A stretch of 64,000 bases of DNA from Hyaloperonospora brassicae (lineage: Eukaryota; Oomycota; Peronosporomycetes; Peronosporales; Peronosporaceae): NCBI GenBank assembly GCA_947650285.1, contig CANTFL010000106.1:310001-374000 (forward strand), written 5' to 3'. The translations under genes were made by a program, and so were the position numbers. Below the pieces are notes generated by a model. The model saw nothing but the letters and a program-made list of their open reading frames with translations, was not told the origin of the DNA and made no database searches. Numbering within the stretch: position 1 is the first letter of the stretch; the number at the start of each line of letters is the position of its first letter. This document shows, one piece after another, positions 1-64,000 of the stretch.

Positions 1-1050
1 TGCCACGAAGGACTTGCAAGAGTTTAACGTTAAATGTGGGGCACTTCTGCTTGTAATGTCAACGCGAAACTTCTTGGACGTTGATGATACTCTGAAACGC
101 ATGATCCTCAAGTGTGTCAAGTTTCAGGCATCCTATCTGGTCGTAAAGAATTATATTTCTTCACTTATCTCGACATAACCTAAGAAGATGCTGCTACCTC
201 GTCATAAAGAAAGCACATCCTCGTTTATGTGAAATTGTGAAGAAGCATTTAGCACGGTCGTCGCGATGAATTTAAAAAGTAAACGTAGGGTCAAGATTCA
301 GTCCAACCATAAATGCTCTCTTCAGTCACCGTCTTCTCAGTCACAGATTTGCTTGATGACTTTTTGTCGAAGAAGCGCCTCGGATAGCAAACAATCATCG
401 GAAGGGACGATTATGAATCCGCGACTAGTCTATTGGTAATACTCGAAGTCGCGATTACATATGCGCGACTACATAATGTTTTAACTCACTTCATCAATCA
501 AGGTTTTGAAGTCGAAAACTTATGTAGGCTAAGACTAGCAAAAGTGATTGCGAACTAAGGACCTACATTTATATGCATACTTTGTATGCTGCTAAAACTA
601 GCGATCTTACCTTGCTTCCATAGGCTTAGCAATATGTTCCGTGCCTGATGCTACATCCAACTCTTCCGAATTTATTATAGCGTTTTTGGCCATCGTTGCA
701 CTTAGGAATTGTACCCACGACCAATGCAGCGGCCGAACTACCTACATGTAATAGTCACCTCGTAAACTTGCAACGATAGATGTTGCAACCTTATCGGTAG
801 CATCAAACGGCATATGACTTCCCTCTTCTTGGACTTTAGACGCCGTCTCAGCATATGAACGCATTCGCAAAGCCCCGTTCTTATTGATTTGGGAGCACAG
901 TGCATGGATTTTTAATCATGCGATATCAACAGAAAATGGGTCGGGTCAGACTTACAAGTGCTCCAATTCCCAACGTGATCAAACAGTAGTCACTATGTAA
1001 CTACAATGTTATCAATAAGTCGATAAAGTGACGGATGGTTGGGGGTGTAA
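1..1050. other. AT-rich intergenic sequence, no gene seen
   Basis: No open frame with protein-like composition is visible on either strand. The stretch is AT-rich compared with the gene-bearing right part and leads into two degenerate LTRs, so it is probably decayed repeat sequence. I could not align it to either copia element of this window. Confidence 0.5.
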
Positions 1051-1521
1051 TGTGCTGGGATGAATCCGTTACATGTCATTGACACCAAAATTGTGTCAAC
1101 TAAGTATATCGTCAATATCATTGACAATATTCTCCAGTATTTACCTTGCCAGGTAATCATTATGCTAATGTTATCGTCGAATGTATTATTTGACACTACT
1201 CCGCTTATTGATTGATAGGGCTGTTATACCAACCACCTTAATAACCAATAGCTGCTAGACGCGCGCAACGGGTGGCGAGCAATTATAGCTATGATGAACG
1301 TGTAGTTGGACATTTTGAAAGTAAAACAAAAGAGACTTGATCAGAGACTTTTCTATGCGTCAAATGCAGCTTTATCATTCCCTTCTGATAATGTCTGCTC
1401 GTTTAGTAGACTTACCTTCCTCTGCACGTACAATGTTCGTGAGGTTACGAGGCACCAGCTTACTTTGTGTCAATGTAGGTAGCCTTTACTGAGTCGGCAC
1501 GATCGTCGGTGCCCTGTTTCA
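1051..1521 (-). mobile_element. Degenerate solo LTR (copy A of the TGTAACGGGG family)
   Basis: It aligns in patches with the better preserved solo LTR at 6157-6599. Shared blocks are the CCGTTACATG-like start, a central block containing GCTGCTAGACGCGCGCAA and GGGTGG, and the end CGTCGGTGCCCTGTTTCA. Strand is set by the terminus that reads TG(T/A)AACGGGG in the copy at 6157. No matching 5-bp target duplication remains and the left boundary is approximate. Confidence 0.55.
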
Positions 1522-1573
1522 CGTCTGTTTCTCATAATGCCTGCCTACTTGCTTCTTATATGCTTAACAACTT

Positions 1574-2012
1574 TGTATCGGGGTGACCCTGTTACATTCT
1601 ATCGGCATCTGCAAGAATGGACAATCAAGAATATTATGTTAAGGGTTCTATCAACAATATTGCTACCTACAGTGATATTGTCGCATGAACCAAGGCTTCA
1701 CCCATTGGTTGATATACGCCATTGCATCAACCCACCGATCGCTGATTGACGCGCGCAATGGGTGGTGGGTGAGTAGACGTCACTGTACATGGTTGTTTAT
1801 CATTTTTCTTGAGCTTGTACGAATTGATGAGATTTAGGACTTAACTGTCTTCAAGCATAGTTTTACTTTTCCTATTACTGAGCGTTGGCTTTAGTGGTAA
1901 CACCTTTCTTTGCGTGCGTGTAAGCGAGGTAGCAAGGCATTAGGCCCCACTGTTGCCAGTAAGGATCAGCTACGTACTGTAGTCAGTACGTAGTCATCAA
2001 TGCCATTTTACA
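1574..2012 (-). mobile_element. Degenerate solo LTR (copy B of the same family)
   Basis: Same family as 1051-1521 and 6157-6599. It starts TGTATCGGGGTGACCCTGTT, holds the central block with TTGACGCGCGCAATGGGTGG, and ends AGTCATCAATGCCATTTTACA. The flanks AACTT (1569-1573) and GACTT (2013-2017) differ at one base and look like a decayed 5-bp target duplication. The length of 439 bp is close to the 443 bp of the preserved copy. It lies only 52 bp from copy A, so this site has been hit repeatedly. Confidence 0.65.
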
Positions 2013-2445
2013 GACTTGATCAACAAATACGTACGATAATATCTTTTGCTAGTGAGACTTGTGGAGCAGGAGAGGCCAGAAGTCGAATGGCTGCATTTAC
2101 CAATAATCCAGCAATTTCCAAAAGACCCAATGTGAGCTTTTACTTGCTGCAGATTGGACCCGAGTTTTGCGGATCTTTACTCTTCCGTAGTAATTCTTCG
2201 TGCCGAATTTGCTACAGTTTTGACTGCTACCGCACTTGGAATTAGCAAGCAGCAGCACTTTGCACGACGAAATGCACCCAGTATCAAAGCATTCAAATGG
2301 TCTCAGGCACGACTTATTTGTGTGATTTGACTGCTCGAGTGGTAGAATGAGAGCATTTACGACACTAACCTAGGTTCACTAGGACATTGCGTCATCTAAG
2401 ATGACGAAGGTCTCACGTTTAAAACAGTCAGTTTACTCCGTCCTT
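2013..2445. other. Intergenic flank of the old copia insertion
   Basis: No gene is recognised here. Before the copia insertion this sequence was directly downstream of the effector-like gene now ending at 8090, because the same AGTTT target duplication borders it at 2446-2450. It would then have held the effector's original 3' untranslated region. Confidence 0.5.
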
Positions 2446-2450
2446 AGTTT

Positions 2451-2644
2451 TAAAACGAAATCTTAACTACCTCTCTGTGCTGCAAAATGATAAGTAGTAT
2501 TAAGAATTAAACTACTACTTAAAAGAATGTATAAATGCACCTCATAAGCCGATCGCTCAATCCAGATCATTCAAATACCACTGTCCTTGCAAGTTGCCTT
2601 TTTCACGACGCGCCCATCACTTTCTTCACTCGTGATCCTCTACA
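2451..2644 (-). repeat. 3' LTR of the old copia element
   Basis: Direct repeat of 7902-8094 in the same orientation. On the minus strand it starts TGTAGAGGATCACGAGTGA. The outer end has drifted from the expected CA to TA. It is flanked outside by AGTTT and inside by the polypurine tract. Confidence 0.9.
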
Positions 2645-5600
2645 CTCCTCTTCAACGTGCACTCTCGCGAATTCCACTTTCATCGCGTAGTCGCATAAAT
2701 CGCGGAGCACCAAGTGGGTTTGTCAGATGATCAGCAAGTTGCATAGATGATGGAACATGCTTGAGCTGGATTTCGCCTTGTTCGATGTGGTTTCGCACAA
2801 AATTCACCCTGAGATCAATGTGCTAAGCGCTTGGTGTATATCCCCTGGTTCGTTGCAATACTTATCGCCGACTTATTGTCCATGTGCACCGTAGTTGCTG
2901 TCTTGCACGAGACACCCATCTCTTTTAGCAAATAACGGAACTACAAGACTTCTTGCGTAGCTAGCGCCAGTGCCATATATTCCGCTTCAGCAGAAGATAA
3001 AGCCACCTAAGTTCGGCGTTTGTTTTTGTACACCACAACAGCACCTTCAAGTAAAATCAACACGCAAGACGTAGATGGACGAGTCTTTTTTATCATTTCC
3101 CCAATTCGCATCACAATATGCCCAAAGCATCATCTTATTGTCGTTCGATTTCTTGTACGCAATTCCGTGCGATTGTGTTCCCATGAGATATTGCAAAACG
3201 AGTAAAGCCGCACACCAGTGCATCTGTCGTGGTTGGTACAAGTACTGCGGTAACACTGACATCGCGTAGCTAATGTACGGTCGTGTTGCATTCGCGATGT
3301 ACAACAGTGAACCTACCAATTTGCGATTAGAAGTGATGTCCTTTAGCACCAAGTGTGAATCATCCGGAGCAAGGTCTTGGCCTGCGCAGATAGGGTTGCG
3401 TACTGCATAAGCTCCACTCTGCTCAAACTTCGAGACCAACTTCATCATGAAATAAGACTGTTTTAGCACCAATTCTCCCTTTTCTTGTGAGTAATTCACC
3501 TCCATGCCCAAAATAAATTGCACAGCTCCAAGTGAATTTACATTAAAATCCTCTGACAAATCGTTGAAAATCTTGTCAACATCTGCATCTGACTTGCATC
3601 CGATCAGAAAGTCGTCCACATACAACACTATGTATGTCCGTGACTTATTGTTTGTATGATTGCGCCGAACAAAAAGACATGTGTCTCCACGACATTGATC
3701 AAAGCCCATGGCATACATACACAGAGCATATTTTTTGTGCCGAACCACAGCCGCTTGTTTTATCCTCTAGAAGGTGCTTCGTAGTTTGCACACCATTCCA
3801 GACGCAATCCCAACTCCAACGGGTGGCTCCATGTAAACATCTCCTTCCAAATCGCCATTTAAAAACGCCGTTTCCACATCGAAGTGCCGAATTACATATT
3901 GCATGCTGCAACAAACCGATAAGAACATACGAAACGTGTTTGAGCACGAAATAGGTGAATACGTGTAAAATTAATAAAACCATGCGTTTGCACATATCCG
4001 AGGGCAACCAAACGCGCTTTGTAATGAACAATGGCACCCTTTCTATCGTAATTGTGCTTAAATACCCACTTGTGGTCTATGACCTTGACAATTCGAGGAC
4101 GGTAGGCGGCGTCCCATGCGTGGTTCTTCAAATGGGCTTCAATTTCTGCTTTTATTGCTGCATTCCATTGTTCCGCGTCGTTTGACCGCAGCGCCTCTAG
4201 TAAAATCATCGGTACATGAGTAGCAGAAAACGAAATTTCGAAAATGTCAACACATTGACGTTTGAGGTCCGGCTCATCGTGTTTGCTGTCCACCGGCGAT
4301 CCATCAGCCAGAAGCGGTAAATCAATGTTCTCATCGTCAAAGCCGTCATTAGTGAGTAGACGAGTTGACGTACTATGAGACCTTTTTTAAGACCCCGAAT
4401 GAATCTTCAGTCGGAAATCTTGGGAGCGGGGATTCTCACACAGTACAATAACTTGCTACTAATTCGGAAGACTTTGGAGCATGTGTGTTATTATCCCCAC
4501 TTCCAGCGATTGTTCCGTGTGGTGTGCGACCGATCACGGAATCGTTCATGTCAATAACTTGCATATCCGTGTACTCCCCCGTAATCGGAACAAATCGTGT
4601 GACAGATTGAAATCTTCAGACGCATCCACGACTATGTCTTCCCAACTTTGTTGATCGTCAGCAGTCTCGTCAATGTCCATATCTTCAACCTCTTGATTCT
4701 TCTTCGTGTGCGGTACGTTCACATTTATTTCGGCGCGTTCATCATGAGAGTGCTTGCAGTGAGAAATAGGATCACGTAGAACAACAATATCTTTGTACCG
4801 CGAAGGAGGTCGCTCGTTTAATTTAACGGACCTGGTCATGACCAATTGTTCATTCACCAGATCCACACTCGGTATGCACTGGAAGTTTCCGAATTTCCAA
4901 GAAATATGCACTTGTTTGCCTCGCTGTCCCATTTCGTTCGCTTACAATCCGCTACCCGTAGATAGCCGGTCTTACCAAAGACACAAAAATAGCTCAAGTC
5001 TGGCTTCGATCCATACAACGTTTCGAATGGACTTATGTTAGGTCGAGCAGTGTTCGGAATTCGATTGATAGTGTAAGCTGATGCCATAACCGCCTCACCC
5101 CACGAAGAACGATTAGACCCCATGTAGTACATCATTTTACGGGCCATCTTGACAAGAGTTCGATTCATCCTCTCTGCTAATCCGTTTTGTTGAGAGTTGT
5201 ATGGCACGCTTGTCTGGTGGATGATACCTCGATCAGAACAGTACTTGTTGAATCGATGATTCACATACTCTCCAGCAATGTCACTACGGATGCACTCAAT
5301 CTTGCAATTCGTTTGCGTCTCCACCATAGCACAGAACGTCTATAAACGTTCGAAACTTAAAACTTTGCTGCCAGCAAGTAAATGTTGACATATCGGCTGT
5401 AGTCGACGATAAATGTGAGTATGTATAGAGCTCCACCCTTCGACTTCGGGTTCATAGGAACCATAACATCTGTGTGCATGATCTCGAGTGGTCGACTTGT
5501 CTTGACCTCACTTCCTGAAGTATGAATGAACGGGCTGCTTGTCATTTCCCGCGTGCACATCCATCACATAAACCATCATTAGATGCAACAACTTCTGTAA

Positions 5601-6156
5601 TACCATCGCAAGACTTCATCGCTTACATGACCTTGTTTGCAGACACATGACCAAGGCGAGCATGCCAGAGTCCACTAATGTCATTGATCGCGACATTGCT
5701 ATCAGCCTTGTGTGCCTTACATGTGATATGTTGCTTCACATTCCACGCAAACAACTTTCCCACTCGCTAAATAACTGCCAAAATCACGTTGTCACTCATC
5801 AGAACTTCTTGATCGCGCTTAAACTGAACAAGCTCGCCTCGACATGTCAGCGCTGCTACCGACACAAGCTTCTTGTCCATCCCAAGCACATGCAACATCT
5901 TCGTCAGCTTGACTTTCCGACCATTCTCGAGTAGAAATTGTACTGTGCCTCTTCCTTGTGTCTTCAACTGCTGTCTATTCGCCACAGTGATGTAAATTGG
6001 GGAGGTCAAATCTTCGTACACCACGAATTCACGTTTGCCATCAGTAATTTGAAGACTTGCCCCACTATCGAGCAACCAAGTCGAACTCGAAATTGGATTG
6101 TCACTGGATGCCAAGAAAACAAATTAATCACCAGGCCTCGATGGCTTCACGTTACG

Positions 6157-6599
6157 TGAAAAGGGGTAGCCCGTTATATGAAAATCGTCTTTAAGATGAA
6201 ATTGACAATAGCGAATATTACGTTGAACATTCTTTCAACGATATCACAGAGCATGATGATATTGTTGAAGATGACCGAAGAGTATACTCATTGGTTGATA
6301 TCGCGATGATGTCAACCCACCAATCGCTGCTAGACGCGCGCAATGGGTGTTGAGTAGACGTCATCATACATTTAGTTACATTAGTACAATTACGTCTGGA
6401 CAAATAGACATACAAGAGTTATAGGACTTGATTATATTAATTTCAGTTTTACTTTTCCTACGGCTAGAGTCTTTCACCTTAGTCGTTCTATGTTCCTCTG
6501 TGTAGTTCTACATCTAGCTGGGCACTGACTATCACTACAGTCAGTGATAGTAAAATACGTACTGGTTTATCAGTACGTAGTCGTCGGTGCCCCGTTACA
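6157..6599 (-). mobile_element. Nested solo LTR 1 (443 bp) with perfect TSD
   Basis: On the minus strand it starts TGTAACGGGGCACCGACGAC and ends CCCCTTTTCA. The 5-bp duplication TTACG is present at 6152-6156 and 6600-6604. It sits between the zinc-knuckle and protease parts of the broken copia element, so it inserted later. Internal sequence is absent, which means it is a recombined solo LTR. It carries two short hairpins near 6527-6580 (CACTGACTATCA... and CGTACTG...CAGTACG). Confidence 0.92.
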
Positions 6600-7023
6600 T
6601 TACGACACTGCGTTAATTTGTGTCCGTGCCGTCCACATTCAAAGCTCTACCTTGAATACTCGCATTGGCCCATCCTCTCCCAGAATGTTGGTAGCTATCT
6701 CGATTTTCTTCTCACCCACGGTGTCCTCGTCCAATTTGAAAGCGTCGAGGTACATTGCGCTTAGCATGCGCCATGAAAGCGGTTTCTTTCTTGTCTCGCT
6801 TCTAAGGCGTGTCGCACTCACGGCGGAGCATTTATTTTGCGTCCATCAGCGTCACGTTGCTATGTGCCTCAATTATGCGCACCATATCGTCATAGTCAGA
6901 TGATAGGCTTTCAAAAAGTAAAATCAACTTCTCATCACCATCAATGCTGTCACCGTCAGCTCTGAGCTTTATACACAGCTCATCAAACTTCAGTAGAAGT
7001 TCCATAAGACTCGTACCAGTCTC

Positions 7024-7555
7024 TGTAACGGGGTTACACGTCGACTATTAGTCGACAATAGGTGTGGTGCACACAAAGGATGGGATCCCCTTTATAGTAA
7101 CATTAGAACACAGTATCAATTGTTGAATACTGATGTCTGTCAACCATTGATTACGAGATCTTTTGATAGGCTTATTTAGGACATTAGCGAGTAGGTCAAA
7201 TACTTTGTTCTAAGGTGTTCTTTTAGGTTAAAAGAAGAAATAAATTCAGCTCCCATTTTAATCCGATAGACACTTGCCTCTTTGAGGCGTCTTGTGATAT
7301 TTAAGGAGGTAGCAACGCCTTGTTAAGGCAGCTACTCCTTGTTCACTCTGTGCGTTTGATTCTTTGAATCGTTTGGTCCCCCCTGGAACAGGGACCGTAA
7401 GCTCTCTGATCTTGTTGACTCTTTGAGTCGGGTTCTTTAAACCAAGCCTTAGCTCTTTGAGCTGTTGACTCTTTGAGCCGGTTTCTCTGAACCTTAAGTT
7501 GCTCATAGAGCGTGAAGTCTTCCTCTGACTTCAGGAGCTGTGTAACTTTGCTACA
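7024..7555 (+). mobile_element. Nested solo LTR 2 (532 bp) with perfect TSD
   Basis: It starts TGTAACGGGGTTACACGTCG and ends GTGTAACTTTGCTACA. The 5-bp duplication GTCTC is at 7019-7023 and 7556-7560. It interrupts copia gag: gag reading stops at its right edge and resumes at its left edge with the expected residues. The first ten bases equal those of solo LTR 1 although the orientation is opposite and the remainder differs, so the two belong to related families. Inside are a palindrome (GTCGACTATTAGTCGAC) and short repeats around CTCTTTGAG. Confidence 0.92.
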
Positions 7556-7883
7556 GTCTCCATCACAAAATCATGGAGTTTCTTCCGAAGTTGTACTCGG
7601 TTGTGAAGATTCTTCTTCGCAAAGAACGTCTTCAGTACCTCCTAAGCCTCAATAGCGGGCTCACGTTCCCAAACCATACATTGATAGGTTGGAGAGAGCA
7701 GCTTCATCAGCACATCCAGAGCCTTCATATCGGCGACTTTCCGTCCAGGATTTTTCCCGAAGCACTGCCGGCTCTGGCTTAACTAAGACGTGATCCAAAA
7801 GATCCTTGCGCGCAAGTGCCATGCGTGCCTTGTATTCCCACACGAAGTAATTGTTATCCGTGAGGATGTCATTGGGAGCTAAT

Positions 7884-7901
7884 GTATTTGGGCTCATAAC
7901 C
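7884..7901 (-). promoter_or_regulatory. Primer binding site of the old copia element, overlapping the gag start
   Basis: Directly inside the 5' LTR the minus strand reads GGTTATGAGCCC. This is complementary to the anticodon stem-loop of initiator tRNA-Met (GGGCTCATAACC) rather than to the tRNA 3' end, as in Drosophila copia and yeast Ty5, which use half-tRNA primers. The ATG inside this site is also the first in-frame gag codon. Confidence 0.75.
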
Positions 7902-8094
7902 TATTACGAAACCTCAACTACCTCTCTTTGCTGCAAAGTGGAAAGTAGTATTAAGAGTTAAACTACCACTTAAATGAATGTATAAATCACCTCATAAACT
8001 GATCGCTCAATCCAGATCATTCAAATACCATTGTCCTTGCAAGTTGCCTTTTTCACGACGCGCCCATCACCGTCGTCACTCGTGATCCTCTACA
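7902..8094 (-). repeat. 5' LTR of the old copia element
   Basis: Direct repeat of 2451-2644. Its first minus-strand bases, TGTAG, supply the stop codon (TAG at 8090-8092) of the upstream effector-like gene, which is transcribed in the same direction and so must read into this LTR. Confidence 0.9.
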
Positions 8095-8905
8095 AGTTTG
8101 CTGTTGCCATCATGTCCTCAAACTTAGAAAATTCTCGGTAGTTCTTCACCAGAAAGTTTGCGGTGGCATCCTCCGCTTTTCCAGCTTCCTTAAACTTATC
8201 AGCAATCCAGTCGGGTGCTTTGTTTTCCTTGCGCCATGTGCCAAACAAAGCATCCGGGAAGTCGTTGTCTACTTTTACAACATCTTTTAGCCATTCGTCG
8301 AAGTCACCTTTCGCCCCACCGAGTCTCAATAGTTCGTCCCGCGCCGCCTTTATCTCTCGCGTTATGATCCAGCCTTTCTCTTTGTATCGCTCAAAGACTG
8401 ATCGGTAGTGGGTCATCAGAAGCTTTGCAGCGGGGTGATCAGCTTTGCCAGCTTCCTTGAACGCATGGGTAACGAAGTCGGGACTCATTCCTTTGTACAA
8501 CCAGAAATCGAACAAACCGTCCGGTTTGTCATTAAGTTTCCTTGCAGCTTTCGTCAGCCAGGCGTCGAAGTCTTGACCCTCTCGCAACTTGCCAGGCGGT
8601 ACGAGCCCATTCTGCGCCTGTTCCTCTGGTGTCACTAGTTTCTTACCAAACACTTTTTCGATACGCAATGTTATCCCCTTGACCAGCGCATCAATGATTG
8701 AACCTGCTACAGCCTTCTCGCTTTCTGCGTTTGCTTTGTCACGGGCATAATTTAGTGCTCGCAATGATGGAGGGATATGCGTGAGCTCACTGAAGTGGGG
8801 AGGCAGAAGATTGACCAAGGTCGTCGTCGGTTTCGTGGAGACCGTGTCGTCGATGAGAACAAGCGCGACTATCGCAGTGAAGAGTAGATTGACTGGCGGA
8901 TGCAT
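8090..8905 (-). CDS. Secreted RxLR-like effector candidate with two W-containing helical modules
   Basis: The protein has 271 residues. A signal peptide covers about residues 1-24 (hydrophobic LLFTAIVALVLI). RALN at 49-52 stands where RxLR is expected, and ESEKA at 61-65 stands where the acidic dEER motif is expected. The C-terminal part holds two related modules, about 112-174 and 201-262, each built as FD(A/E)WL, then LFxxW, then FKEAGKA, then a Tyr-Arg turn; this resembles WY/LWY repeats. The family is known for host-translocated effectors; host target and activity are unknown. I chose the ATG at 8905, not the longer frame to 9277, because it gives the signal peptide and lies 41 bp below an Inr+FPR-like promoter. 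The stop codon is supplied by a copia LTR, adding one leucine to the original end. The RALN spelling makes the RxLR call tentative. Confidence 0.72.
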   Translation of the reverse strand: MHPPVNLLFTAIVALVLIDDTVSTKPTTTLVNLLPPHFSELTHIPPSLRALNYARDKANAESEKAVAGSIIDALVKGITLRIEKVFGKKLVTPEEQAQNGLVPPGKLREGQDFDAWLTKAARKLNDKPDGLFDFWLYKGMSPDFVTHAFKEAGKADHPAAKLLMTHYRSVFERYKEKGWIITREIKAARDELLRLGGAKGDFDEWLKDVVKVDNDFPDALFGTWRKENKAPDWIADKFKEAGKAEDATANFLVKNYREFSKFEDMMATANL

Positions 8906-8945
8906 CTGAGCGGAGCGTCGAGGGTGCTGAACGTGAAGTCTTTGA

Positions 8946-8962
8946 GGAAAAATGCGGACTGA
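8946..8962 (-). promoter_or_regulatory. Inr+FPR-like oomycete core promoter of the effector-like gene
   Basis: The minus strand reads TCAGTCCGCATTTTTCC. The oomycete core promoter is an initiator (YCAYTYY) followed by a flanking promoter region (MAWTTTNCC). The FPR part CATTTTTCC matches fully and the initiator at six of seven positions. It lies 41-57 bp upstream of the chosen ATG. Confidence 0.55.
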
Positions 8963-11900
8963 AAGGATGCTGGATAGACGCGTCCAAGCACTGTTCGCTG
9001 GTACGAGAGTTCTTGCGTCTGCGCTGCATCTGTTGGTCGAGAACACATACGACGCGTCTATTTGTATCGTCACGTCGTCACGAGATGTTTTACACGACAG
9101 CGCGATGCTGATCTTCGTGGAGAGTACATTGCCTGTGAATGGCGAAAGCTCGTGCGCAGATAGACGTAAGAAACTCGATTCCACACTTGTCGCCGACTTT
9201 GACACGCATACGCTACGATGGCCTGGAAGCTGCTCTGGCGGCCGACAAACAAAAGAGTCTGCGCAATGGAAGCACATGGGCTCGCTTTCATTAGCCTACG
9301 GTGGAATTGGTCCTCTCTCCCACATCTCTTGGTGCCCACGTGTTGCTCGTCGCACAAGCGTAAGTCCATCTGAAGTGATTACGGCGCTCTATAGCAAAAA
9401 AAAGTGCGTTTAACGGAACTTGAGCACGTTGTTGCTCAACAAAACGGATCTCACGATAGGTTTAAGGCACTCGCACGGGCTGCTGTGGTAAGCGAGAAGT
9501 TCATTCAGCACAAGCAGGTGGACTGGCATGGCAGGAAATGCGATAGCCACGTCGGGTTAATTGTTTTCGGAGAGCCAGACGCTCCAGCAAATGATCGGGT
9601 CGTTTTCTACCACGGACATCTGCGGTTGCAGCTCGTTGTCGTCGTTCGAGCAGACGATCTGTTCAATTTTTACCGAGAAGTTAATAGTGCAGCCCATCTT
9701 CGCTGTCTGAGCCCATCATCAGGTCGTTTCTACGTCATGTACTTGTGGGCGGACGATCGGTTCGTCTTTTCCTGTGCACTTAGGTTTGTGCAAGTCACCG
9801 CTCTTGATCGAACGAAGTAGCGATGTTTGTCGCGACGTGTCGTTGTAGCTTATCAGCAATATGGGCTCAGTCAGATCGCATAAAAAAAACGGTCACATCG
9901 GCCGCCATAAGCAGCAGATTGGGGCGCGTGTGGGGCGCTACCGAGAGGAAAAGGACTGCAGGTCGAACGAAGAAAAAGTGCGAGGGGACCGGATGTAAAT
10001 AGATAGAAAACGAACAAATGCGAATTCCAACGTTTGCATGTGTCGATTACCGAGCGACAACGTTCCATGTCGTAGGCTCTTTTCAGACTCGCCTAACCTT
10101 CTTTGCCTCGACCGTGCATCCTGTCAAGTCCAACAAAAGCAGCAGCTAAACATTTCGTTCATCCACATCGCACGACGCAGGAACACACAACTACACGAAA
10201 AACGCGACACTGATGACCACTAGCATTGGAAACGGTCTAGGAGCAAGTAGCAACGGACTTTCGCGAGTGTCACATACGAAATCAAGGTGAGGCACGTCCG
10301 ATGCCTCGAACCATCTGTCGACTACACCGAGCGTCCGAGTAGACCTCGGGCGCCTGTTACCAGATACGAAGGAGGCAATGCACAGGGCTTGGGTACGAAT
10401 CTGGTGGATAGCCTGTTCTATCTGCTTCGCCACCCGATGGACACAGCGCAACCGATGGGTGCACAAGCACGAGGGGACGACCGCCAACCAAGCGAAATCC
10501 GGACTACAAGGAAGCCTCCTTCGGCAGCTTCATGCTGTAGCGGTTAGGGAGCACCGGTTCAACCGCAACGGGGACGACTGCATTTTTTTCAGGCTAGCGA
10601 CGGAGTTGTTTCACGAACGGGTTCCTCAGCGGCCGTTTGCTTGATATAACCCTGGACGGCATATACCGTCACGAGCAGGGGTGCTCGAGCGTCTAGAGAC
10701 TTTTCAGCAACCTTGTATACCGTAAAGGATAATAGAATGCCTGTTACTCTCTCTCACCATCTGTCGACTTGTTTGTCAAGCGAGTGCGTCCCTCGTTTCA
10801 ATTACGCATGGTGGTTGAAGCTTGTGACACAACAATTGCCGATTCGTAGGCAAAGTCTCTATGTCATACTTCGATCTTGCGAGGGGAACAAGATAGGAAA
10901 GTGACATTCATAAACATGTACGCTAGGTTCCAGCTCGCAGTATAGAATTCGTATCTTGTAGATTAGCCACGCCGGTAGACCAACTCTTACCTAGCATTAT
11001 TGGGCAAGGCCCACATGGGATAGTATAGTGCTTGAGGTCCGAAAGGTATCATAGCCCGTGACCCCCTCATCGCTTTAGTTGAAACCCTCATCTACAAGGT
11101 TTATTTTCACCCTTCATTTCCAGGTGGTGGCTGCTGTCAGTACGTGACAAAAACGACTATTGGTGCAACGAGTTGTGCGGATAAGTAAGGAATTGTTGCT
11201 GGTCAGTGCGCCAAATACTATGCAGGAGCGCGCATTGACATGTGCGTTACAAAGTTGGTGGATTGTGAAATGACGACTGTCGCACCAACATCGGAGTCCG
11301 CGATGGCCAAGGTAAACATATACTTGACAAGCTAGTCTACAGATTTCCGCGGTGGTTGATATTACGTGCATGACGAGTGCATTCACTGCTCAACTTCGCT
11401 AGCCTGATTGTTCGATACAGGTTCACAGCATAGCTGTCAACAGTCTTTTTACTTCCTCAGCCTGGTCACGCATTGCAGTCAAGTTAGCTTTGTAACCTGG
11501 TCACACAGGAAGACATACCTAAGGTCGTTGATCGTTCGTTCTGGCGTCGCGAGATTTAGAGGAAACATGCGGATCTATACTGAAGGACGTGCGGGCAGGC
11601 GCGAAGTGTGAGATGACCGGTGCCGAAAATAAGGCGGTGTATAATAGGAAGTCGACGGAATTGAACGATATTTTCGCAAAATCTCGAGCACTTTCGTCTC
11701 AGACGGGTTTTGCTTTACACGATTGTGTGATACGAAACGACACCAGCAACGATTCGCAACGAAGGACATGCTGCTTGCGCTCAACAAGGAGCGTGTGTCG
11801 ATCAAGTCTGTGGCCCTATCGCTTATGTTCCATCTATTCATCCTCAGTGCATATGCGGCTACATTCAGTTGCACCTCTCATGTGACCACAACTTGTCGAA

Positions 11901-12084
11901 CAAAAAGGAGCAGGCGCGGTAGTTCTCTCGACTGTGATTATTATACACGCCGTGCAGAGTAGCTTTACGTCTATGCGCCGGAATTCGCTTGGCTTCTGTT
12001 TGATGGGGGGGAGGCGAAAGAGCGATTGTGTGCAGGGCTCTTGATCGATTAGACAGATGCTATCTCACTCACGCATGTTCTCTA
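8963..12084. other. Three-kilobase gene-poor interval
   Basis: Many short open frames exist on both strands, but none shows a recognisable domain, signal peptide or consistent composition. The longest, 9404-9820 plus (138 codons), has no start context or motif that I can support. The interval separates the effector-like gene from the young copia element. Confidence 0.5.
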
Positions 12085-12338
12085 TGTTATGTCGAAGGAA
12101 AATTGGAAAGTGTATTGAATTAGTTTTCCTATGAACTTACTCGTCGTGTAATCTTCTTCTACCTTGTAGCTTTCCCTGATCTTGATGGATTCTAGAACAT
12201 ACACTCAAGGTAGTTCTAGAATCATCAGACTGCACGTGAACCGTTTACACCCTGTCGTATCATCGCTGTCTTGTCACTTGTGCGTAGCAAATCACAGTTG
12301 GCTTTGTTGACCGTGCATTGACAGTGCACACATCAACA
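12085..12338 (-). repeat. 3' LTR of the young copia element
   Basis: 254-bp direct repeat of 16635-16888, one mismatch. It borders the polypurine tract at 12339 and the CTCTA duplication at 12080. Confidence 0.96.
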
Positions 12339-12345
12339 CTCCCAC

Positions 12346-15300
12346 TCACTGTTGATGCTCGGATCCATCACGTACCTTGATGTCCATTTCGGCACGGAGG
12401 TACTGGAATCGCTTGGTGCCGAGTGCCTTCGTTAGTATGTCGGCAAGTTGATGTTCCGTCTCCTTGTATATCACCTTTATATCACCGGCCAGAACTTTCT
12501 CTCGGACAAAGTGGTGACGTATGTCTACGTGTTTAGTCCGCGCATGGTATCCTGGGTTTGTTGCGAGAGCAATGGCTCCTTGATTATCCTCGTAGATGAC
12601 AGTAGGATTCTTCTGCTCGAATCCGAGGTCAGCCATTAACATCCTTGCCCATAGTATGTCTTGAGTGCACATGCTTAGCGCCATGTATTCAGCCTCAGAA
12701 GTACTCAATGCAACGGTGCGTTGGTACTTAGACTTAAATATAACAGGGCCTCCATTAAGCACCAGAAAAACACCAGATACCGATCGACGGTCGTCCAAGC
12801 TGTTTCCCCAATCGGCGTCACTATACGCTGTTAGTTGTTGCTGTAGTTTGTCAACACTGTAGTGTAATCCAAAACCACTCGTCGAGCGGAGGTATCTTAG
12901 CACTTTGATCAGTGCCTTCCAGTGTTGTGAGCCAGGGTTTTCTGCAAATCGTCCAAGTTGGCTCACAGGAAATGCTGCGTCTGGTCTGGTCGTGGTCACT
13001 ATAAACAGCAGTCGTCCCAGCAATTGGCGGTACGGTGTACGACTCATGGCTTGTCTTTCGACATCGGACTTTGGACTGTTTGCGCTGGACAGTTTCATGC
13101 TCTGATCACATGGGTTACCAGTTGGTCGGGCTTGAGTCTGTCCAAACATGTCTGCAGTCTCCTCGATGTATCTTTGTTGCGAAATAAACATCTCACGCTT
13201 CTTTCGGTCGTACATAACTTCCATTCCAAGCAAGTGCTTCACTGGACCAAGGTCTTTGGTTTGAAACCGCTGAGAGATTTGTTCTTTCACCTTGCGTACC
13301 GTGGTTGCTTCTTTTGCAGCCACAATCATATCATCAACGTATAAGCACACGTACGCCCAGCCTTCACCATCCTTTATCTTGTATATGCATCGATCAGCAC
13401 CGCACGCGACAAATCCCATCTCCAGTAATGCATTGTGAATCGTCTTATTCCAGGTATTTGCAGCCTGCTTAAGTCCGTAAAGCGCGCGATTCAATTTAAG
13501 TACAAACTCGCTGCCAATTTTCATCCCTTTGGGTGGTAACAAGTATACTTCTTCTTGTAGGTCGGCATTCAGGTAGGCCGTATCAACATCAAGCTGGTCG
13601 ATCACATATCCTGCTGCGCAGCAAATCGACAATAGCATCCTGATGGAGTTCATACTGGCGACAGCCGCGTACGTCTCGAAAAAGTTGATACCATATTGTT
13701 GCAGGAATCCGAGCGCCACAAGTCGTGCTTTGTATCGACCATCACTCTTTTTAGCCCATACCCACTTCGATCCAATTGGTTTCATTCCAGGCTTGCGTAC
13801 AATTGGTGTCCACGTCTTATTACGCTCATGAGCCGCAAATTCATTCTCAATAGCTTTAATCCATTGGTATCTGTCAGGTCCATTCACTGCCTCCGCATAA
13901 GAGCCAGGTAAATCACGAGCTATCATGGTAACTTCTGCTATCAATGCCACATCGCTGTTTATTCGCGATCTCTTGGAAGGAGGTTCGTCATCTTCACTCC
14001 CACTGGCTTCATGGTTTTCATTGTATGGCACAATGCTGTTTTCTGTTGTGGTACTAGTGTTATTGTCTTCCAACAAGAGCTGAACAGGTTGCTCAATTGG
14101 TAGCATTTCATCAACACCTCCTCGTGGTCCGGATTCACTTCTCCCACTGGCATCGTCGGTAAGAACACGATACTGATGCTCGCGACCGGAACGACGCTTA
14201 AGTTGTGGACGGAACACCATCGCTCCAGAGTCGTGCGGATTGTGTAATTCGAGTTCTTGGTGACGAGGTCCTTGTTGAATTACTTGGGAAGTGTGTTGAT
14301 GTTGTTCGTTGTTCATATTTCTTGCAAGATAATGATTGCTTGTCTCACTCGAAGGTGTGTTACTGATGTCATTGTCAGAACTCGGTACTTCCATCTCCAC
14401 ATCTTCGACAATTTCGTGCTCTTCCATTTCAACATCTTCATCACCATCTTGTTGCAAGTTACTTGGTTGATCTCCATCATCGTCATCTTGTCGTATTATT
14501 ATCATCTTCGGGTGTGGTACAACTGGATTGTCTTCGTAAATGTTACTAACTTCACGTTCATCTAACGCGATCGAACGACTGATCTTGATCGTACCAGTCT
14601 CCAGATCAAGCACCCTGTAACCCTTGGTGTGTCTTGCATATCCTAACAGCATGCAGCGAAACCCTTTCGCGTCGAATTTCGTGCGCTTTGAGTCATCGAT
14701 ATGTGCGTATCTAAGTGAACCAAATACACGTAGGTGAGAAATTTCGGGCTTCGTCTTAAAGCACAGTTCAAAAGGAGTCTTCTCCTCGTGATTGCAGTTC
14801 GTGGTTCTGTTAAGTAAATACACCGCCGTATTCACAGCTTCGGACCACCACTTCTTTGCCACCCGCTTGTAATGCATCATGCTTCTGGCCGTCTCAACAA
14901 TCGTACGGTTCATCCGTTCAGCAACACCGTTTTGTTGAGGACTGTAGGGTACTGTCTTCTGATGGATGATGCCGTGTTTCTTGCAGTACGAAGCAAACCT
15001 CTTGTTTTTGTATTCACCGCCATTGTCAGTACGTATGGCCTTAATACGAAATCCACACTGCTGCTCCATCTCGGTCCGAAATTCAATGAACTTGGACAGT
15101 ACTTCACTCTTGGACTTCAGAAAATATACAGTCACTAATCTTGAAAAATCGTCCACGAGAGACAATACGTATCGTGACCCACCAGGAGTTGGGTTCTTCA
15201 TAGGGCCCATGACGTCAGAGTGAATAAGCTGCAGTGGCTGCGTTGTCTTTGTCTTCGACTCTTGTGGAAAACTCGCGACACACAGTTTCCCTTGTAGACA

Positions 15301-15807
15301 CCCTCCACACAAATTCTTGTTCGTGTCAGGTACTACATTCGGTAGTCCTTCCGTAGCCTCCTTTGTCTTTTTAAACTTGTTGTGGCTAATGTGACCCATT
15401 CGTGCATGCCACAGCTCCCACTTGTTACCAGCGTCTTCATGTTCTACCAACATCGCGTGCTCATACTCCACATCAAGAGTGTGCACGCTTCTCATGCGCT
15501 TCGCAGAAATCATCAACACATTATCCTTGTAGATACCGCAGTATTTTTCACCGAATCGAACGTTGTACCCACGCTGGACGATCTTGGGCACCGCTAGTAG
15601 TCGTCTGTCCAGCGTTGGAATGTGCAATACTTCATTCACAGTCACTGCTGTACCATTCGTACAGCGAAATCGAATGCTTCCTCGTCCAATTGCATTCATG
15701 ACCGCACCATCGGCAACGCGAACTTGAATGGCTTCTCTCAATTTCTCGTACTCAAAGAAATCTTCTTCGGCTGGGGTCATATGTGACGAGACGCCGCTGT
15801 CCAACAA
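12346..15807 (-). CDS. pol: Copia Pol: protease, integrase, reverse transcriptase, RNase H
   Basis: 1,153 residues are open without a stop. The order is typical of copia: aspartic protease DSG at 3-5; GAG-pre-integrase zinc site from HARMGH (134) to CGGC (167); integrase DDE residues D198, D261 and E297 with 35 residues between the last two; an acidic linker from about 430 to 610; reverse transcriptase from about 645, with DVD at 740-742 and YVDD at 823-826; and RNase H with YSDADW near 996, STSEAEYMA near 1035 and EDNQ near 1073. The reported start is only the first ATG in the frame; the protease frame is open for a few codons more, back to a TAA beside the A8 run. All catalytic residues that I can place are intact. 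Expression should depend on joining to gag across the A8 run. Confidence 0.96.
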   Translation of the reverse strand: MLDSGVSSHMTPAEEDFFEYEKLREAIQVRVADGAVMNAIGRGSIRFRCTNGTAVTVNEVLHIPTLDRRLLAVPKIVQRGYNVRFGEKYCGIYKDNVLMISAKRMRSVHTLDVEYEHAMLVEHEDAGNKWELWHARMGHISHNKFKKTKEATEGLPNVVPDTNKNLCGGCLQGKLCVASFPQESKTKTTQPLQLIHSDVMGPMKNPTPGGSRYVLSLVDDFSRLVTVYFLKSKSEVLSKFIEFRTEMEQQCGFRIKAIRTDNGGEYKNKRFASYCKKHGIIHQKTVPYSPQQNGVAERMNRTIVETARSMMHYKRVAKKWWSEAVNTAVYLLNRTTNCNHEEKTPFELCFKTKPEISHLRVFGSLRYAHIDDSKRTKFDAKGFRCMLLGYARHTKGYRVLDLETGTIKISRSIALDEREVSNIYEDNPVVPHPKMIIIRQDDDDGDQPSNLQQDGDEDVEMEEHEIVEDVEMEVPSSDNDISNTPSSETSNHYLARNMNNEQHQHTSQVIQQGPRHQELELHNPHDSGAMVFRPQLKRRSGREHQYRVLTDDASGRSESGPRGGVDEMLPIEQPVQLLLEDNNTSTTTENSIVPYNENHEASGSEDDEPPSKRSRINSDVALIAEVTMIARDLPGSYAEAVNGPDRYQWIKAIENEFAAHERNKTWTPIVRKPGMKPIGSKWVWAKKSDGRYKARLVALGFLQQYGINFFETYAAVASMNSIRMLLSICCAAGYVIDQLDVDTAYLNADLQEEVYLLPPKGMKIGSEFVLKLNRALYGLKQAANTWNKTIHNALLEMGFVACGADRCIYKIKDGEGWAYVCLYVDDMIVAAKEATTVRKVKEQISQRFQTKDLGPVKHLLGMEVMYDRKKREMFISQQRYIEETADMFGQTQARPTGNPCDQSMKLSSANSPKSDVERQAMSRTPYRQLLGRLLFIVTTTRPDAAFPVSQLGRFAENPGSQHWKALIKVLRYLRSTSGFGLHYSVDKLQQQLTAYSDADWGNSLDDRRSVSGVFLVLNGGPVIFKSKYQRTVALSTSEAEYMALSMCTQDILWARMLMADLGFEQKNPTVIYEDNQGAIALATNPGYHARTKHVDIRHHFVREKVLAGDIKVIYKETEHQLADILTKALGTKRFQYLRAEMDIKVRDGSEHQQ

Positions 15808-16588
15808 CCATCCTTTTTTTTAATCCGTTTGTGGCCGTGAATGCCATTTCATTTCCATCATTCTTGGTGGCAGATCGGCACTCAAACTGCTTGTGTCCGA
15901 TCTTGTTACAGTGGTGACACTTCCCACGAAACGGCTGTTTCTTCTTCCAGCTCTCTTCTGCACCACGTTGTTTGCGTATTCCACGACCACGATCCTGTTT
16001 ATGGCCTCCACGACCAACGCGGAAAGCTCCTTCGGAGACCTCTTGCTGCTGCTTCTTCTTGTGTTCCTTCAACAGCTTTTCTTTCACATCCACCATCGTC
16101 ACACCCATGGAATTCTCAATGATGGACACAATCATCTCGTACTCTGCCGGTAAGCTACTCAGCAGAACTGTCATCTGGCGTGCGTCGTCCATGGTATCGC
16201 CCACCGCCTCCATACTCAAAACAAGTTCATCGAAACGGTCGAGGTGGCTCACCATGTCGCCTCCCTCATCCATACGAAATTCGTGCAATCGACGTGTCAG
16301 TGCCACTCGATTCTGAAGGTTTGTCTTGTTGTAGTAGTCGCGTAGTGTTTCCCATGCTTCCTTCGCAGTGCGAGCATGTCGGATCTTCGTCTGATGCTTT
16401 ACTTCGATCCCTTGAGCAATAATAGCAAACGCCTTCATGTCCTTGACCTTCCAATCCTCCGTCATCTCCTTCTCCGACTTCACTTCCAAGATGTGCTCTA
16501 GCAGGCCCTTCCTCGCAAGTGTCATCTTCATATTGAATTCCCAATGGAAGTAGTTGTCTGTTCCAAGCAGGTCATCGGGTTTCTTCAT
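15752..16588 (-). CDS. gag: Copia Gag with CCHC zinc knuckle
   Basis: The frame is 278 codons. A short N-terminal DUF4219-like segment (DNYFHWEF near residue 10) is followed by the copia gag core to about residue 190. A basic Gly/Arg-rich stretch and a zinc knuckle CHHCNKIGHKQFEC follow (CX2CX4HX4C). The protein packages RNA in virus-like particles. Beyond the A8 run at 15814-15821 the frame no longer encodes copia-like sequence, while the protease motif begins in the overlapping frame. The start ATG at 16588 lies downstream of a five-codon upstream frame that begins in the primer binding site. Confidence 0.93.
   Translation of the reverse strand: MKKPDDLLGTDNYFHWEFNMKMTLARKGLLEHILEVKSEKEMTEDWKVKDMKAFAIIAQGIEVKHQTKIRHARTAKEAWETLRDYYNKTNLQNRVALTRRLHEFRMDEGGDMVSHLDRFDELVLSMEAVGDTMDDARQMTVLLSSLPAEYEMIVSIIENSMGVTMVDVKEKLLKEHKKKQQQEVSEGAFRVGRGGHKQDRGRGIRKQRGAEESWKKKQPFRGKCHHCNKIGHKQFECRSATKNDGNEMAFTATNGLKKRMVVGQRRLVTYDPSRRRFL
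15814..15821 (-). other. A8 run at the gag-pol frame junction
   Basis: Eight adenines on the minus strand. Gag codons run across TTA AAA AAA AGG, while the protease frame is shifted by +1, with a TAA directly at its upstream limit. Most copia elements use one gag-pol frame; a run of seven would keep a single frame here. Options are a new one-base insertion, slippage during transcription or translation, or a consensus error. Confidence 0.8.
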
Positions 16589-16622
16589 CGTACTGGCTTC
16601 TGGCAGAGGTCCTTAAGCTCTT

Positions 16623-16634
16623 GGGCTCATAACC
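16623..16634 (-). promoter_or_regulatory. Primer binding site of the young copia element
   Basis: The minus strand reads GGTTATGAGCCC directly inside the 5' LTR. It is complementary to the initiator tRNA-Met anticodon stem-loop, which suggests a half-tRNA primer. The ATG it contains opens a five-codon frame ending in TAA before the true gag start. Confidence 0.8.
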
Positions 16635-16888
16635 TGTTATGTCGAAGGAAAATTGGAAAGTGTATTGAATTAGTTTTCCTATGAACTTACTCGTCGTGTT
16701 ATCTTCTTCTACCTTGTAGCTTTCCCTGATCTTGATGGATTCTAGAACATACACTCAAGGTAGTTCTAGAATCATCAGACTGCACGTGAACCGTTTACAC
16801 CCTGTCGTATCATCGCTGTCTTGTCACTTGTGCGTAGCAAATCACAGTTGGCTTTGTTGACCGTGCATTGACAGTGCACACATCAACA
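16635..16888 (-). repeat. 5' LTR of the young copia element
   Basis: 254-bp LTR, one mismatch to 12085-12338, followed on the plus strand by the CTCTA target duplication at 16889-16893. Confidence 0.96.
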
Positions 16889-16893
16889 CTCTA

Positions 16894-18745
16894 TTCCGCA
16901 GGTTTACCCGTGCTGGTACATTGTGACCCGATCACCCTTCCGATGTTTCCCGTCCACATTGTATGCATCTCGTTTCAGAACAAAGACTTTTACAGCTTAG
17001 ACAACGTACGCGATATGTTGTGCAGAGCATTGTGCTCACAATATCATCTTTCTTACACATGGATACGCAATGCTTGGCACATGATCAGAGACTCCGGAAC
17101 GCATTAACACTTCGGCTATCGCAGAGTAGGCGTGGGTAGTGCTGCCTGAGCTGGATGGCTGAGAGTAGTTTATTTGCTCACAGGCAACACGAATACGTCG
17201 GATGTAGTTCGTTTGGTTCTCGCCAACCGACTGTGTAGGTCTTGCGATATCAATTGTAAAAACCGCACGTGGTCATCTGTGATCATGGTAATACACGTTC
17301 TGACTCCATTTCGTAGCCAGGAACAAGGGTCTCTCGCGACGATGCGAACTACAGGACCAGCCTATCACTAGCCAATTATCCTTGCTGTTTCCAGTTTGAC
17401 AAGAACAAACTTGAGATTGAAAGCATCGTATTGTCAGGTATGTAGTATCACGCGCCAACGTCAAGTGAACGGCTTTCAGTCACACCCGCAGCATCAAGCA
17501 AGAGTTACTTCGAAATACATTTGCGCTTGACCATTCGCTGTCAAGACTTTATCGGATAGTACCCGCGCGTGTTTTTGCAACGCAAAATGAAAAGTGAGGT
17601 TCCATCTTAGCGATTTTTTCTGCCCCACTGACAAATGTACATCGGACACTGAACTGTATATGGAACAGCTGCATGTCCCACATTATGCAAGATCTTACCA
17701 CTGCAGCGTTCGTGCCACAACATTCTTTGTTTCGATGGTTACGATTCCTTCTGACAGTCGACGCTCACCTTTCCACGTGCATGTTCCCAGCTCGAGCGTG
17801 CGGCGGCCTTTGTCCCACGTAGGACATCTTTGTTACAAAACAACAGATCTTTTGATGCTGCAGCGTACTTTTTTCGCGCTAAAATTTGCTTTGAGCAGAG
17901 TATGACATGCACCGTCAACGCGTCCAGACGGACCCAACTGATACGTAGAACACAACTGTTTGAAAACGCTGCTGCAATTTGAACATCGCCTGGAACATAC
18001 CCGATCGAAGCGATTTGTCCCTTCTTATTTGGATGACAGCACATGCTGTATCGTGAATGGTAGAATAGACGTACAACTCTGTCATCACAGCTCCTGTAAA
18101 AGCTGCATCGTTCACGCACGATGTTGTTACAATGAAGTCGCTTTGTGCATTACTTAACGACGCTCTGCTGTTTCAATTGTTGTCATGCGGTTTCGAGGAT
18201 ACAAACATGGACGAAAGAGGACAAAGGTGCAGGGTATGCCATGGTGGTCAAGACCGCAACTACTTGCACGTGCCGCACGGCTTCGGACCAAGACATGCCA
18301 TCGAGTCACTACTTTTGTACAATGTTGACGTGTGCAGCTTCACGCCTGTACACTAGAACGACGAGTAGGTTGTGCGACTCACAGCAGCTGACAGTATCTT
18401 GCTTGAAAGCCTACAACAAGGCAATCTGGCCGTCGGTGGCTGGTATCCATTTGTACGTTATTGCTCCGAGCTCATATAACGTAAGAATAGGAAGCAGTTG
18501 TCCAGAGTAGCTCGAATTTGCCATGCACGACGAGTACGAGGATCGTATCGTCAAGTGACTCTTTCGGCGGTAGGTAACCACATGTAACGACAATAACACG
18601 TGTACGACGATAATTGTGGATTACGTCGACGAAAGGGTCCAAATGAACGAGCGAACGGGGGGGGCAGCTTGTGGCAGCAGCGTTCGAAAGCAAGGGAAAA
18701 ACCTCAGCGCTGCAGGCTGAGCAATTAGGGGGAGGAGGAATTAGG
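16894..18745. other. Intergenic interval, no gene recognised
   Basis: Only short overlapping frames without motifs are present on both strands. No repeat shared with the copia elements was noticed. Confidence 0.5.
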
Positions 18746-18754
18746 GCTCACTCT
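18746..18754 (+). promoter_or_regulatory. Initiator-like element upstream of the 477-aa gene
   Basis: GCTCACTCT matches the oomycete initiator core YCAYTYY (TCACTCT) and lies 66-74 bp before the ATG at 18820. No clear flanking FPR motif is seen, so this is tentative. Confidence 0.4.
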
Positions 18755-18819
18755 AATGAAGCCGGTACACGAGTCGTACTTAGGCGAGTTCCCCCGTCCG
18801 CCATCATCGTCAGCCACAA

Positions 18820-20253
18820 ATGACCGCAGGGAAAGAGGAGGACGCATGGGAGTGGGAAGACGACGCTCTTGCGTCGTCTGCCTCTTCTCCCGCAAGCTCC
18901 GATGTGCGTGATCATCAAGAAGAGACGCAGACGCATACAGACATGCCCTATTCATCTCTGTCCGATGACAGCAAGTGGCGCTTTGACCTCTCGGAACTCG
19001 AGCTCGAGATGGCGCGCGGCCTTCCACTTGCCTCTGCGTCGTCATTTAGCGTCGTTGAAGGCGCTACGAGAACTGAACAGACGCTCATAGCATCGACGGA
19101 TGCCATGACTACGCGTCTACGATCGGACAATGAGCGGGTACGGACGCTGCAGGCGCTGGCGCTTGTTGTTCGACTGCATGTTTTGTCAGCACGTGGCAGC
19201 TGTGCAGAGCTCGCGAGTGGACTGGAACCGCCTGTGGATGTGATAACGGACATATATGAGGAGCTGAGACAATTGGCTGGAGACTGGGGCAACAAAGAGC
19301 TGCTGGAAACGACGTTGCGGCCGCCGAGACGCCAGCAGCTCGAGGAAATGACCGGTCTATTGCATCATGCTCTCACTGCCGACGACGAGGACTTGACGCT
19401 GCTTCAGCATGTGCTAGAGCAGCTTTTTCGTGGCCTGACGGACCAGACGCTCGTACTGTCGACCAAGTGGCTCGAACAAAGTGCTGACGAAGACAGAGAG
19501 GCAGAGACAGAGACGACGAGCTATTTGACCCAGATCTTGGCACTGAATGAAAGTCATCGCGATGGTACGAGCAGCGCCCTGACGTTATCAGAGGCAGAGG
19601 TTTTCCAGGATGCAAAGGATATCGGTCGAGATGAATTGCTCATCAATGGAGTACGGGTGGAAGGCACACGAGAATACGATGCAGTAGTGGAAGCGCTGCA
19701 ACGCGAGCTAGAGCTCGTGCTGGCTCGTCAAGCTGGCAAAACAGTCGAGCAGACGTCCGTGGATGTAAACAACGCGCTGCAGTCGATCGCGATGGCTGTG
19801 CTGCATGCGATCAACCGTACAGAGTCAGGTGGAAGCTCCTACGAGCTACTGAGCAAGTTTGTAAGCAGCCACGAAGTGGACCGAGTGCTGCTTCGTCCGA
19901 ACTCCGCTCGAGCTGCTCCGCTCGAAGTTTGCGTGGATGTGGGTCCGTACTTGGAGTCCATTCCTGGGCGAGACATATCCACCTGGGCATTTGGTCTGCG
20001 TGTGAAGCTCGTGGCTGTGACTTGGTACCTGATATGTGACGCGCAAGACCCGACGAAAGAGCTGCACGAGTTCGAGACCACGTTCTGTAACCGCCTTGCT
20101 TTCCCAGTCGGACTCACGCCGTTCCATCCGCTGGAATGCATACGCAAAGATCGCGGCGATGTTGCAGTTCGCTTAGTGTTGCCAACGGAGGACTCATCGT
20201 GCTCGCAGAGCTCTCCGCTTCGGCACCATCTAGACGAGCAAGCTCGTGCATAG
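18820..20253 (+). CDS. Protein of unknown function (477 aa)
   Basis: I do not recognise the family. The protein is intronless, soluble-looking and largely helical. The N-terminus (1-60) is acidic and serine-rich; a Leu-rich helical middle (about 90-330) follows; the last 120 residues are more ordered-looking, with the hydrophobic segment VKLVAVTWYLICD near residue 395 and a cysteine pair around it. There is no signal peptide or clear membrane helix. Codon use resembles the SART3 gene downstream, and the frame is long for chance. It converges with the mucin-like gene, the stops being only 123 bp apart. Confidence 0.8.
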   Translation: MTAGKEEDAWEWEDDALASSASSPASSDVRDHQEETQTHTDMPYSSLSDDSKWRFDLSELELEMARGLPLASASSFSVVEGATRTEQTLIASTDAMTTRLRSDNERVRTLQALALVVRLHVLSARGSCAELASGLEPPVDVITDIYEELRQLAGDWGNKELLETTLRPPRRQQLEEMTGLLHHALTADDEDLTLLQHVLEQLFRGLTDQTLVLSTKWLEQSADEDREAETETTSYLTQILALNESHRDGTSSALTLSEAEVFQDAKDIGRDELLINGVRVEGTREYDAVVEALQRELELVLARQAGKTVEQTSVDVNNALQSIAMAVLHAINRTESGGSSYELLSKFVSSHEVDRVLLRPNSARAAPLEVCVDVGPYLESIPGRDISTWAFGLRVKLVAVTWYLICDAQDPTKELHEFETTFCNRLAFPVGLTPFHPLECIRKDRGDVAVRLVLPTEDSSCSQSSPLRHHLDEQARA

Positions 20254-20376
20254 ACTTTCGTGGCGACGTACTTGATTACGTCTGCTCGAAACTCCCAGAC
20301 TGGAAGCTATGGACATGTTGTTGGGACTCACAAAGCCGTGTCTCTCTTCAGACTACTATTCGCTTTATTTGATCTT

Positions 20377-22917
20377 CTACAATATGCACACACCGTCACC
20401 GTTGGGGGTGATCATGACGATGCTGGAGTACCGTGTGCCCAACGGGTCGTTGTACACACTGCCTTCGGAACTGCGGCCTTCTGCTGCCGCAGACATTGAC
20501 CCGCGCTCGCTACCGGAACCCATCGTCTCATGCTCGCGGTGCTGCTTCTTCACGTACACAACGATGGCACTGATGGCCACACAGCCCAAACCGCCAACGA
20601 CCACAAACATGGCCGATGTACCTGCACCGTTTTCGCCCGAGACATCCTTAGCACGTTTGGACAGCGCCTCTTGACTCTCCGTGGTGCTGCTGCCAGGCGC
20701 TGTTGACGGCTGCGGCGCAACTGCGGCCACCGGTGCTGCGGCCGGACTCGGTCCCGAGGTAGCGGGAGGATCCACTCGCAATGCCGTCTTCGCAGACTCC
20801 GGTGTCGGAGTCTGAACAACAATTTCGTCTGAGCTCTCTGTCGATGTCGGCGCATGCGTCAAGTCCGCAGTCAAAGAAGAGGCGGAAGCGACATTGAACT
20901 CGCTCGACTTCAGCTCAAAGCCACCGTCGACTGCACCAGAGGCGGTAGCAAAAGCACTTTCATTTCCAGCAGACACTCTCGCGGACATCGTATCGCGGGT
21001 TGCGTTCATCGTCGTCAAAAGCGTTTCGGTCGCGTTCGCCGTATCGGCTCTGGAAAACAAGAACGCCAAGGACGGGTCGCGATTTGACACTGTATCATCG
21101 CTCTCGGAATCGTCACTGCCAGAGTTGACGTTGTCAGAGCTGCCGATGACAGACACGATCTGATTGCGTTTAGAGCTCAAGCCATGCTCATTCTCGCCCG
21201 AATTCGTCTCAGTCTCACGGTCCAGCGGCTGCGTGACAGTCGCGGGCGTCCGATTCGACTGTGTCTTCACTTCCTCCTCTTGTGATGGGATCTCCTCAGC
21301 CGTGATCACGGACGCTTCAGTTTCGCTGGGCGTCATCGGTACCGGAGTCAGCGTTCCTGCGCTCTCGAACGTCCTGTTGCGCACAGTACCGGTTGCTGCA
21401 TTCTTTGCTGAGGTATGAGTGGATGCAGCGGGAACGGTAGCAGTCGTAGGCGCTGTCGTCGTTGCGGCAGACGTCATGGAAGTAGCAGCATTTGCAGTGC
21501 TATGAGTCCCCATTTTCATATCAGGCAACTCTGTCTTTGCTGTAAAGCCAGTAGTGTTCGCTGGCGTACTCGCAACTGGGGCCACCAACTTCGTCGTATC
21601 GGATGCTGTGTCATCTAACGTCCTCGGCGTGAAGTCAGGAGTGTGCGTTGCTGTATCCTCGACAGGAGCGTCGACACGGAACTTTGCATTTCTTACTACC
21701 TCCCTTCTTTTCAAGTCCGCTCTTCTGTCCGTCGTGTTTACTATAGGCGCCACTGTCTCACCCGTTGCATCAAGCGTCGTACTCACATTATAATCAGACG
21801 TATTGGCAGCCGTGTTTGCAACCAAAACCACTGGCTTCACAAAGTCATCGACTGGTTTCACAAAGTCATCGACTGAATCTGTCATCGTCTTCGTACGGTT
21901 CGCAGCGTTCGTCGCAGCATCGACGACACGATCCATGCGGCTAATCGAGTTCGTCACTACGTCCACGACTCGAGTCACCGGCTTTACAACCTCATACGCT
22001 GTCTGATTCCTTGTCTTCGCTGCGACGTCAGTGGTCTTCACGACGGGAGCCCCCAACGTCGACGCATTCTCTGCCTTCCTGCCCATATCGGTGACATTGC
22101 TCACCGCCTCCTTTTCCACATCCATCGTCTTCAAAGCAAGCGATCCAGCGTCTTCGACTGCGTCCAGTGTCAAAGACCCGGCATCGTCATCTTGTGCCTC
22201 CAGTTGAAGCATCCCAGTCTTCCCAGCACTTGACGCATCATGCGTCTGCTTCTCCAGCGTAAGGTCAGCAGCTGTGCGATTCTCTGTCAGTCCGACAGTC
22301 GCATTGACGCCCGAGTCGGCAGCTGGAACAACCGTCTCGACGACAGTTGCCACTGTCTCGGGGTGCAGACGGCCGACGTCACTTTGTCTCCTTATATCAA
22401 CATCCACATCATCCGTGTCGCGACGAATGACAGCATCGAGCGAGCCACTGAATGTCGAATTAACAACTGGCGGTACCCCATGATCCAGAGGCATTGGCCG
22501 TATCGAATGATCGACCGCGTCCGACGCGGGCACAAACGAGTCATCGTCTGTTGACCGCACGGCGTTGTCCAGTGCCCCTTTTCCACTGCTTTTCCACGTC
22601 TCTGTGTCACTTGTCCTCATCCAACTGTCACTATCGTCATCATTGTCATCATCCTGACTGTTGCCAACTATGGCCCCAACAGTCTCGAAATTGCCCGATA
22701 AGTTCGTTTCTCCCTCCGGCCGTGACTCGACATGGAGAGAAACCGACTCGGGTAGTACCGGTTTTATACCGACAACGCTCGTACCGGCGAGAGCAGTCGG
22801 CTCTCGGAGCCCAAACGGCGGCGGTGCATTGCTGTCGAGTGCATACGCTCGTGCGGCTAATGCCAATGCGACGACGAGACAGACACTCGAAGTCATCTGC
22901 GCGAAGACGCGCCGCAT
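20377..22917 (-). CDS. Mucin-like single-pass cell-surface protein
   Basis: 846 residues. A signal peptide covers about 1-27 (VCLVVALALAARAYA). A long Ser/Thr/Asp/Val-rich ectodomain follows, with irregular repeats of TxxTxNxT type and many N-glycosylation sequons (NxT/S). A membrane helix lies at about 768-790 (FVVVGGLGCVAISAIVVYV), followed by a basic KK and a cytosolic tail of about 57 residues. The tail ends in an ordered-looking block (YNDPLGTRYSSIVMITPNG) and carries a Cys near the C-terminus. I infer an O-glycosylated wall- or surface-anchored sensor or adhesin. No catalytic or binding domain is visible, so the ligand is unknown. Confidence 0.85.
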   Translation of the reverse strand: MRRVFAQMTSSVCLVVALALAARAYALDSNAPPPFGLREPTALAGTSVVGIKPVLPESVSLHVESRPEGETNLSGNFETVGAIVGNSQDDDNDDDSDSWMRTSDTETWKSSGKGALDNAVRSTDDDSFVPASDAVDHSIRPMPLDHGVPPVVNSTFSGSLDAVIRRDTDDVDVDIRRQSDVGRLHPETVATVVETVVPAADSGVNATVGLTENRTAADLTLEKQTHDASSAGKTGMLQLEAQDDDAGSLTLDAVEDAGSLALKTMDVEKEAVSNVTDMGRKAENASTLGAPVVKTTDVAAKTRNQTAYEVVKPVTRVVDVVTNSISRMDRVVDAATNAANRTKTMTDSVDDFVKPVDDFVKPVVLVANTAANTSDYNVSTTLDATGETVAPIVNTTDRRADLKRREVVRNAKFRVDAPVEDTATHTPDFTPRTLDDTASDTTKLVAPVASTPANTTGFTAKTELPDMKMGTHSTANAATSMTSAATTTAPTTATVPAASTHTSAKNAATGTVRNRTFESAGTLTPVPMTPSETEASVITAEEIPSQEEEVKTQSNRTPATVTQPLDRETETNSGENEHGLSSKRNQIVSVIGSSDNVNSGSDDSESDDTVSNRDPSLAFLFSRADTANATETLLTTMNATRDTMSARVSAGNESAFATASGAVDGGFELKSSEFNVASASSLTADLTHAPTSTESSDEIVVQTPTPESAKTALRVDPPATSGPSPAAAPVAAVAPQPSTAPGSSTTESQEALSKRAKDVSGENGAGTSAMFVVVGGLGCVAISAIVVYVKKQHREHETMGSGSERGSMSAAAEGRSSEGSVYNDPLGTRYSSIVMITPNGDGVCIL

Positions 22918-23000
22918 TGTCGCGAGGTCGACGGGTCAATGTAGCGGCACAGTCCAACGCCGAGAGTCGGCCAATCCGTGGGCTGGTCGGGCAATCGGGT

Positions 23001-23096
23001 GGTCGGTCGGTCGGTCGGTCGGTACTTTGGGTCCGAAGGCCAAAGTGAAAATGTACTACTACAACAACAACAACAACAACTACTACTACTACTACT
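23001..23096. repeat. GGTC and ACA/ACT microsatellites
   Basis: A run of GGTC units at 23001-23022 is followed within 30 bp by AAC and TAC trinucleotide repeats at 23053-23096. They lie 80-180 bp upstream of the mucin-like gene. Confidence 0.85.
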
Positions 23097-24360
23097 GCGT
23101 CCACTCGTTTTACTACTTTTGCCACGACGACTAGTGCTACTGATTAGCTGTCGACTGTCACGATTGTGCATAGTAACACCAAAGTATGCGAAAAGACAGA
23201 CGCTGGCGAAGCGGGGCGGAAAAGGGGCAGAAAGGGAGAAAAAAGGAGGAGGAGGAGGAATCACGAAGCTGAAGAGGCGGATCGGACGGTGTACCACTTT
23301 TGGTCGCGCGCCTTTTTCGGACACAGAGATACACTGAAGAGATGTTTAGCAGTCGGTCGCGTGTCGACTTCTGTCTGTCTCTCTGCGTCGATTACGATAC
23401 GATCGAGTCATTAGACTCAACCATTTGCGTCAACAAACAGGGCGCGAGGGCACTCGAGCCGCGTGGCTCGCCTCGCCTCGACGCTCCTTTTCTTCGCTCT
23501 CACGTGCGCGAGCAGTGATCAGGACAAGAACGGGCGAATCGCCACCGTCTGCTACTGTTGGCAGCGTGTGTAACGCCATCGACTAGAAAGTTTCTCAAAC
23601 GGTGCGGACGGACGACGCGCGCACGTTTCGCGTCACGCTCGACATGCAGGAACCCGTCTGTGCGTTTTTGTGTCCTTGACTCCTCTTGCCACGTTGGAGT
23701 GCACAGCTGGGGCTGCGTCCGATTTCACGGACCGTTTGGCCCAAAGCCTCACACGTGATCGGTGGACGTGACTAGTGTCCAAATGCAGGGAACGAGTGCA
23801 CCTGTCGGTGCAACTTCGCTTCGGTTTCCCAACAAAAAAGCTCACTATTCAACAACTCGTGACCAGATTGACGATGTTGTTGTGTTTTGTACTGTAGTCA
23901 GCGCTGGCGGCGGGCGTCAAATGGCGTCTGAGATATGTTTGTGTCTCTCTCTCTCTCTCTGAGGGATCGTAGCTTGTCTGGGCTTTGGTCTGATGCTATA
24001 AAACATAAATGAGCAGATGCGGTGATACAGCTTCTCGACATCCAGAGTCTTAGTCCAGCACTTGCTCAGCATCTTTGCGCTCAGCACTTGCGACCACCTC
24101 GTTTTGCGTCTGTCTCGTCATGTTGTCTATCTCGTCTTGTTCCGCTATTTATACGCCGTCGTCTCGCAGATCCTGCGCTCGCCATGTCCCTCTTGCAGAA
24201 TATTTGCCGTTTCACCCGTTGGTCCCCACATGATCAACGGACACGCGCGTGTGTGTGTGTGTGGTCGTCATCGGTGCAAACTTTATTTTTTTCGTTGGGC
24301 GCGCACGATGAACCCAAAATAAACAAAAAAACCTCGCGCGCCCATTCTGGGCGCGACTCC

Positions 24361-24440
24361 ACCAACCTATGCCCGACTCCACCAACCTATGCCCGACTCC
24401 ACCAACCTATGCCCGACACCACCAACCTATGCCCGACTAA
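24361..24440. repeat. Four 20-bp tandem units
   Basis: The unit ACCAACCTATGCCCGACTCC is repeated four times; the third copy has ACACC and the last ends ACTAA. It lies 120-200 bp upstream of the SART3 start codon. Confidence 0.9.
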
Positions 24441-24561
24441 AACTCTAGCTGAACCTACGAATCGTCGACCCAACTCTAGCTTCAGCGCGATCTAGACTCG
24501 AGCAAGCGTCGCACTTACCCCCTCAACTCCGTCCTCGACCGTCGCTGATCTGCTCGAAGAG

Positions 24562-27500
24562 ATGCCCCGCGACGCAGCTTCCCACCACGACAGCAGCTCG
24601 TCGTCCGGATTCTCCAGCGACGAAGACGTAGAAGACGTACAGGACTGCCCGTCTGCCGCGTCACACGCTCCGAACGTGCACGTAGAGGTACTAGACGAGG
24701 CCCATACAGACACCTCTCCGTTCCGTGCGTCCACACTTGACGCCCGTATCGCTTCTTTGGATGTCCGTCAATGCTGTCGTGACGCCGTCGAGTCGATCAC
24801 TCGCATGTCTCTGCCTCTGGACGTGTCCTATGAGCAGTACGCGGCCGCACTTGACCACGTGACGCGCCATTGGCCGTCTCTCGACACGGACTCGACAACT
24901 CACGACGTGGTCGAAGACCGACTTGGATCGTATGCTGCGCTTCGTGCTGCAGTCTATCGGACGTTCCACCAGGCGTTTCCATTGACTGAGGACATGTACA
25001 TCCAGTGGATCAGCGATTGCCGTGCAAAAGGAGACTCTGCTGAGCAGATCATGTCACTCTTTGACCTGGCTCAACAAGACTATTGGTCCGTGTCACTGAC
25101 GTTGCAGTCTCTTCGGTCCATTCGGGATCATGGCGACAGTGTGGAGCTGAAAGATGCAATGACGAAAGCACAGACGACAGTGGGGATGCACTTTGCACGA
25201 GGACACGAGATCTGGGCTCTATGTCGGGATCTCACGGCGGAGATGTACGACGAACAGGACAAGCCACAGGGTGTCAATTTGCGTAAGGAGAGAGCAATTC
25301 GGGACCTGTTTTGTCGACAGATGCAGCTACCGCTGGAGCAGAACGACCTGGTCATGTCGGAGTTTCGCGCGTGGAACGCGTACAATACACTCGATGCAGA
25401 AGCCTCGGGATCGGCATTCCAAGCGGCGTCGGACCGACAGAGTAAGCTTTTTGGGCCAGTCATGAAGAAATTGCGTGGTTTCGAGGCGAAGGTACAAGTG
25501 GCGCGCGATGCCACGACACCCGAACTGGCGTGGCAGCAGTACCTGAATTTCGTCAAGCATCGTGTTCTGCCATTGATGTCGGGTGATGAGACTAAGTCAG
25601 AGGAAGCAAGACACATCGTTGTGTGTTTGTACGAGAGAGCAGTGGCTACAGTGTGCCTTAGCTCTACGCTCTGGGCTAGTTATCTCGATTACGTGGAGTC
25701 CGGCCAGCTTGAGGCTGATAAATGGAAGTTGAGGGGTTGTGAGAAACTGACAATCGCCCGAAGAGCCATACGAAACGTGCCATTTGACTCCTCCATGTGG
25801 ACTGAACTGTTGATTGAGATGGAGCGAAAGGGTGCACCTGCAGAGGAGATTTCGCAGTTCGTGCGAAACGAGTTACTGGCTCGCTCAAGGTCACCTATGG
25901 ATCAGTATCATTTGTTGAGCGTGCTACTCACATGGTGTGACGTCATGCGCCGTCATATTCACACTCTTGTCCACGAGCAGATCCCTGCGATCTCAATACA
26001 GCAGGTCGAGTTACAGATCGGTGGCGTGTTCTCAGAATGCGAACAGTTTACGAGTGCAAACTTCCCAGACTTTGTTGAGGGCAAATTGCGGCTGGCAGAA
26101 TACCAAGCGAAGTGTTATTGGGCACTGATGCCACCCGTTGAAGTGCCAGCACATTCTCCTGCAACTGCAACGAAAGTGTCCAAACAAATTGAAAGTTGGA
26201 AACAGACGCTTGCCACACCTCTAAGAAACCGAGTCGCAACGTGGCTCGCCTACTTGGAATCGCTTCGACGCACGAATGCATTTTCAGCTGGTTGTATACG
26301 TGCAATGGTGTTTGAAAAGGCTGTGCAGTGTGTGACGGATGTCCCTCTTGCGCTAGCTGAGGCATGGCTTGTCTTTGAGCGTGAATATGGTGACTTCACA
26401 GGCTACCTACGTGCTCGGCGACATCACGCAAAGTGCCAGGCACTTGTGCAAGCTAGTTCGGTACAAGTTGCTACACCCCCGACGAGTGCTCCGCACGGAC
26501 AAGGAGATAAAGCGATAAAAAGCGGCAAGAAGCGTAAAGCTCCTGTTGAAGCCGAGCAAAAGAAGAAAGCGCAAAAACGACCGCTTGCAAAGCGTGCTAA
26601 GCTGGACGCTAGCAGCGCTAGAAAAGACGACGCTGATGCCTTGGGTGTTGAGCAGATGACATCGGTGCAAAAAGCAGAGAAGAAGCAGGCACACGAAAAG
26701 TTGACAAACGCGCACACGCTTTTCTTGTGCAACGTGTCGAAGGATGCCAGTAAAGATGACATCGAGGAGATATTCAGGGATATTCCAACGTTGAAGGACG
26801 TTCGACTTGTCGCGAAGATGCGCGGCGATCGGGTGAAATCGCGTGGGATGGCATACGTGCAATTTACGGACGACGCTGGAATGGAGGCCGGACTCGAGAG
26901 GAACGGATTCTTGCTTCACGAACAGCCTTTGCGTGTGGAGCGCTCGAAGCCGCCTGCAGGTACTTCCTCCGGTGGTGACGGGAACACAAAGCCTGGAGGC
27001 AATGAAGGGTTTTGGAAGACCGATCCATTGACCTTTTACGCTGGCAACTTGAACCGTGAGGGGTCCAAGGACCAAGTGACCGAGGAGCAGCTGCAGGTCA
27101 CGGTTCAGCAAGCAATGCAGGCCGTGGGTGAGCTTGTGGGGGTAAGCCGTGTATCCATACTGAAAGACCGTCATGGCAAGTTGAAGAACTACGGTCTCGT
27201 GGAAATGGCCGAGCCTTTGCATGTTGCGGTTTGCTTGGGCAATGTGGCCGCGCTCCAGGAAAAACTAGGCGACCAAGTGACGCTGAAGCCATCTCGCTTT
27301 TCGATTTCCCATATCCTCGAGCAGCAGCAAAAGCAGCATATGCAGAAACAGCAGCGAAAAATGGGTGCAAGCTCTGTCGAAAACCGCGGGGGAGCAGCGA
27401 GCAAAGGAGCAAAAGCGCTGCGTTCACGACCGTCTACACGCCTAGCTGTTTCGTCCAGTGCATCAACGACAAGCTTGATGCCACGCGCACTTCGTCGGAA

Positions 27501-27615
27501 GCTGGCTGTGCAACAGAACGAAGCAAGTAAAACGGAGGCTGATGTCAGTCATGGAAGTGTGACACCCAAGAGTAACGAAGACTTCCGCAAGATGCTGTTC
27601 CAGAACAAAGCATGA
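24562..27615 (+). CDS. SART3: SART3 / Prp24-type U6 snRNP recycling factor
   Basis: 1,017 residues, intronless. After an acidic serine-rich start (1-45), half-a-TPR (HAT) repeats with paired Trp/Tyr and Pro positions fill about 75-640. A bipartite basic nuclear signal follows (KKRKAP at about 655 and RPLAKRAKL near 680). RRM1 is at about 716-798 (LFLCNV as RNP2, RGMAYVQF as RNP1). A second, more divergent RRM is at 820-919 (TFYAGNL as RNP2, YGLVEM as RNP1). The last residues, SNEDFRKMLFQNKA, match the LSm-interaction motif at the C-terminus of SART3 and Prp24. The family anneals U4 and U6 snRNAs and binds the Lsm2-8 ring. Length, domain order and tail all fit SART3 rather than yeast Prp24, which lacks HAT repeats. 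Confidence 0.93.
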   Translation: MPRDAASHHDSSSSSGFSSDEDVEDVQDCPSAASHAPNVHVEVLDEAHTDTSPFRASTLDARIASLDVRQCCRDAVESITRMSLPLDVSYEQYAAALDHVTRHWPSLDTDSTTHDVVEDRLGSYAALRAAVYRTFHQAFPLTEDMYIQWISDCRAKGDSAEQIMSLFDLAQQDYWSVSLTLQSLRSIRDHGDSVELKDAMTKAQTTVGMHFARGHEIWALCRDLTAEMYDEQDKPQGVNLRKERAIRDLFCRQMQLPLEQNDLVMSEFRAWNAYNTLDAEASGSAFQAASDRQSKLFGPVMKKLRGFEAKVQVARDATTPELAWQQYLNFVKHRVLPLMSGDETKSEEARHIVVCLYERAVATVCLSSTLWASYLDYVESGQLEADKWKLRGCEKLTIARRAIRNVPFDSSMWTELLIEMERKGAPAEEISQFVRNELLARSRSPMDQYHLLSVLLTWCDVMRRHIHTLVHEQIPAISIQQVELQIGGVFSECEQFTSANFPDFVEGKLRLAEYQAKCYWALMPPVEVPAHSPATATKVSKQIESWKQTLATPLRNRVATWLAYLESLRRTNAFSAGCIRAMVFEKAVQCVTDVPLALAEAWLVFEREYGDFTGYLRARRHHAKCQALVQASSVQVATPPTSAPHGQGDKAIKSGKKRKAPVEAEQKKKAQKRPLAKRAKLDASSARKDDADALGVEQMTSVQKAEKKQAHEKLTNAHTLFLCNVSKDASKDDIEEIFRDIPTLKDVRLVAKMRGDRVKSRGMAYVQFTDDAGMEAGLERNGFLLHEQPLRVERSKPPAGTSSGGDGNTKPGGNEGFWKTDPLTFYAGNLNREGSKDQVTEEQLQVTVQQAMQAVGELVGVSRVSILKDRHGKLKNYGLVEMAEPLHVAVCLGNVAALQEKLGDQVTLKPSRFSISHILEQQQKQHMQKQQRKMGASSVENRGGAASKGAKALRSRPSTRLAVSSSASTTSLMPRALRRKLAVQQNEASKTEADVSHGSVTPKSNEDFRKMLFQNKA

Positions 27616-28442
27616 TCGAAAGGTCAGTCATACAATGTGAAATGGTCATGTCGTTGCGATTTGCCTTGTGGTCTTTGTGCAGCAGTATAGCAGGTCAATA
27701 CAATCGTCGGGTGAGTGGTCTAAGCGCACAACTCTTTCGCCAGCGTCGGTCCTAGTCATGTGGCCGCTCCGGAAGTGTCTGTAGTTTGCTTGGCAAAGCT
27801 AGAGGTGCAGTTGACTGTTATGCACGCGAACACACGACCTGACCCCACACCGCAAGGTTTGATCTTGCTGACTACAGGTTTGTAAGCCCGCGATAGAAAA
27901 ACATCCAGGCAATGGGTGCTACATGACGAGAGAAGGAAGTTATCACATCAATGCACACACAACGAGACTGCTTCCGTTTGGCGATCGATCTGTCAACTAC
28001 AAGTAAACCAGCGCACGCTGTTTGCATCGCAGCAACGTCACAAAGGGGTTGATACTGTAACTGGGGCAGGCAGTGGCATCCAGTGAACAAGATAGCACAT
28101 GTCAGGACACTGCAGGCGTGAAAGCAGTCGATGGTTGCAATTGCAATAGACTTGTGGAGCCTTAGGGGAAGATATCGCGTCGACGGACATGTGCTCTTTG
28201 TCATTGGCAGTGATGACGTCCAGTTAGTAGTGCGTTGTCGTTCGGATGCTGTTCTGGCTCAGCGGCATTCGGGACGCATGGTGGCAAGCTAGAAAGGGAA
28301 CTGAAGCCATTCTGTAGGTAGTCTGGGGCCGGATGAAGCCACTCTGTTCGACTAGTCGACCTACAGCACCAGCCCGAGTCAACCTATAAAAATAATAACA
28401 CGCATCCAACCAATATAAAAGCAGTGAAACAACTGTCGAAAC
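27616..28442. other. Intergenic region between SART3 and the coiled-coil gene
   Basis: No gene is seen. AT-rich TATA-like stretches occur at 28385-28398 (TATAAAAATAATAA) and 28412-28421, within 60 bp of the next start codon; they could be core promoter elements of that gene. Confidence 0.45.
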
Positions 28443-31400
28443 ATGGACGCGGACGCCCCGGCGGCGGCGCAGATCTCGCAAGCAGACATCATCGAGCGCC
28501 AAGCAGAGTCCATTGCACGGCTTAAGCGACAGGTGAAGAAAGCCATCGAGTACAAGCAGCTGACCAAGTCCAAACTCAAGGAGGCAGCGGCTCGGCTGAA
28601 GGAGTACCGTGAACATGTTGAAGCGCTGCGTGAGGAGGGCGAAACGCTGAAAAAACTGCTAAAAGACGAAAAAAACAGTCACGAAAAAAGCAAAAGGTCG
28701 CACCAAAACGCGCTAAAACAGGCCGTAAAAGCGGTGAAACAGAAAACGCATGCAGCGACGCAGACACAAAGGCCGAAAAACGTGACGCAGGCGAGTCAGA
28801 CGAGATTAAGTGGACAAGTGGAACAAACGCGCAAGAGAACGACAGTGGACAGTGAAGTTCAGACTGAAACGATGGTAGTGGATACATTGACGTCGAGGAA
28901 ACGTGCTCGGGGACACGCAGACGCGGCAGTGCGCCACGAAGTGGACCAATTCATGCCAAGATTGTCGAGACATTTACAAGAAACGACGCTTGACGACGTT
29001 CCTGCAAGTGAGTCGATGCTCGTGCTGACAGCTATGGACGATACAACGGTTTTGCCGGAAACAAGTGCGGCGCTGGATGCCGAACTGGCGCTCAGTGACT
29101 CGGGAGACGATGGCGAAGAGACATTACAGATCGACGATGGACAGAAAAACGCAAGAGCACAAGACTTTGCAATGGATTCGTCAGTGCTGGGCAATATTGA
29201 TATGCCGCTGGAGGTGATTACTCACGAAGACGACAAGCATGGGCATGCAGCAGCGCTGGAGAAAAAAGTAGCGGAAAGTTGCTGCTAGGCAACGTCAATC
29301 CGTCAATATTGCATGAAATTGACAAGGAGCTGGGTTCAAGCAGCGAAGACGACGAGGTGGAATGTGACAAAGCTCGAGCAGCAACAGGTGGTTTGGCAGG
29401 AAATGATGATAGCAAGCCAAAAGGAGGACAAATGTGTCTTGCTGCTGGAGAAAAGTCGCATATGTCTGTTGACATTGACGCTGTAATCGCCAGTGCCATT
29501 GATAAGGACTTGGTAACTAGCAGCGACGAAGAATGTAGCGCCAAAGAAGACGGCGTGTGCACAAGACTTGACTCAAATACTAAACAGGCCGAGCAAGTCG
29601 GTGAAACCGCAAACAAAATGAGTCACTGGAAAGATACACAAAAGTCGATTGACGAGGAATTAGACGATGAGTTTGCAGCTTTGGACGCCGAGTCGGATAC
29701 AAATAGTCAGGCAAAGGCTGATGGCTCTTGTTCTGGCAGCTCGAGCAGCGACTCAAGCGATAGCAGTAGTAGTGACGAATCCGCTGGCGTTGGCGATGAC
29801 TCTATGACTGGCAATGGAACCAACGCTGATGACAATACATATGTTGATCCAGTGGACGAGAAGGTGGAGCAAACGAAAGGTCAGCATATAGAAAATGATG
29901 GCGATTCAGGGGCACAGCCTTCTCTTCTGGTCGATAAAGATGTAGTGAGTTTGGCGGTAGTAGTTGAACCGAATTGCGTTAGCACTCTAGAAGACATGAT
30001 TTCTCCAACATCCGACGTAAAGTTGCCGGCCCCCGATTCTGTGCAGCCGGACAGTGCTGTGGCACTTGTTGCAATCGAGGACAAGCTTAGCAGTGCTGAG
30101 ACTTACCAACCAGGTTCTGTACGGAACAGCATTCAAAACTCTGTTCCAACGAGCGGGGCTATCATTGACGGGGCTGATAACTCTGCGGCCTCTGGCACTC
30201 AATTTTCGACAGGTCAAAACTTGTCAAAGCGACCGACGCCTGTGACACATAACGGCAGGGTAGATGGACCGCCAGAACTCGAGGCTCAATTTACCACACG
30301 TTCAAAGTCAGCCCCAGACGTCTCGGTCGGCTCCTTCGCCACGTCGACAGTTTATGGTGAACAGGCTGCTGAAGCATGTTGTACAGATGAACAAACCGTC
30401 GAGGCATCCATCGTAGTTGAGCAACACGCTCTTCGAGAACTTCGGAACGTGGATGAAGCAAAGTTGGAGAGCCATCAAGGCATTTCGCAAAAGAGAATGA
30501 AACTGAACGATGGTACAGGACAGGCAAAACGCGAATCAGGGGCACCAGTACAGTCAGCGCAAGTATTGACAGGCGACAAGGTGGTACAAACAGAGAGTGA
30601 TGCTACGGGTGAGGCCAGGGACGACCAACGGATGAGAAAGTTTTCTCGATCAGCACTTCAGCGAGCCGTTCGGTTGGGTAAAGGCGAAAACCCTGACAAA
30701 GCGTATGCTCGACGAACTATTTCTTTTTTGGTAAAGCTGTGCTGCAGATTCACGAATACTTGTCCCGAACATGTGGTAAGTCGCTTTCCTGATTCTGCGA
30801 TGCGTATTCCGACTGCTGTTATCCATCTAAAAGGCTTCACCTGTTACTGTCTTTGCAGATGAGCCTCTGTCAAGTTCTGGTCAGTGCGTATCGTAAGCTA
30901 AGAATCTCGCCAATGCTCGTGGTGCGTGGATCACTCAGTGTCTTTAGGACTCCGCGTTCTCGTCGTTTGATGCAGGAAAGTGAACTGGGTCTAAGTTGGC
31001 TTTGCAATCAAGTGCTGATACGGGTTATGTGCAACGATTCCGAAGATCTGGAGCATGATGGATCCATTGCTCCAGAGTCGTTGAGCTTGTCGCTTGTCGA
31101 CGTGTGCTTGCTTCACCTTCGGGGTTTATTGCTCGAAGAGCGAACAAGTGTCGGTGATTTTCTCTCGGACGATAGCCCGCACGTACACGTTGCTACACGT
31201 TCGAACATCACCAGCCACGACATTGTGTTTCTGGCGCAGACATGTGCCCTTTATACGCACCTATGTCGTTCGAGTGGGCGGTTGTTTGCTTCGCGTGTGC
31301 TGCTCTTTGACCTTGTGCGTGAGAACCCAAACATAAGGGGATTGCACTTCGCGAGGGTGATGCTTGAGATCTATCCGGCAATGTTAGAGCGTGAGTTCGA

Positions 31401-32196
31401 CCAACACTGCGTCGAGCGTCAGCAGATACTGAGGGAGACATTGCAGCAAGCTTTGGTATTCATATCGAGCGTTTCCGCTGCGAAACAGGAGCTTTTGCTG
31501 CACCAGGCAAGCACCACAATGCTTCACGCCATCGCTGGCGCTCTCCAGATGCCTGAGCTGGAGGAGGTCGATGGCAACGATCCTAGTCTACCGCGGGCTC
31601 ACGTGGAAAAACTGTTCGGCAAGGTTTCTGTTCACTGTCGATCATCACAACCACGACTGCAAGACGATGTGGTGCAAAGCCCCGTAACAGCTGAACATTT
31701 TGCGCTTGCTAAGAGCATGGAACTATGCGCGGCGGTATACGGCCTCGACCTCGTCACGGAAGTCTGTAGCATCGATCGGTGCCAAGAACTTTACAACGAA
31801 ACAAACGTCGAAAACAAGATCGGTATCATGTATATCGTAAGCCACATAGCAACGACGTTTTTCTCGAAGACGTGTGACACACAGACTTCGAAGACTGGAG
31901 CACAGCAGTACGTCGATGATGTCGTGGAGTGGATGTACCACGTTCTATCGACTGACACGACATCGTCACCGGAAGATCACCATAAGTTGATGCTCGGGTG
32001 TGCAACAGTTTGTGTTGACTTGGTGTTGGAGTTCCCATCACCAGCTGGCTTCGAAGCCCGACGACGAGCACTGTGTGCGGTGGTACATTGGTTCGACACG
32101 ATACCGTCCGATAAGTTGATAGACTTGCCAGCTACATTCTTAAGGCGACTCCGCCTTGCCGTCGTCGCTGCTCGACCACACGCAATCGGCAAGTAG
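28443..32196 (+). CDS. Coiled-coil / acidic protein of unknown function, two introns
   Basis: I do not recognise the family. The model joins 28443-29213, 29279-30775 and 30859-32196 (1,201 aa). Intron 2 (30776-30858, GTAAGT...TTTGCAG, phase 0) is clear. Intron 1 (29214-29278, GTGATT...GGAAAG, phase 0) has weak sites; the alternative is a one-base deletion in the A6 run at 29262-29267. The N-terminus (about 13-95) is a strongly charged coiled coil. The middle is acidic and Ser/Asp-rich, with repeated IDKEL and IDKDL blocks followed by SSxED or SSDEE. The last 440 residues are hydrophobic-helical like an armadillo- or HEAT-type fold. No signal peptide or membrane helix is seen. The composition suggests a nuclear scaffold, but this is inference. 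Confidence 0.72.
30776..30858 (+). other. Intron 2 of the coiled-coil gene
   Basis: 83 bp, GTAAGT donor, pyrimidine-rich end TGTCTTTGCAG, phase 0 between a Val and a Met codon. Both exons are open right up to the boundaries. Confidence 0.85.
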
Positions 32197-34935
32197 TGAG
32201 ATAGGTGACGAGGATCGGTGTTGGTCAATCGGATGTGGCTGAATTGGCGATGCAGAAAGAGGTGCAGGTCACGACGATTGGACAAGCAGCGACATGAGTT
32301 CACGGAGTAAGCATTTGATGCTGGCTGAGGACCATTGCGGAGATGCAAGGCAATGTTGGCAGGGTGTTTGACGATGGGGATAAGTTACGCAATGATGTCA
32401 CCATAAGTGGGGGCCTCAAGCAACTTGTTGCGTTTACGCGTCAATCCGATGTCCATGTGATTCCCGAACGAGCTCGCGCAATTGACGAGGCCGCAGCTTC
32501 CTGCTATTGATCGAAGTGTAGAGCTTGTTCTAGCATTTTGGAGTACGAGTGCGCTGCGGACGCATCTATTTCAGTTGTACCACTGCGACAGACGAAGGAA
32601 GTATCGTTTTCGTTTCACAGCTGAAGTAGAGGCCAGACAGGAACAAACGCCCGATGTATGGCACGTATAAAGGATCAATGCAGAATGAGCACGTAAACGA
32701 TCGTCTCGTCAAGTGTCCGAGTTTGCTCGCTAGCCAATATGGATGCCATTGGAACACTCTGGTGCCAGAACGCAGCTATACTTCATGCAATTTACCTGAG
32801 CACCTCTTGCTTTGCAGGAGTATAATGAACCTCTTTTTGCCGTCAAGGCGAGCATTTATAGTCGCGAGATCGGTCTCCGACTTGGTAGGCCTTGATCACT
32901 CGTCCATCAAGATCGAGATGCAAGCAACTGTAAGATTACTTGTAGACAACACAGTTTCCTATGAGTTTAGGCCCGACGTCTGAAGGAATAAATGAGTGGA
33001 TACTACAATCGCGTACATCGCAGGACTGATGACTTTCGTTGTAGCAGTGTGACTGCAAAATGTTGAGTCTTTCATGCATTGGTCAGGTGCTATAGCGCAC
33101 GTCGTCCATGAGTCCGAAAGAAAGCGCAGATGGGTTTGCACACCAGCCATTAGGTATGGGATGTACTCGAAAATAAACTACCTAGCGAGCACATTCCTCT
33201 TGCGTGAATAAAGCATCAGTGTCTCACAGCGCAGGCTACATACAATACCATCGCACGCACCAAAATTGACGTCACCCTACATACTGCAGATGTCTGCTAC
33301 ACAGCATATTCGTTCGGTTGTGGTAGCTAGCGAATTTGCAAGTTATGCCATCGCACACACACACTTCGAATTTGCACACGTATATGCTGCGGGACGTTCA
33401 CCAAATTGCCATTCATGTAATTAATCAGCAGACATCTTGCCGAGATGATGCTGTCATCAGCTTACGGCTCAGAAGGTCTGAGCCGTGAGATGTATCCAAA
33501 CTTGCCATCTAGGTCGAATACCATCAAATCTTCATCGCGCTGACACCTCCTACCATGTTGCCGAATCCTGCTGCATATATTCGGCTGTTGTGTATTCGCC
33601 TCCTGCAAGACGTATCGCTGTCGTCGTCCGACAAAGGTGTTACACTTGACGAAGTGAGTCTGCTATCCTTTACAACTGGCGCCGGATACAGTTGGTTGAC
33701 ACCCTGCAGCTGACTAAGGCCGAATGTGACACGTTCTTGTACATTTGGTTTCCAAGGTGATGAGGTCGGTAGAAGAATGAGTTGGAGCCATTGACACTAC
33801 TTAGTTTCCGGCAGATGTACACCCCGTGACGATGCTGATTGACACGTCAAGTATAACGGGATGACCGACGTCCGGTTACGCTCCGAAACATCCAAGTTTG
33901 ACAACATACCACGTATGCAGTCACGTGGCTCGTTCTGGCAGCACCTTATAACTTAGCGGCCATCCGACGAGGTCCGCGGACGCACGATGCGACACTTTAC
34001 TGCATGCTGTAGTTTAGTCGAGGACAATGGCCAGGAAAGCGCATGTAGCATAGTGTTGCGATATTCGTGTCGCTCGTATCCGCTTCTAGTCAATCAAATC
34101 AACATTCTGACCAAGAAAACGCTGTCAGATGAACCGACAAATTCTGCTGAATAAAACGTTTACGTGCTCTCGTCCAATGCGTCTCGGGTTCCTGTCAGTA
34201 TCGTCTGTATCCTAAACAACAACATTTGTGCTCCTTACATCCTGCAACCATCAATGATTTAGTAGACACGTCTGCATCTCTCTCTTCTTACAGTGACGTT
34301 TGTGTTCCCAACAACAGAGTCTTTGTCCCCCCATCCATGGACGTGTCTGCATTTGCCACGCAAATGCTGCGTCATGTCGCTCAGTCTCTTGGTCAATAGC
34401 ACTGTGCTCCTTTGTGTCGACTCCTTTGTCGACTAAAGCCGCAAAATCCATATCCGTTCGTTTTGCTAATGCCTGCGAGGTCGAATGAGAGTCTGCACAG
34501 CCCATTCCTCGAACATATCGAAAGGGGACACCAATGACTGCAAAGTGTACTCATTGATATGACCAGTTTCCATACAGAAATGTAATGAGGTCGTACGGCT
34601 TAGACGATCACGACCGTGCAACTAGTATGCTACCTGGTGCTGCTCAGAGACAACGAATAGCGACGAATAGTGTTCACGCGCGCAGCCCCATATTTGAGCC
34701 TGGTGGTGTGCGCCATTCCTTACGCGAACACTCGCTTCGGATCCTGCGTCAAATGCGAACTTCTCACCAAAAGTTGGGGATAGATGAGGCCCTTGTGTGA
34801 AGTCGAAGCGGCGAACGCTGAACAGGTAGTACAGGTGCTTAGTATGTCTATACTTCCCTGACACCCACTCCCTCTTGCAACTCGATGATAAATCGACTTG
34901 GTTAGAGCGCACGCAGCAAAGAGGTTGTCGTACGT
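32197..34935. other. 2.7-kb gene-poor interval
   Basis: Frames are short and without motifs on both strands. Base composition drops back toward the AT-richer intergenic level of this window. Nothing is supported. Confidence 0.5.
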
Positions 34936-36726
34936 TCAGCTGTAACTCAGTAGCTGCAACGACGTGTACAACATTTGACAGTCAGCCCCGGTTTCAGACG
35001 TCTCTCGATCCATCTGCACAATGTGTTGCGGCGAACTAAAGCTTTGACAACGCTGCGCCAGCGGCTTTGGCACTACTTGGAAAATCTCCAGCACAACATG
35101 CAACCGGGGAATCGAATACTTGCACACGTGTTCCAAGACAAACTTGGTATCCGTTCGCGACGAGTTTGCGGCAAGCCAATCGGCCACACGTTCGGTGACC
35201 AAGATTTGGCCTCCAGCTCCCAGACCTCCGATCTCGTTCGCGATGATTTCGGAAGCGCCAGTGTACGTCAACTTCCCCGTCACGACATGAACATCGCAAA
35301 TGAGAGGTCCTTCCGATTCAGCAGCGTCGTGGACCCCCATGCGGACTCGAAGCCCCCTAAAAATTGTTTTCGTTCTCGCGCGTTCTTTTCGGGTGGCAGG
35401 TATCAAGCCGTGAAGCTCCTTGGGCCATTTCGCGTTGTGCAGATGCATTTGGGCCTTCAGACAATACTCGATGGCTTCTTTGATCGTGTGGAAAGCCAGC
35501 TGGAAAGAATCTCCTGCTGTAGCGATCTCGTACCCGCGGTATGCGGCAAGTAGGGAGCGTATGATGTCGTCATGAATCCGAGTTGCCTGCTGCATGATTC
35601 GACCATCTCCAATAGCCCAAAGCGCACTGGACGATTCAATGTCTGTCACCACAAAGACTGGGTTGATGTAGGGAATATCGTGGCCCCCAGGAGAAGTCAA
35701 GCATTCTTGACGCTGCCGGTATTCCACCTTAATTTCTTCTGGCAAGCAGCAACTCGACCAAGTTACCACGCAGGGCTGGCTGCACCCGGTCACGACAGAG
35801 AACACGAAACCGCGCAGGTAATAGAGCGTGAAGCTCACTCCAGCGTAACTGGACAGAATATTTATATCGCCTGGACACGCGTACAGAATCACGGACGACA
35901 GCTGAAACTGGAAAGCAAAGAGGGCGTACGCTAACCTTTCCAAGCACATTCCGTGTTAGTTGTTGACATTCGAGAAACAGAGAAACCAGACCATTGACCA
36001 TTGGAAGCAAAAATATGATACGTACATGAACCACTTCAGGCGTCGGTAGAGAGGAGAAGTCACAAACTGTCCATGAACGCTTTCGTAACTCCGACCGTTG
36101 ACTTTGAGCACAACCACCGTGATCATCATGTAAATGAACACACCCGTCTGTAGAACGTATACAGCTAGTAGCATCGAGTAGGCATATCGAGAGTAGCCCA
36201 TGTAGCTAATGGCGAGCGCGACTTGAACCAAGAGGAACACTGCAATGCTAACGTGACCGATCATGGAATACAGACGTATCTTTGCACGCTCGTGTGTCTC
36301 TCCACGGTCCATTGAAAGCGCCACGAGCTTTGACATCTCGTACACCAAAGCAGTAACCCATATCAAGATACCAAATTGCGCCGCATCACCAATGATTATG
36401 ACCGTCGTAATCCAGCCATTCTGCTTTTGGATCAGTTGTAGCACGGCGCTCGTTCCCATGCGATAAAGTTCGGTCCTCACCACCGCTTGCACTTGCATGT
36501 CTTCGTAGTCGCTGGTGTGGCTTTCTCCCTCAATCGCGATAGTGAGCCATACGAAATAGGCAAGTCGTGCACTCGAAGTGATGAACTGGCAGATGAAGAA
36601 TACGGCGAGCAGCCATCGCACACTGGAAGCGCGAACTTCCCAGTCCTTGCAAAACTTGAAGACAATGAGGCCAGTGCTTACGGTTGAAAGGGCCAATGCA
36701 GTAATACAAAGGAACGCCCAAATCAT
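34936..36726 (-). CDS. 7TM protein with C-terminal class III cyclase-like domain (paralog 1)
   Basis: Exons 36026-36726 and 34936-35935 join to 566 aa; the intron is described separately. Seven hydrophobic helices fill residues 1-285, with a conserved SMDRG loop after helix 3 and YE(S/N)VxGQFVTSPxYxRL before helix 6. The cyclase homology domain starts with NPVFVVTDIESS. Metal aspartates D332 and D376 (AGDSF) are kept. By alignment to trypanosomatid receptor cyclases the purine-binding Lys is A372, the purine-binding Asp T457, the transition-state Asn I464 and Arg E468. Cyclase activity is therefore doubtful; a divalent-metal or nucleotide sensor role is possible. It is divergent from its three plus-strand paralogs in sequence and codon use. 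The start equals that of paralog 3. Confidence 0.88.
35936..36025 (-). other. Intron of cyclase-like paralog 1
   Basis: 90 bp, donor GTACGT, acceptor GGAAAG, phase 2 (AT|G). It sits in the codon for the Met that begins helix 6, exactly where paralog 4 has its intron. Confidence 0.85.
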
Positions 36727-39700
36727 GCGAGTCGACCCAAAAGAAAAGTGACGGCAAACATCAGACTTCTGAAATGCTCAACACCGAGTGGGACGAGGTC
36801 TGCCGCGTTGTCTGTGCTATTCTTCTGGTCCAAAGACGATTCGCTTCAACGTCACACTACGTAATCATGACTGGTTTACTGTCAATCGGTGAAGGAGCTG
36901 GTAAAAAGTGCTGAAATCCACACAGGCACTGTCAACAGCTACTGTAGTGCTCGAAAAAATCCGTTGGTGGTCGTTCCCGTCCCAGGTCCTGATATGGGCG
37001 ACGAGGTCTGTAACTTTATTTTCTAGTATTAAACGGCTGCTGCGTGCTGTCAGGATTACTATTGCATCGATCAGTCGTTGCGCTACCGAGTGAACGCTTG
37101 AAGTCGGCGACAAGTCGCTTCAACAAGATCTCCTGGTGGTTCAGTACCCGCGGCGACAAGACGCTTCAACAAGACCTCTCGATGGTTCAGTACCCGCAAA
37201 ATATATCCCGGGTTAAGCTAGGACGTATTCTAGGCGACCAAGCTGACTTGCAAGTCTAACTTGGCAGATGAGGGGTGTTGACCCACATTTGCATGATGCC
37301 TGCGATGAGTCACAGATGAGGCTTTGGGTCTAAAGACTCCACTCAACTCTGAAAGGCGATTGTCAGATGTCGGATAACATGTTCCATCAACCTGTCAGGT
37401 CAAAGGCTTGCGACACTTACGGGACACTTATGCGCTGGTCTTTATGCGCCAGGCTACACATGAATGGCGTGTCAGTCAAATGGCCAGGGCATTCTCAACG
37501 TCTGGGTCGACTCGTGAGCTGATAGGGAAGCAGTCACTACGATTGTAAAAGCTCACACTTCGAGACGATTTACCAGTGCTGATTGTCGTCGCGCCCATCC
37601 TGTCCGCGGAGTGTGAATTCCCGTTTATCAAGCTGCGGTTGGAAAGGACCAGATGTGGACAGATGTCAATCGGATCGTTCAGTTCTAACTACGGCAAACG
37701 GTCATCATGAATGGTTTGTCGTACAGCAGCTACCTGAGCTGTGTGCGATGCCAACAAGGACGAGAACGCAGCATGAAGTACCGATACCGAGCTTCGACTT
37801 CTTGCAATCAGGCAGTCGAGCTGGCACATCTGCATCGTACCGTATCCCGCTAATGATGTAGCCTCGCACACAAAGGAGCTTCGATACCGGCAAGCTTATG
37901 AAAAAGCACGAAAGCCACGTAGCTTCGTGACATCTGATACTTCATACCGAGAAGAGTATGGTGACTGAGTAGATAGAATTGCTTCTGCTGCGGCAAAGCC
38001 ATCGTCAGTGAAGGAGATGCCGTCAGCCACAAGTGCCAACGATCATCCAAAAACACTGATTACCAGTCCAGGTACACGTCATTCATCTGTGAAAAGCAGG
38101 CAGTCAGGCGAATAGCTATTGCTGGAGCAAAGTTTCAGCGTGCTTTGCTGGTGGCATACATTTCTCGTGTACCTGCCTTCACATAGTTCGTCCATTCGTC
38201 ACAAACGTTAAGCGACTAAGCCCACCTTGTCCCTCGTCGTTTTTCTTGCAGCTTCGCGAACCCTGCGACTTTTTCGTGCTGCTAGAGTGCCATCATGTAC
38301 GAGCTGTACGATATGGTCCGCATGCATCGAGCAGCAAGGCCCTACCTATAGTGCGCAGTCCTCTTCGCACTACTCCTTTTGTGATTATAGCTCGAACGTT
38401 ATGCTCGAAGCAGCGGCATGATAGCTTGGCTCGGATATCAACGTCACGTACAAATTCGAAGCCGGCGGTGATGACAGCGTTCGTGCAGCGTACTGACACT
38501 CTTGCAAATGCGACATTAGTGCAAGTTATCATCCCTTCCATTGAGTCGAGCCTGAGTGCCCGTCCGGTTGTATCTGATAAAGTACTGAAACGGATCATAG
38601 CACGCTGCTGCTATTCGACAGCACTGTTCGAGAATACAAACGAGGACACGGCCACGCACATGCTTTCTTGCCTCTCATACGTTTATCTACATGACAAGCT
38701 TTGTCCTATATAACCTGGTCTTATGAATAGCTCTCGTGAAGCGTGCATCCATTACCTTGAATCGTCTACAAAACTGTGGGTGGCAATGCCTGTACTAGTG
38801 ACTCCGCTGTTGTGACGTTGAGGCAAGCATCGTACTCATGTCTGCCGTTCGAGAATGCTCTTGCATCACTGACCGCCACCAACTCGCCGTGATGTTTCGA
38901 ACGCCTCCTCGATTGAGTGTACGACTTCCTGTCTGCAATTCCGTATCACAGCTATCATTGTACGTGTCTCGGATGCTGCATTTGCTGAAGGCCGGTTCGA
39001 GCGATTGGGAAGCATCTCCTGTGTAAGTTACAGAAGTTACAACGCAATTGGTACCCAGTCGTCGATTTCGGTCATCGCAAAATCTTACCCACTCGATTGT
39101 ATCCCAAGCGATACTGCACAGCAACTTGACATGATCGATCCTGAGCTTGATGTCCAGCACACCGAAGCGTGTGAGTCCAAGATAAGGCTCACCGATCGCA
39201 GGATGCTGGCTCGAAGGACCTCTGCATGACTCTAGCGTAGCTTTTCATGATCTAGCTATACCGTGTAGGTCGTCGATCGTGCAGGAACTTCATGTCGACA
39301 ATCGACTTCCCAGAATGTCCGACTAACGCGATCTGCAGCATTGCAGCTATGGACCGTATTTTTACTGTTTAGACGTCGAAGTCGCATTGTCTTCCACTTT
39401 GTCCACCGTACACTTTCGTTCGGACCGAAACGATGAAAGCTGGCCGAACATGGGTCGTGCTTTCCTGCAATGCTCCTGTTGTATCGTTCATTATTACCGT
39501 TCCCACGTGCATCATCTACTACGCTCGCCGTCCCATATCACGTGGTACAATACTGTCAATGATTGAGACCTTGTGTTCCGTATGTATTTCATGCCCAATC
39601 TATAGACGGCAGAGGAAATATGTCGAAGAACACTGTGGTGCGAAAGGCCAGCGATCGTCCATACCAACGATGAGTTGAGAGTGCGAGAACAGGACGAAGT

Positions 39701-41338
39701 GGGACCAGCCGTGTGCTCCCGTGACAGCGGATGCTGTCGCAAGGCTGAATACAAAAAGCTGTGCTATGGAGTACTACTGGGCGTGAGAGGATTCCATGCT
39801 CAGTACTCTATGGCACGGCATCAACGATGCTCTACTTCAGCTTCATGCGCCATGACATCATACCCGTCGCTGTACTATGTTGCTTCGAGACGATAAGCAT
39901 GACGTCTGCCGCTGGATGCGATCATTCAATGCGTGTCTGTACAGACGCTGACTCGAACGATGCTGGATAGACACTTCTTTTCAGATGTTCGGTGTTGGTG
40001 GCTGCGTTTCGTAGCGATCATGGTAACTAGAGAGTTTGCTGTCGGTGTAGCGCTAGACACTTTTCACATAGACTCGATAGAGGTGTCTGTGGAAATTGTT
40101 GAGTGCCTCAGCACAATCTTCATCTTCAGTGTTGCCGTCCACCACAATGTATGGTGAATAAGTCATACCATGCACCCAACCAAGTACTACCACGTAGACC
40201 GACGATGGCGGCAAGGTGTAGACATCCCGCATCTTGAGTCGTAACTTGTGTAAAGGCCGTTGGTGCAGCGCTCCAGCAATGATGTCAACCCATGTTGTAG
40301 ACGTATCGCATCCGTGACAGGTTCATCGTATAAAAAAAGGGCACCATTGATGCAGTGCTTACACACGGCACGACTATCGATCCCTCTTGTTGGCGCTACG
40401 AGGATCACGCGGCAAGCGTTTGTAAAATAAGGTGACCTGAGACAAACACGATGCTCGTTCTGCAGCGAGCTTTTCTAGGCCGCCTGCTGCCAACGTCCAT
40501 GCTAGGATGGCGAAAATGAGCACAACGACGCCCCGGTACGTAATATTCAATTGCGTTGCTGTACACGAGAGGGTATGGACTAGTAACTCTTAGCAATGTG
40601 GAAAGACAAACTGTTGTGTTGTTGCGCCGCTGACACTTGTGATAACTTGATCACCTTTATCGTGAGTGTACCGATACTGCGTTCACATTCGTGCAGCTAC
40701 TGCAGTGGGCGTTGACGCAGTATTTTACAGAATGACCGACGTCGACATGTGTTGCACAGCTAGTGTCCTACTTTTTGGCCTCGAGCAAAGTCTGCTATCC
40801 GTAAGCGGTACGACGACTTTGTCCGCTTCACTACCCTCACACTATGTGAGCGCCACACAGCCTGCGAGCGTTTCCTACGCGTACCAGCAGTTCATGCCAA
40901 CGACATCTGACGGTCAATGCTCGGCAACGAATCGCGCAAGCTCGTAATGAATGCCTGAGCCGTGTGTTGACTCAGTTTGCAACGCCCACATTCAATTGTC
41001 GTTCAATGTGCATAAACGTTCGTCAATACGCTTCTTGTGCACGCCGTTTGTGCCATACGCTTGGGCAACGTCAGCAAGGCCAGCGTGGTCCCTCACGACC
41101 ATTGTTCATACTGTATCGATGAACATGAGCACACCTCCGACAAACGTCCGCAAGGAACAAACACGTCGGATCGAATCCGTCGAAATAGATTACTTCGGCA
41201 ACCCCCGGTCCGCAGCTTCTATTGTTGTTCGTCTTCTGTGCGGCGGCATTTCTATCCCACGATTCCATTTCTTTCCAGTCGCGTCAGACGTCGTCTCGCC
41301 CCCGCTTTAGTGACCCCCTTGCCACCTCGGCTTCCAGC
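36727..41338. other. 4.6-kb gene-poor interval
   Basis: No gene is supported on either strand. A 46-bp tandem duplication lies at 37106-37197. The right end holds the presumed promoter of the dysbindin-like gene, with CCATTTC at 41265-41271 matching the initiator core about 70 bp before its ATG. Confidence 0.5.
37106..37197. repeat. 46-bp tandem duplication
   Basis: Two units, 37106-37151 and 37152-37197, both starting GGCGACAAG and ending GGTTCAGTACCCGC, with a few mismatches. No known structure or gene is associated. Confidence 0.85.
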
Positions 41339-42392
41339 ATGCTCGGCTTCCAGTACGTCGTCGCCAAGTCGCGCGAGCTCTCGTCGGCGCTCGACCGCGA
41401 GCTCTCCGCCGTCAGCAGCCGCGCCGTTCCCTTCCGCAGCGTCCCCAGCAGCGCCTCTGTCGAAACAGCGGCGTCGAACGGCGCAGGGGCGGCGACAGAC
41501 GCTCCCGCAGCGTCCCCTGTGCTCGACCGTCAAGAAGGCCACGCGTTTCTGGCGGTGCACCACCAGCGACACGCACAGGCCGTGCGGAACCACCAGCAGC
41601 TGCTAAAACAGTACGTTGTGTACCCATGGGCTGGAGGGTGACCCTGTACGCTGCAGTGGGTGTCGAGATACTGACGTTATTCCCCGTGGGTGCGGGTTGG
41701 GGGGGTGACTTGTATTCCACGATAGGGGGCACGCACTCGACGCGGCCTTGAGCGCTGCTCGCCTGAAGCTCGAGACTGAAGCACAGAGTGAACAGTACGT
41801 GACGCAGCACTTTCATCTCGTGTCGAACGTGCGGCAGCAGCTCGCGCAAGTCCGGACGCTGGTGCTCCACGTGGTCGAAGAGGCCGACCACGTCGAGGGT
41901 TTGCTCCTGGAGCGCTGTGAAGAGCGCGCAGCGCTGCAGAACGCAGAGGTTGCAGCGACGCAGCAGCAGGAGCTCGAGCGCTTTGAGCTGAGCATTGCCG
42001 AAGAGTCCGAAGGTCGTCGACGGGAGTTGCGCGAGAAGAGGCGCGAGAAGTTGGCGAGTGCGTTTGCGAGCGATCTCAGGAGGTATCAGACGCTCGGGGA
42101 TCGCCTCGAAGATGCCGGCGGTACGAAAGGAAGGATGGTGGTGACAGAGGAGGACGGGGGAGTGACGCTGGACGAAGTGGATTTGGTCGTTGCGGCCTAT
42201 GCGGCGCAGTTGGACGCGTTCTACGACTCGGGATCGGAACGAGACGAGGAAGAAGGTGTGGACGCGAAGCCTCGGACATCTCTGGCGTCGGAAGTGCGGG
42301 GAAAAGAAGGAGCAACGAGTGACGAGACGACCGCCGTGGTCCAAGAGGTGGCTGCGGCAGGAACAGGTGATGCATCGATGGTGCGTCAGTAG
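41339..42392 (+). CDS. Dysbindin-like BLOC-1 subunit
   Basis: Exons 41339-41610 and 41726-42392 join to 312 aa; the intron (GTACGT...GATAG, 115 bp, phase 2) is required because the first frame stops at 41639. The protein is a long helical coiled coil: a heptad-rich segment with HFHLVSNVRQQL, an acidic LLLERCEERAAL block, then QQQELERFELSI and a basic RREKLASAFASDL segment followed by an acidic tail. This order and spacing resemble the dysbindin core (LCGQCELER, QQLENYKK, KFFEEAFQQDM). Dysbindin is a subunit of BLOC-1, which acts in endosome-to-lysosome-related-organelle trafficking. The match is by eye and coiled coils mislead easily, so the family call is moderate; the gene itself is well supported. 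Confidence 0.62.
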
Positions 42393-43629
42393 ACTAAGCA
42401 AGTGATGAGACGGCGAAGGCGGCAGAAGCCATTGAACAGAGGACAGGTCTGAAGACGGAGGAGATGGTACAGCGATAAATGCAGGAGCAGCCGAGCGCGG
42501 GTTGACGTGACACGGACGAGCACGACGTGTCAAGTGCGCTGGCCAGCCGATATTTATGAACAAACAACACAACGTGGCGCGTGAAATGAGGACGCCCATG
42601 CCCAATAAATGGAGGAAGAGACTCGAGCAAGCAGCGCTGGTGTCCGTCTTCGGTGGAAAGTGAGGACGGATGTCCCCAACGAGCGCTCTGCCGTACGCGT
42701 CACTTGCCTCTCACTCGTTTCGAGACGGTCAGGAGTCGCAACAGCAACGACAAGAATCGTGCAGCAGTAGCCATTACTCGGAGTCAACTGGAGCACACAC
42801 AGGAAGAGGGTATTGCGACGGAGAGTACCAGTCCATTGATACAGTTACCTGCACAAGCAGCAGAGACATCTCGAGAGCGCTGCAACCAAAAGCATGACAG
42901 ACACATCGTAGCTGTCGTTCCAACTGAGACCCGTCGTGTCCCTTTGAGCTTCCCAGTCAATATGTTTGTGGCCTCCAGATCCCATACCAACACCTTCGCC
43001 AGGTTTCACGTACCTCTACACATATCGGATACCGACCGCGCAGGGCAAACGTCCACAGGTCAGTGCACCACAAACCTCTAGCAACGTCACTTTCTAACTG
43101 CACCATGAGCTGCCGTGTGTCCGACTTGTTCGACGCTATCGGCCGTCTTGACGAGAGGTTCACTAGTGACTGACCAACAACGTGCAGCTTGCAGAGTAAG
43201 GCCGCGTAGGGCAGGTCCCAGCTTTCCCGTAATCAGTCGGCCCCCCGCACACCCACGTGTAGCCTCGAGCCTCTACAGTCATCGACAATGCCGCTGTTGC
43301 ACACGCGCATTACCGCCACACAGCTGGCAGCGAACGCTTCTCGTCCACATGACGTCCCCATCAAGTGGCGCCGAGACCCAGTCCACGCACCAGATGGAGC
43401 ACATCCCTTGACCTGTTTACCTGATCGGCGCTCGCAAACGTCGTCGCTGCTCCTGCTGCTGCTGCACTCGAGAGCATCAGCCGACTCAAAGAGCTCCCCA
43501 CCTTTCCCAAAAGCCCCATACCTTTTCGAAAAGCTCCATACCTTTCTCGAAAGCGAGCGGTCTACATGCCCGTGCCCGGTCTTCGCCGCCCCTGTCGCCC
43601 ATTGCATTGCACTCCCGCCGTCTTTGCGC
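42393..43629. other. Intergenic region upstream of cyclase-like paralog 2
   Basis: No gene is supported. The frame of paralog 2 stays open upstream to 43288, but the composition there is unlike the family. Near 43496-43556 an imperfect repeat of CCATACCTTT(T/C)(T/C)CGAAA occurs two to three times. Confidence 0.5.
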
Positions 43630-45390
43630 ATGGCGGACCTGACGTACACTGTCTTGGGCCTCGCGTCGCTCGTGCTGTCCAACCTCTCGACCGCGCTCGT
43701 GACGGTCAAACTGTACCGCGCGTGGGACTACCGCGTCTCGTGCGTCCGCTGGCTGTTCCTCACGTTCTTCGCGTACCTGTGGCTCTCCACTGTCGCGCGT
43801 GGCGGCGTCTACGTCTGGACGCTTGTCCCCCTGCTGTCGCGTCCCGACGTGGCGGCCGCCCCGCTTCCGTCCTCGGCGCTCGACGCCACGTCGGACATGC
43901 GCGCGCCCCGACCGGCGCTGCCCACGCTCGTCCTGAGCCTCTGCGACGTGCTGCACTTTGCCGCGGCGCTCTGGGCGCTGCCGCTCACCTACGAGCTGTC
44001 CAAGATCGCGGCCAAGTCCATGGACCGCGGCACGAGCAAAGAACAGGCCAAGATCCGCATGTACCTCGTCGTCGGCCACGCGGCGATCGCAGCCTTTGCG
44101 GCTGCCGAAGCCGTCCTGAGCGTCCTCGGCGGCGGCTACTCGCGCCGCACGTACCGCCTCGCGCTCGGCGTGTACGCGCTACAGCTCGCGACGCTCGTGT
44201 ACATGGGCGTCGCGCTCTTCGCGCTCAAGCGCCGCGGCCGCGACGTCGAGTCCATCAACGGCCGCTTCGAGGCGTCGCCCGTGTACCAGCGGCTCCAGCG
44301 CATGCTCTGCGCCTACGCGCTCTGCGCGCTGCAGTACGAGTGCGCGTCGCTCGTCATGGCCGTCACGACAGACGCGCGTCGGTCCGCCTGGACACTGCAC
44401 TACCTCGAGCTGAGCCACGTGCTGTACAACGCCACGGGCTGCGCGCTCGCGCTCGCCACGGGCTGCAGTCTGCCGTGCACGCTGCGCGTCTGCGGCTGCT
44501 GCTGCCCCGACGAGCTGCTCGTGCAGCTCGTGGTCGAGGCCAACCGGCCGCACGTGCGCGGCGCGCACAAGCGCAGCAAAGTCGTGGCCGCGCCCGTGTG
44601 TAACCCCGTGTTTGTCGTCACGGACATTGAGTCGTCCAGCGCCTTGTGGGCCATTGGCGACGCCAAAGTCATGCAGCGCGCGATCCAAGTGCACGACGAC
44701 ACGCTGCGGGCGCTGCTGGCGCTGTACCGCGGCTACGAGATCACGACGGCCGGCGACTCGTTCCAGTTGGCGTTCCACACGATCCGCGAGGCCGTGGCCT
44801 ACTGCCTCGACGTGCAGCTCCAGTTGCTCGCTGCGCCGTGGCCCAAGGACCTCCACGGCCTCGTGGCCGCGACCAAGAAACTCCGCGTCGGCCACCGCGT
44901 CGTCTTCCGCGGACTGCGCGTGCGCATGGGCGTCCACGACGCCATGGGGTCGGACGGCCACCTCCACCAGAGTCCGCACGCTGTGACCGGGAAGACGGTC
45001 TACACGGGCGCAGCCGAAGTGCTCGCGGCCGAAGTGAGCGACGTGGGCGCCGGCGGGCAGATCGTCATCACGCGGCGCATTGCCGAGTGGCTCATGGCCA
45101 ACAGAGACGCACTGCCGCGCGACTTTCGCGTCACGTACTTGTGCGACTATTTGGTGCCGCACGTCAACATGCACGTGGCCGTGTACGAAGTGCTGCCGGA
45201 CGCCCTGTCGCAGCGCCAGCGGATCTTTGCCAAGGACCAGCACAAGCGCATCCCGCAGGGGGCGACCGACCGGTCCACGTCGGGCTCGAGCGGCCGCCAA
45301 AGCAGCTTAGGAACGCCCATCGGGTCGCCCACGTCGTGGTTCTTCCCGCCCGACACGCCCGAACGAGGACCGCGTGCGGTCCGACAGTAG
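43630..45390 (+). CDS. 7TM protein with C-terminal class III cyclase-like domain (paralog 2)
   Basis: 586 aa, intronless. I set the start at 43630 (MADLTYTVLG) because it aligns with the starts of the other paralogs. Seven helices occupy about 1-290, with KSMDRG after helix 3 and DVESINGRFEASPVYQRL before helix 6. The cyclase domain begins NPVFVVTDIESS. D332 and D376 (TAGDSF) are the metal ligands. The Lys position is Thr (EITTAGD), the purine Asp is Val (TVYTG), the transition-state Asn is Val and the Arg is Glu (EVLAAEV). The C-terminal tail is Ser/Pro-rich. Third codon positions are almost entirely G or C, much more so than in paralog 1. The intron present in paralogs 1 and 4 is absent. 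Confidence 0.88.
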   Translation: MADLTYTVLGLASLVLSNLSTALVTVKLYRAWDYRVSCVRWLFLTFFAYLWLSTVARGGVYVWTLVPLLSRPDVAAAPLPSSALDATSDMRAPRPALPTLVLSLCDVLHFAAALWALPLTYELSKIAAKSMDRGTSKEQAKIRMYLVVGHAAIAAFAAAEAVLSVLGGGYSRRTYRLALGVYALQLATLVYMGVALFALKRRGRDVESINGRFEASPVYQRLQRMLCAYALCALQYECASLVMAVTTDARRSAWTLHYLELSHVLYNATGCALALATGCSLPCTLRVCGCCCPDELLVQLVVEANRPHVRGAHKRSKVVAAPVCNPVFVVTDIESSSALWAIGDAKVMQRAIQVHDDTLRALLALYRGYEITTAGDSFQLAFHTIREAVAYCLDVQLQLLAAPWPKDLHGLVAATKKLRVGHRVVFRGLRVRMGVHDAMGSDGHLHQSPHAVTGKTVYTGAAEVLAAEVSDVGAGGQIVITRRIAEWLMANRDALPRDFRVTYLCDYLVPHVNMHVAVYEVLPDALSQRQRIFAKDQHKRIPQGATDRSTSGSSGRQSSLGTPIGSPTSWFFPPDTPERGPRAVRQ

Positions 45391-45617
45391 AGAGTCATAG
45401 ATAGTCGACGAGGGACGCACGGGAAGGGCCCACGTCGAAGACGCGTAGACGCAGTAGAGCACTAACTTTATCGACGCGTAGACGGTCGCAGCGTCTGCAT
45501 TTAATAATACTTCATCGTTCGGTCTCTGGTAGATCGATAGACCGACAGACAACACTAAGGGTCTTCTCGTGCATCGCACGCGGCACTTTGCTCGCCACTT
45601 CCTTCTTCATTGAGGGC

Positions 45618-46796
45618 TCAGCAGTAGACGCCCGGCTTCCGCTTGAGCTCGTCGCGCAGGCCGAGCGAGAAACAGCCGTGTTCGACCAGCTGGTGCGGCG
45701 GCACAAACGAAGCCGAGAGGTGCGTGACAGCGTCCGTCGCGTCCGCACGTCCGTCGTCGTCTTCGTTCACGCTGCGTCGTGGCCGACAGCGGCCCACGTT
45801 GGCCCGCGGCCGTCCCTTGCTCGCTCGTCGCTGTGTCCTACATGCATTGCCACCAGCAGCAGTAGCGCCGCTGTCAAACTCCATCTTAAATATATCCTCT
45901 CCCTCGTCTTCCGAGTGGGTCCATACGTCCACGTCTTCGTCCTCCGTGTCGTCGCACTCTTCGGCAATGCCGTGCGGCCGTCTCGACCGACGACAGCTGC
46001 GCACTTGGCGCTCGTCCCGCTCGAGCGGCCACCCGCTCTGTCCGAGCATTGCAAGCGGTTCTTCCCACGACAGCAGCTGCACCGCAGACGTCTGCGAGTC
46101 GGCTGCCGGGTCCGCATAGTCCGTCCGACTGCAACGCCGTTGCTGCCCCTGCAAACACTTTCCCGCTGCTCGGTCCACTTCGTTCGCTGCCGGCGACGCA
46201 ACGACCGGCAAAGCCGTCACCAACGCCCGTGTCGGGATCTTGATCGGCGCCGACTGTCCCGACGGCCCCATTGCGCCATAGTCACTTCGGTTGGCCACTC
46301 TCCGCGCGCGGAACAAGTGCGACCGCAGCCCAAACACGTACTTGGACGTCCTGTCGTCCCCGGGCGAGCCGCCGCGCCGGCTCTTCGACGACGACCGCGA
46401 GCGGTTCGGTCGACTCGACGTCGAGACCGACCGGCCGCGCGTGCTGCTCGCGTGGGTACTGTTGCTATTGCTACTGCTATTGTCGTCGGGTCCAGTACCA
46501 GTCCACCGTCGACTCGTTGCCACCACAAGCTCCGAGCGTCCAGAACCAGTCAATTGGGTGGCTGTCGTGCGTCGACACGTCTCGCGCCGCACGACCGGCG
46601 GCGTCGGCGCACCGGACGTCGTCACGTCGGGCGTCACGATGTTGAGCGCCCGCAGGTAATTCGCGCGCCAGTTCTTGTTCTTGTTGGCACAGAGCGCCAG
46701 GCGGTGGCTATTGCTGCTATTGCTATTGCTGGTCATTGGCGTCGAAGGAGGCGCAAGTGCCGCGACAGAAGGCGGTCGCTGGCAGGTCATCGTCAT
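45618..46796 (-). CDS. Conserved-looking protein of unknown function (392 aa)
   Basis: I do not recognise the family. The N-terminus is Ser/Asn-rich. A basic, low-complexity Arg/Ser region follows (SRSSSKSRRGG). A short ordered block YVFGLRSHLFRARR comes next, then an acidic stretch with ECDDTEDEDVDVW. The compact C-terminus reads SASFVPPHQLVEHGCFSLG, followed by a basic end. The C-terminal block looks like a short conserved interaction motif. The ATG at 46796 (MTMTC) was preferred over 46907 because the upstream residues look non-coding; a later Met is also possible. A long antisense frame exists but has no protein-like features. Confidence 0.68.
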   Translation of the reverse strand: MTMTCQRPPSVAALAPPSTPMTSNSNSSNSHRLALCANKNKNWRANYLRALNIVTPDVTTSGAPTPPVVRRETCRRTTATQLTGSGRSELVVATSRRWTGTGPDDNSSSNSNSTHASSTRGRSVSTSSRPNRSRSSSKSRRGGSPGDDRTSKYVFGLRSHLFRARRVANRSDYGAMGPSGQSAPIKIPTRALVTALPVVASPAANEVDRAAGKCLQGQQRRCSRTDYADPAADSQTSAVQLLSWEEPLAMLGQSGWPLERDERQVRSCRRSRRPHGIAEECDDTEDEDVDVWTHSEDEGEDIFKMEFDSGATAAGGNACRTQRRASKGRPRANVGRCRPRRSVNEDDDGRADATDAVTHLSASFVPPHQLVEHGCFSLGLRDELKRKPGVYC

Positions 46797-49767
46797 GCGG
46801 AGGTACTCTCCCAACAAACCCCACGCAACTACTGCACTCGCTCTCGCTCTCTTGTGCACGACGTCGCGCTCTTTGCAGCCCAATCCAGTGCGCGTCGGCC
46901 TTGTCACTGATCCTCGAGGTCCGCGTGTCTCGTCTACCCGACAACGTGTCGCGTGCTCTGCGTTCGAAGAAACGACTGGTCACTAACGTCTCGCGAGTCT
47001 TTTTCGCAAGAGGCGACGAGAGACTGTTGCAGCAGCAGCGCCACTAGCAGTAGCAGTAGTGTCGGTCTACACTCGATCCAGTGCACTGTGATGCAATGTC
47101 GAGACGCGAGACGGCGTGGGAAAGCGAGTGCGCGTTCGTTCGTTCGTTCGTTCAGACCGACCAACCGACAACTGCCGGACCGACGACGGGTGGAATCGGA
47201 GAAAAGATCAGGCGATGGACCAAACAGAACGCGTCGGTTGGGACCTGTGGGCCATCAATCGAATCCCAAAGTGCGAGACGCCGACTCGAAAGGCCTACGC
47301 CTGCCAAGAAAAACAAGCGGCTCGTGGGAAAAAAAAGGGGTCCGCCGTACGACTGTCGTCGTGGGCTATTGCAAATGTATTGCGCTTTTTCTAACGGTCC
47401 TGAGAACTCGCCGCTCGACTTCAAACACAGCAGCCGGTCGGGCGGTTGGTCGGGCGGGCGGGCGGTGGGTCGGGCCGTCACTGAGACAAACGAGACCGAT
47501 CGCTGTCGTAGCGACATGTGAGACGTCGCGCATGGGATTCGCTCTGTTCTTTAGTCGCAGTAGTAGTGGTGGGCTTCGTAGTGGTTGGGTTATTAGTGGT
47601 GGGATGACTATTAGTGGTGGTCGGCGAACGTGCGTAGGTGGGTCTCTTGTTACGGCCACTTGCCATCGAGTCGTCCATGTGCTCACGACGGCCAGGACGG
47701 CCACTGCCTCCAATGTTCTCGAACACTCACTTTCCAGGCCATCTGCCATCAAATGTTGCTCTGTCTTGGAGGAAGCAGTAGTGGTAAAAAGGAGGCGCCA
47801 GTGGCGACATATCGTCCGAGAATTCGCGAACGAGCACAAGCAAACAGATGACCGGCTGCGGCACACCGCCGTCGAGATGGTGAGCGAAACGAAGTGCGGC
47901 TCTGTCCTATCGTTGCGTCTGGCCATGGGTCTTGATGACGTGTCAGGTTTACGGCATCGACCGCTCCGGCCAGTCACGCTGTGCCTCATTTGCCTTTTGC
48001 CGATAGAGCTTCGTGGCCTTTTCGTAGAGTGGAAGAACAGAGAACTAACTCTACGGGTCGTAGCGAACATGTCTGGCAAAAAGTCAGCAGTCTGCGTTGT
48101 TTCCTCAGGTAGAGAGAGGGTCCAGTCGACTACGGTATCCGCCCGTATGCAGCGGCGATGCGTGTTGCATTGAGGCACTGGTTCACTACTGGCTTCTAAC
48201 GGATTGATGGCGCTGGTCGGTGACGTTCCAATATCATTTTACAGTATGACAAGACACAGCTTAGTCCTCGCACGGTCGGCCACAGCTGCCCGACCACCAC
48301 GAGAACATCAGGACATCGATGTAGCCGAGAAGCGAGACACGTGCAAAGCAAAGACCAGCAGTGTAGTGTGTAGTCTACGAGACCGTCGCATAATGCGCGA
48401 GACCTACTGACCTACTGACCTACTGACCGACTGCACGGAAGTCGCACTACCGTACCGTCGTGTGGCCTCATTTGCAGCAAACTGACGTGCGAGAGCGGTA
48501 GACGTGCCCCACTGCTGCACGTCTGTTTAGCTGCTCGAGCTGCATGCACAGAGCTGCTGCATGTGGCACGCCAGTCAGTCCCTTGTCCTGCGAGACGGTC
48601 CACTACACGTGCTGCCGTTTACAACATGCACCAGCACGTGCAGTGGCTATAGAGATCACATGTCTCCACCCACTTCGCAACACGGTGTCCTACATTCAAC
48701 AATCGCAGTAGTCGGCGACACTGCTTCGCGACAGGACTGTGGACGCTCGAGCGACAATCGGCTCGCGCAAGTGCTCTTTGCACCACGCGAAAGAAGCGTT
48801 CGGACCCACGTGACAATCAACTCGGCCGACTCACAGTAGTTGGGAGACCGCACGTGTGTGTACACGTCACTGTCTCTCGAGGAAGTTTCGACCCGGTTCG
48901 GACAAAACCTGCTGCTCCACCTCGAAAGTCAAGTCGATGTCAAGCGACTGAGCAGAATGAGGGGACAGAGCTCAACGACACGTCGTCGCAGAGGCGGCGG
49001 TCTATAAGCCACTAAGGTGAACCTAAAGAGACGCGACGGAAGACGCGATGGAAGCAGCATACAGCACGACGAGCCGTTCGTGCGCAGACATTAGTAGCAC
49101 CCGCAGCAGTCTCTGGCTCTCTTGACAACCAACGAACGACATAGTTCGCTCCCCACTTGACAACCCATATGTCGGCCATCCGTCGCGTAGGTCGAGGCGC
49201 TGCCCGGTCCTCTTTTGTGGAAAACCCCCCACACGAGCCCCCACGTCCACTGCATACGCATCTGCACAAGTGCGTTCGTGTGTCTCTGTCCTCTGTGTCT
49301 CGTGGCCGATGAAGTGTGTGTGCGTGTGTGTACAACGCCACGACGTGTCGCGTGTCGACGTTGCAAGTGTCGCGGCTCGGCATTCTCCCGCTCTTTTCCG
49401 CCGCGGATGTCGCCCACTCGCGCGGCGCAATCACATGCAAACGCGACACGACAGTCCGCACGAAGAGAGTCCCCACCCCACCCGTTGTCACTCACTCACG
49501 CAGTCACTCGCTCACGCAGTCACTCTGTCAATCGGTCGAGCACTCAGTCAGTTAGTCGGTCGCCGTCACTCGGAATGGACCGTTGAGTTGACGACGGACG
49601 GACGGACGGACTACGGACGACAGACAGACCGACAGACCGACAGACGGACTGAACCGATTTGCCGGCCGACAGCGCATAGAAAAAGCCACACAACCAGCGG
49701 CTCACCCGCTCCGTCGCCGGCACCACAATCGCCACCAGCTCTTCTTCCTCCACCGCTCGCGCCGCTT

Positions 49768-49773
<6 letters not shown>
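46797..49773. other. 3-kb interval without supported genes
   Basis: Long open frames on both strands (for example 46953-48173 plus and 47366-48178 minus) arise from high GC and simple repeats. An imperfect TAGTGGTGG-type repeat lies at about 47560-47622 and a CTGACCTA repeat at 48404-48430. GACG and GACA tetranucleotides crowd 49588-49650. Confidence 0.5.

Positions 49774-49830
<57 letters not shown>
49774..49830. repeat. TC dinucleotide microsatellite before paralog 3
   Basis: About 28 TC units without interruption, ending 43 bp before the ATG at 49874, so it probably lies in the 5' untranslated region or core promoter. Confidence 0.95.
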
Positions 49831-49832
<2 letters not shown>

Positions 49833-49873
49833 TCCAGCGCCGCCAGCGCCGCCGACGGGGCCCCACGCCCACT

Positions 49874-51772
49874 ATGCTGTGGACAGCCCTCGCCGTCGTG
49901 AGTATGGCGCTCTCGAGCCTCGCCACGGGCCTCACGATGGTCCGTCTGCGCCGCAGTTGGGACCTGCACGTGTCGAGCGTCCGGTGGCTCTTTTTCTACC
50001 TCTTTGCGTCGCTGTGGCTCTGGAGCACCACGCGCGTGCTGTACCTGCTATGGGTGAGCGTCGACCCCATTGAGACGTCCATGTCGGACCACGCGTCGTC
50101 GGCGTCGACGGCCGACGAGGTCGTGTACGACCGCTACAGCCGCATGGGCATTTACACGGTCCTGCAGCTCGAAGAGACGCGCGACGCGCTCGCGACGGCG
50201 CTGCTGTGCGCGGGCGACGCGGCGCTCTTTGCCGTTGCGCTCTGGATGTTCCCGCTCACGTTTGAGCTCTCGAACATTGCGGCCAAGTCGATGGACCGCG
50301 GCGTCGAGAAGGAGAAGAAGCAGATCACGCGCTACGCGTGGACCGTGCACGGCCTCGTGCTCGTGTTTGCAGCTGTCGAAGCGGCGCTCGCGACGGCCTA
50401 CGGCGGCTACACGCGGTCGACGCAGTGGTGCCTCGTGAGCGTCTACTTGGTGCAGTTTGTCAGCTTTGTCTACATGGGGTGGCTCATCCTGCGGCTCAAG
50501 CTCGGCGGCCGCAAGTACGAGAACGTCCAGGGCCAGTTCGTCACGTCGCCCGTCTACCAGCGCCTCAAGCGCATCATGATCGTCTACGCGCTCTTTTCGC
50601 TGCAGTTTCAGATCGCGTCCGTCGTCATGTACGCGCTCACGGACTCGGCCGAGCAGCTGCTCGACTTGATCAGCGTCAGTCTCTTGCTCTACCACCTCTC
50701 GGGCATGGCGCTCGCGGTCACGACCATGTGCAGTCAGGCCTGCGTGCTCAACCTCTTTCGCCCGTGCTTGCCGGACCACATTGAAGCGCAGGTGCAGACG
50801 CGGTTCATGCAGGGCGGCGACCTCTTGTCCCCACGGGACACGCAGGTGCTCATTGAGTCGGCCGAGCCGCCGTTGGTGAACCCCGTGTTTGTGTTTACGG
50901 ACATTGAGTCGTCCAGTGCACTGTGGGCCATTGGCGACGGCCTCGTGATGCAACGCGCGACGGAGATCCACGACAATATCCTGCGGGCGTCGCTCATGAA
51001 GTACAGGGGCTACGAGATCACGACGGCCGGCGACGCCTTCCAACTCGCGTTCCACACGGTGCGCGAAGCGGTCGAGTACTGCCTCGACGTGCAGCTCCAG
51101 TTGCTCGTGGCGAATTGGCCCAAGGAGCTGCACGGATTACTGCCCGTGACGAGGAGACAGCGGCTCGGGCATCGCCTGATCTTTGGTGGGCTGCGCGTGC
51201 GCATGGGCATCCACGACGCCGTGGACGCCGACGGCGCTCTGATCCTCGACGTGCACGCCGTGACGGGCAAGATGATCTACACGGGCGCGTCGGAAGTCAT
51301 TGCGAACGAGATTGGCGACTTGGGCGACGGCGGCCAAATCCTCGTCACGAAGCGCGTGGCCGACTGGCTCGTCATGTACGAAGACCTGGTGGCCATTGCC
51401 TTTCTCGTTGACCGCGTCGGCGAGTACTCGATCCCGCAGATCAAGGCCAAGCTCGAGGTCTACCAGGTCCTACCAGAAGTGCTGAGCGGGCGCAAGAAGA
51501 TGTTTTCCTCGACGCTCAAGAAGCGCCGCGCAACCACAACGTCGTCCGTCTACTCGATCGCATCGAGCAATCGGTCGCGCCTGTCGAGCAATGGCGGTCC
51601 GATCCCAATGCCCGAGCAGCTCCGTCGAATGTCAAGACCGCAGGCGCTGGTCCCGCCGCCTGATCTGGTCGTGCCGCCGGTGCAAGGCGGCTTGAGTCGC
51701 TTTGGTCGAGTCCAGCGGTCGTTTCTGCGGCTCGAGCACGGCTCGTTTTACACGCGAGCGACCAGCATGTAG
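49874..51772 (+). CDS. 7TM protein with C-terminal class III cyclase-like domain (paralog 3)
   Basis: 632 aa, intronless. Helices lie at about 3-23, 38-62, 108-137, 157-177, 187-210, 234-255 and 262-287. KSMDRG follows helix 3, and KYENVQGQFVTSPVYQRL precedes helix 6. The cyclase domain begins NPVFVFTDIESS with D343 and D387 (TAGDAF) as metal ligands. The purine Lys is Thr, the purine Asp is Ile (MIYTG), the transition-state Asn is Val and the Arg is Glu (EVIANEI). The last 120 residues are Ser/Arg/Pro-rich and probably disordered. The start codon directly follows a TC microsatellite leader. An 84-bp stretch is almost identical to paralog 4. Confidence 0.9.
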   Translation: MLWTALAVVSMALSSLATGLTMVRLRRSWDLHVSSVRWLFFYLFASLWLWSTTRVLYLLWVSVDPIETSMSDHASSASTADEVVYDRYSRMGIYTVLQLEETRDALATALLCAGDAALFAVALWMFPLTFELSNIAAKSMDRGVEKEKKQITRYAWTVHGLVLVFAAVEAALATAYGGYTRSTQWCLVSVYLVQFVSFVYMGWLILRLKLGGRKYENVQGQFVTSPVYQRLKRIMIVYALFSLQFQIASVVMYALTDSAEQLLDLISVSLLLYHLSGMALAVTTMCSQACVLNLFRPCLPDHIEAQVQTRFMQGGDLLSPRDTQVLIESAEPPLVNPVFVFTDIESSSALWAIGDGLVMQRATEIHDNILRASLMKYRGYEITTAGDAFQLAFHTVREAVEYCLDVQLQLLVANWPKELHGLLPVTRRQRLGHRLIFGGLRVRMGIHDAVDADGALILDVHAVTGKMIYTGASEVIANEIGDLGDGGQILVTKRVADWLVMYEDLVAIAFLVDRVGEYSIPQIKAKLEVYQVLPEVLSGRKKMFSSTLKKRRATTTSSVYSIASSNRSRLSSNGGPIPMPEQLRRMSRPQALVPPPDLVVPPVQGGLSRFGRVQRSFLRLEHGSFYTRATSM

Positions 51773-53990
51773 TAGTCGCCCTAACTTATTTACTATCTAC
51801 GAGCTCACCGTAAAGTCGCTGGTTAGGTCGGTCGATCCCGGTCGACTAAAGAGCAGAAGAATCGCACAAAGCGTCACGTCGCACAAAGCGTAGCGACAAT
51901 TTTGGAAAACTTGTGAGTGTGTGTGTGTGTCCTGCAACATGTCATGGTACACTGTTTGAGAAGGTGGTGGGTGTTGTTGGCGTAGCTGTTCTCGGAAGTA
52001 CGTCGTTGTCCTGAGTATGATGAGATGTTGAGTACACGGACTCGGTAGCGACCAGTGCAAACGCTGGTCAATTGACTATCTTTCAGTGACGTATTTGTAT
52101 GTGTGTAGGCTCTAGGAACTCATCTCAAGCAGTTGAGGCGACATGAATGAACGTGTCGGATCATGTCCAACTTGACGGTATTGCAGCTAAAGAGAATCAA
52201 TCGAGAAGAATGTACGTAGGAAGGCACACACGAGGTCAATGCCTATGTCCAGTGGCGCTATGTCCATTGCCAATGGCTGCCAGTGTCGTGATACAGTCTC
52301 TGTCGGTAGGACTTCGAGACTGATGGAGAGAGACAAAAAGTTTGGGGACAAGGCGTCACGTCGTCAGAACAAGCGGACGTTTGGCACAGCTGATGGATAT
52401 GGGCTGTCTGTATCGGAGGTCATAGTGCGCTATCATGACGTCTGCTTCATTGACCACGAATGAACCAAAGCTCGACAACGTATGCGATCGAGAGAGTTTG
52501 GATTGCCGCGAGAGACTCGTGTCGTTATCTGCCGCTTTGCGTTGTGGCTATCAATCGCTGCGGGTGGGCACTGCAGCCACGAGATCAGAGCGGCAGACGA
52601 CGCGTTGCAGCTGTGCTTATGCGTTGGCACGGAGACTGTCGAGCACAAGCAAAGAGTCCTACTGCAATTGATCGACGCTGCTTTGCCAGAAATACTGCAC
52701 TCGTGACCGTTCGTTACACGAGAGGTAGACAGACTGAACAGGCACTTCAGTTCCCTATCTATCGCTCTGTGTGTCGTCGCACGTGGAAGCGACGACGCGC
52801 TGGTCAACTCAACTCGACGGTGGACATCTTTTTCCCACGTCTGCGCATTTGTTTCTCGAGACTGTGTCTCCTGCCAGAAGAAAAAAGTTTCACGACGACA
52901 CGTGCGACAACTCACTTAGCGAGCGCACTACGCACGTCGTTTCGACCACTGACACTCACTCACACGCCCCCACACACGTACATACGGTCTTTACCGTTCG
53001 CGCCACTGGCGTAACAACACAACGATAGAAACGTCGACGCTAAATGTCGTTGTCGGAATGCTATGCGCTGAACAAAAGTCCTCAGCAGCTCAGCCAGCAC
53101 AGTATCAGAACAAAAAGAGCTTTCACGACTGTGAATTGCATCACGTTACTTAACAGACACACACTGGTACGTCTCCACAGTTTGTCGATAGTCTATGCGT
53201 ACAACGGACAGCACAGCAAATGTACTTGCGGTTGGTTGCTTTCGTATTCGTATTGTGAGGAACAATGTGTGCACGTAAAGTCGGCTTTGAACATATCGGC
53301 CGACCGTCTGAGGCATGTGGAAAAGCTTCGATTGTTGTGGTCGTACAGTTTCAACTGTCCGAAGCGATATTGATGTAGCGCATATCGTTTCTAACCTGTT
53401 CCAAAATGTCAAATTTAATGGCACCACTTTGCAGGTAGCAACGTCTCGTCGCAACTGCGCTCTATCAAGCAGCATATACGTATACTTTGACGTGTAACAG
53501 CTTCCACAATGTCGACGGTAGTCAGTCGCATTGCGTCCGTTCACGTGTGTAAATGTGGGCAAAGTGTAGCCACAACATCTCCAGTCCGTCGCGTCGCAGA
53601 CGGTCGTCAAACGTGTCGTGATTGTTGCGTCCCGCGACACGCCACGACCCCACGACGACCGACCGACCGGCCGATCAATCGGCCAGAAAGTGTCGGTCGG
53701 TTCCGAGCCACACGCTCTCACTCGCAATGGCTGAGTTCGCAGCCTTCAACCGACCGCAGCCACTCGCAAGAAGCGCACAGCACAGCACAGCAACGTGCAG
53801 TCAAAAGGCAAAATTCGTTCCTCTGCGTTCGCTCTCGCGCCGTCGCTCTCTTCATGTCGGACGACGCCGTCTCCAGCCCCCACTCTCTATTTATACTCCG
53901 CGCTTCGACCCCCTGTACCTCTTGCCGTTGCAGCAGTCGCGCAGCCATTAGTTGAATTGAGGCCGCGCTCTTCTCTCTCTCCTCTCTCTC
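51773..53990. other. Intergenic region between paralogs 3 and 4
   Basis: 2.2 kb with only short or antisense frames. A GT-rich run (TGTGTGTGTG) is at about 51916-51930. Pyrimidine-rich sequence (CTCTCTCC) directly precedes the ATG of paralog 4. Confidence 0.5.
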
Positions 53991-54729
53991 ATGTGGACGA
54001 TTGTTGCCATCGTCACCATGGGCTGCTCTTGCCTGGCAACGGGCACGACGACCTTAAGCCTGCGGCGGTCCTGGGACGTGCACGTCTCGAGCGTCCGGTG
54101 GCTCTTTTCCGTCTTCTTCGCCTGCTACTTTGCCTTTACGCTCAGCCGCGTGGTCTATATGATCGTCGGCGTCGCACGGCCGTGGGAGTCCACGACGACC
54201 GACGTGTCGATGCACCTGCTCACGACGCGATACAGTACGCTCGGCGTCTTTTCTGTCCTGCACTTCAAAGTCTCACATAACGCCGTCGTCACGTCACTGC
54301 TCGTTATGGGCGACTCGGCGCTCTTTGCCGTGACGCTGTGGACGTTCCCGCTCGTGTACGAGCTCGAGCTCATTGCTGCGCGGTCGATGGATCGCGGCGC
54401 GTCGAAAGAAGCCGAGCAGATCCAGTGGTACCAGTGGCGCGTCTGGTTCCTCGTCGCAGCGTTCGTAGCGGTCGAAACAGTGCTCGCAGCCGTGCGAGGC
54501 GGCTACACCACGTTCACGCAGCGCTGCTTGCTCGCCGTGTACTGTACGCAGTTTGTGAGCTTCTTGTACATGCTGCTGTGCATCGCGCGGCTCAATTGGC
54601 GCGGCCGCAAGTACGAGAACGTCCAGGGCCAATTTGTCACGTCGCCCATCTACCAGCGCCTCATGCGGATCATGTACGGACGGCACTGCTCGTGCACCAA
54701 CTCGTTGCGAATCGGACGACCTCTAACGT

Positions 54730-54800
<71 letters not shown>

Positions 54801-56007
54801 TGCGGACGTGTGCAGGGCCATCTACGCCATCTTTACGCTGCAGTTCCAAGCAGCTTCGGCCGTGCTGTACGCCATGCCGGACCAGGAGTTCAAGTTGGTC
54901 AACTTGATGAGCGTCAGCGCGCTCGTGTACTGCGTCTCGGGCGCCGCGCTGGCCGTCACGACCATGTGCAGCCAGTCGTGTCTGCTCCGGCTCTGTCGGT
55001 GCTGCCTGCCCGACGACGTCGAGGCGCAGGTCGAAGCGCGACTGCTGCAGTCGGGCGAGCTGCTGTCGCCGCAAGAGACGCTCGTGGCCGTCGAGTCGAT
55101 AGAGCCGCCGCTCGTGAACCCCGTGTTTGTGTTCACGGACATCCAGCAGTCGAGCGCGCTCTGGGGCGTCCGCGACGGCCTCGTGATGCAGCAGGCCACG
55201 GAGATCCACGACGACCTCTTGCGGTCGCTGCTGCGGAAGTACAGAGGCTACGAGATCACGACGGCCGGCGACGCCTTTCAACTCGCGTTCCACACGGTGC
55301 GCGAAGCGGTCGAGTACTGTCTCGACGTGCAGGTGCAGCTCCTCGACGCCCCGTGGCCCAAGGAGCTGCACGGGCTGTTGGCGGCCACGAAGAAGCTCCG
55401 TGCAGGTCACCACGTGATCTTCTGCGGCCTGCGGGTCCGCATGGGCATTCACGACGCCGTGGACGTCGACGGGCCACTGGTGCTCGACGTGCACGCCGTG
55501 ACGGGGAAGATGACGTACACGGGCGCGTCCGTCGTGATCGCCAACGAACTCGGGGACTTGGGCGACGGCGGGCAGGTGCTCGTGACCAAACGCATTGCCG
55601 AGTGGCTCTTTATGTTTGCAGACCTCCTCGCAACGCCGTGTTCGGTGGACCGCATGGGCGAGCACGCGATCCCGCTGATCAACGCGTTGGTTGAGGTGTT
55701 TCAGGTCGTTCCCACGGAGCTCGCGAAGCGCAAGTCGGTGCTTTCGACAACGCTTCCACAGCGTACAGTTGCAGTTGCAGTTGCTGCACATGCGGTTAGT
55801 GAGGGTACTGGTGGTGCGACTGTGTCTGGATTGAGCACTGCCGCAGCGGCCCGTCGACGCGAGTTACATGCGTCGCGTGAACGTCGACGGCAAGTGGAAC
55901 AGGGGGTGTTGATGGACCGCCATGCGTCGCAGTACGCATTGCCAGGCACGGATGGGGCGGTGCACGGAGCGAGTATACCATGTCACGACGACCAATGTGA
56001 CGAATGA
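53991..56007 (+). CDS. 7TM protein with C-terminal class III cyclase-like domain (paralog 4)
   Basis: Exons 53991-54673 and 54816-56007 join to 624 aa (1,875 coding bases including stop, in frame). Seven helices as in the family; RSMDRG follows helix 3 and KYENVQGQFVTSPIYQRL precedes helix 6. The cyclase domain begins NPVFVFTDIQQSSALW: the Glu after the first metal Asp, conserved in the other three, is Gln here. D336 and D380 (TAGDAF) remain. The purine Lys is Thr, the purine Asp Thr (MTYTG), the transition-state Asn Val and the Arg Glu (VVIANEL). The C-terminal tail is Ala/Arg-rich. Without splicing the frame reads into low-complexity sequence after the TC run. Confidence 0.88.
54674..54815 (+). 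other. Intron of paralog 4 with embedded TC microsatellite
   Basis: 142 bp, donor GTACGG, acceptor GTGTGCAG, phase 2 (AT|G), the same position and phase as in paralog 1. An uninterrupted TC tract at 54732-54796 makes up nearly half of it and ends about 20 bp before the acceptor, where a polypyrimidine tract would be expected. Confidence 0.88.
54732..54796. repeat. TC microsatellite inside an intron
   Basis: About 32 TC units. Length changes here would not affect the reading frame but could affect splicing. Confidence 0.95.
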
Positions 56008-56157
56008 ACGCACAAGTGCTGTGTGGAGACAAAGAGCAGAAGAAGGAGACGGAGGTGAGGACACAGTCATGACAACGCACACCTGGCCACGACCCAAGCG
56101 GAGCGACTCCATTAACTTCCTACGTGTAATAACCGACGCTGACGACCAGCGCTTTCC

Positions 56158-57699
56158 TCACGCACGAAGACCTTTGACCTTACATTTGGCCACTGCGGCA
56201 TCGAGCTCTTTAAAGTCCTCAGCTGCTGGCGGAGACGAGTCGTCCGTGTAACCCGCCAGGGGCTCTTTAAGCAGGTCGGTCAATGGCGTTTCCTCAGTCG
56301 GCGGTGTCGATGGCGACGGCTGAGGGAACTCGATCGAAGACACGGGCAGTGGCTCTTCCTGCGATGTGGACGACGACGATGGGTCTTCCTCCGTAGCTGA
56401 CGGCGGTGGAACTTCCGTGGGCGCCTCAAGTGGCTTCTCCTCCTTCGAAAGCAATGCTGGAGGTGTCTCTGTGGGCGGCAGGGGTAACACCGGTTCCGTC
56501 ACCACAGGTGGCTGTGGCGATTCAATTACTGGTGGCGCCTGCGGTGGCTTCTCCTCGGTCGACGGCGGGGCCGGAGGTGGCTGAGGCGGCTCCACTGCTG
56601 GGGGAGGGGGAGGCGCGTCAGTCAACACGGGCTGCTGAGGCGGTTTGACGACGCCTGGAGCTTGCGGCGGCTCGGTCGCATGCGATCCCTTCGCCGCGTC
56701 CAAGTCCTGCGAGTCCTGCGACGGGTCCTCCGACGGGTCCTCCGACGGATCCACCGACCGCGGCGAGTCCGTCGCGTTCTTCGGCGCTTCCTGCTGCACG
56801 GCCGAACCCCCGCTGGCCGCGACCGTGAGCTTCTGCGTCCCGTCCGGCGTGAACGCGCCAAAGTGCTTCTCGTACTCGGCGCCCGTGTAGCTCACGGTCG
56901 TGTCGTACATCATGAACCAGTAGCTCTGCGGCACAGTCTGCGCCCACTTGACGTAGTCGTCAAAGTACGTCTGCATGCCGTCTTTCGACGGCGTGTTCTC
57001 GCCGTACTTTTCGCCGTCGGACGGCCACCCCGTCTCGGTCACGTGCACCTTCTTGGCGTCGTACTTGGCCGTCATTTGCTCCCACTGGAGCTGCAGCTTC
57101 TCCACGGCGCTCTGCGGACCGTTCGTGAAGAACGGATAGATGTTCGTCCCAATGACGTCGCACGCGGACGAGAGCGCCGCCGCGCCGTCCGACGACAGCC
57201 ACTCGTTGATGCGCTGGACAGACCCCACGGGCGTGTCGCCCACGCACGCTTTGACGCGCTTGATATAGCCCACGAGCTCGTCGGCCGAGAACGTGCCAAA
57301 GCCCGCGTTCTTGAGGTTCTCGTTGCCGACGTACACGGCTTCGACCGCACTCGGGTGGGCCTTGAAGCCGTCGCACACGGCTTTGATCTCGGCGTCAATC
57401 AGCGCCGGATCGGTCATCTGGACGCCGACCGCCACTTTAATGCCCGCAGCGGCCGCTGCGTCAACGACGTTCACACTGCTGAAGAGCGCTTGGAACGTTC
57501 GGACGCTGGCGAAGAATTGGCCCGTGTGGCTAAAGTCTTTGACGATCACGTCAAACGTCACGCTCGGGTGGTGCCACGGCGCGTAGCAGATGCCTGAGGG
57601 CAGCACTTTCGCCGATTGGGCGCCGTAGAGCATTGCAGCGGCCGCGACGAGCGCCCCGAGGCGCAGCGTTGGGGAAGAGGACCAGACCATGAGGAGCAA
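56158..57699 (-). CDS. Secreted GH17 beta-1,3-glucanase with Pro/Glu-rich tail (GH17-1)
   Basis: 513 aa. A signal peptide covers about 1-29 ([15 protein letters not shown]). The GH17 TIM-barrel domain extends from GICYAPW at about 36 to about 295. The catalytic acid/base is E127 in YVGNEN and the nucleophile E222 in [10 protein letters not shown]. The family cleaves beta-1,3-glucans, which are major wall polymers of oomycetes and also occur in plants as callose, so wall remodelling is the likely role. Residues 300-510 form a low-complexity tail rich in Pro, Glu, Ser and Thr ([13 protein letters not shown] runs). There is no obvious GPI signal. It forms a tandem pair with 60082-61920. Confidence 0.93.
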
Positions 57700-60081
57700 G
57701 AGCTGCGGAGGAAGCTGCTAGGAAGCTATGCGCACGTACGTCTCTCTCTCTCTCGGGACTGCCTTCGGGTCTGCCTTCGGATCAATGAAAACGATTATGA
57801 TGACGGCGTGCGGAAGGTCCGCCGCTGCTGCGACTGCGACTGCATCGGCTACTGCTGATACTACTGCGACTGCTCTCTCTCTCTCTCTCTGGTGGAGCAG
57901 GAGGAGCAAAGTCGCGACGGCCGCAGAGCCAGAGCCGGAGCAGAACAGACGGTCGAGACCGGTCTCGTGGTCAGCGGCGGCGCGCAGTTGTATCGAAACG
58001 CACAGGGAACGAGCACAGAGCCCGTGCGGCCGGACGACCGCACGGGTGTCGAGCGGCTGCCGGACCATGAAATCGAGCGGCCGACGCGTCTCTCGCACCG
58101 ACCACATGGCGGCGTAGGGGGTGCGATCAGAAGGCGCGCGCAGCTGTTCCAGTGCGATCGTCGCGATCTGCCCGCGTAGCATCAGGTGCCGCGATTTTTC
58201 CTGATTTCCTCGAGCTGGTCGACGGCCGCCTGACGCACACCCCCCCCCCCAACGGCTCGAGATCCTCTCCATCGGGTGGGCCGTAAAACGTCCGGACGCA
58301 TCGACAGTCGGTCTGTAGCCGCCGCCGCAACATGTTCCTGCAAGTCCGTTTATCACCTCTTGTGCTGCTTAACTTGGGACCTGTGTGAGGAACAACTGGC
58401 CGGGTGCATCAACTCAGTGTCTGCTGTGTAGTCGCAGCATACGGCATGCGGTCCGTCACGCGCTGAACCGAAGACAGTCCCCGCCAGAGAACGGCTCGAC
58501 TGGCGAGGAGGCGCATCCTGCGAGGACGGCAGATGGTTACGTTCCCTTCGCGCTGCAGGAAGCAGAGGAACGGGGTGGACGGCCATTTACTTGTCCTTTA
58601 GACGCGCGACAGCACGACGGACAATCATCCAGCAGCGCTGCAGGACATGACCATTGTCCGTCCAGTAGGTAGGCGGAGTGGAAAGAAGAAGAAGAAGAAG
58701 ACACGACACCGCCATGTGGTCTGCTGCTCGTGTGGCTACAGCTGGCGGACGTTTCAGTGCGTGGAGTCTGATCCGATCCCCGCATTCCCGCGCGCACTTG
58801 ATCCACAGACGCGCGCACGGTGTCGAAGCCGACGGTCGACGTTCTGTCTGTCCCCTGGCGATCTTCGCTTGCAGGTACCGCGTTGCGTGGCGTCGCGCCT
58901 GCCTCATTTATGTCAGCTGCGAACTGCATCGAAAGTTACGTGAGGATGTTCGATCCATTCCGGTGCCTCTACTGCAAAGGCGCGTCGTCGGGTCTCTTTG
59001 GTTCGATGTCGACTGACCGACCGATCGCTGGAAGAAGCGCATGTGAACAACCACTCGCTCTGCAAATTGTGTGTCTAGTCGACACGATCGTCCGGTGTAC
59101 CCGTGCGCAGGAAAAGTCTTTGATCCGTGCAAAGCGTCTGCATACTTTGGAGCTCAGAAACCGAAGAAGGAGCGGCTGCGGTAGCCGCATGTAGCTGCGA
59201 TGTCTACATTTCCATCGGCTGTAGCACTCGAGATACACATTGCAGCAGTAGGAATCTACGGCGGCCTCGTGCAGAGTAGTAATTTCTCTGTAACAAGTTG
59301 TCGATCTATGCATTTACGCTATACACGTAGACGGCGTCTCTCGCACTCAGGACGTCGTCATCGAGAAACGCATACTCGATGCAACACCGTTGTCTTACAT
59401 AGCATAGCAATAGTGAACCACAAGGTCGCGCATGCGCAGATTCTTCAGAGCATTTCTTGTCTAATCGGAACTGCACGTTGATGGACCACAGAAAACAGTC
59501 GACGGTGCAGCAGTCGCACAGCGCGTTGAAGTGCGTCCGATGTCGAGCATTCTCACACTGACTGACTGGCCAGCGGCGACCAGTGCAACGAACCGAGGCA
59601 ACAAGCGTTTTTGTACATGTATGTGTGTGTCAGTCATCACCACGTTGACACGACCTCCTGAGAGCAGTCTGAGTTGGAACACGCGTCGGGTAAATTGCAC
59701 AACGCAAAGTCTGGACACCAGACTTCCGCTCGCGCTAGAAACACGAGTCCTCGTAGCAATCCGATATTGCCACACATGTCCACGCATCGATTCTTTGACG
59801 ACGCTGCTGGCTTCGAAGCGGAAGAGGTTAGTTGACTCGAAGTCTATAGCGTGGGTAGCAGTTAGCCACGTCTGTGTGTCCTTTGCATTGCATTGTTAGG
59901 CGACCGCTCTCCAATGCATCAACAACAACTTGGCGTACACAGACAAGAGTGTTTTCATTTTCGTTATGCACGTCCGCTACAATGCGCCTCGGCGTCGCAC
60001 CACTGTACAACGTCTTCACTCACGTAATCGAGTCGTCTACATCTTGAGCGATGGTCAGGTCAGTTCGTCACACGAGGTGAC
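57700..60081. other. Intergenic region between the two GH17 genes
   Basis: No gene is supported. Simple repeats include a TC run at 57872-57890 and an 11-base C run at 58240-58250. The long minus frame 58356-57718 is low-complexity and has no motif. Confidence 0.55.
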
Positions 60082-61920
60082 TTACATGGGGCAGCCGATG
60101 CCCGACTTCATCGGAGCGGGGACACCACCAGTCTCCGAGCCTACCACCGGGGTGCCGTCCGGGTTGAAGTACAGAGGCTCACCCACAGTCTCCGTGGGCG
60201 CCACCGGGGTGCCGTCCGGGTTGAAGTACAGAGGCTCACCCACAGTCTCCGTGGGCGCCACCGGGGTGCCGTCCGGGTTAAAGTACAGAGGCTCACCCAC
60301 AGTCTCCTTGGGCGCCACCGGCGTGCCGTCCGGGTTAAAGTACAGAGGCTCACCCACAGTCTCCTTGGGCGCCACCGGCGTGCCGTCCGGGTTAAAGTAC
60401 AGAGGCTCACCCACAGTCTCCTTGGGCGCCACCGGCGTGCCGTCCGGGTTAAAGTACAGAGGCTCACCCACAGTCTCCGTGGGCGCCACCGGCGTGCCGT
60501 CCGGGTTAAAGTGCAGAGGCTCACCCACAGTCTCCTTGGGCGCCACCGGCGTGCCGTCCGGGTTAAAGTACAGAGGCTCACCCGCGGTGATCGTAGGCTC
60601 CGGGACAACAGCGCCCTTGCCCGTGTGCGTCGCAGGGGGAAGCGCACCGTTGGCTTCCAGGATCGCCAGCTGCTCCGGTCCGAGGTTGCTCGGGATGGCA
60701 GTGCCGTTCGCGAAAATGGCCTCGCCCGCCGCGTTTCGGCGCATGCCCGGACCCGCGAAGATCGTGGGCTCCGGGACAGCAGCGCCCTCGCCCGTGTGCG
60801 ACGCCGGAGGAGGCACACCGTTAGCTTCCAGGATCGCCAGCTGCTCCGGTCCGAGGTTGCTCGGGATGACAGTTCCGTTGGGGTAAATCGATTCACCCGC
60901 CGCGTTTCGGCGCATGCCCGGACCCGCGAAGATCGTAGGCTCCGGGACAACACCGCTGTCGCCTTGCACGGGCGAGTCCTGGTTCGGCAGGCCCTGGTCC
61001 GCGCCGCCTCCGACCACGGGGATGGCGTCCGAGGGCGTGCCGGCGTTCATGCCGATCGAGCGCGGGATCTTGATCTTCAGCTCGCCCGTGGCCGTGAACA
61101 CGCCGAAGCTCATTTCGAACGACTGGCCCGTGTAGCTCTTGGTCGTGTCGTACATCATGAACCAGTACGCGCGGTCCTTGGTCATCGCCCACGTCGTGAA
61201 GTCGTCTAGGTACTGCTGCATGGTCTCGAGCGACGGGTGGTTCCCCATCATCTCTTCGCCGGCCGACGGCCACCCCGTCTCCGTCACCTGCACCTTCCCC
61301 GCGTCGTACTTGCCGACCATTTGGTCCCACTGGGCCTGGAGCTTCTCGATCGGCGGCATGTCGCCCGGCGTGAAGAACGGGTAAATGTTGACGCCGATCT
61401 TGTCGCTCGCGGCCGCGACCTGCGCAGCGCCGTCGGCACCGAGCCACTCGTTGATGCGCTGGACCGTGCCGACCGGCACGCCGCCGCCCGTGCAAGTCTT
61501 GACTTGGGCAATGTATGCCACGAGCTGCTCGGCGCTGACCGTACCAAAGCCGTTGTTGTGGAGGTTCTCGTTGCCGACCCACACGGCTTCGACCGCGCTG
61601 GGGTTCTTCTGGTACCCGTCGCACACGGCCTGGATCTCGGCGTCGACGGCCGCCAAGTCGTTCATCTGCACGCCGACCGCGACTTTAACGCCGGCTGCAG
61701 CGGCCACGTCAATGACATTGACGCCGCTCATGCGCGTTTCGAACGTGCGGAAGCTCGAGAAGTACTGACTGAGCTGCTGGAAGTCGCGTAGAATGACTTC
61801 GAATGTCACGGTGGGTCTGTGCCACGGCGCGTAGCACCCGCCGGGGGAGCCCGCGTGCGTCGACTCGATCGAGAGGGCGGCCAGCATGGCGAAGATGGTC
61901 TTGTAAGAGGTACACACCAT
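60082..61920 (-). CDS. Secreted GH17 beta-1,3-glucanase with tandem-repeat tail (GH17-2)
   Basis: 612 aa from the ATG at 61920, chosen because it starts a signal peptide (about 1-23, [15 protein letters not shown]); the frame is open 26 codons further but Pro-rich there. The GH17 domain starts with GCYAPW at about 28 and ends near 290. Catalytic residues are E118 (WVGNEN) and E214 ([10 protein letters not shown]). The tail has two repeat types: two 57-residue units with [17 protein letters not shown] and [17 protein letters not shown], then eight 19-residue units [19 protein letters not shown]. The catalytic half is clearly paralogous to GH17-1, but the tails are unrelated. The role is again beta-1,3-glucan cleavage; the tail may extend or anchor the enzyme in the wall. 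Confidence 0.93.
60139..60594. repeat. 57-bp coding minisatellite (8 units) in GH17-2
   Basis: Eight units of 57 bp, each coding 19 residues. Units differ at only a few bases (for example Lys or Thr before ETV, Tyr or His before FNPDG), so the array is recently homogenised and always in frame. Confidence 0.95.
60605..60950. repeat. 171-bp coding tandem duplication in GH17-2
   Basis: Two units of about 171 bp (57 residues) directly upstream of the 57-bp array, sharing long identical blocks (for example the DNA for [14 protein letters not shown]). A partial third unit (VPEPTI) leads into the 57-bp array. Confidence 0.88.
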
Positions 61921-64000
61921 TGTAGAAAGAGAGGCACGAGGTGGCGGTAGTGGTGAGGAAGGAGGAGGGGGACAACTGCGACGACAGGTGCGTGGCAAAG
62001 GTTGTGGAGGGAGACGGTCGGTCAGTCGGTCGGTCGGTCGTTCCGTGTGCAGGACAAGGAAGATCGAGGAATGAGGTGGTTACGCCGCGGCGGCACAGAG
62101 CGCGCGACCCGTGCGGTCGTGGCCTTTCGAGTGGCGCCAGCTCCGGTCGCGTGAGGCGTCGTCACGACGCGAGGGGGTAAAAAGTTGGGCCGCGACACGC
62201 GCGTTCACCGCCTGTGAGCGTGCGGGAGACGACGACCGCCATGCGCGGCCGACAGCTGGCGCGCGGTAGACAGGACCGAGCACCGGATGGCGCGTGGCGG
62301 TTGAACCACCACCCGGTCGACGACGACGACGACGTCGCGACGACAGTCTCGAGGCCCTGCTGACGTGCGGGCAAAATTTCAACTTTTCGAGGACTTGGAC
62401 GGGGGGTGGGAGTCTCTCGACCGCAACACACACGACCGTTTATTTGAGACGAACGCACAGAGAGGCAGTAGCTGTGCTGTAGCAGATGATGAGGGAGCAC
62501 AGAGCTTGGGAAGCCCTATGGACGTTGCTCGCTCTCGCTCCAACATGGAGCGGAAACCTGCAGAAGCGGTTGGCGCATTGGCGTGCTGCTGCTGCTGCCT
62601 CGTGTGGGCAAAGAACAGGTTGTTTACAACTTTGCGATCGTTTGCCTGGCGCGTAGAACTCGCAGAGGTGCGGCGGCTGAATTCCCAGCCGCCGCTCTGA
62701 ACGGAACGGGTGCGAAATCGTGCAGCGAGTGGGTAAAAGTGGGGGGCGAAAGCGCGGAAGACGAGGCGAGTGGCGGCGGCACAGAGACGTCTGCGTCGTG
62801 GAACGGACATCGACACGTTGTGAAGACGGATCCTTCGTTTTATCCCGAGCGTGTGCGTAGATGTTCCCGACTCGCGGTGGCAATAGAATAGACAAACGTG
62901 AGCGGGAGGATGGACGACATGAAGCAAGACGGCGGTGGTCTCGATCGTGCGGTCAGAGACATGTGCGGTCGGTTATAGAGGATATGTTTATTGGTGCCAA
63001 GATGTAGTCGCATACCGTGTCAAGAAAGCCATTGAGCGCTTCCTGCTGCCAAGTGCACTCGGCAGTAGGGGTCGAGAGGCAGCAGAGGTCTCTCGGCCTT
63101 TGTGCTGGAAGAGGAACTATCAGGCGATTGTGACGTTGTTGAAGCCACGACACTATTGTCTCCTTTGGTACTGAGTCATACTCGGCATCTCTTGATAGGC
63201 TGGTTGGGCCGACTGCATGGTCCCGTCCACGACAACCGAGACGGGTCTCTGCGTCTTCGTGCCGTCGCTACCGTAGACACGCTAACCTGGCGCCACTTTG
63301 CCGACGACCGAGTTGTGCATCGGCCTCTTCCAGCTGGAATTTGTTGTGCGGTCGTGCGTTCGAATGAACCCGTCGCTCACCTGCTGCCACTGGCCCCTCG
63401 ACCAGGTGGTGGTGTCCCTCGCCATCTAGCTGGCTAACGACCACACAATGCCGCAGGGCGTTGTGCAATGCAGGAAACCTGCAGTTATCGTTGTCGCGAT
63501 CGCGCGGCCATTTGCTCGTTTGCCGCTAGTGTTCACGTTGTCTTAGTCTTGTCTTTTGTATCGACGAAGTTTGCACGAAGACGCAGAAACTGGATCGTTG
63601 CTAAAACTCTATCTCCTACACACAGAAGGTCGAGTCGCGTCGATCTCGATTGATTCCGGTAGAGCACGCAATACCAAGCGGACGAACCGGATTTTTTCAG
63701 CGAAACATTGGCGCTCGAGGAGCCGATCGCATGGATGAGCACTCAGTGTTCGTCGTCTTCACGTGCTGTTGTCGCAGCGATAAGAGGGACATACGACGAG
63801 TTTGTCACAAGAGACATTCGGTCTTTGCCGGGCCTCGGGCTCCCTCTGGTCATCCTGCCGATGGGTACGCTTTGGCAAAGTCGGCCGCAGCAGTCTCTAC
63901 GCCGCTTCCGGTGCTACTGCAGAGTCGATTTCGGTCGGAACGACGGCAATCGTCGGCGGGCTGAGCCCTTTTTTCGGTGGCCAAGAGGTGCCAACGAGCT
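61921..64000. other. Right-end interval, no confident gene
   Basis: GC-rich frames are present but none carries a motif. A GGTC-type run lies at about 62020-62041. A weak minus-strand candidate starting with ATG at 63425 is open for 47 codons to a TAG at 63282-63284, and then in the same frame for a further 42 codons to 63153; it reads MARDTTTWSRGQWQQVSDGF at its start. It may be a small broken gene or chance. Confidence 0.4.

Follow-up and report, generated by a model that had tools for sequence, protein, structure and literature searches.

The window analysed here, the whole stretch of 64,000 nucleotides (positions 310001-374000 of its contig, in a genome of 100.6 Mb and 898 contigs), carries four genes, named A to D below, each for a predicted seven-helix receptor with a class III cyclase domain attached. 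Judging from sequence comparisons, this cyclase domain is very probably the C1-type half of a heterodimeric class III cyclase, because its metal-binding aspartates are kept, its transition-state Asn and Arg are absent, and its sequence groups with C1 domains. As a whole explanation, we consider it probable that the receptor half is completed in trans by the C2 domain of a predicted soluble protein with two cyclase domains, encoded in the same genome. The four genes lie at the coordinates given in the preliminary description of this DNA, and their main features are as follows.

36726..36026 + 35935..34936, minus strand: gene A, GPCR-AC of 566 aa in two exons (gene model; PF00211 E 7.7e-9)
35077..35658, minus strand: putative C1-type cyclase domain of A, ends approximate (C1 profile 160.7 bits, C2 profile 60.7 bits)
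35643..35641 and 35511..35509, minus strand: codons of metal Asp332 and Asp376 of A
43630..45390, plus strand: gene B, GPCR-AC of 586 aa in a single exon (gene model; PF00211 E 3e-8)
44608..45189, plus strand: putative C1-type cyclase domain of B, ends approximate (C1 162.7 bits, C2 74.8 bits)
44623..44625 and 44755..44757, plus strand: codons of metal Asp332 and Asp376 of B
49874..51772, plus strand: gene C, GPCR-AC of 632 aa in a single exon, structure modelled (gene model; PF00211 E 7.1e-11)
49874..50755, plus strand: predicted 7TM domain of C, residues 1-294
50879..51475, plus strand: putative C1-type cyclase domain of C, ends approximate
50900..50902 and 51032..51034, plus strand: codons of metal Asp343 and Asp387 of C
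53991..56007, plus strand: gene D, GPCR-AC of 624 aa in two exons, 53991..54673 + 54816..56007 (gene model; PF00211 E 1.8e-11)
55117..55713, plus strand: putative C1-type cyclase domain of D, ends approximate (C1 169.5 bits, C2 67.9 bits)
55138..55140 and 55270..55272, plus strand: codons of metal Asp336 and Asp380 of D

Both introns are GT-AG, that of A measuring 90 bp and that of D 142 bp, with a (CT)n run in the latter. The model of B is letter-identical to database protein P0084, and that of D to Hyaloperonospora brassicae protein P0033. The cyclase homology domain noticed in the four paralogs is recognised by PF00211 above cut-off in every case (E 1.8e-11 to 3e-8), and the GD[SA]FQLAFH stretch, searched as a degenerate DNA pattern, occurs four times in the window, against 0.01 occurrences expected. 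The seven helices are likewise supported, by the AlphaFold2 model of C and by the hydropathy of A-D. Each protein combines an N-terminal 7TM domain with a C-terminal class III cyclase domain, the two features of a GPCR-bigram, and the predicted fold agrees with that of a class A GPCR; a Pfam search of A-D returned no GPCR family at E <= 1. The cyclase domain of C is predicted to be cytosolic, since the K/R-rich loops are predicted to lie on that side.

The preliminary description knew of no described role for such proteins, but the family is already published. GPCR-ACs were described in 2018 as a class of oomycete GPCR-bigrams in which a 7TM part is followed by a C-terminal cyclase domain (van den Hoogen et al., PMC5784254; review PMC6033456). 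According to these sources there are four in P. infestans, they are found in oomycetes only, and they are expected to serve cAMP signalling, being called AC by domain annotation. A-D are members of this family: P. infestans homologs among the listed matches include P0004 (85% identity to C), P0022 (64%) and P0054 (49%), and one listed homolog has been deposited as 'GPCR-AC 2' of Phytophthora agathidicida (P0016). Our homolog sets comprised the best 120 of 222 matches and, from a later search, the best 120 of 144 (26 of these new), the latter 120 containing no GPCR-AC from Saprolegniales. Several species among the listed matches have GPCR-ACs with adjacent locus numbers (for example DVH05_009981/009983, PRNP1_011594/011595 and Poli38472_013737/013738), which suggests that these genes may have stood in tandem for a long time.

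Both metal aspartates are kept in all four receptors, with the numbering first proposed (332/376 in A and in B, 343/387 in C, 336/380 in D), and the other four catalytic residues are replaced, again as first described. The purine-binding Lys is Ala in A and Thr in B, C and D; the purine-binding Asp is Thr, Val, Ile and Thr in A, B, C and D, respectively; the transition-state Asn is Ile in A and Val in the three others; and the Arg is Glu throughout. The signature TDIESS...GDSF that had been given for the group holds in general, with GDAF in C and D and TDIQQSS in D as departures from it. Its description as trypanosomatid-like is right as far as the nearest solved structures are concerned, but in the tree presented below the algal C1 domains lie nearer.

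Phmmer and profile alignments to T. brucei GRESAG4.1/4.3 (1fx2, 1fx4), which, unlike the GPCR-ACs, show all six residues in these alignments, agree on where the equivalents of Lys, Asp, Asn and Arg should be placed. The predicted structure of C fits these equivalences, with strands 380-385 and 388-393 flanking the K383/D387 positions, and its helix 472-483 contains positions 475 and 479. An alignment-free check gave the same answer: 139 of 148 distinct sequences contain the anchor motif, none of these with N...R upstream of GGQ, and nine are without the anchor. Misplacement of the four residues was rejected on the agreement of the two alignments to the same solved structures, the model and this check.

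The pattern extends to the whole family as sampled. Our residue tally has 150 rows, two of which repeat B and D, leaving 148 distinct GPCR-ACs among the listed matches. The first metal Asp is present in 148 rows and the second in 149, the remainder being gaps, and no row has the purine Lys or Asp (one gap at each position) or the transition-state Asn or Arg (two gaps at each position). Compared with a complete homodimeric class III cyclase, then, the metal aspartates are present while purine Lys/Asp and Asn/Arg are missing. Pairing among A-D was also considered and rejected: none has Asn/Arg, so none is able to complete a site. We found no comment on the GPCR-AC active site in the open-licence literature, the available portions of PMC5784254 and PMC6033456 included.

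That identical substitutions reflect constraint and not decay had been proposed from the four copies; the absence of all four residues from the 148 distinct GPCR-ACs listed agrees with this, as does dN < dS in all ten computable comparisons (12 were attempted and dS was not computable in two; in the remaining computable comparisons that involve gene A, dS exceeds 2). Decay and pseudogenes were rejected on the basis of open frames, family-wide constraint and dN < dS. Moreover, dN/dS is lower in the cyclase domain than in the 7TM part in 4/4 pairs for which both could be computed. The preliminary description had also suggested another chemistry, which our comparisons do not support, this being instead the pattern of a C1 half, with the same substitutions found in algal C1 domains; its further suggestion of a dimerising regulator of a true cyclase comes close to the reading that we favour.

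A genome search with PF00211, which scores best candidates only and misses very divergent domains such as CHD1 of the tandem protein, pointed to seven places: the four GPCR-ACs, two adjacent places on C198 and one on C712. The C712 gene (L002/P0121) encodes a protein with two cyclase domains, CHD1 and CHD2, and is the sole tandem-CHD protein found in the genome. It is predicted to be soluble, its highest 19-residue hydropathy being 1.32, and values above 1.6 occur in 2 of 50 oomycete-type tandem proteins. CHD2 has F and G at the metal Asp positions and keeps RADYFG...NQTAR, so that Asp570, Asn577 and Arg581 are present without a metal Asp; the Lys position is Gln501. CHD1 has neither the metal set nor the purine/transition-state set. 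With CHD2, a C2 complementary to the receptor domains is found in the same genome, as a C1-half reading would have it, though with Gln at the Lys position. Tandem and GPCR-AC queries reach each other in the genome via CHD1 (weakly, E 0.012-0.034; E 5e-6).

The best 120 of 137 tandem relatives were divided into 50 of oomycete type (34 from named oomycetes) and 70 others (P0171-P0240) from dinoflagellates, green algae and many further sources; these 70 include an oomycete-like fragment (P0213) and a few proteins with a broken or missing CHD1 (P0225, P0226, P0230). Among the listed relatives, oomycete-type CHD2 carries the purine Asp, the Asn and the Arg in 49/50 cases each, with one gap each, and no metal Asp. 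The Lys position of CHD2 is Gln in 50/50 oomycete-type and 64/70 other listed proteins. CHD1 of the 49 oomycete-type proteins that cover it never has the first metal Asp (Ser in 48, Thr in 1) or GD[AS]F. The 70 other listed relatives have in CHD1 the first Asp in 65 cases (5 gaps) and GD[AS]F in 66, and in CHD2 the Asp in 68, the Asn in 67 and the Arg in 68. The tandem-CHD cyclases of dinoflagellates and green algae have the same two-domain layout as the oomycete protein, with metal aspartates only in CHD1 and Asp/Asn/Arg only in CHD2. Most of them keep both halves, including a metal-bearing C1, on one chain, whereas the oomycete tandem protein appears to have lost its metal-bearing half, and the same kind of half appears to be kept under constraint on the receptors. 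Among 47 oomycete proteins, CHD1 is less similar than CHD2 in 953 of 1081 pairs; among 56 algal proteins this is so in 344 of 1540. No mention of the tandem protein was found in the open-licence literature.

Profiles were built from algal CHD1 (59 of 70) and CHD2 (62 of 70) after a length filter, and used on 123 domains drawn from 124 GPCR-AC rows, two of these rows repeating B and D. The C1 profile beat the C2 profile in 123/123 domains (medians 163.2 versus 60.9 bits), and it was still ahead in 123/123 when the active site, about 39 residues per domain, had been masked (74.0 versus 32.0 bits). Scored in the same way after a length filter (49/50 for each domain), oomycete tandem CHD1 is nearer to the C1 profile (85.3 versus 44.0 bits) and CHD2 nearer to the C2 profile (145.8 versus 72.0 bits). 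The usual dinoflagellate-type CHD1 reads TMVFTDVQGSTS...GYEVTTEGDAFQ...GLRVRMGVHSG...HEVTGRxRYAGxSVAxAKAxE...GGQ, in close likeness to the GPCR-AC signature.

We also built a tree of 64 domains, of which 60 were picked by hand and at random from 342 and the others were three further GPCR-ACs and T. brucei; its bootstrap had not settled. All CHD2s, algal and oomycete, form one side of a split (96/83) that has every CHD1, the GPCR-ACs and T. brucei on the other, and a second split (99/91) unites GPCR-ACs with algal CHD1s to the exclusion of T. brucei 1fx2. P0210, an algal CHD1 with a long branch, falls with the GPCR-ACs, a position that may be wrong. The likeness of algal CHD1 to the receptor domain is thus seen in profile, tree and signature. 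The tree is compatible with descent of the receptor domain from the lost tandem half or from another C1.

How, then, could such receptors work? A GPCR-AC would be a predicted seven-helix receptor carrying a metal-bearing C1 half, likely to yield cyclic nucleotide only when paired with the tandem C2. The two domains would meet face to face at the membrane to form one site, an active heterodimer to which the receptor would bring the metals and the soluble protein the base and transition-state contacts, and the ligand of the 7TM part would control either the pairing or the geometry of the pair. Regarding the product, cAMP or cGMP, a purine Asp favours ATP, and the tandem C2 has this Asp, yet Gln at its Lys position. 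The published 'adenylyl cyclase' receptors would look dead alone because the other half likely resides on a separate soluble protein. More tentatively, the mechanism might be one of subunit exchange, in which the tandem cyclase stays off, blocked by the dead C1 on the same chain, until an activated receptor swaps its live, metal-bearing C1 onto C2, at the membrane and free of G proteins, with several receptors sharing one C2. Matches to cNMP-binding domains in the genome number 21, and those to PDE domains five, one of them with stops.

An active site to which one half supplies the metals and the other the base and transition-state contacts is familiar from mammalian membrane adenylyl cyclases and from soluble guanylyl cyclase alpha/beta, and one active site shared between two halves is what we propose for GPCR-AC. 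In mammalian adenylyl cyclases the halves lie on one chain and in soluble guanylyl cyclase on two soluble chains, whereas here a predicted 7TM receptor would carry one of them. PMC12264004 sets out the pseudo-heterodimer principle and also offers a precedent among membrane receptors: the chytrid RGC1/2-NeoR proteins are receptor-cyclase fusions that function in heterodimers, each with a single catalytic site, and RGC2-cat and NeoR-cat, each inactive, become active when mixed. There, however, both partners are rhodopsin fusions, while here a tandem-CHD protein, predicted to be soluble, is proposed as partner, and the 7TM part is GPCR-like.

Some observations speak against completion of the receptor site by the tandem C2. 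The dead tandem C1 is still conserved and may occupy C2; the Lys position of C2 holds Gln; and other cyclases exist in other oomycetes. A predicted model of the tandem protein has no canonical C1:C2 pair and no usable C1:C2 geometry, and as such shows nothing either way. Finally, a study cited in PMC5322657 saw no change in cAMP or cGMP during zoosporogenesis.

Four alternatives are considered. The receptor domain may be a non-catalytic allosteric module, that is, a metal or nucleotide sensor, or a dimerising regulator that tunes another cyclase without completing its site. Every copy lacks four of the six catalytic residues, as such a module would allow, and the degenerate site of NeoR/RGC heterodimers appears to control allosterically (PMC12264004). 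However, a pure sensor need not retain exactly the two residues absent from the C2 of the same genome, the metal aspartates are kept in every listed row that has no gap there, and the C1 halves with which the domain clusters have CHD2 partners that carry the matching residues. We therefore hold this alternative to be unlikely.

Alternatively, GPCR-AC could be a C1 half whose C2 partner is not the tandem protein, and is instead a channel-cyclase, a cyclase of sAC type or a C2 that escaped detection. The two PF00211 places on C198 were taken as one gene, with the C1 motifs FADVSGFT/FKFAGDA and a C2 with INKFLVDDKG and VVNLSAR, in which Asn and Arg are present. We take this gene to be ADCY10-like, a label that comes from human motifs, and channel-cyclases are on record in P. 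parasitica zoospores (PMC12223298). The C198 gene was nevertheless rejected as main partner, having its own C1 as well as its C2. Further cyclases did not appear among the best candidates of the PF00211 search, and the tandem C2 and the GPCR-AC C1 belong to the same C1/C2 family. A different partner seems improbable on these grounds.

GPCR-ACs might also be plain GPCRs with a dead cyclase tail, heterotrimeric G proteins passing on the signal, as in model E of van den Hoogen and Govers (PMC6033456). A single G-alpha is attributed to oomycetes (PMC5784254), and P. sojae has a sole one (PMC7010300). In the present assembly, no PF00503 match was above cut-off, a P-loop pattern had 0 matches, and the matches of a mammalian G-alpha-i query (approximate sequence) were confined to short stretches at residues 171-253 of the query, which we read as small GTPases. 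The absence holds for these searches, made exon by exon in an assembly of uncertain completeness; 24 PIPK matches served as a control that such searches work on it. The plain-GPCR reading is weakened because no G-alpha was found, and a cyclase domain more constrained than the 7TM part is unlike a dead tail, so that we give this reading little credence. As for an active adenylyl cyclase homodimer with non-canonical residues, the published name, given by domain annotation (PMC5784254, PMC6033456), and the Pfam match above cut-off are in its favour, but with no purine Lys/Asp, Asn or Arg in any listed row, and no alternative placement from alignments or model, it is scarcely credible.

Completion in trans by the tandem C2 is thus the reading we retain. 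The GPCR-AC family itself is already known, and the papers that describe it, in their available text, treat the domain as an adenylyl cyclase without discussing the missing residues (PMC5784254, PMC6033456); here it is read as a C1 half, from which no activity would be expected by itself. What appears to be new is this reading of the domain as a C1-type half-enzyme, and the placing of the missing half on a conserved tandem-cyclase protein; neither was found in the open-licence literature. A review proposes expression of GPCR-ACs in yeast with a cAMP readout (PMC6033456), and if our reading is true, an assay of GPCR-AC alone could come out falsely negative if the tandem partner were not co-expressed. 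An enigmatic published family would become a testable two-component system, with a candidate partner gene named for the oomycetes surveyed. It also points to a way in which 7TM receptors might work in an organism whose G-alpha is not found. If true, a receptor and a soluble protein would share one active site, whose one-chain form can still be seen in algae.

Beyond the GPCR-ACs of the window, which couple seven predicted transmembrane helices to a C1-type cyclase domain, a fifth copy lies outside it at C369:186998-188134 of the H. brassicae assembly, as a remnant with in-frame stops (top piece E 1.6e-15); it was revealed with P0112, a Phytophthora member of a different GPCR-AC subfamily, as query. 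Between genes C and D, a weak match to the cyclase domain (E 0.07), containing a stop, covers window positions 52575-52823 (C48:362575-362823). From its sequence, this scrap may be a dead tandem copy, or possibly a chance match. Other features of the window:

12346-16588, minus strand: Copia-type retrotransposon (gag and pol)
15752-16588, minus strand: its gag
12346-15807, minus strand: its pol (domains: integrase, reverse transcriptase)
24562-27615, plus strand: neighbour gene, splicing-factor-like protein (HAT-repeat/RRM/Lsm-interaction)
56158-57699, minus strand: neighbour gene, GH17-like protein (25.5 bits, below the Pfam cut-off of 28.2), with a proline-rich tail

No G-alpha gene was found in the whole genome of this downy mildew by family, protein and P-loop pattern searches. 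In its relative H. arabidopsidis, flagellar genes are known to be decayed (PMC3471859).

The proposed C2 partner of the GPCR-ACs, a tandem cyclase with two cyclase domains (CHD1 and CHD2), is located at C712:83611-87042 of the same assembly. Among the listed database matches P0172-P0240, which are tandem cyclases of dinoflagellates and other sources, PF05517 (p25-alpha) occurs in many of the dinoflagellate type, leucine-rich-repeat families occur in several from green algae, and at least three proteins have PF00909.

Among the matches listed (best 120 of 137 relatives), the purine-binding Lys of CHD2 is replaced by Gln in all 50 oomycete-type tandem proteins and in 64 of the 70 others, five of which have Lys and one a gap. 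Judged by sequence, the Gln/Asp of the tandem CHD2 is an unusual pair for base recognition.
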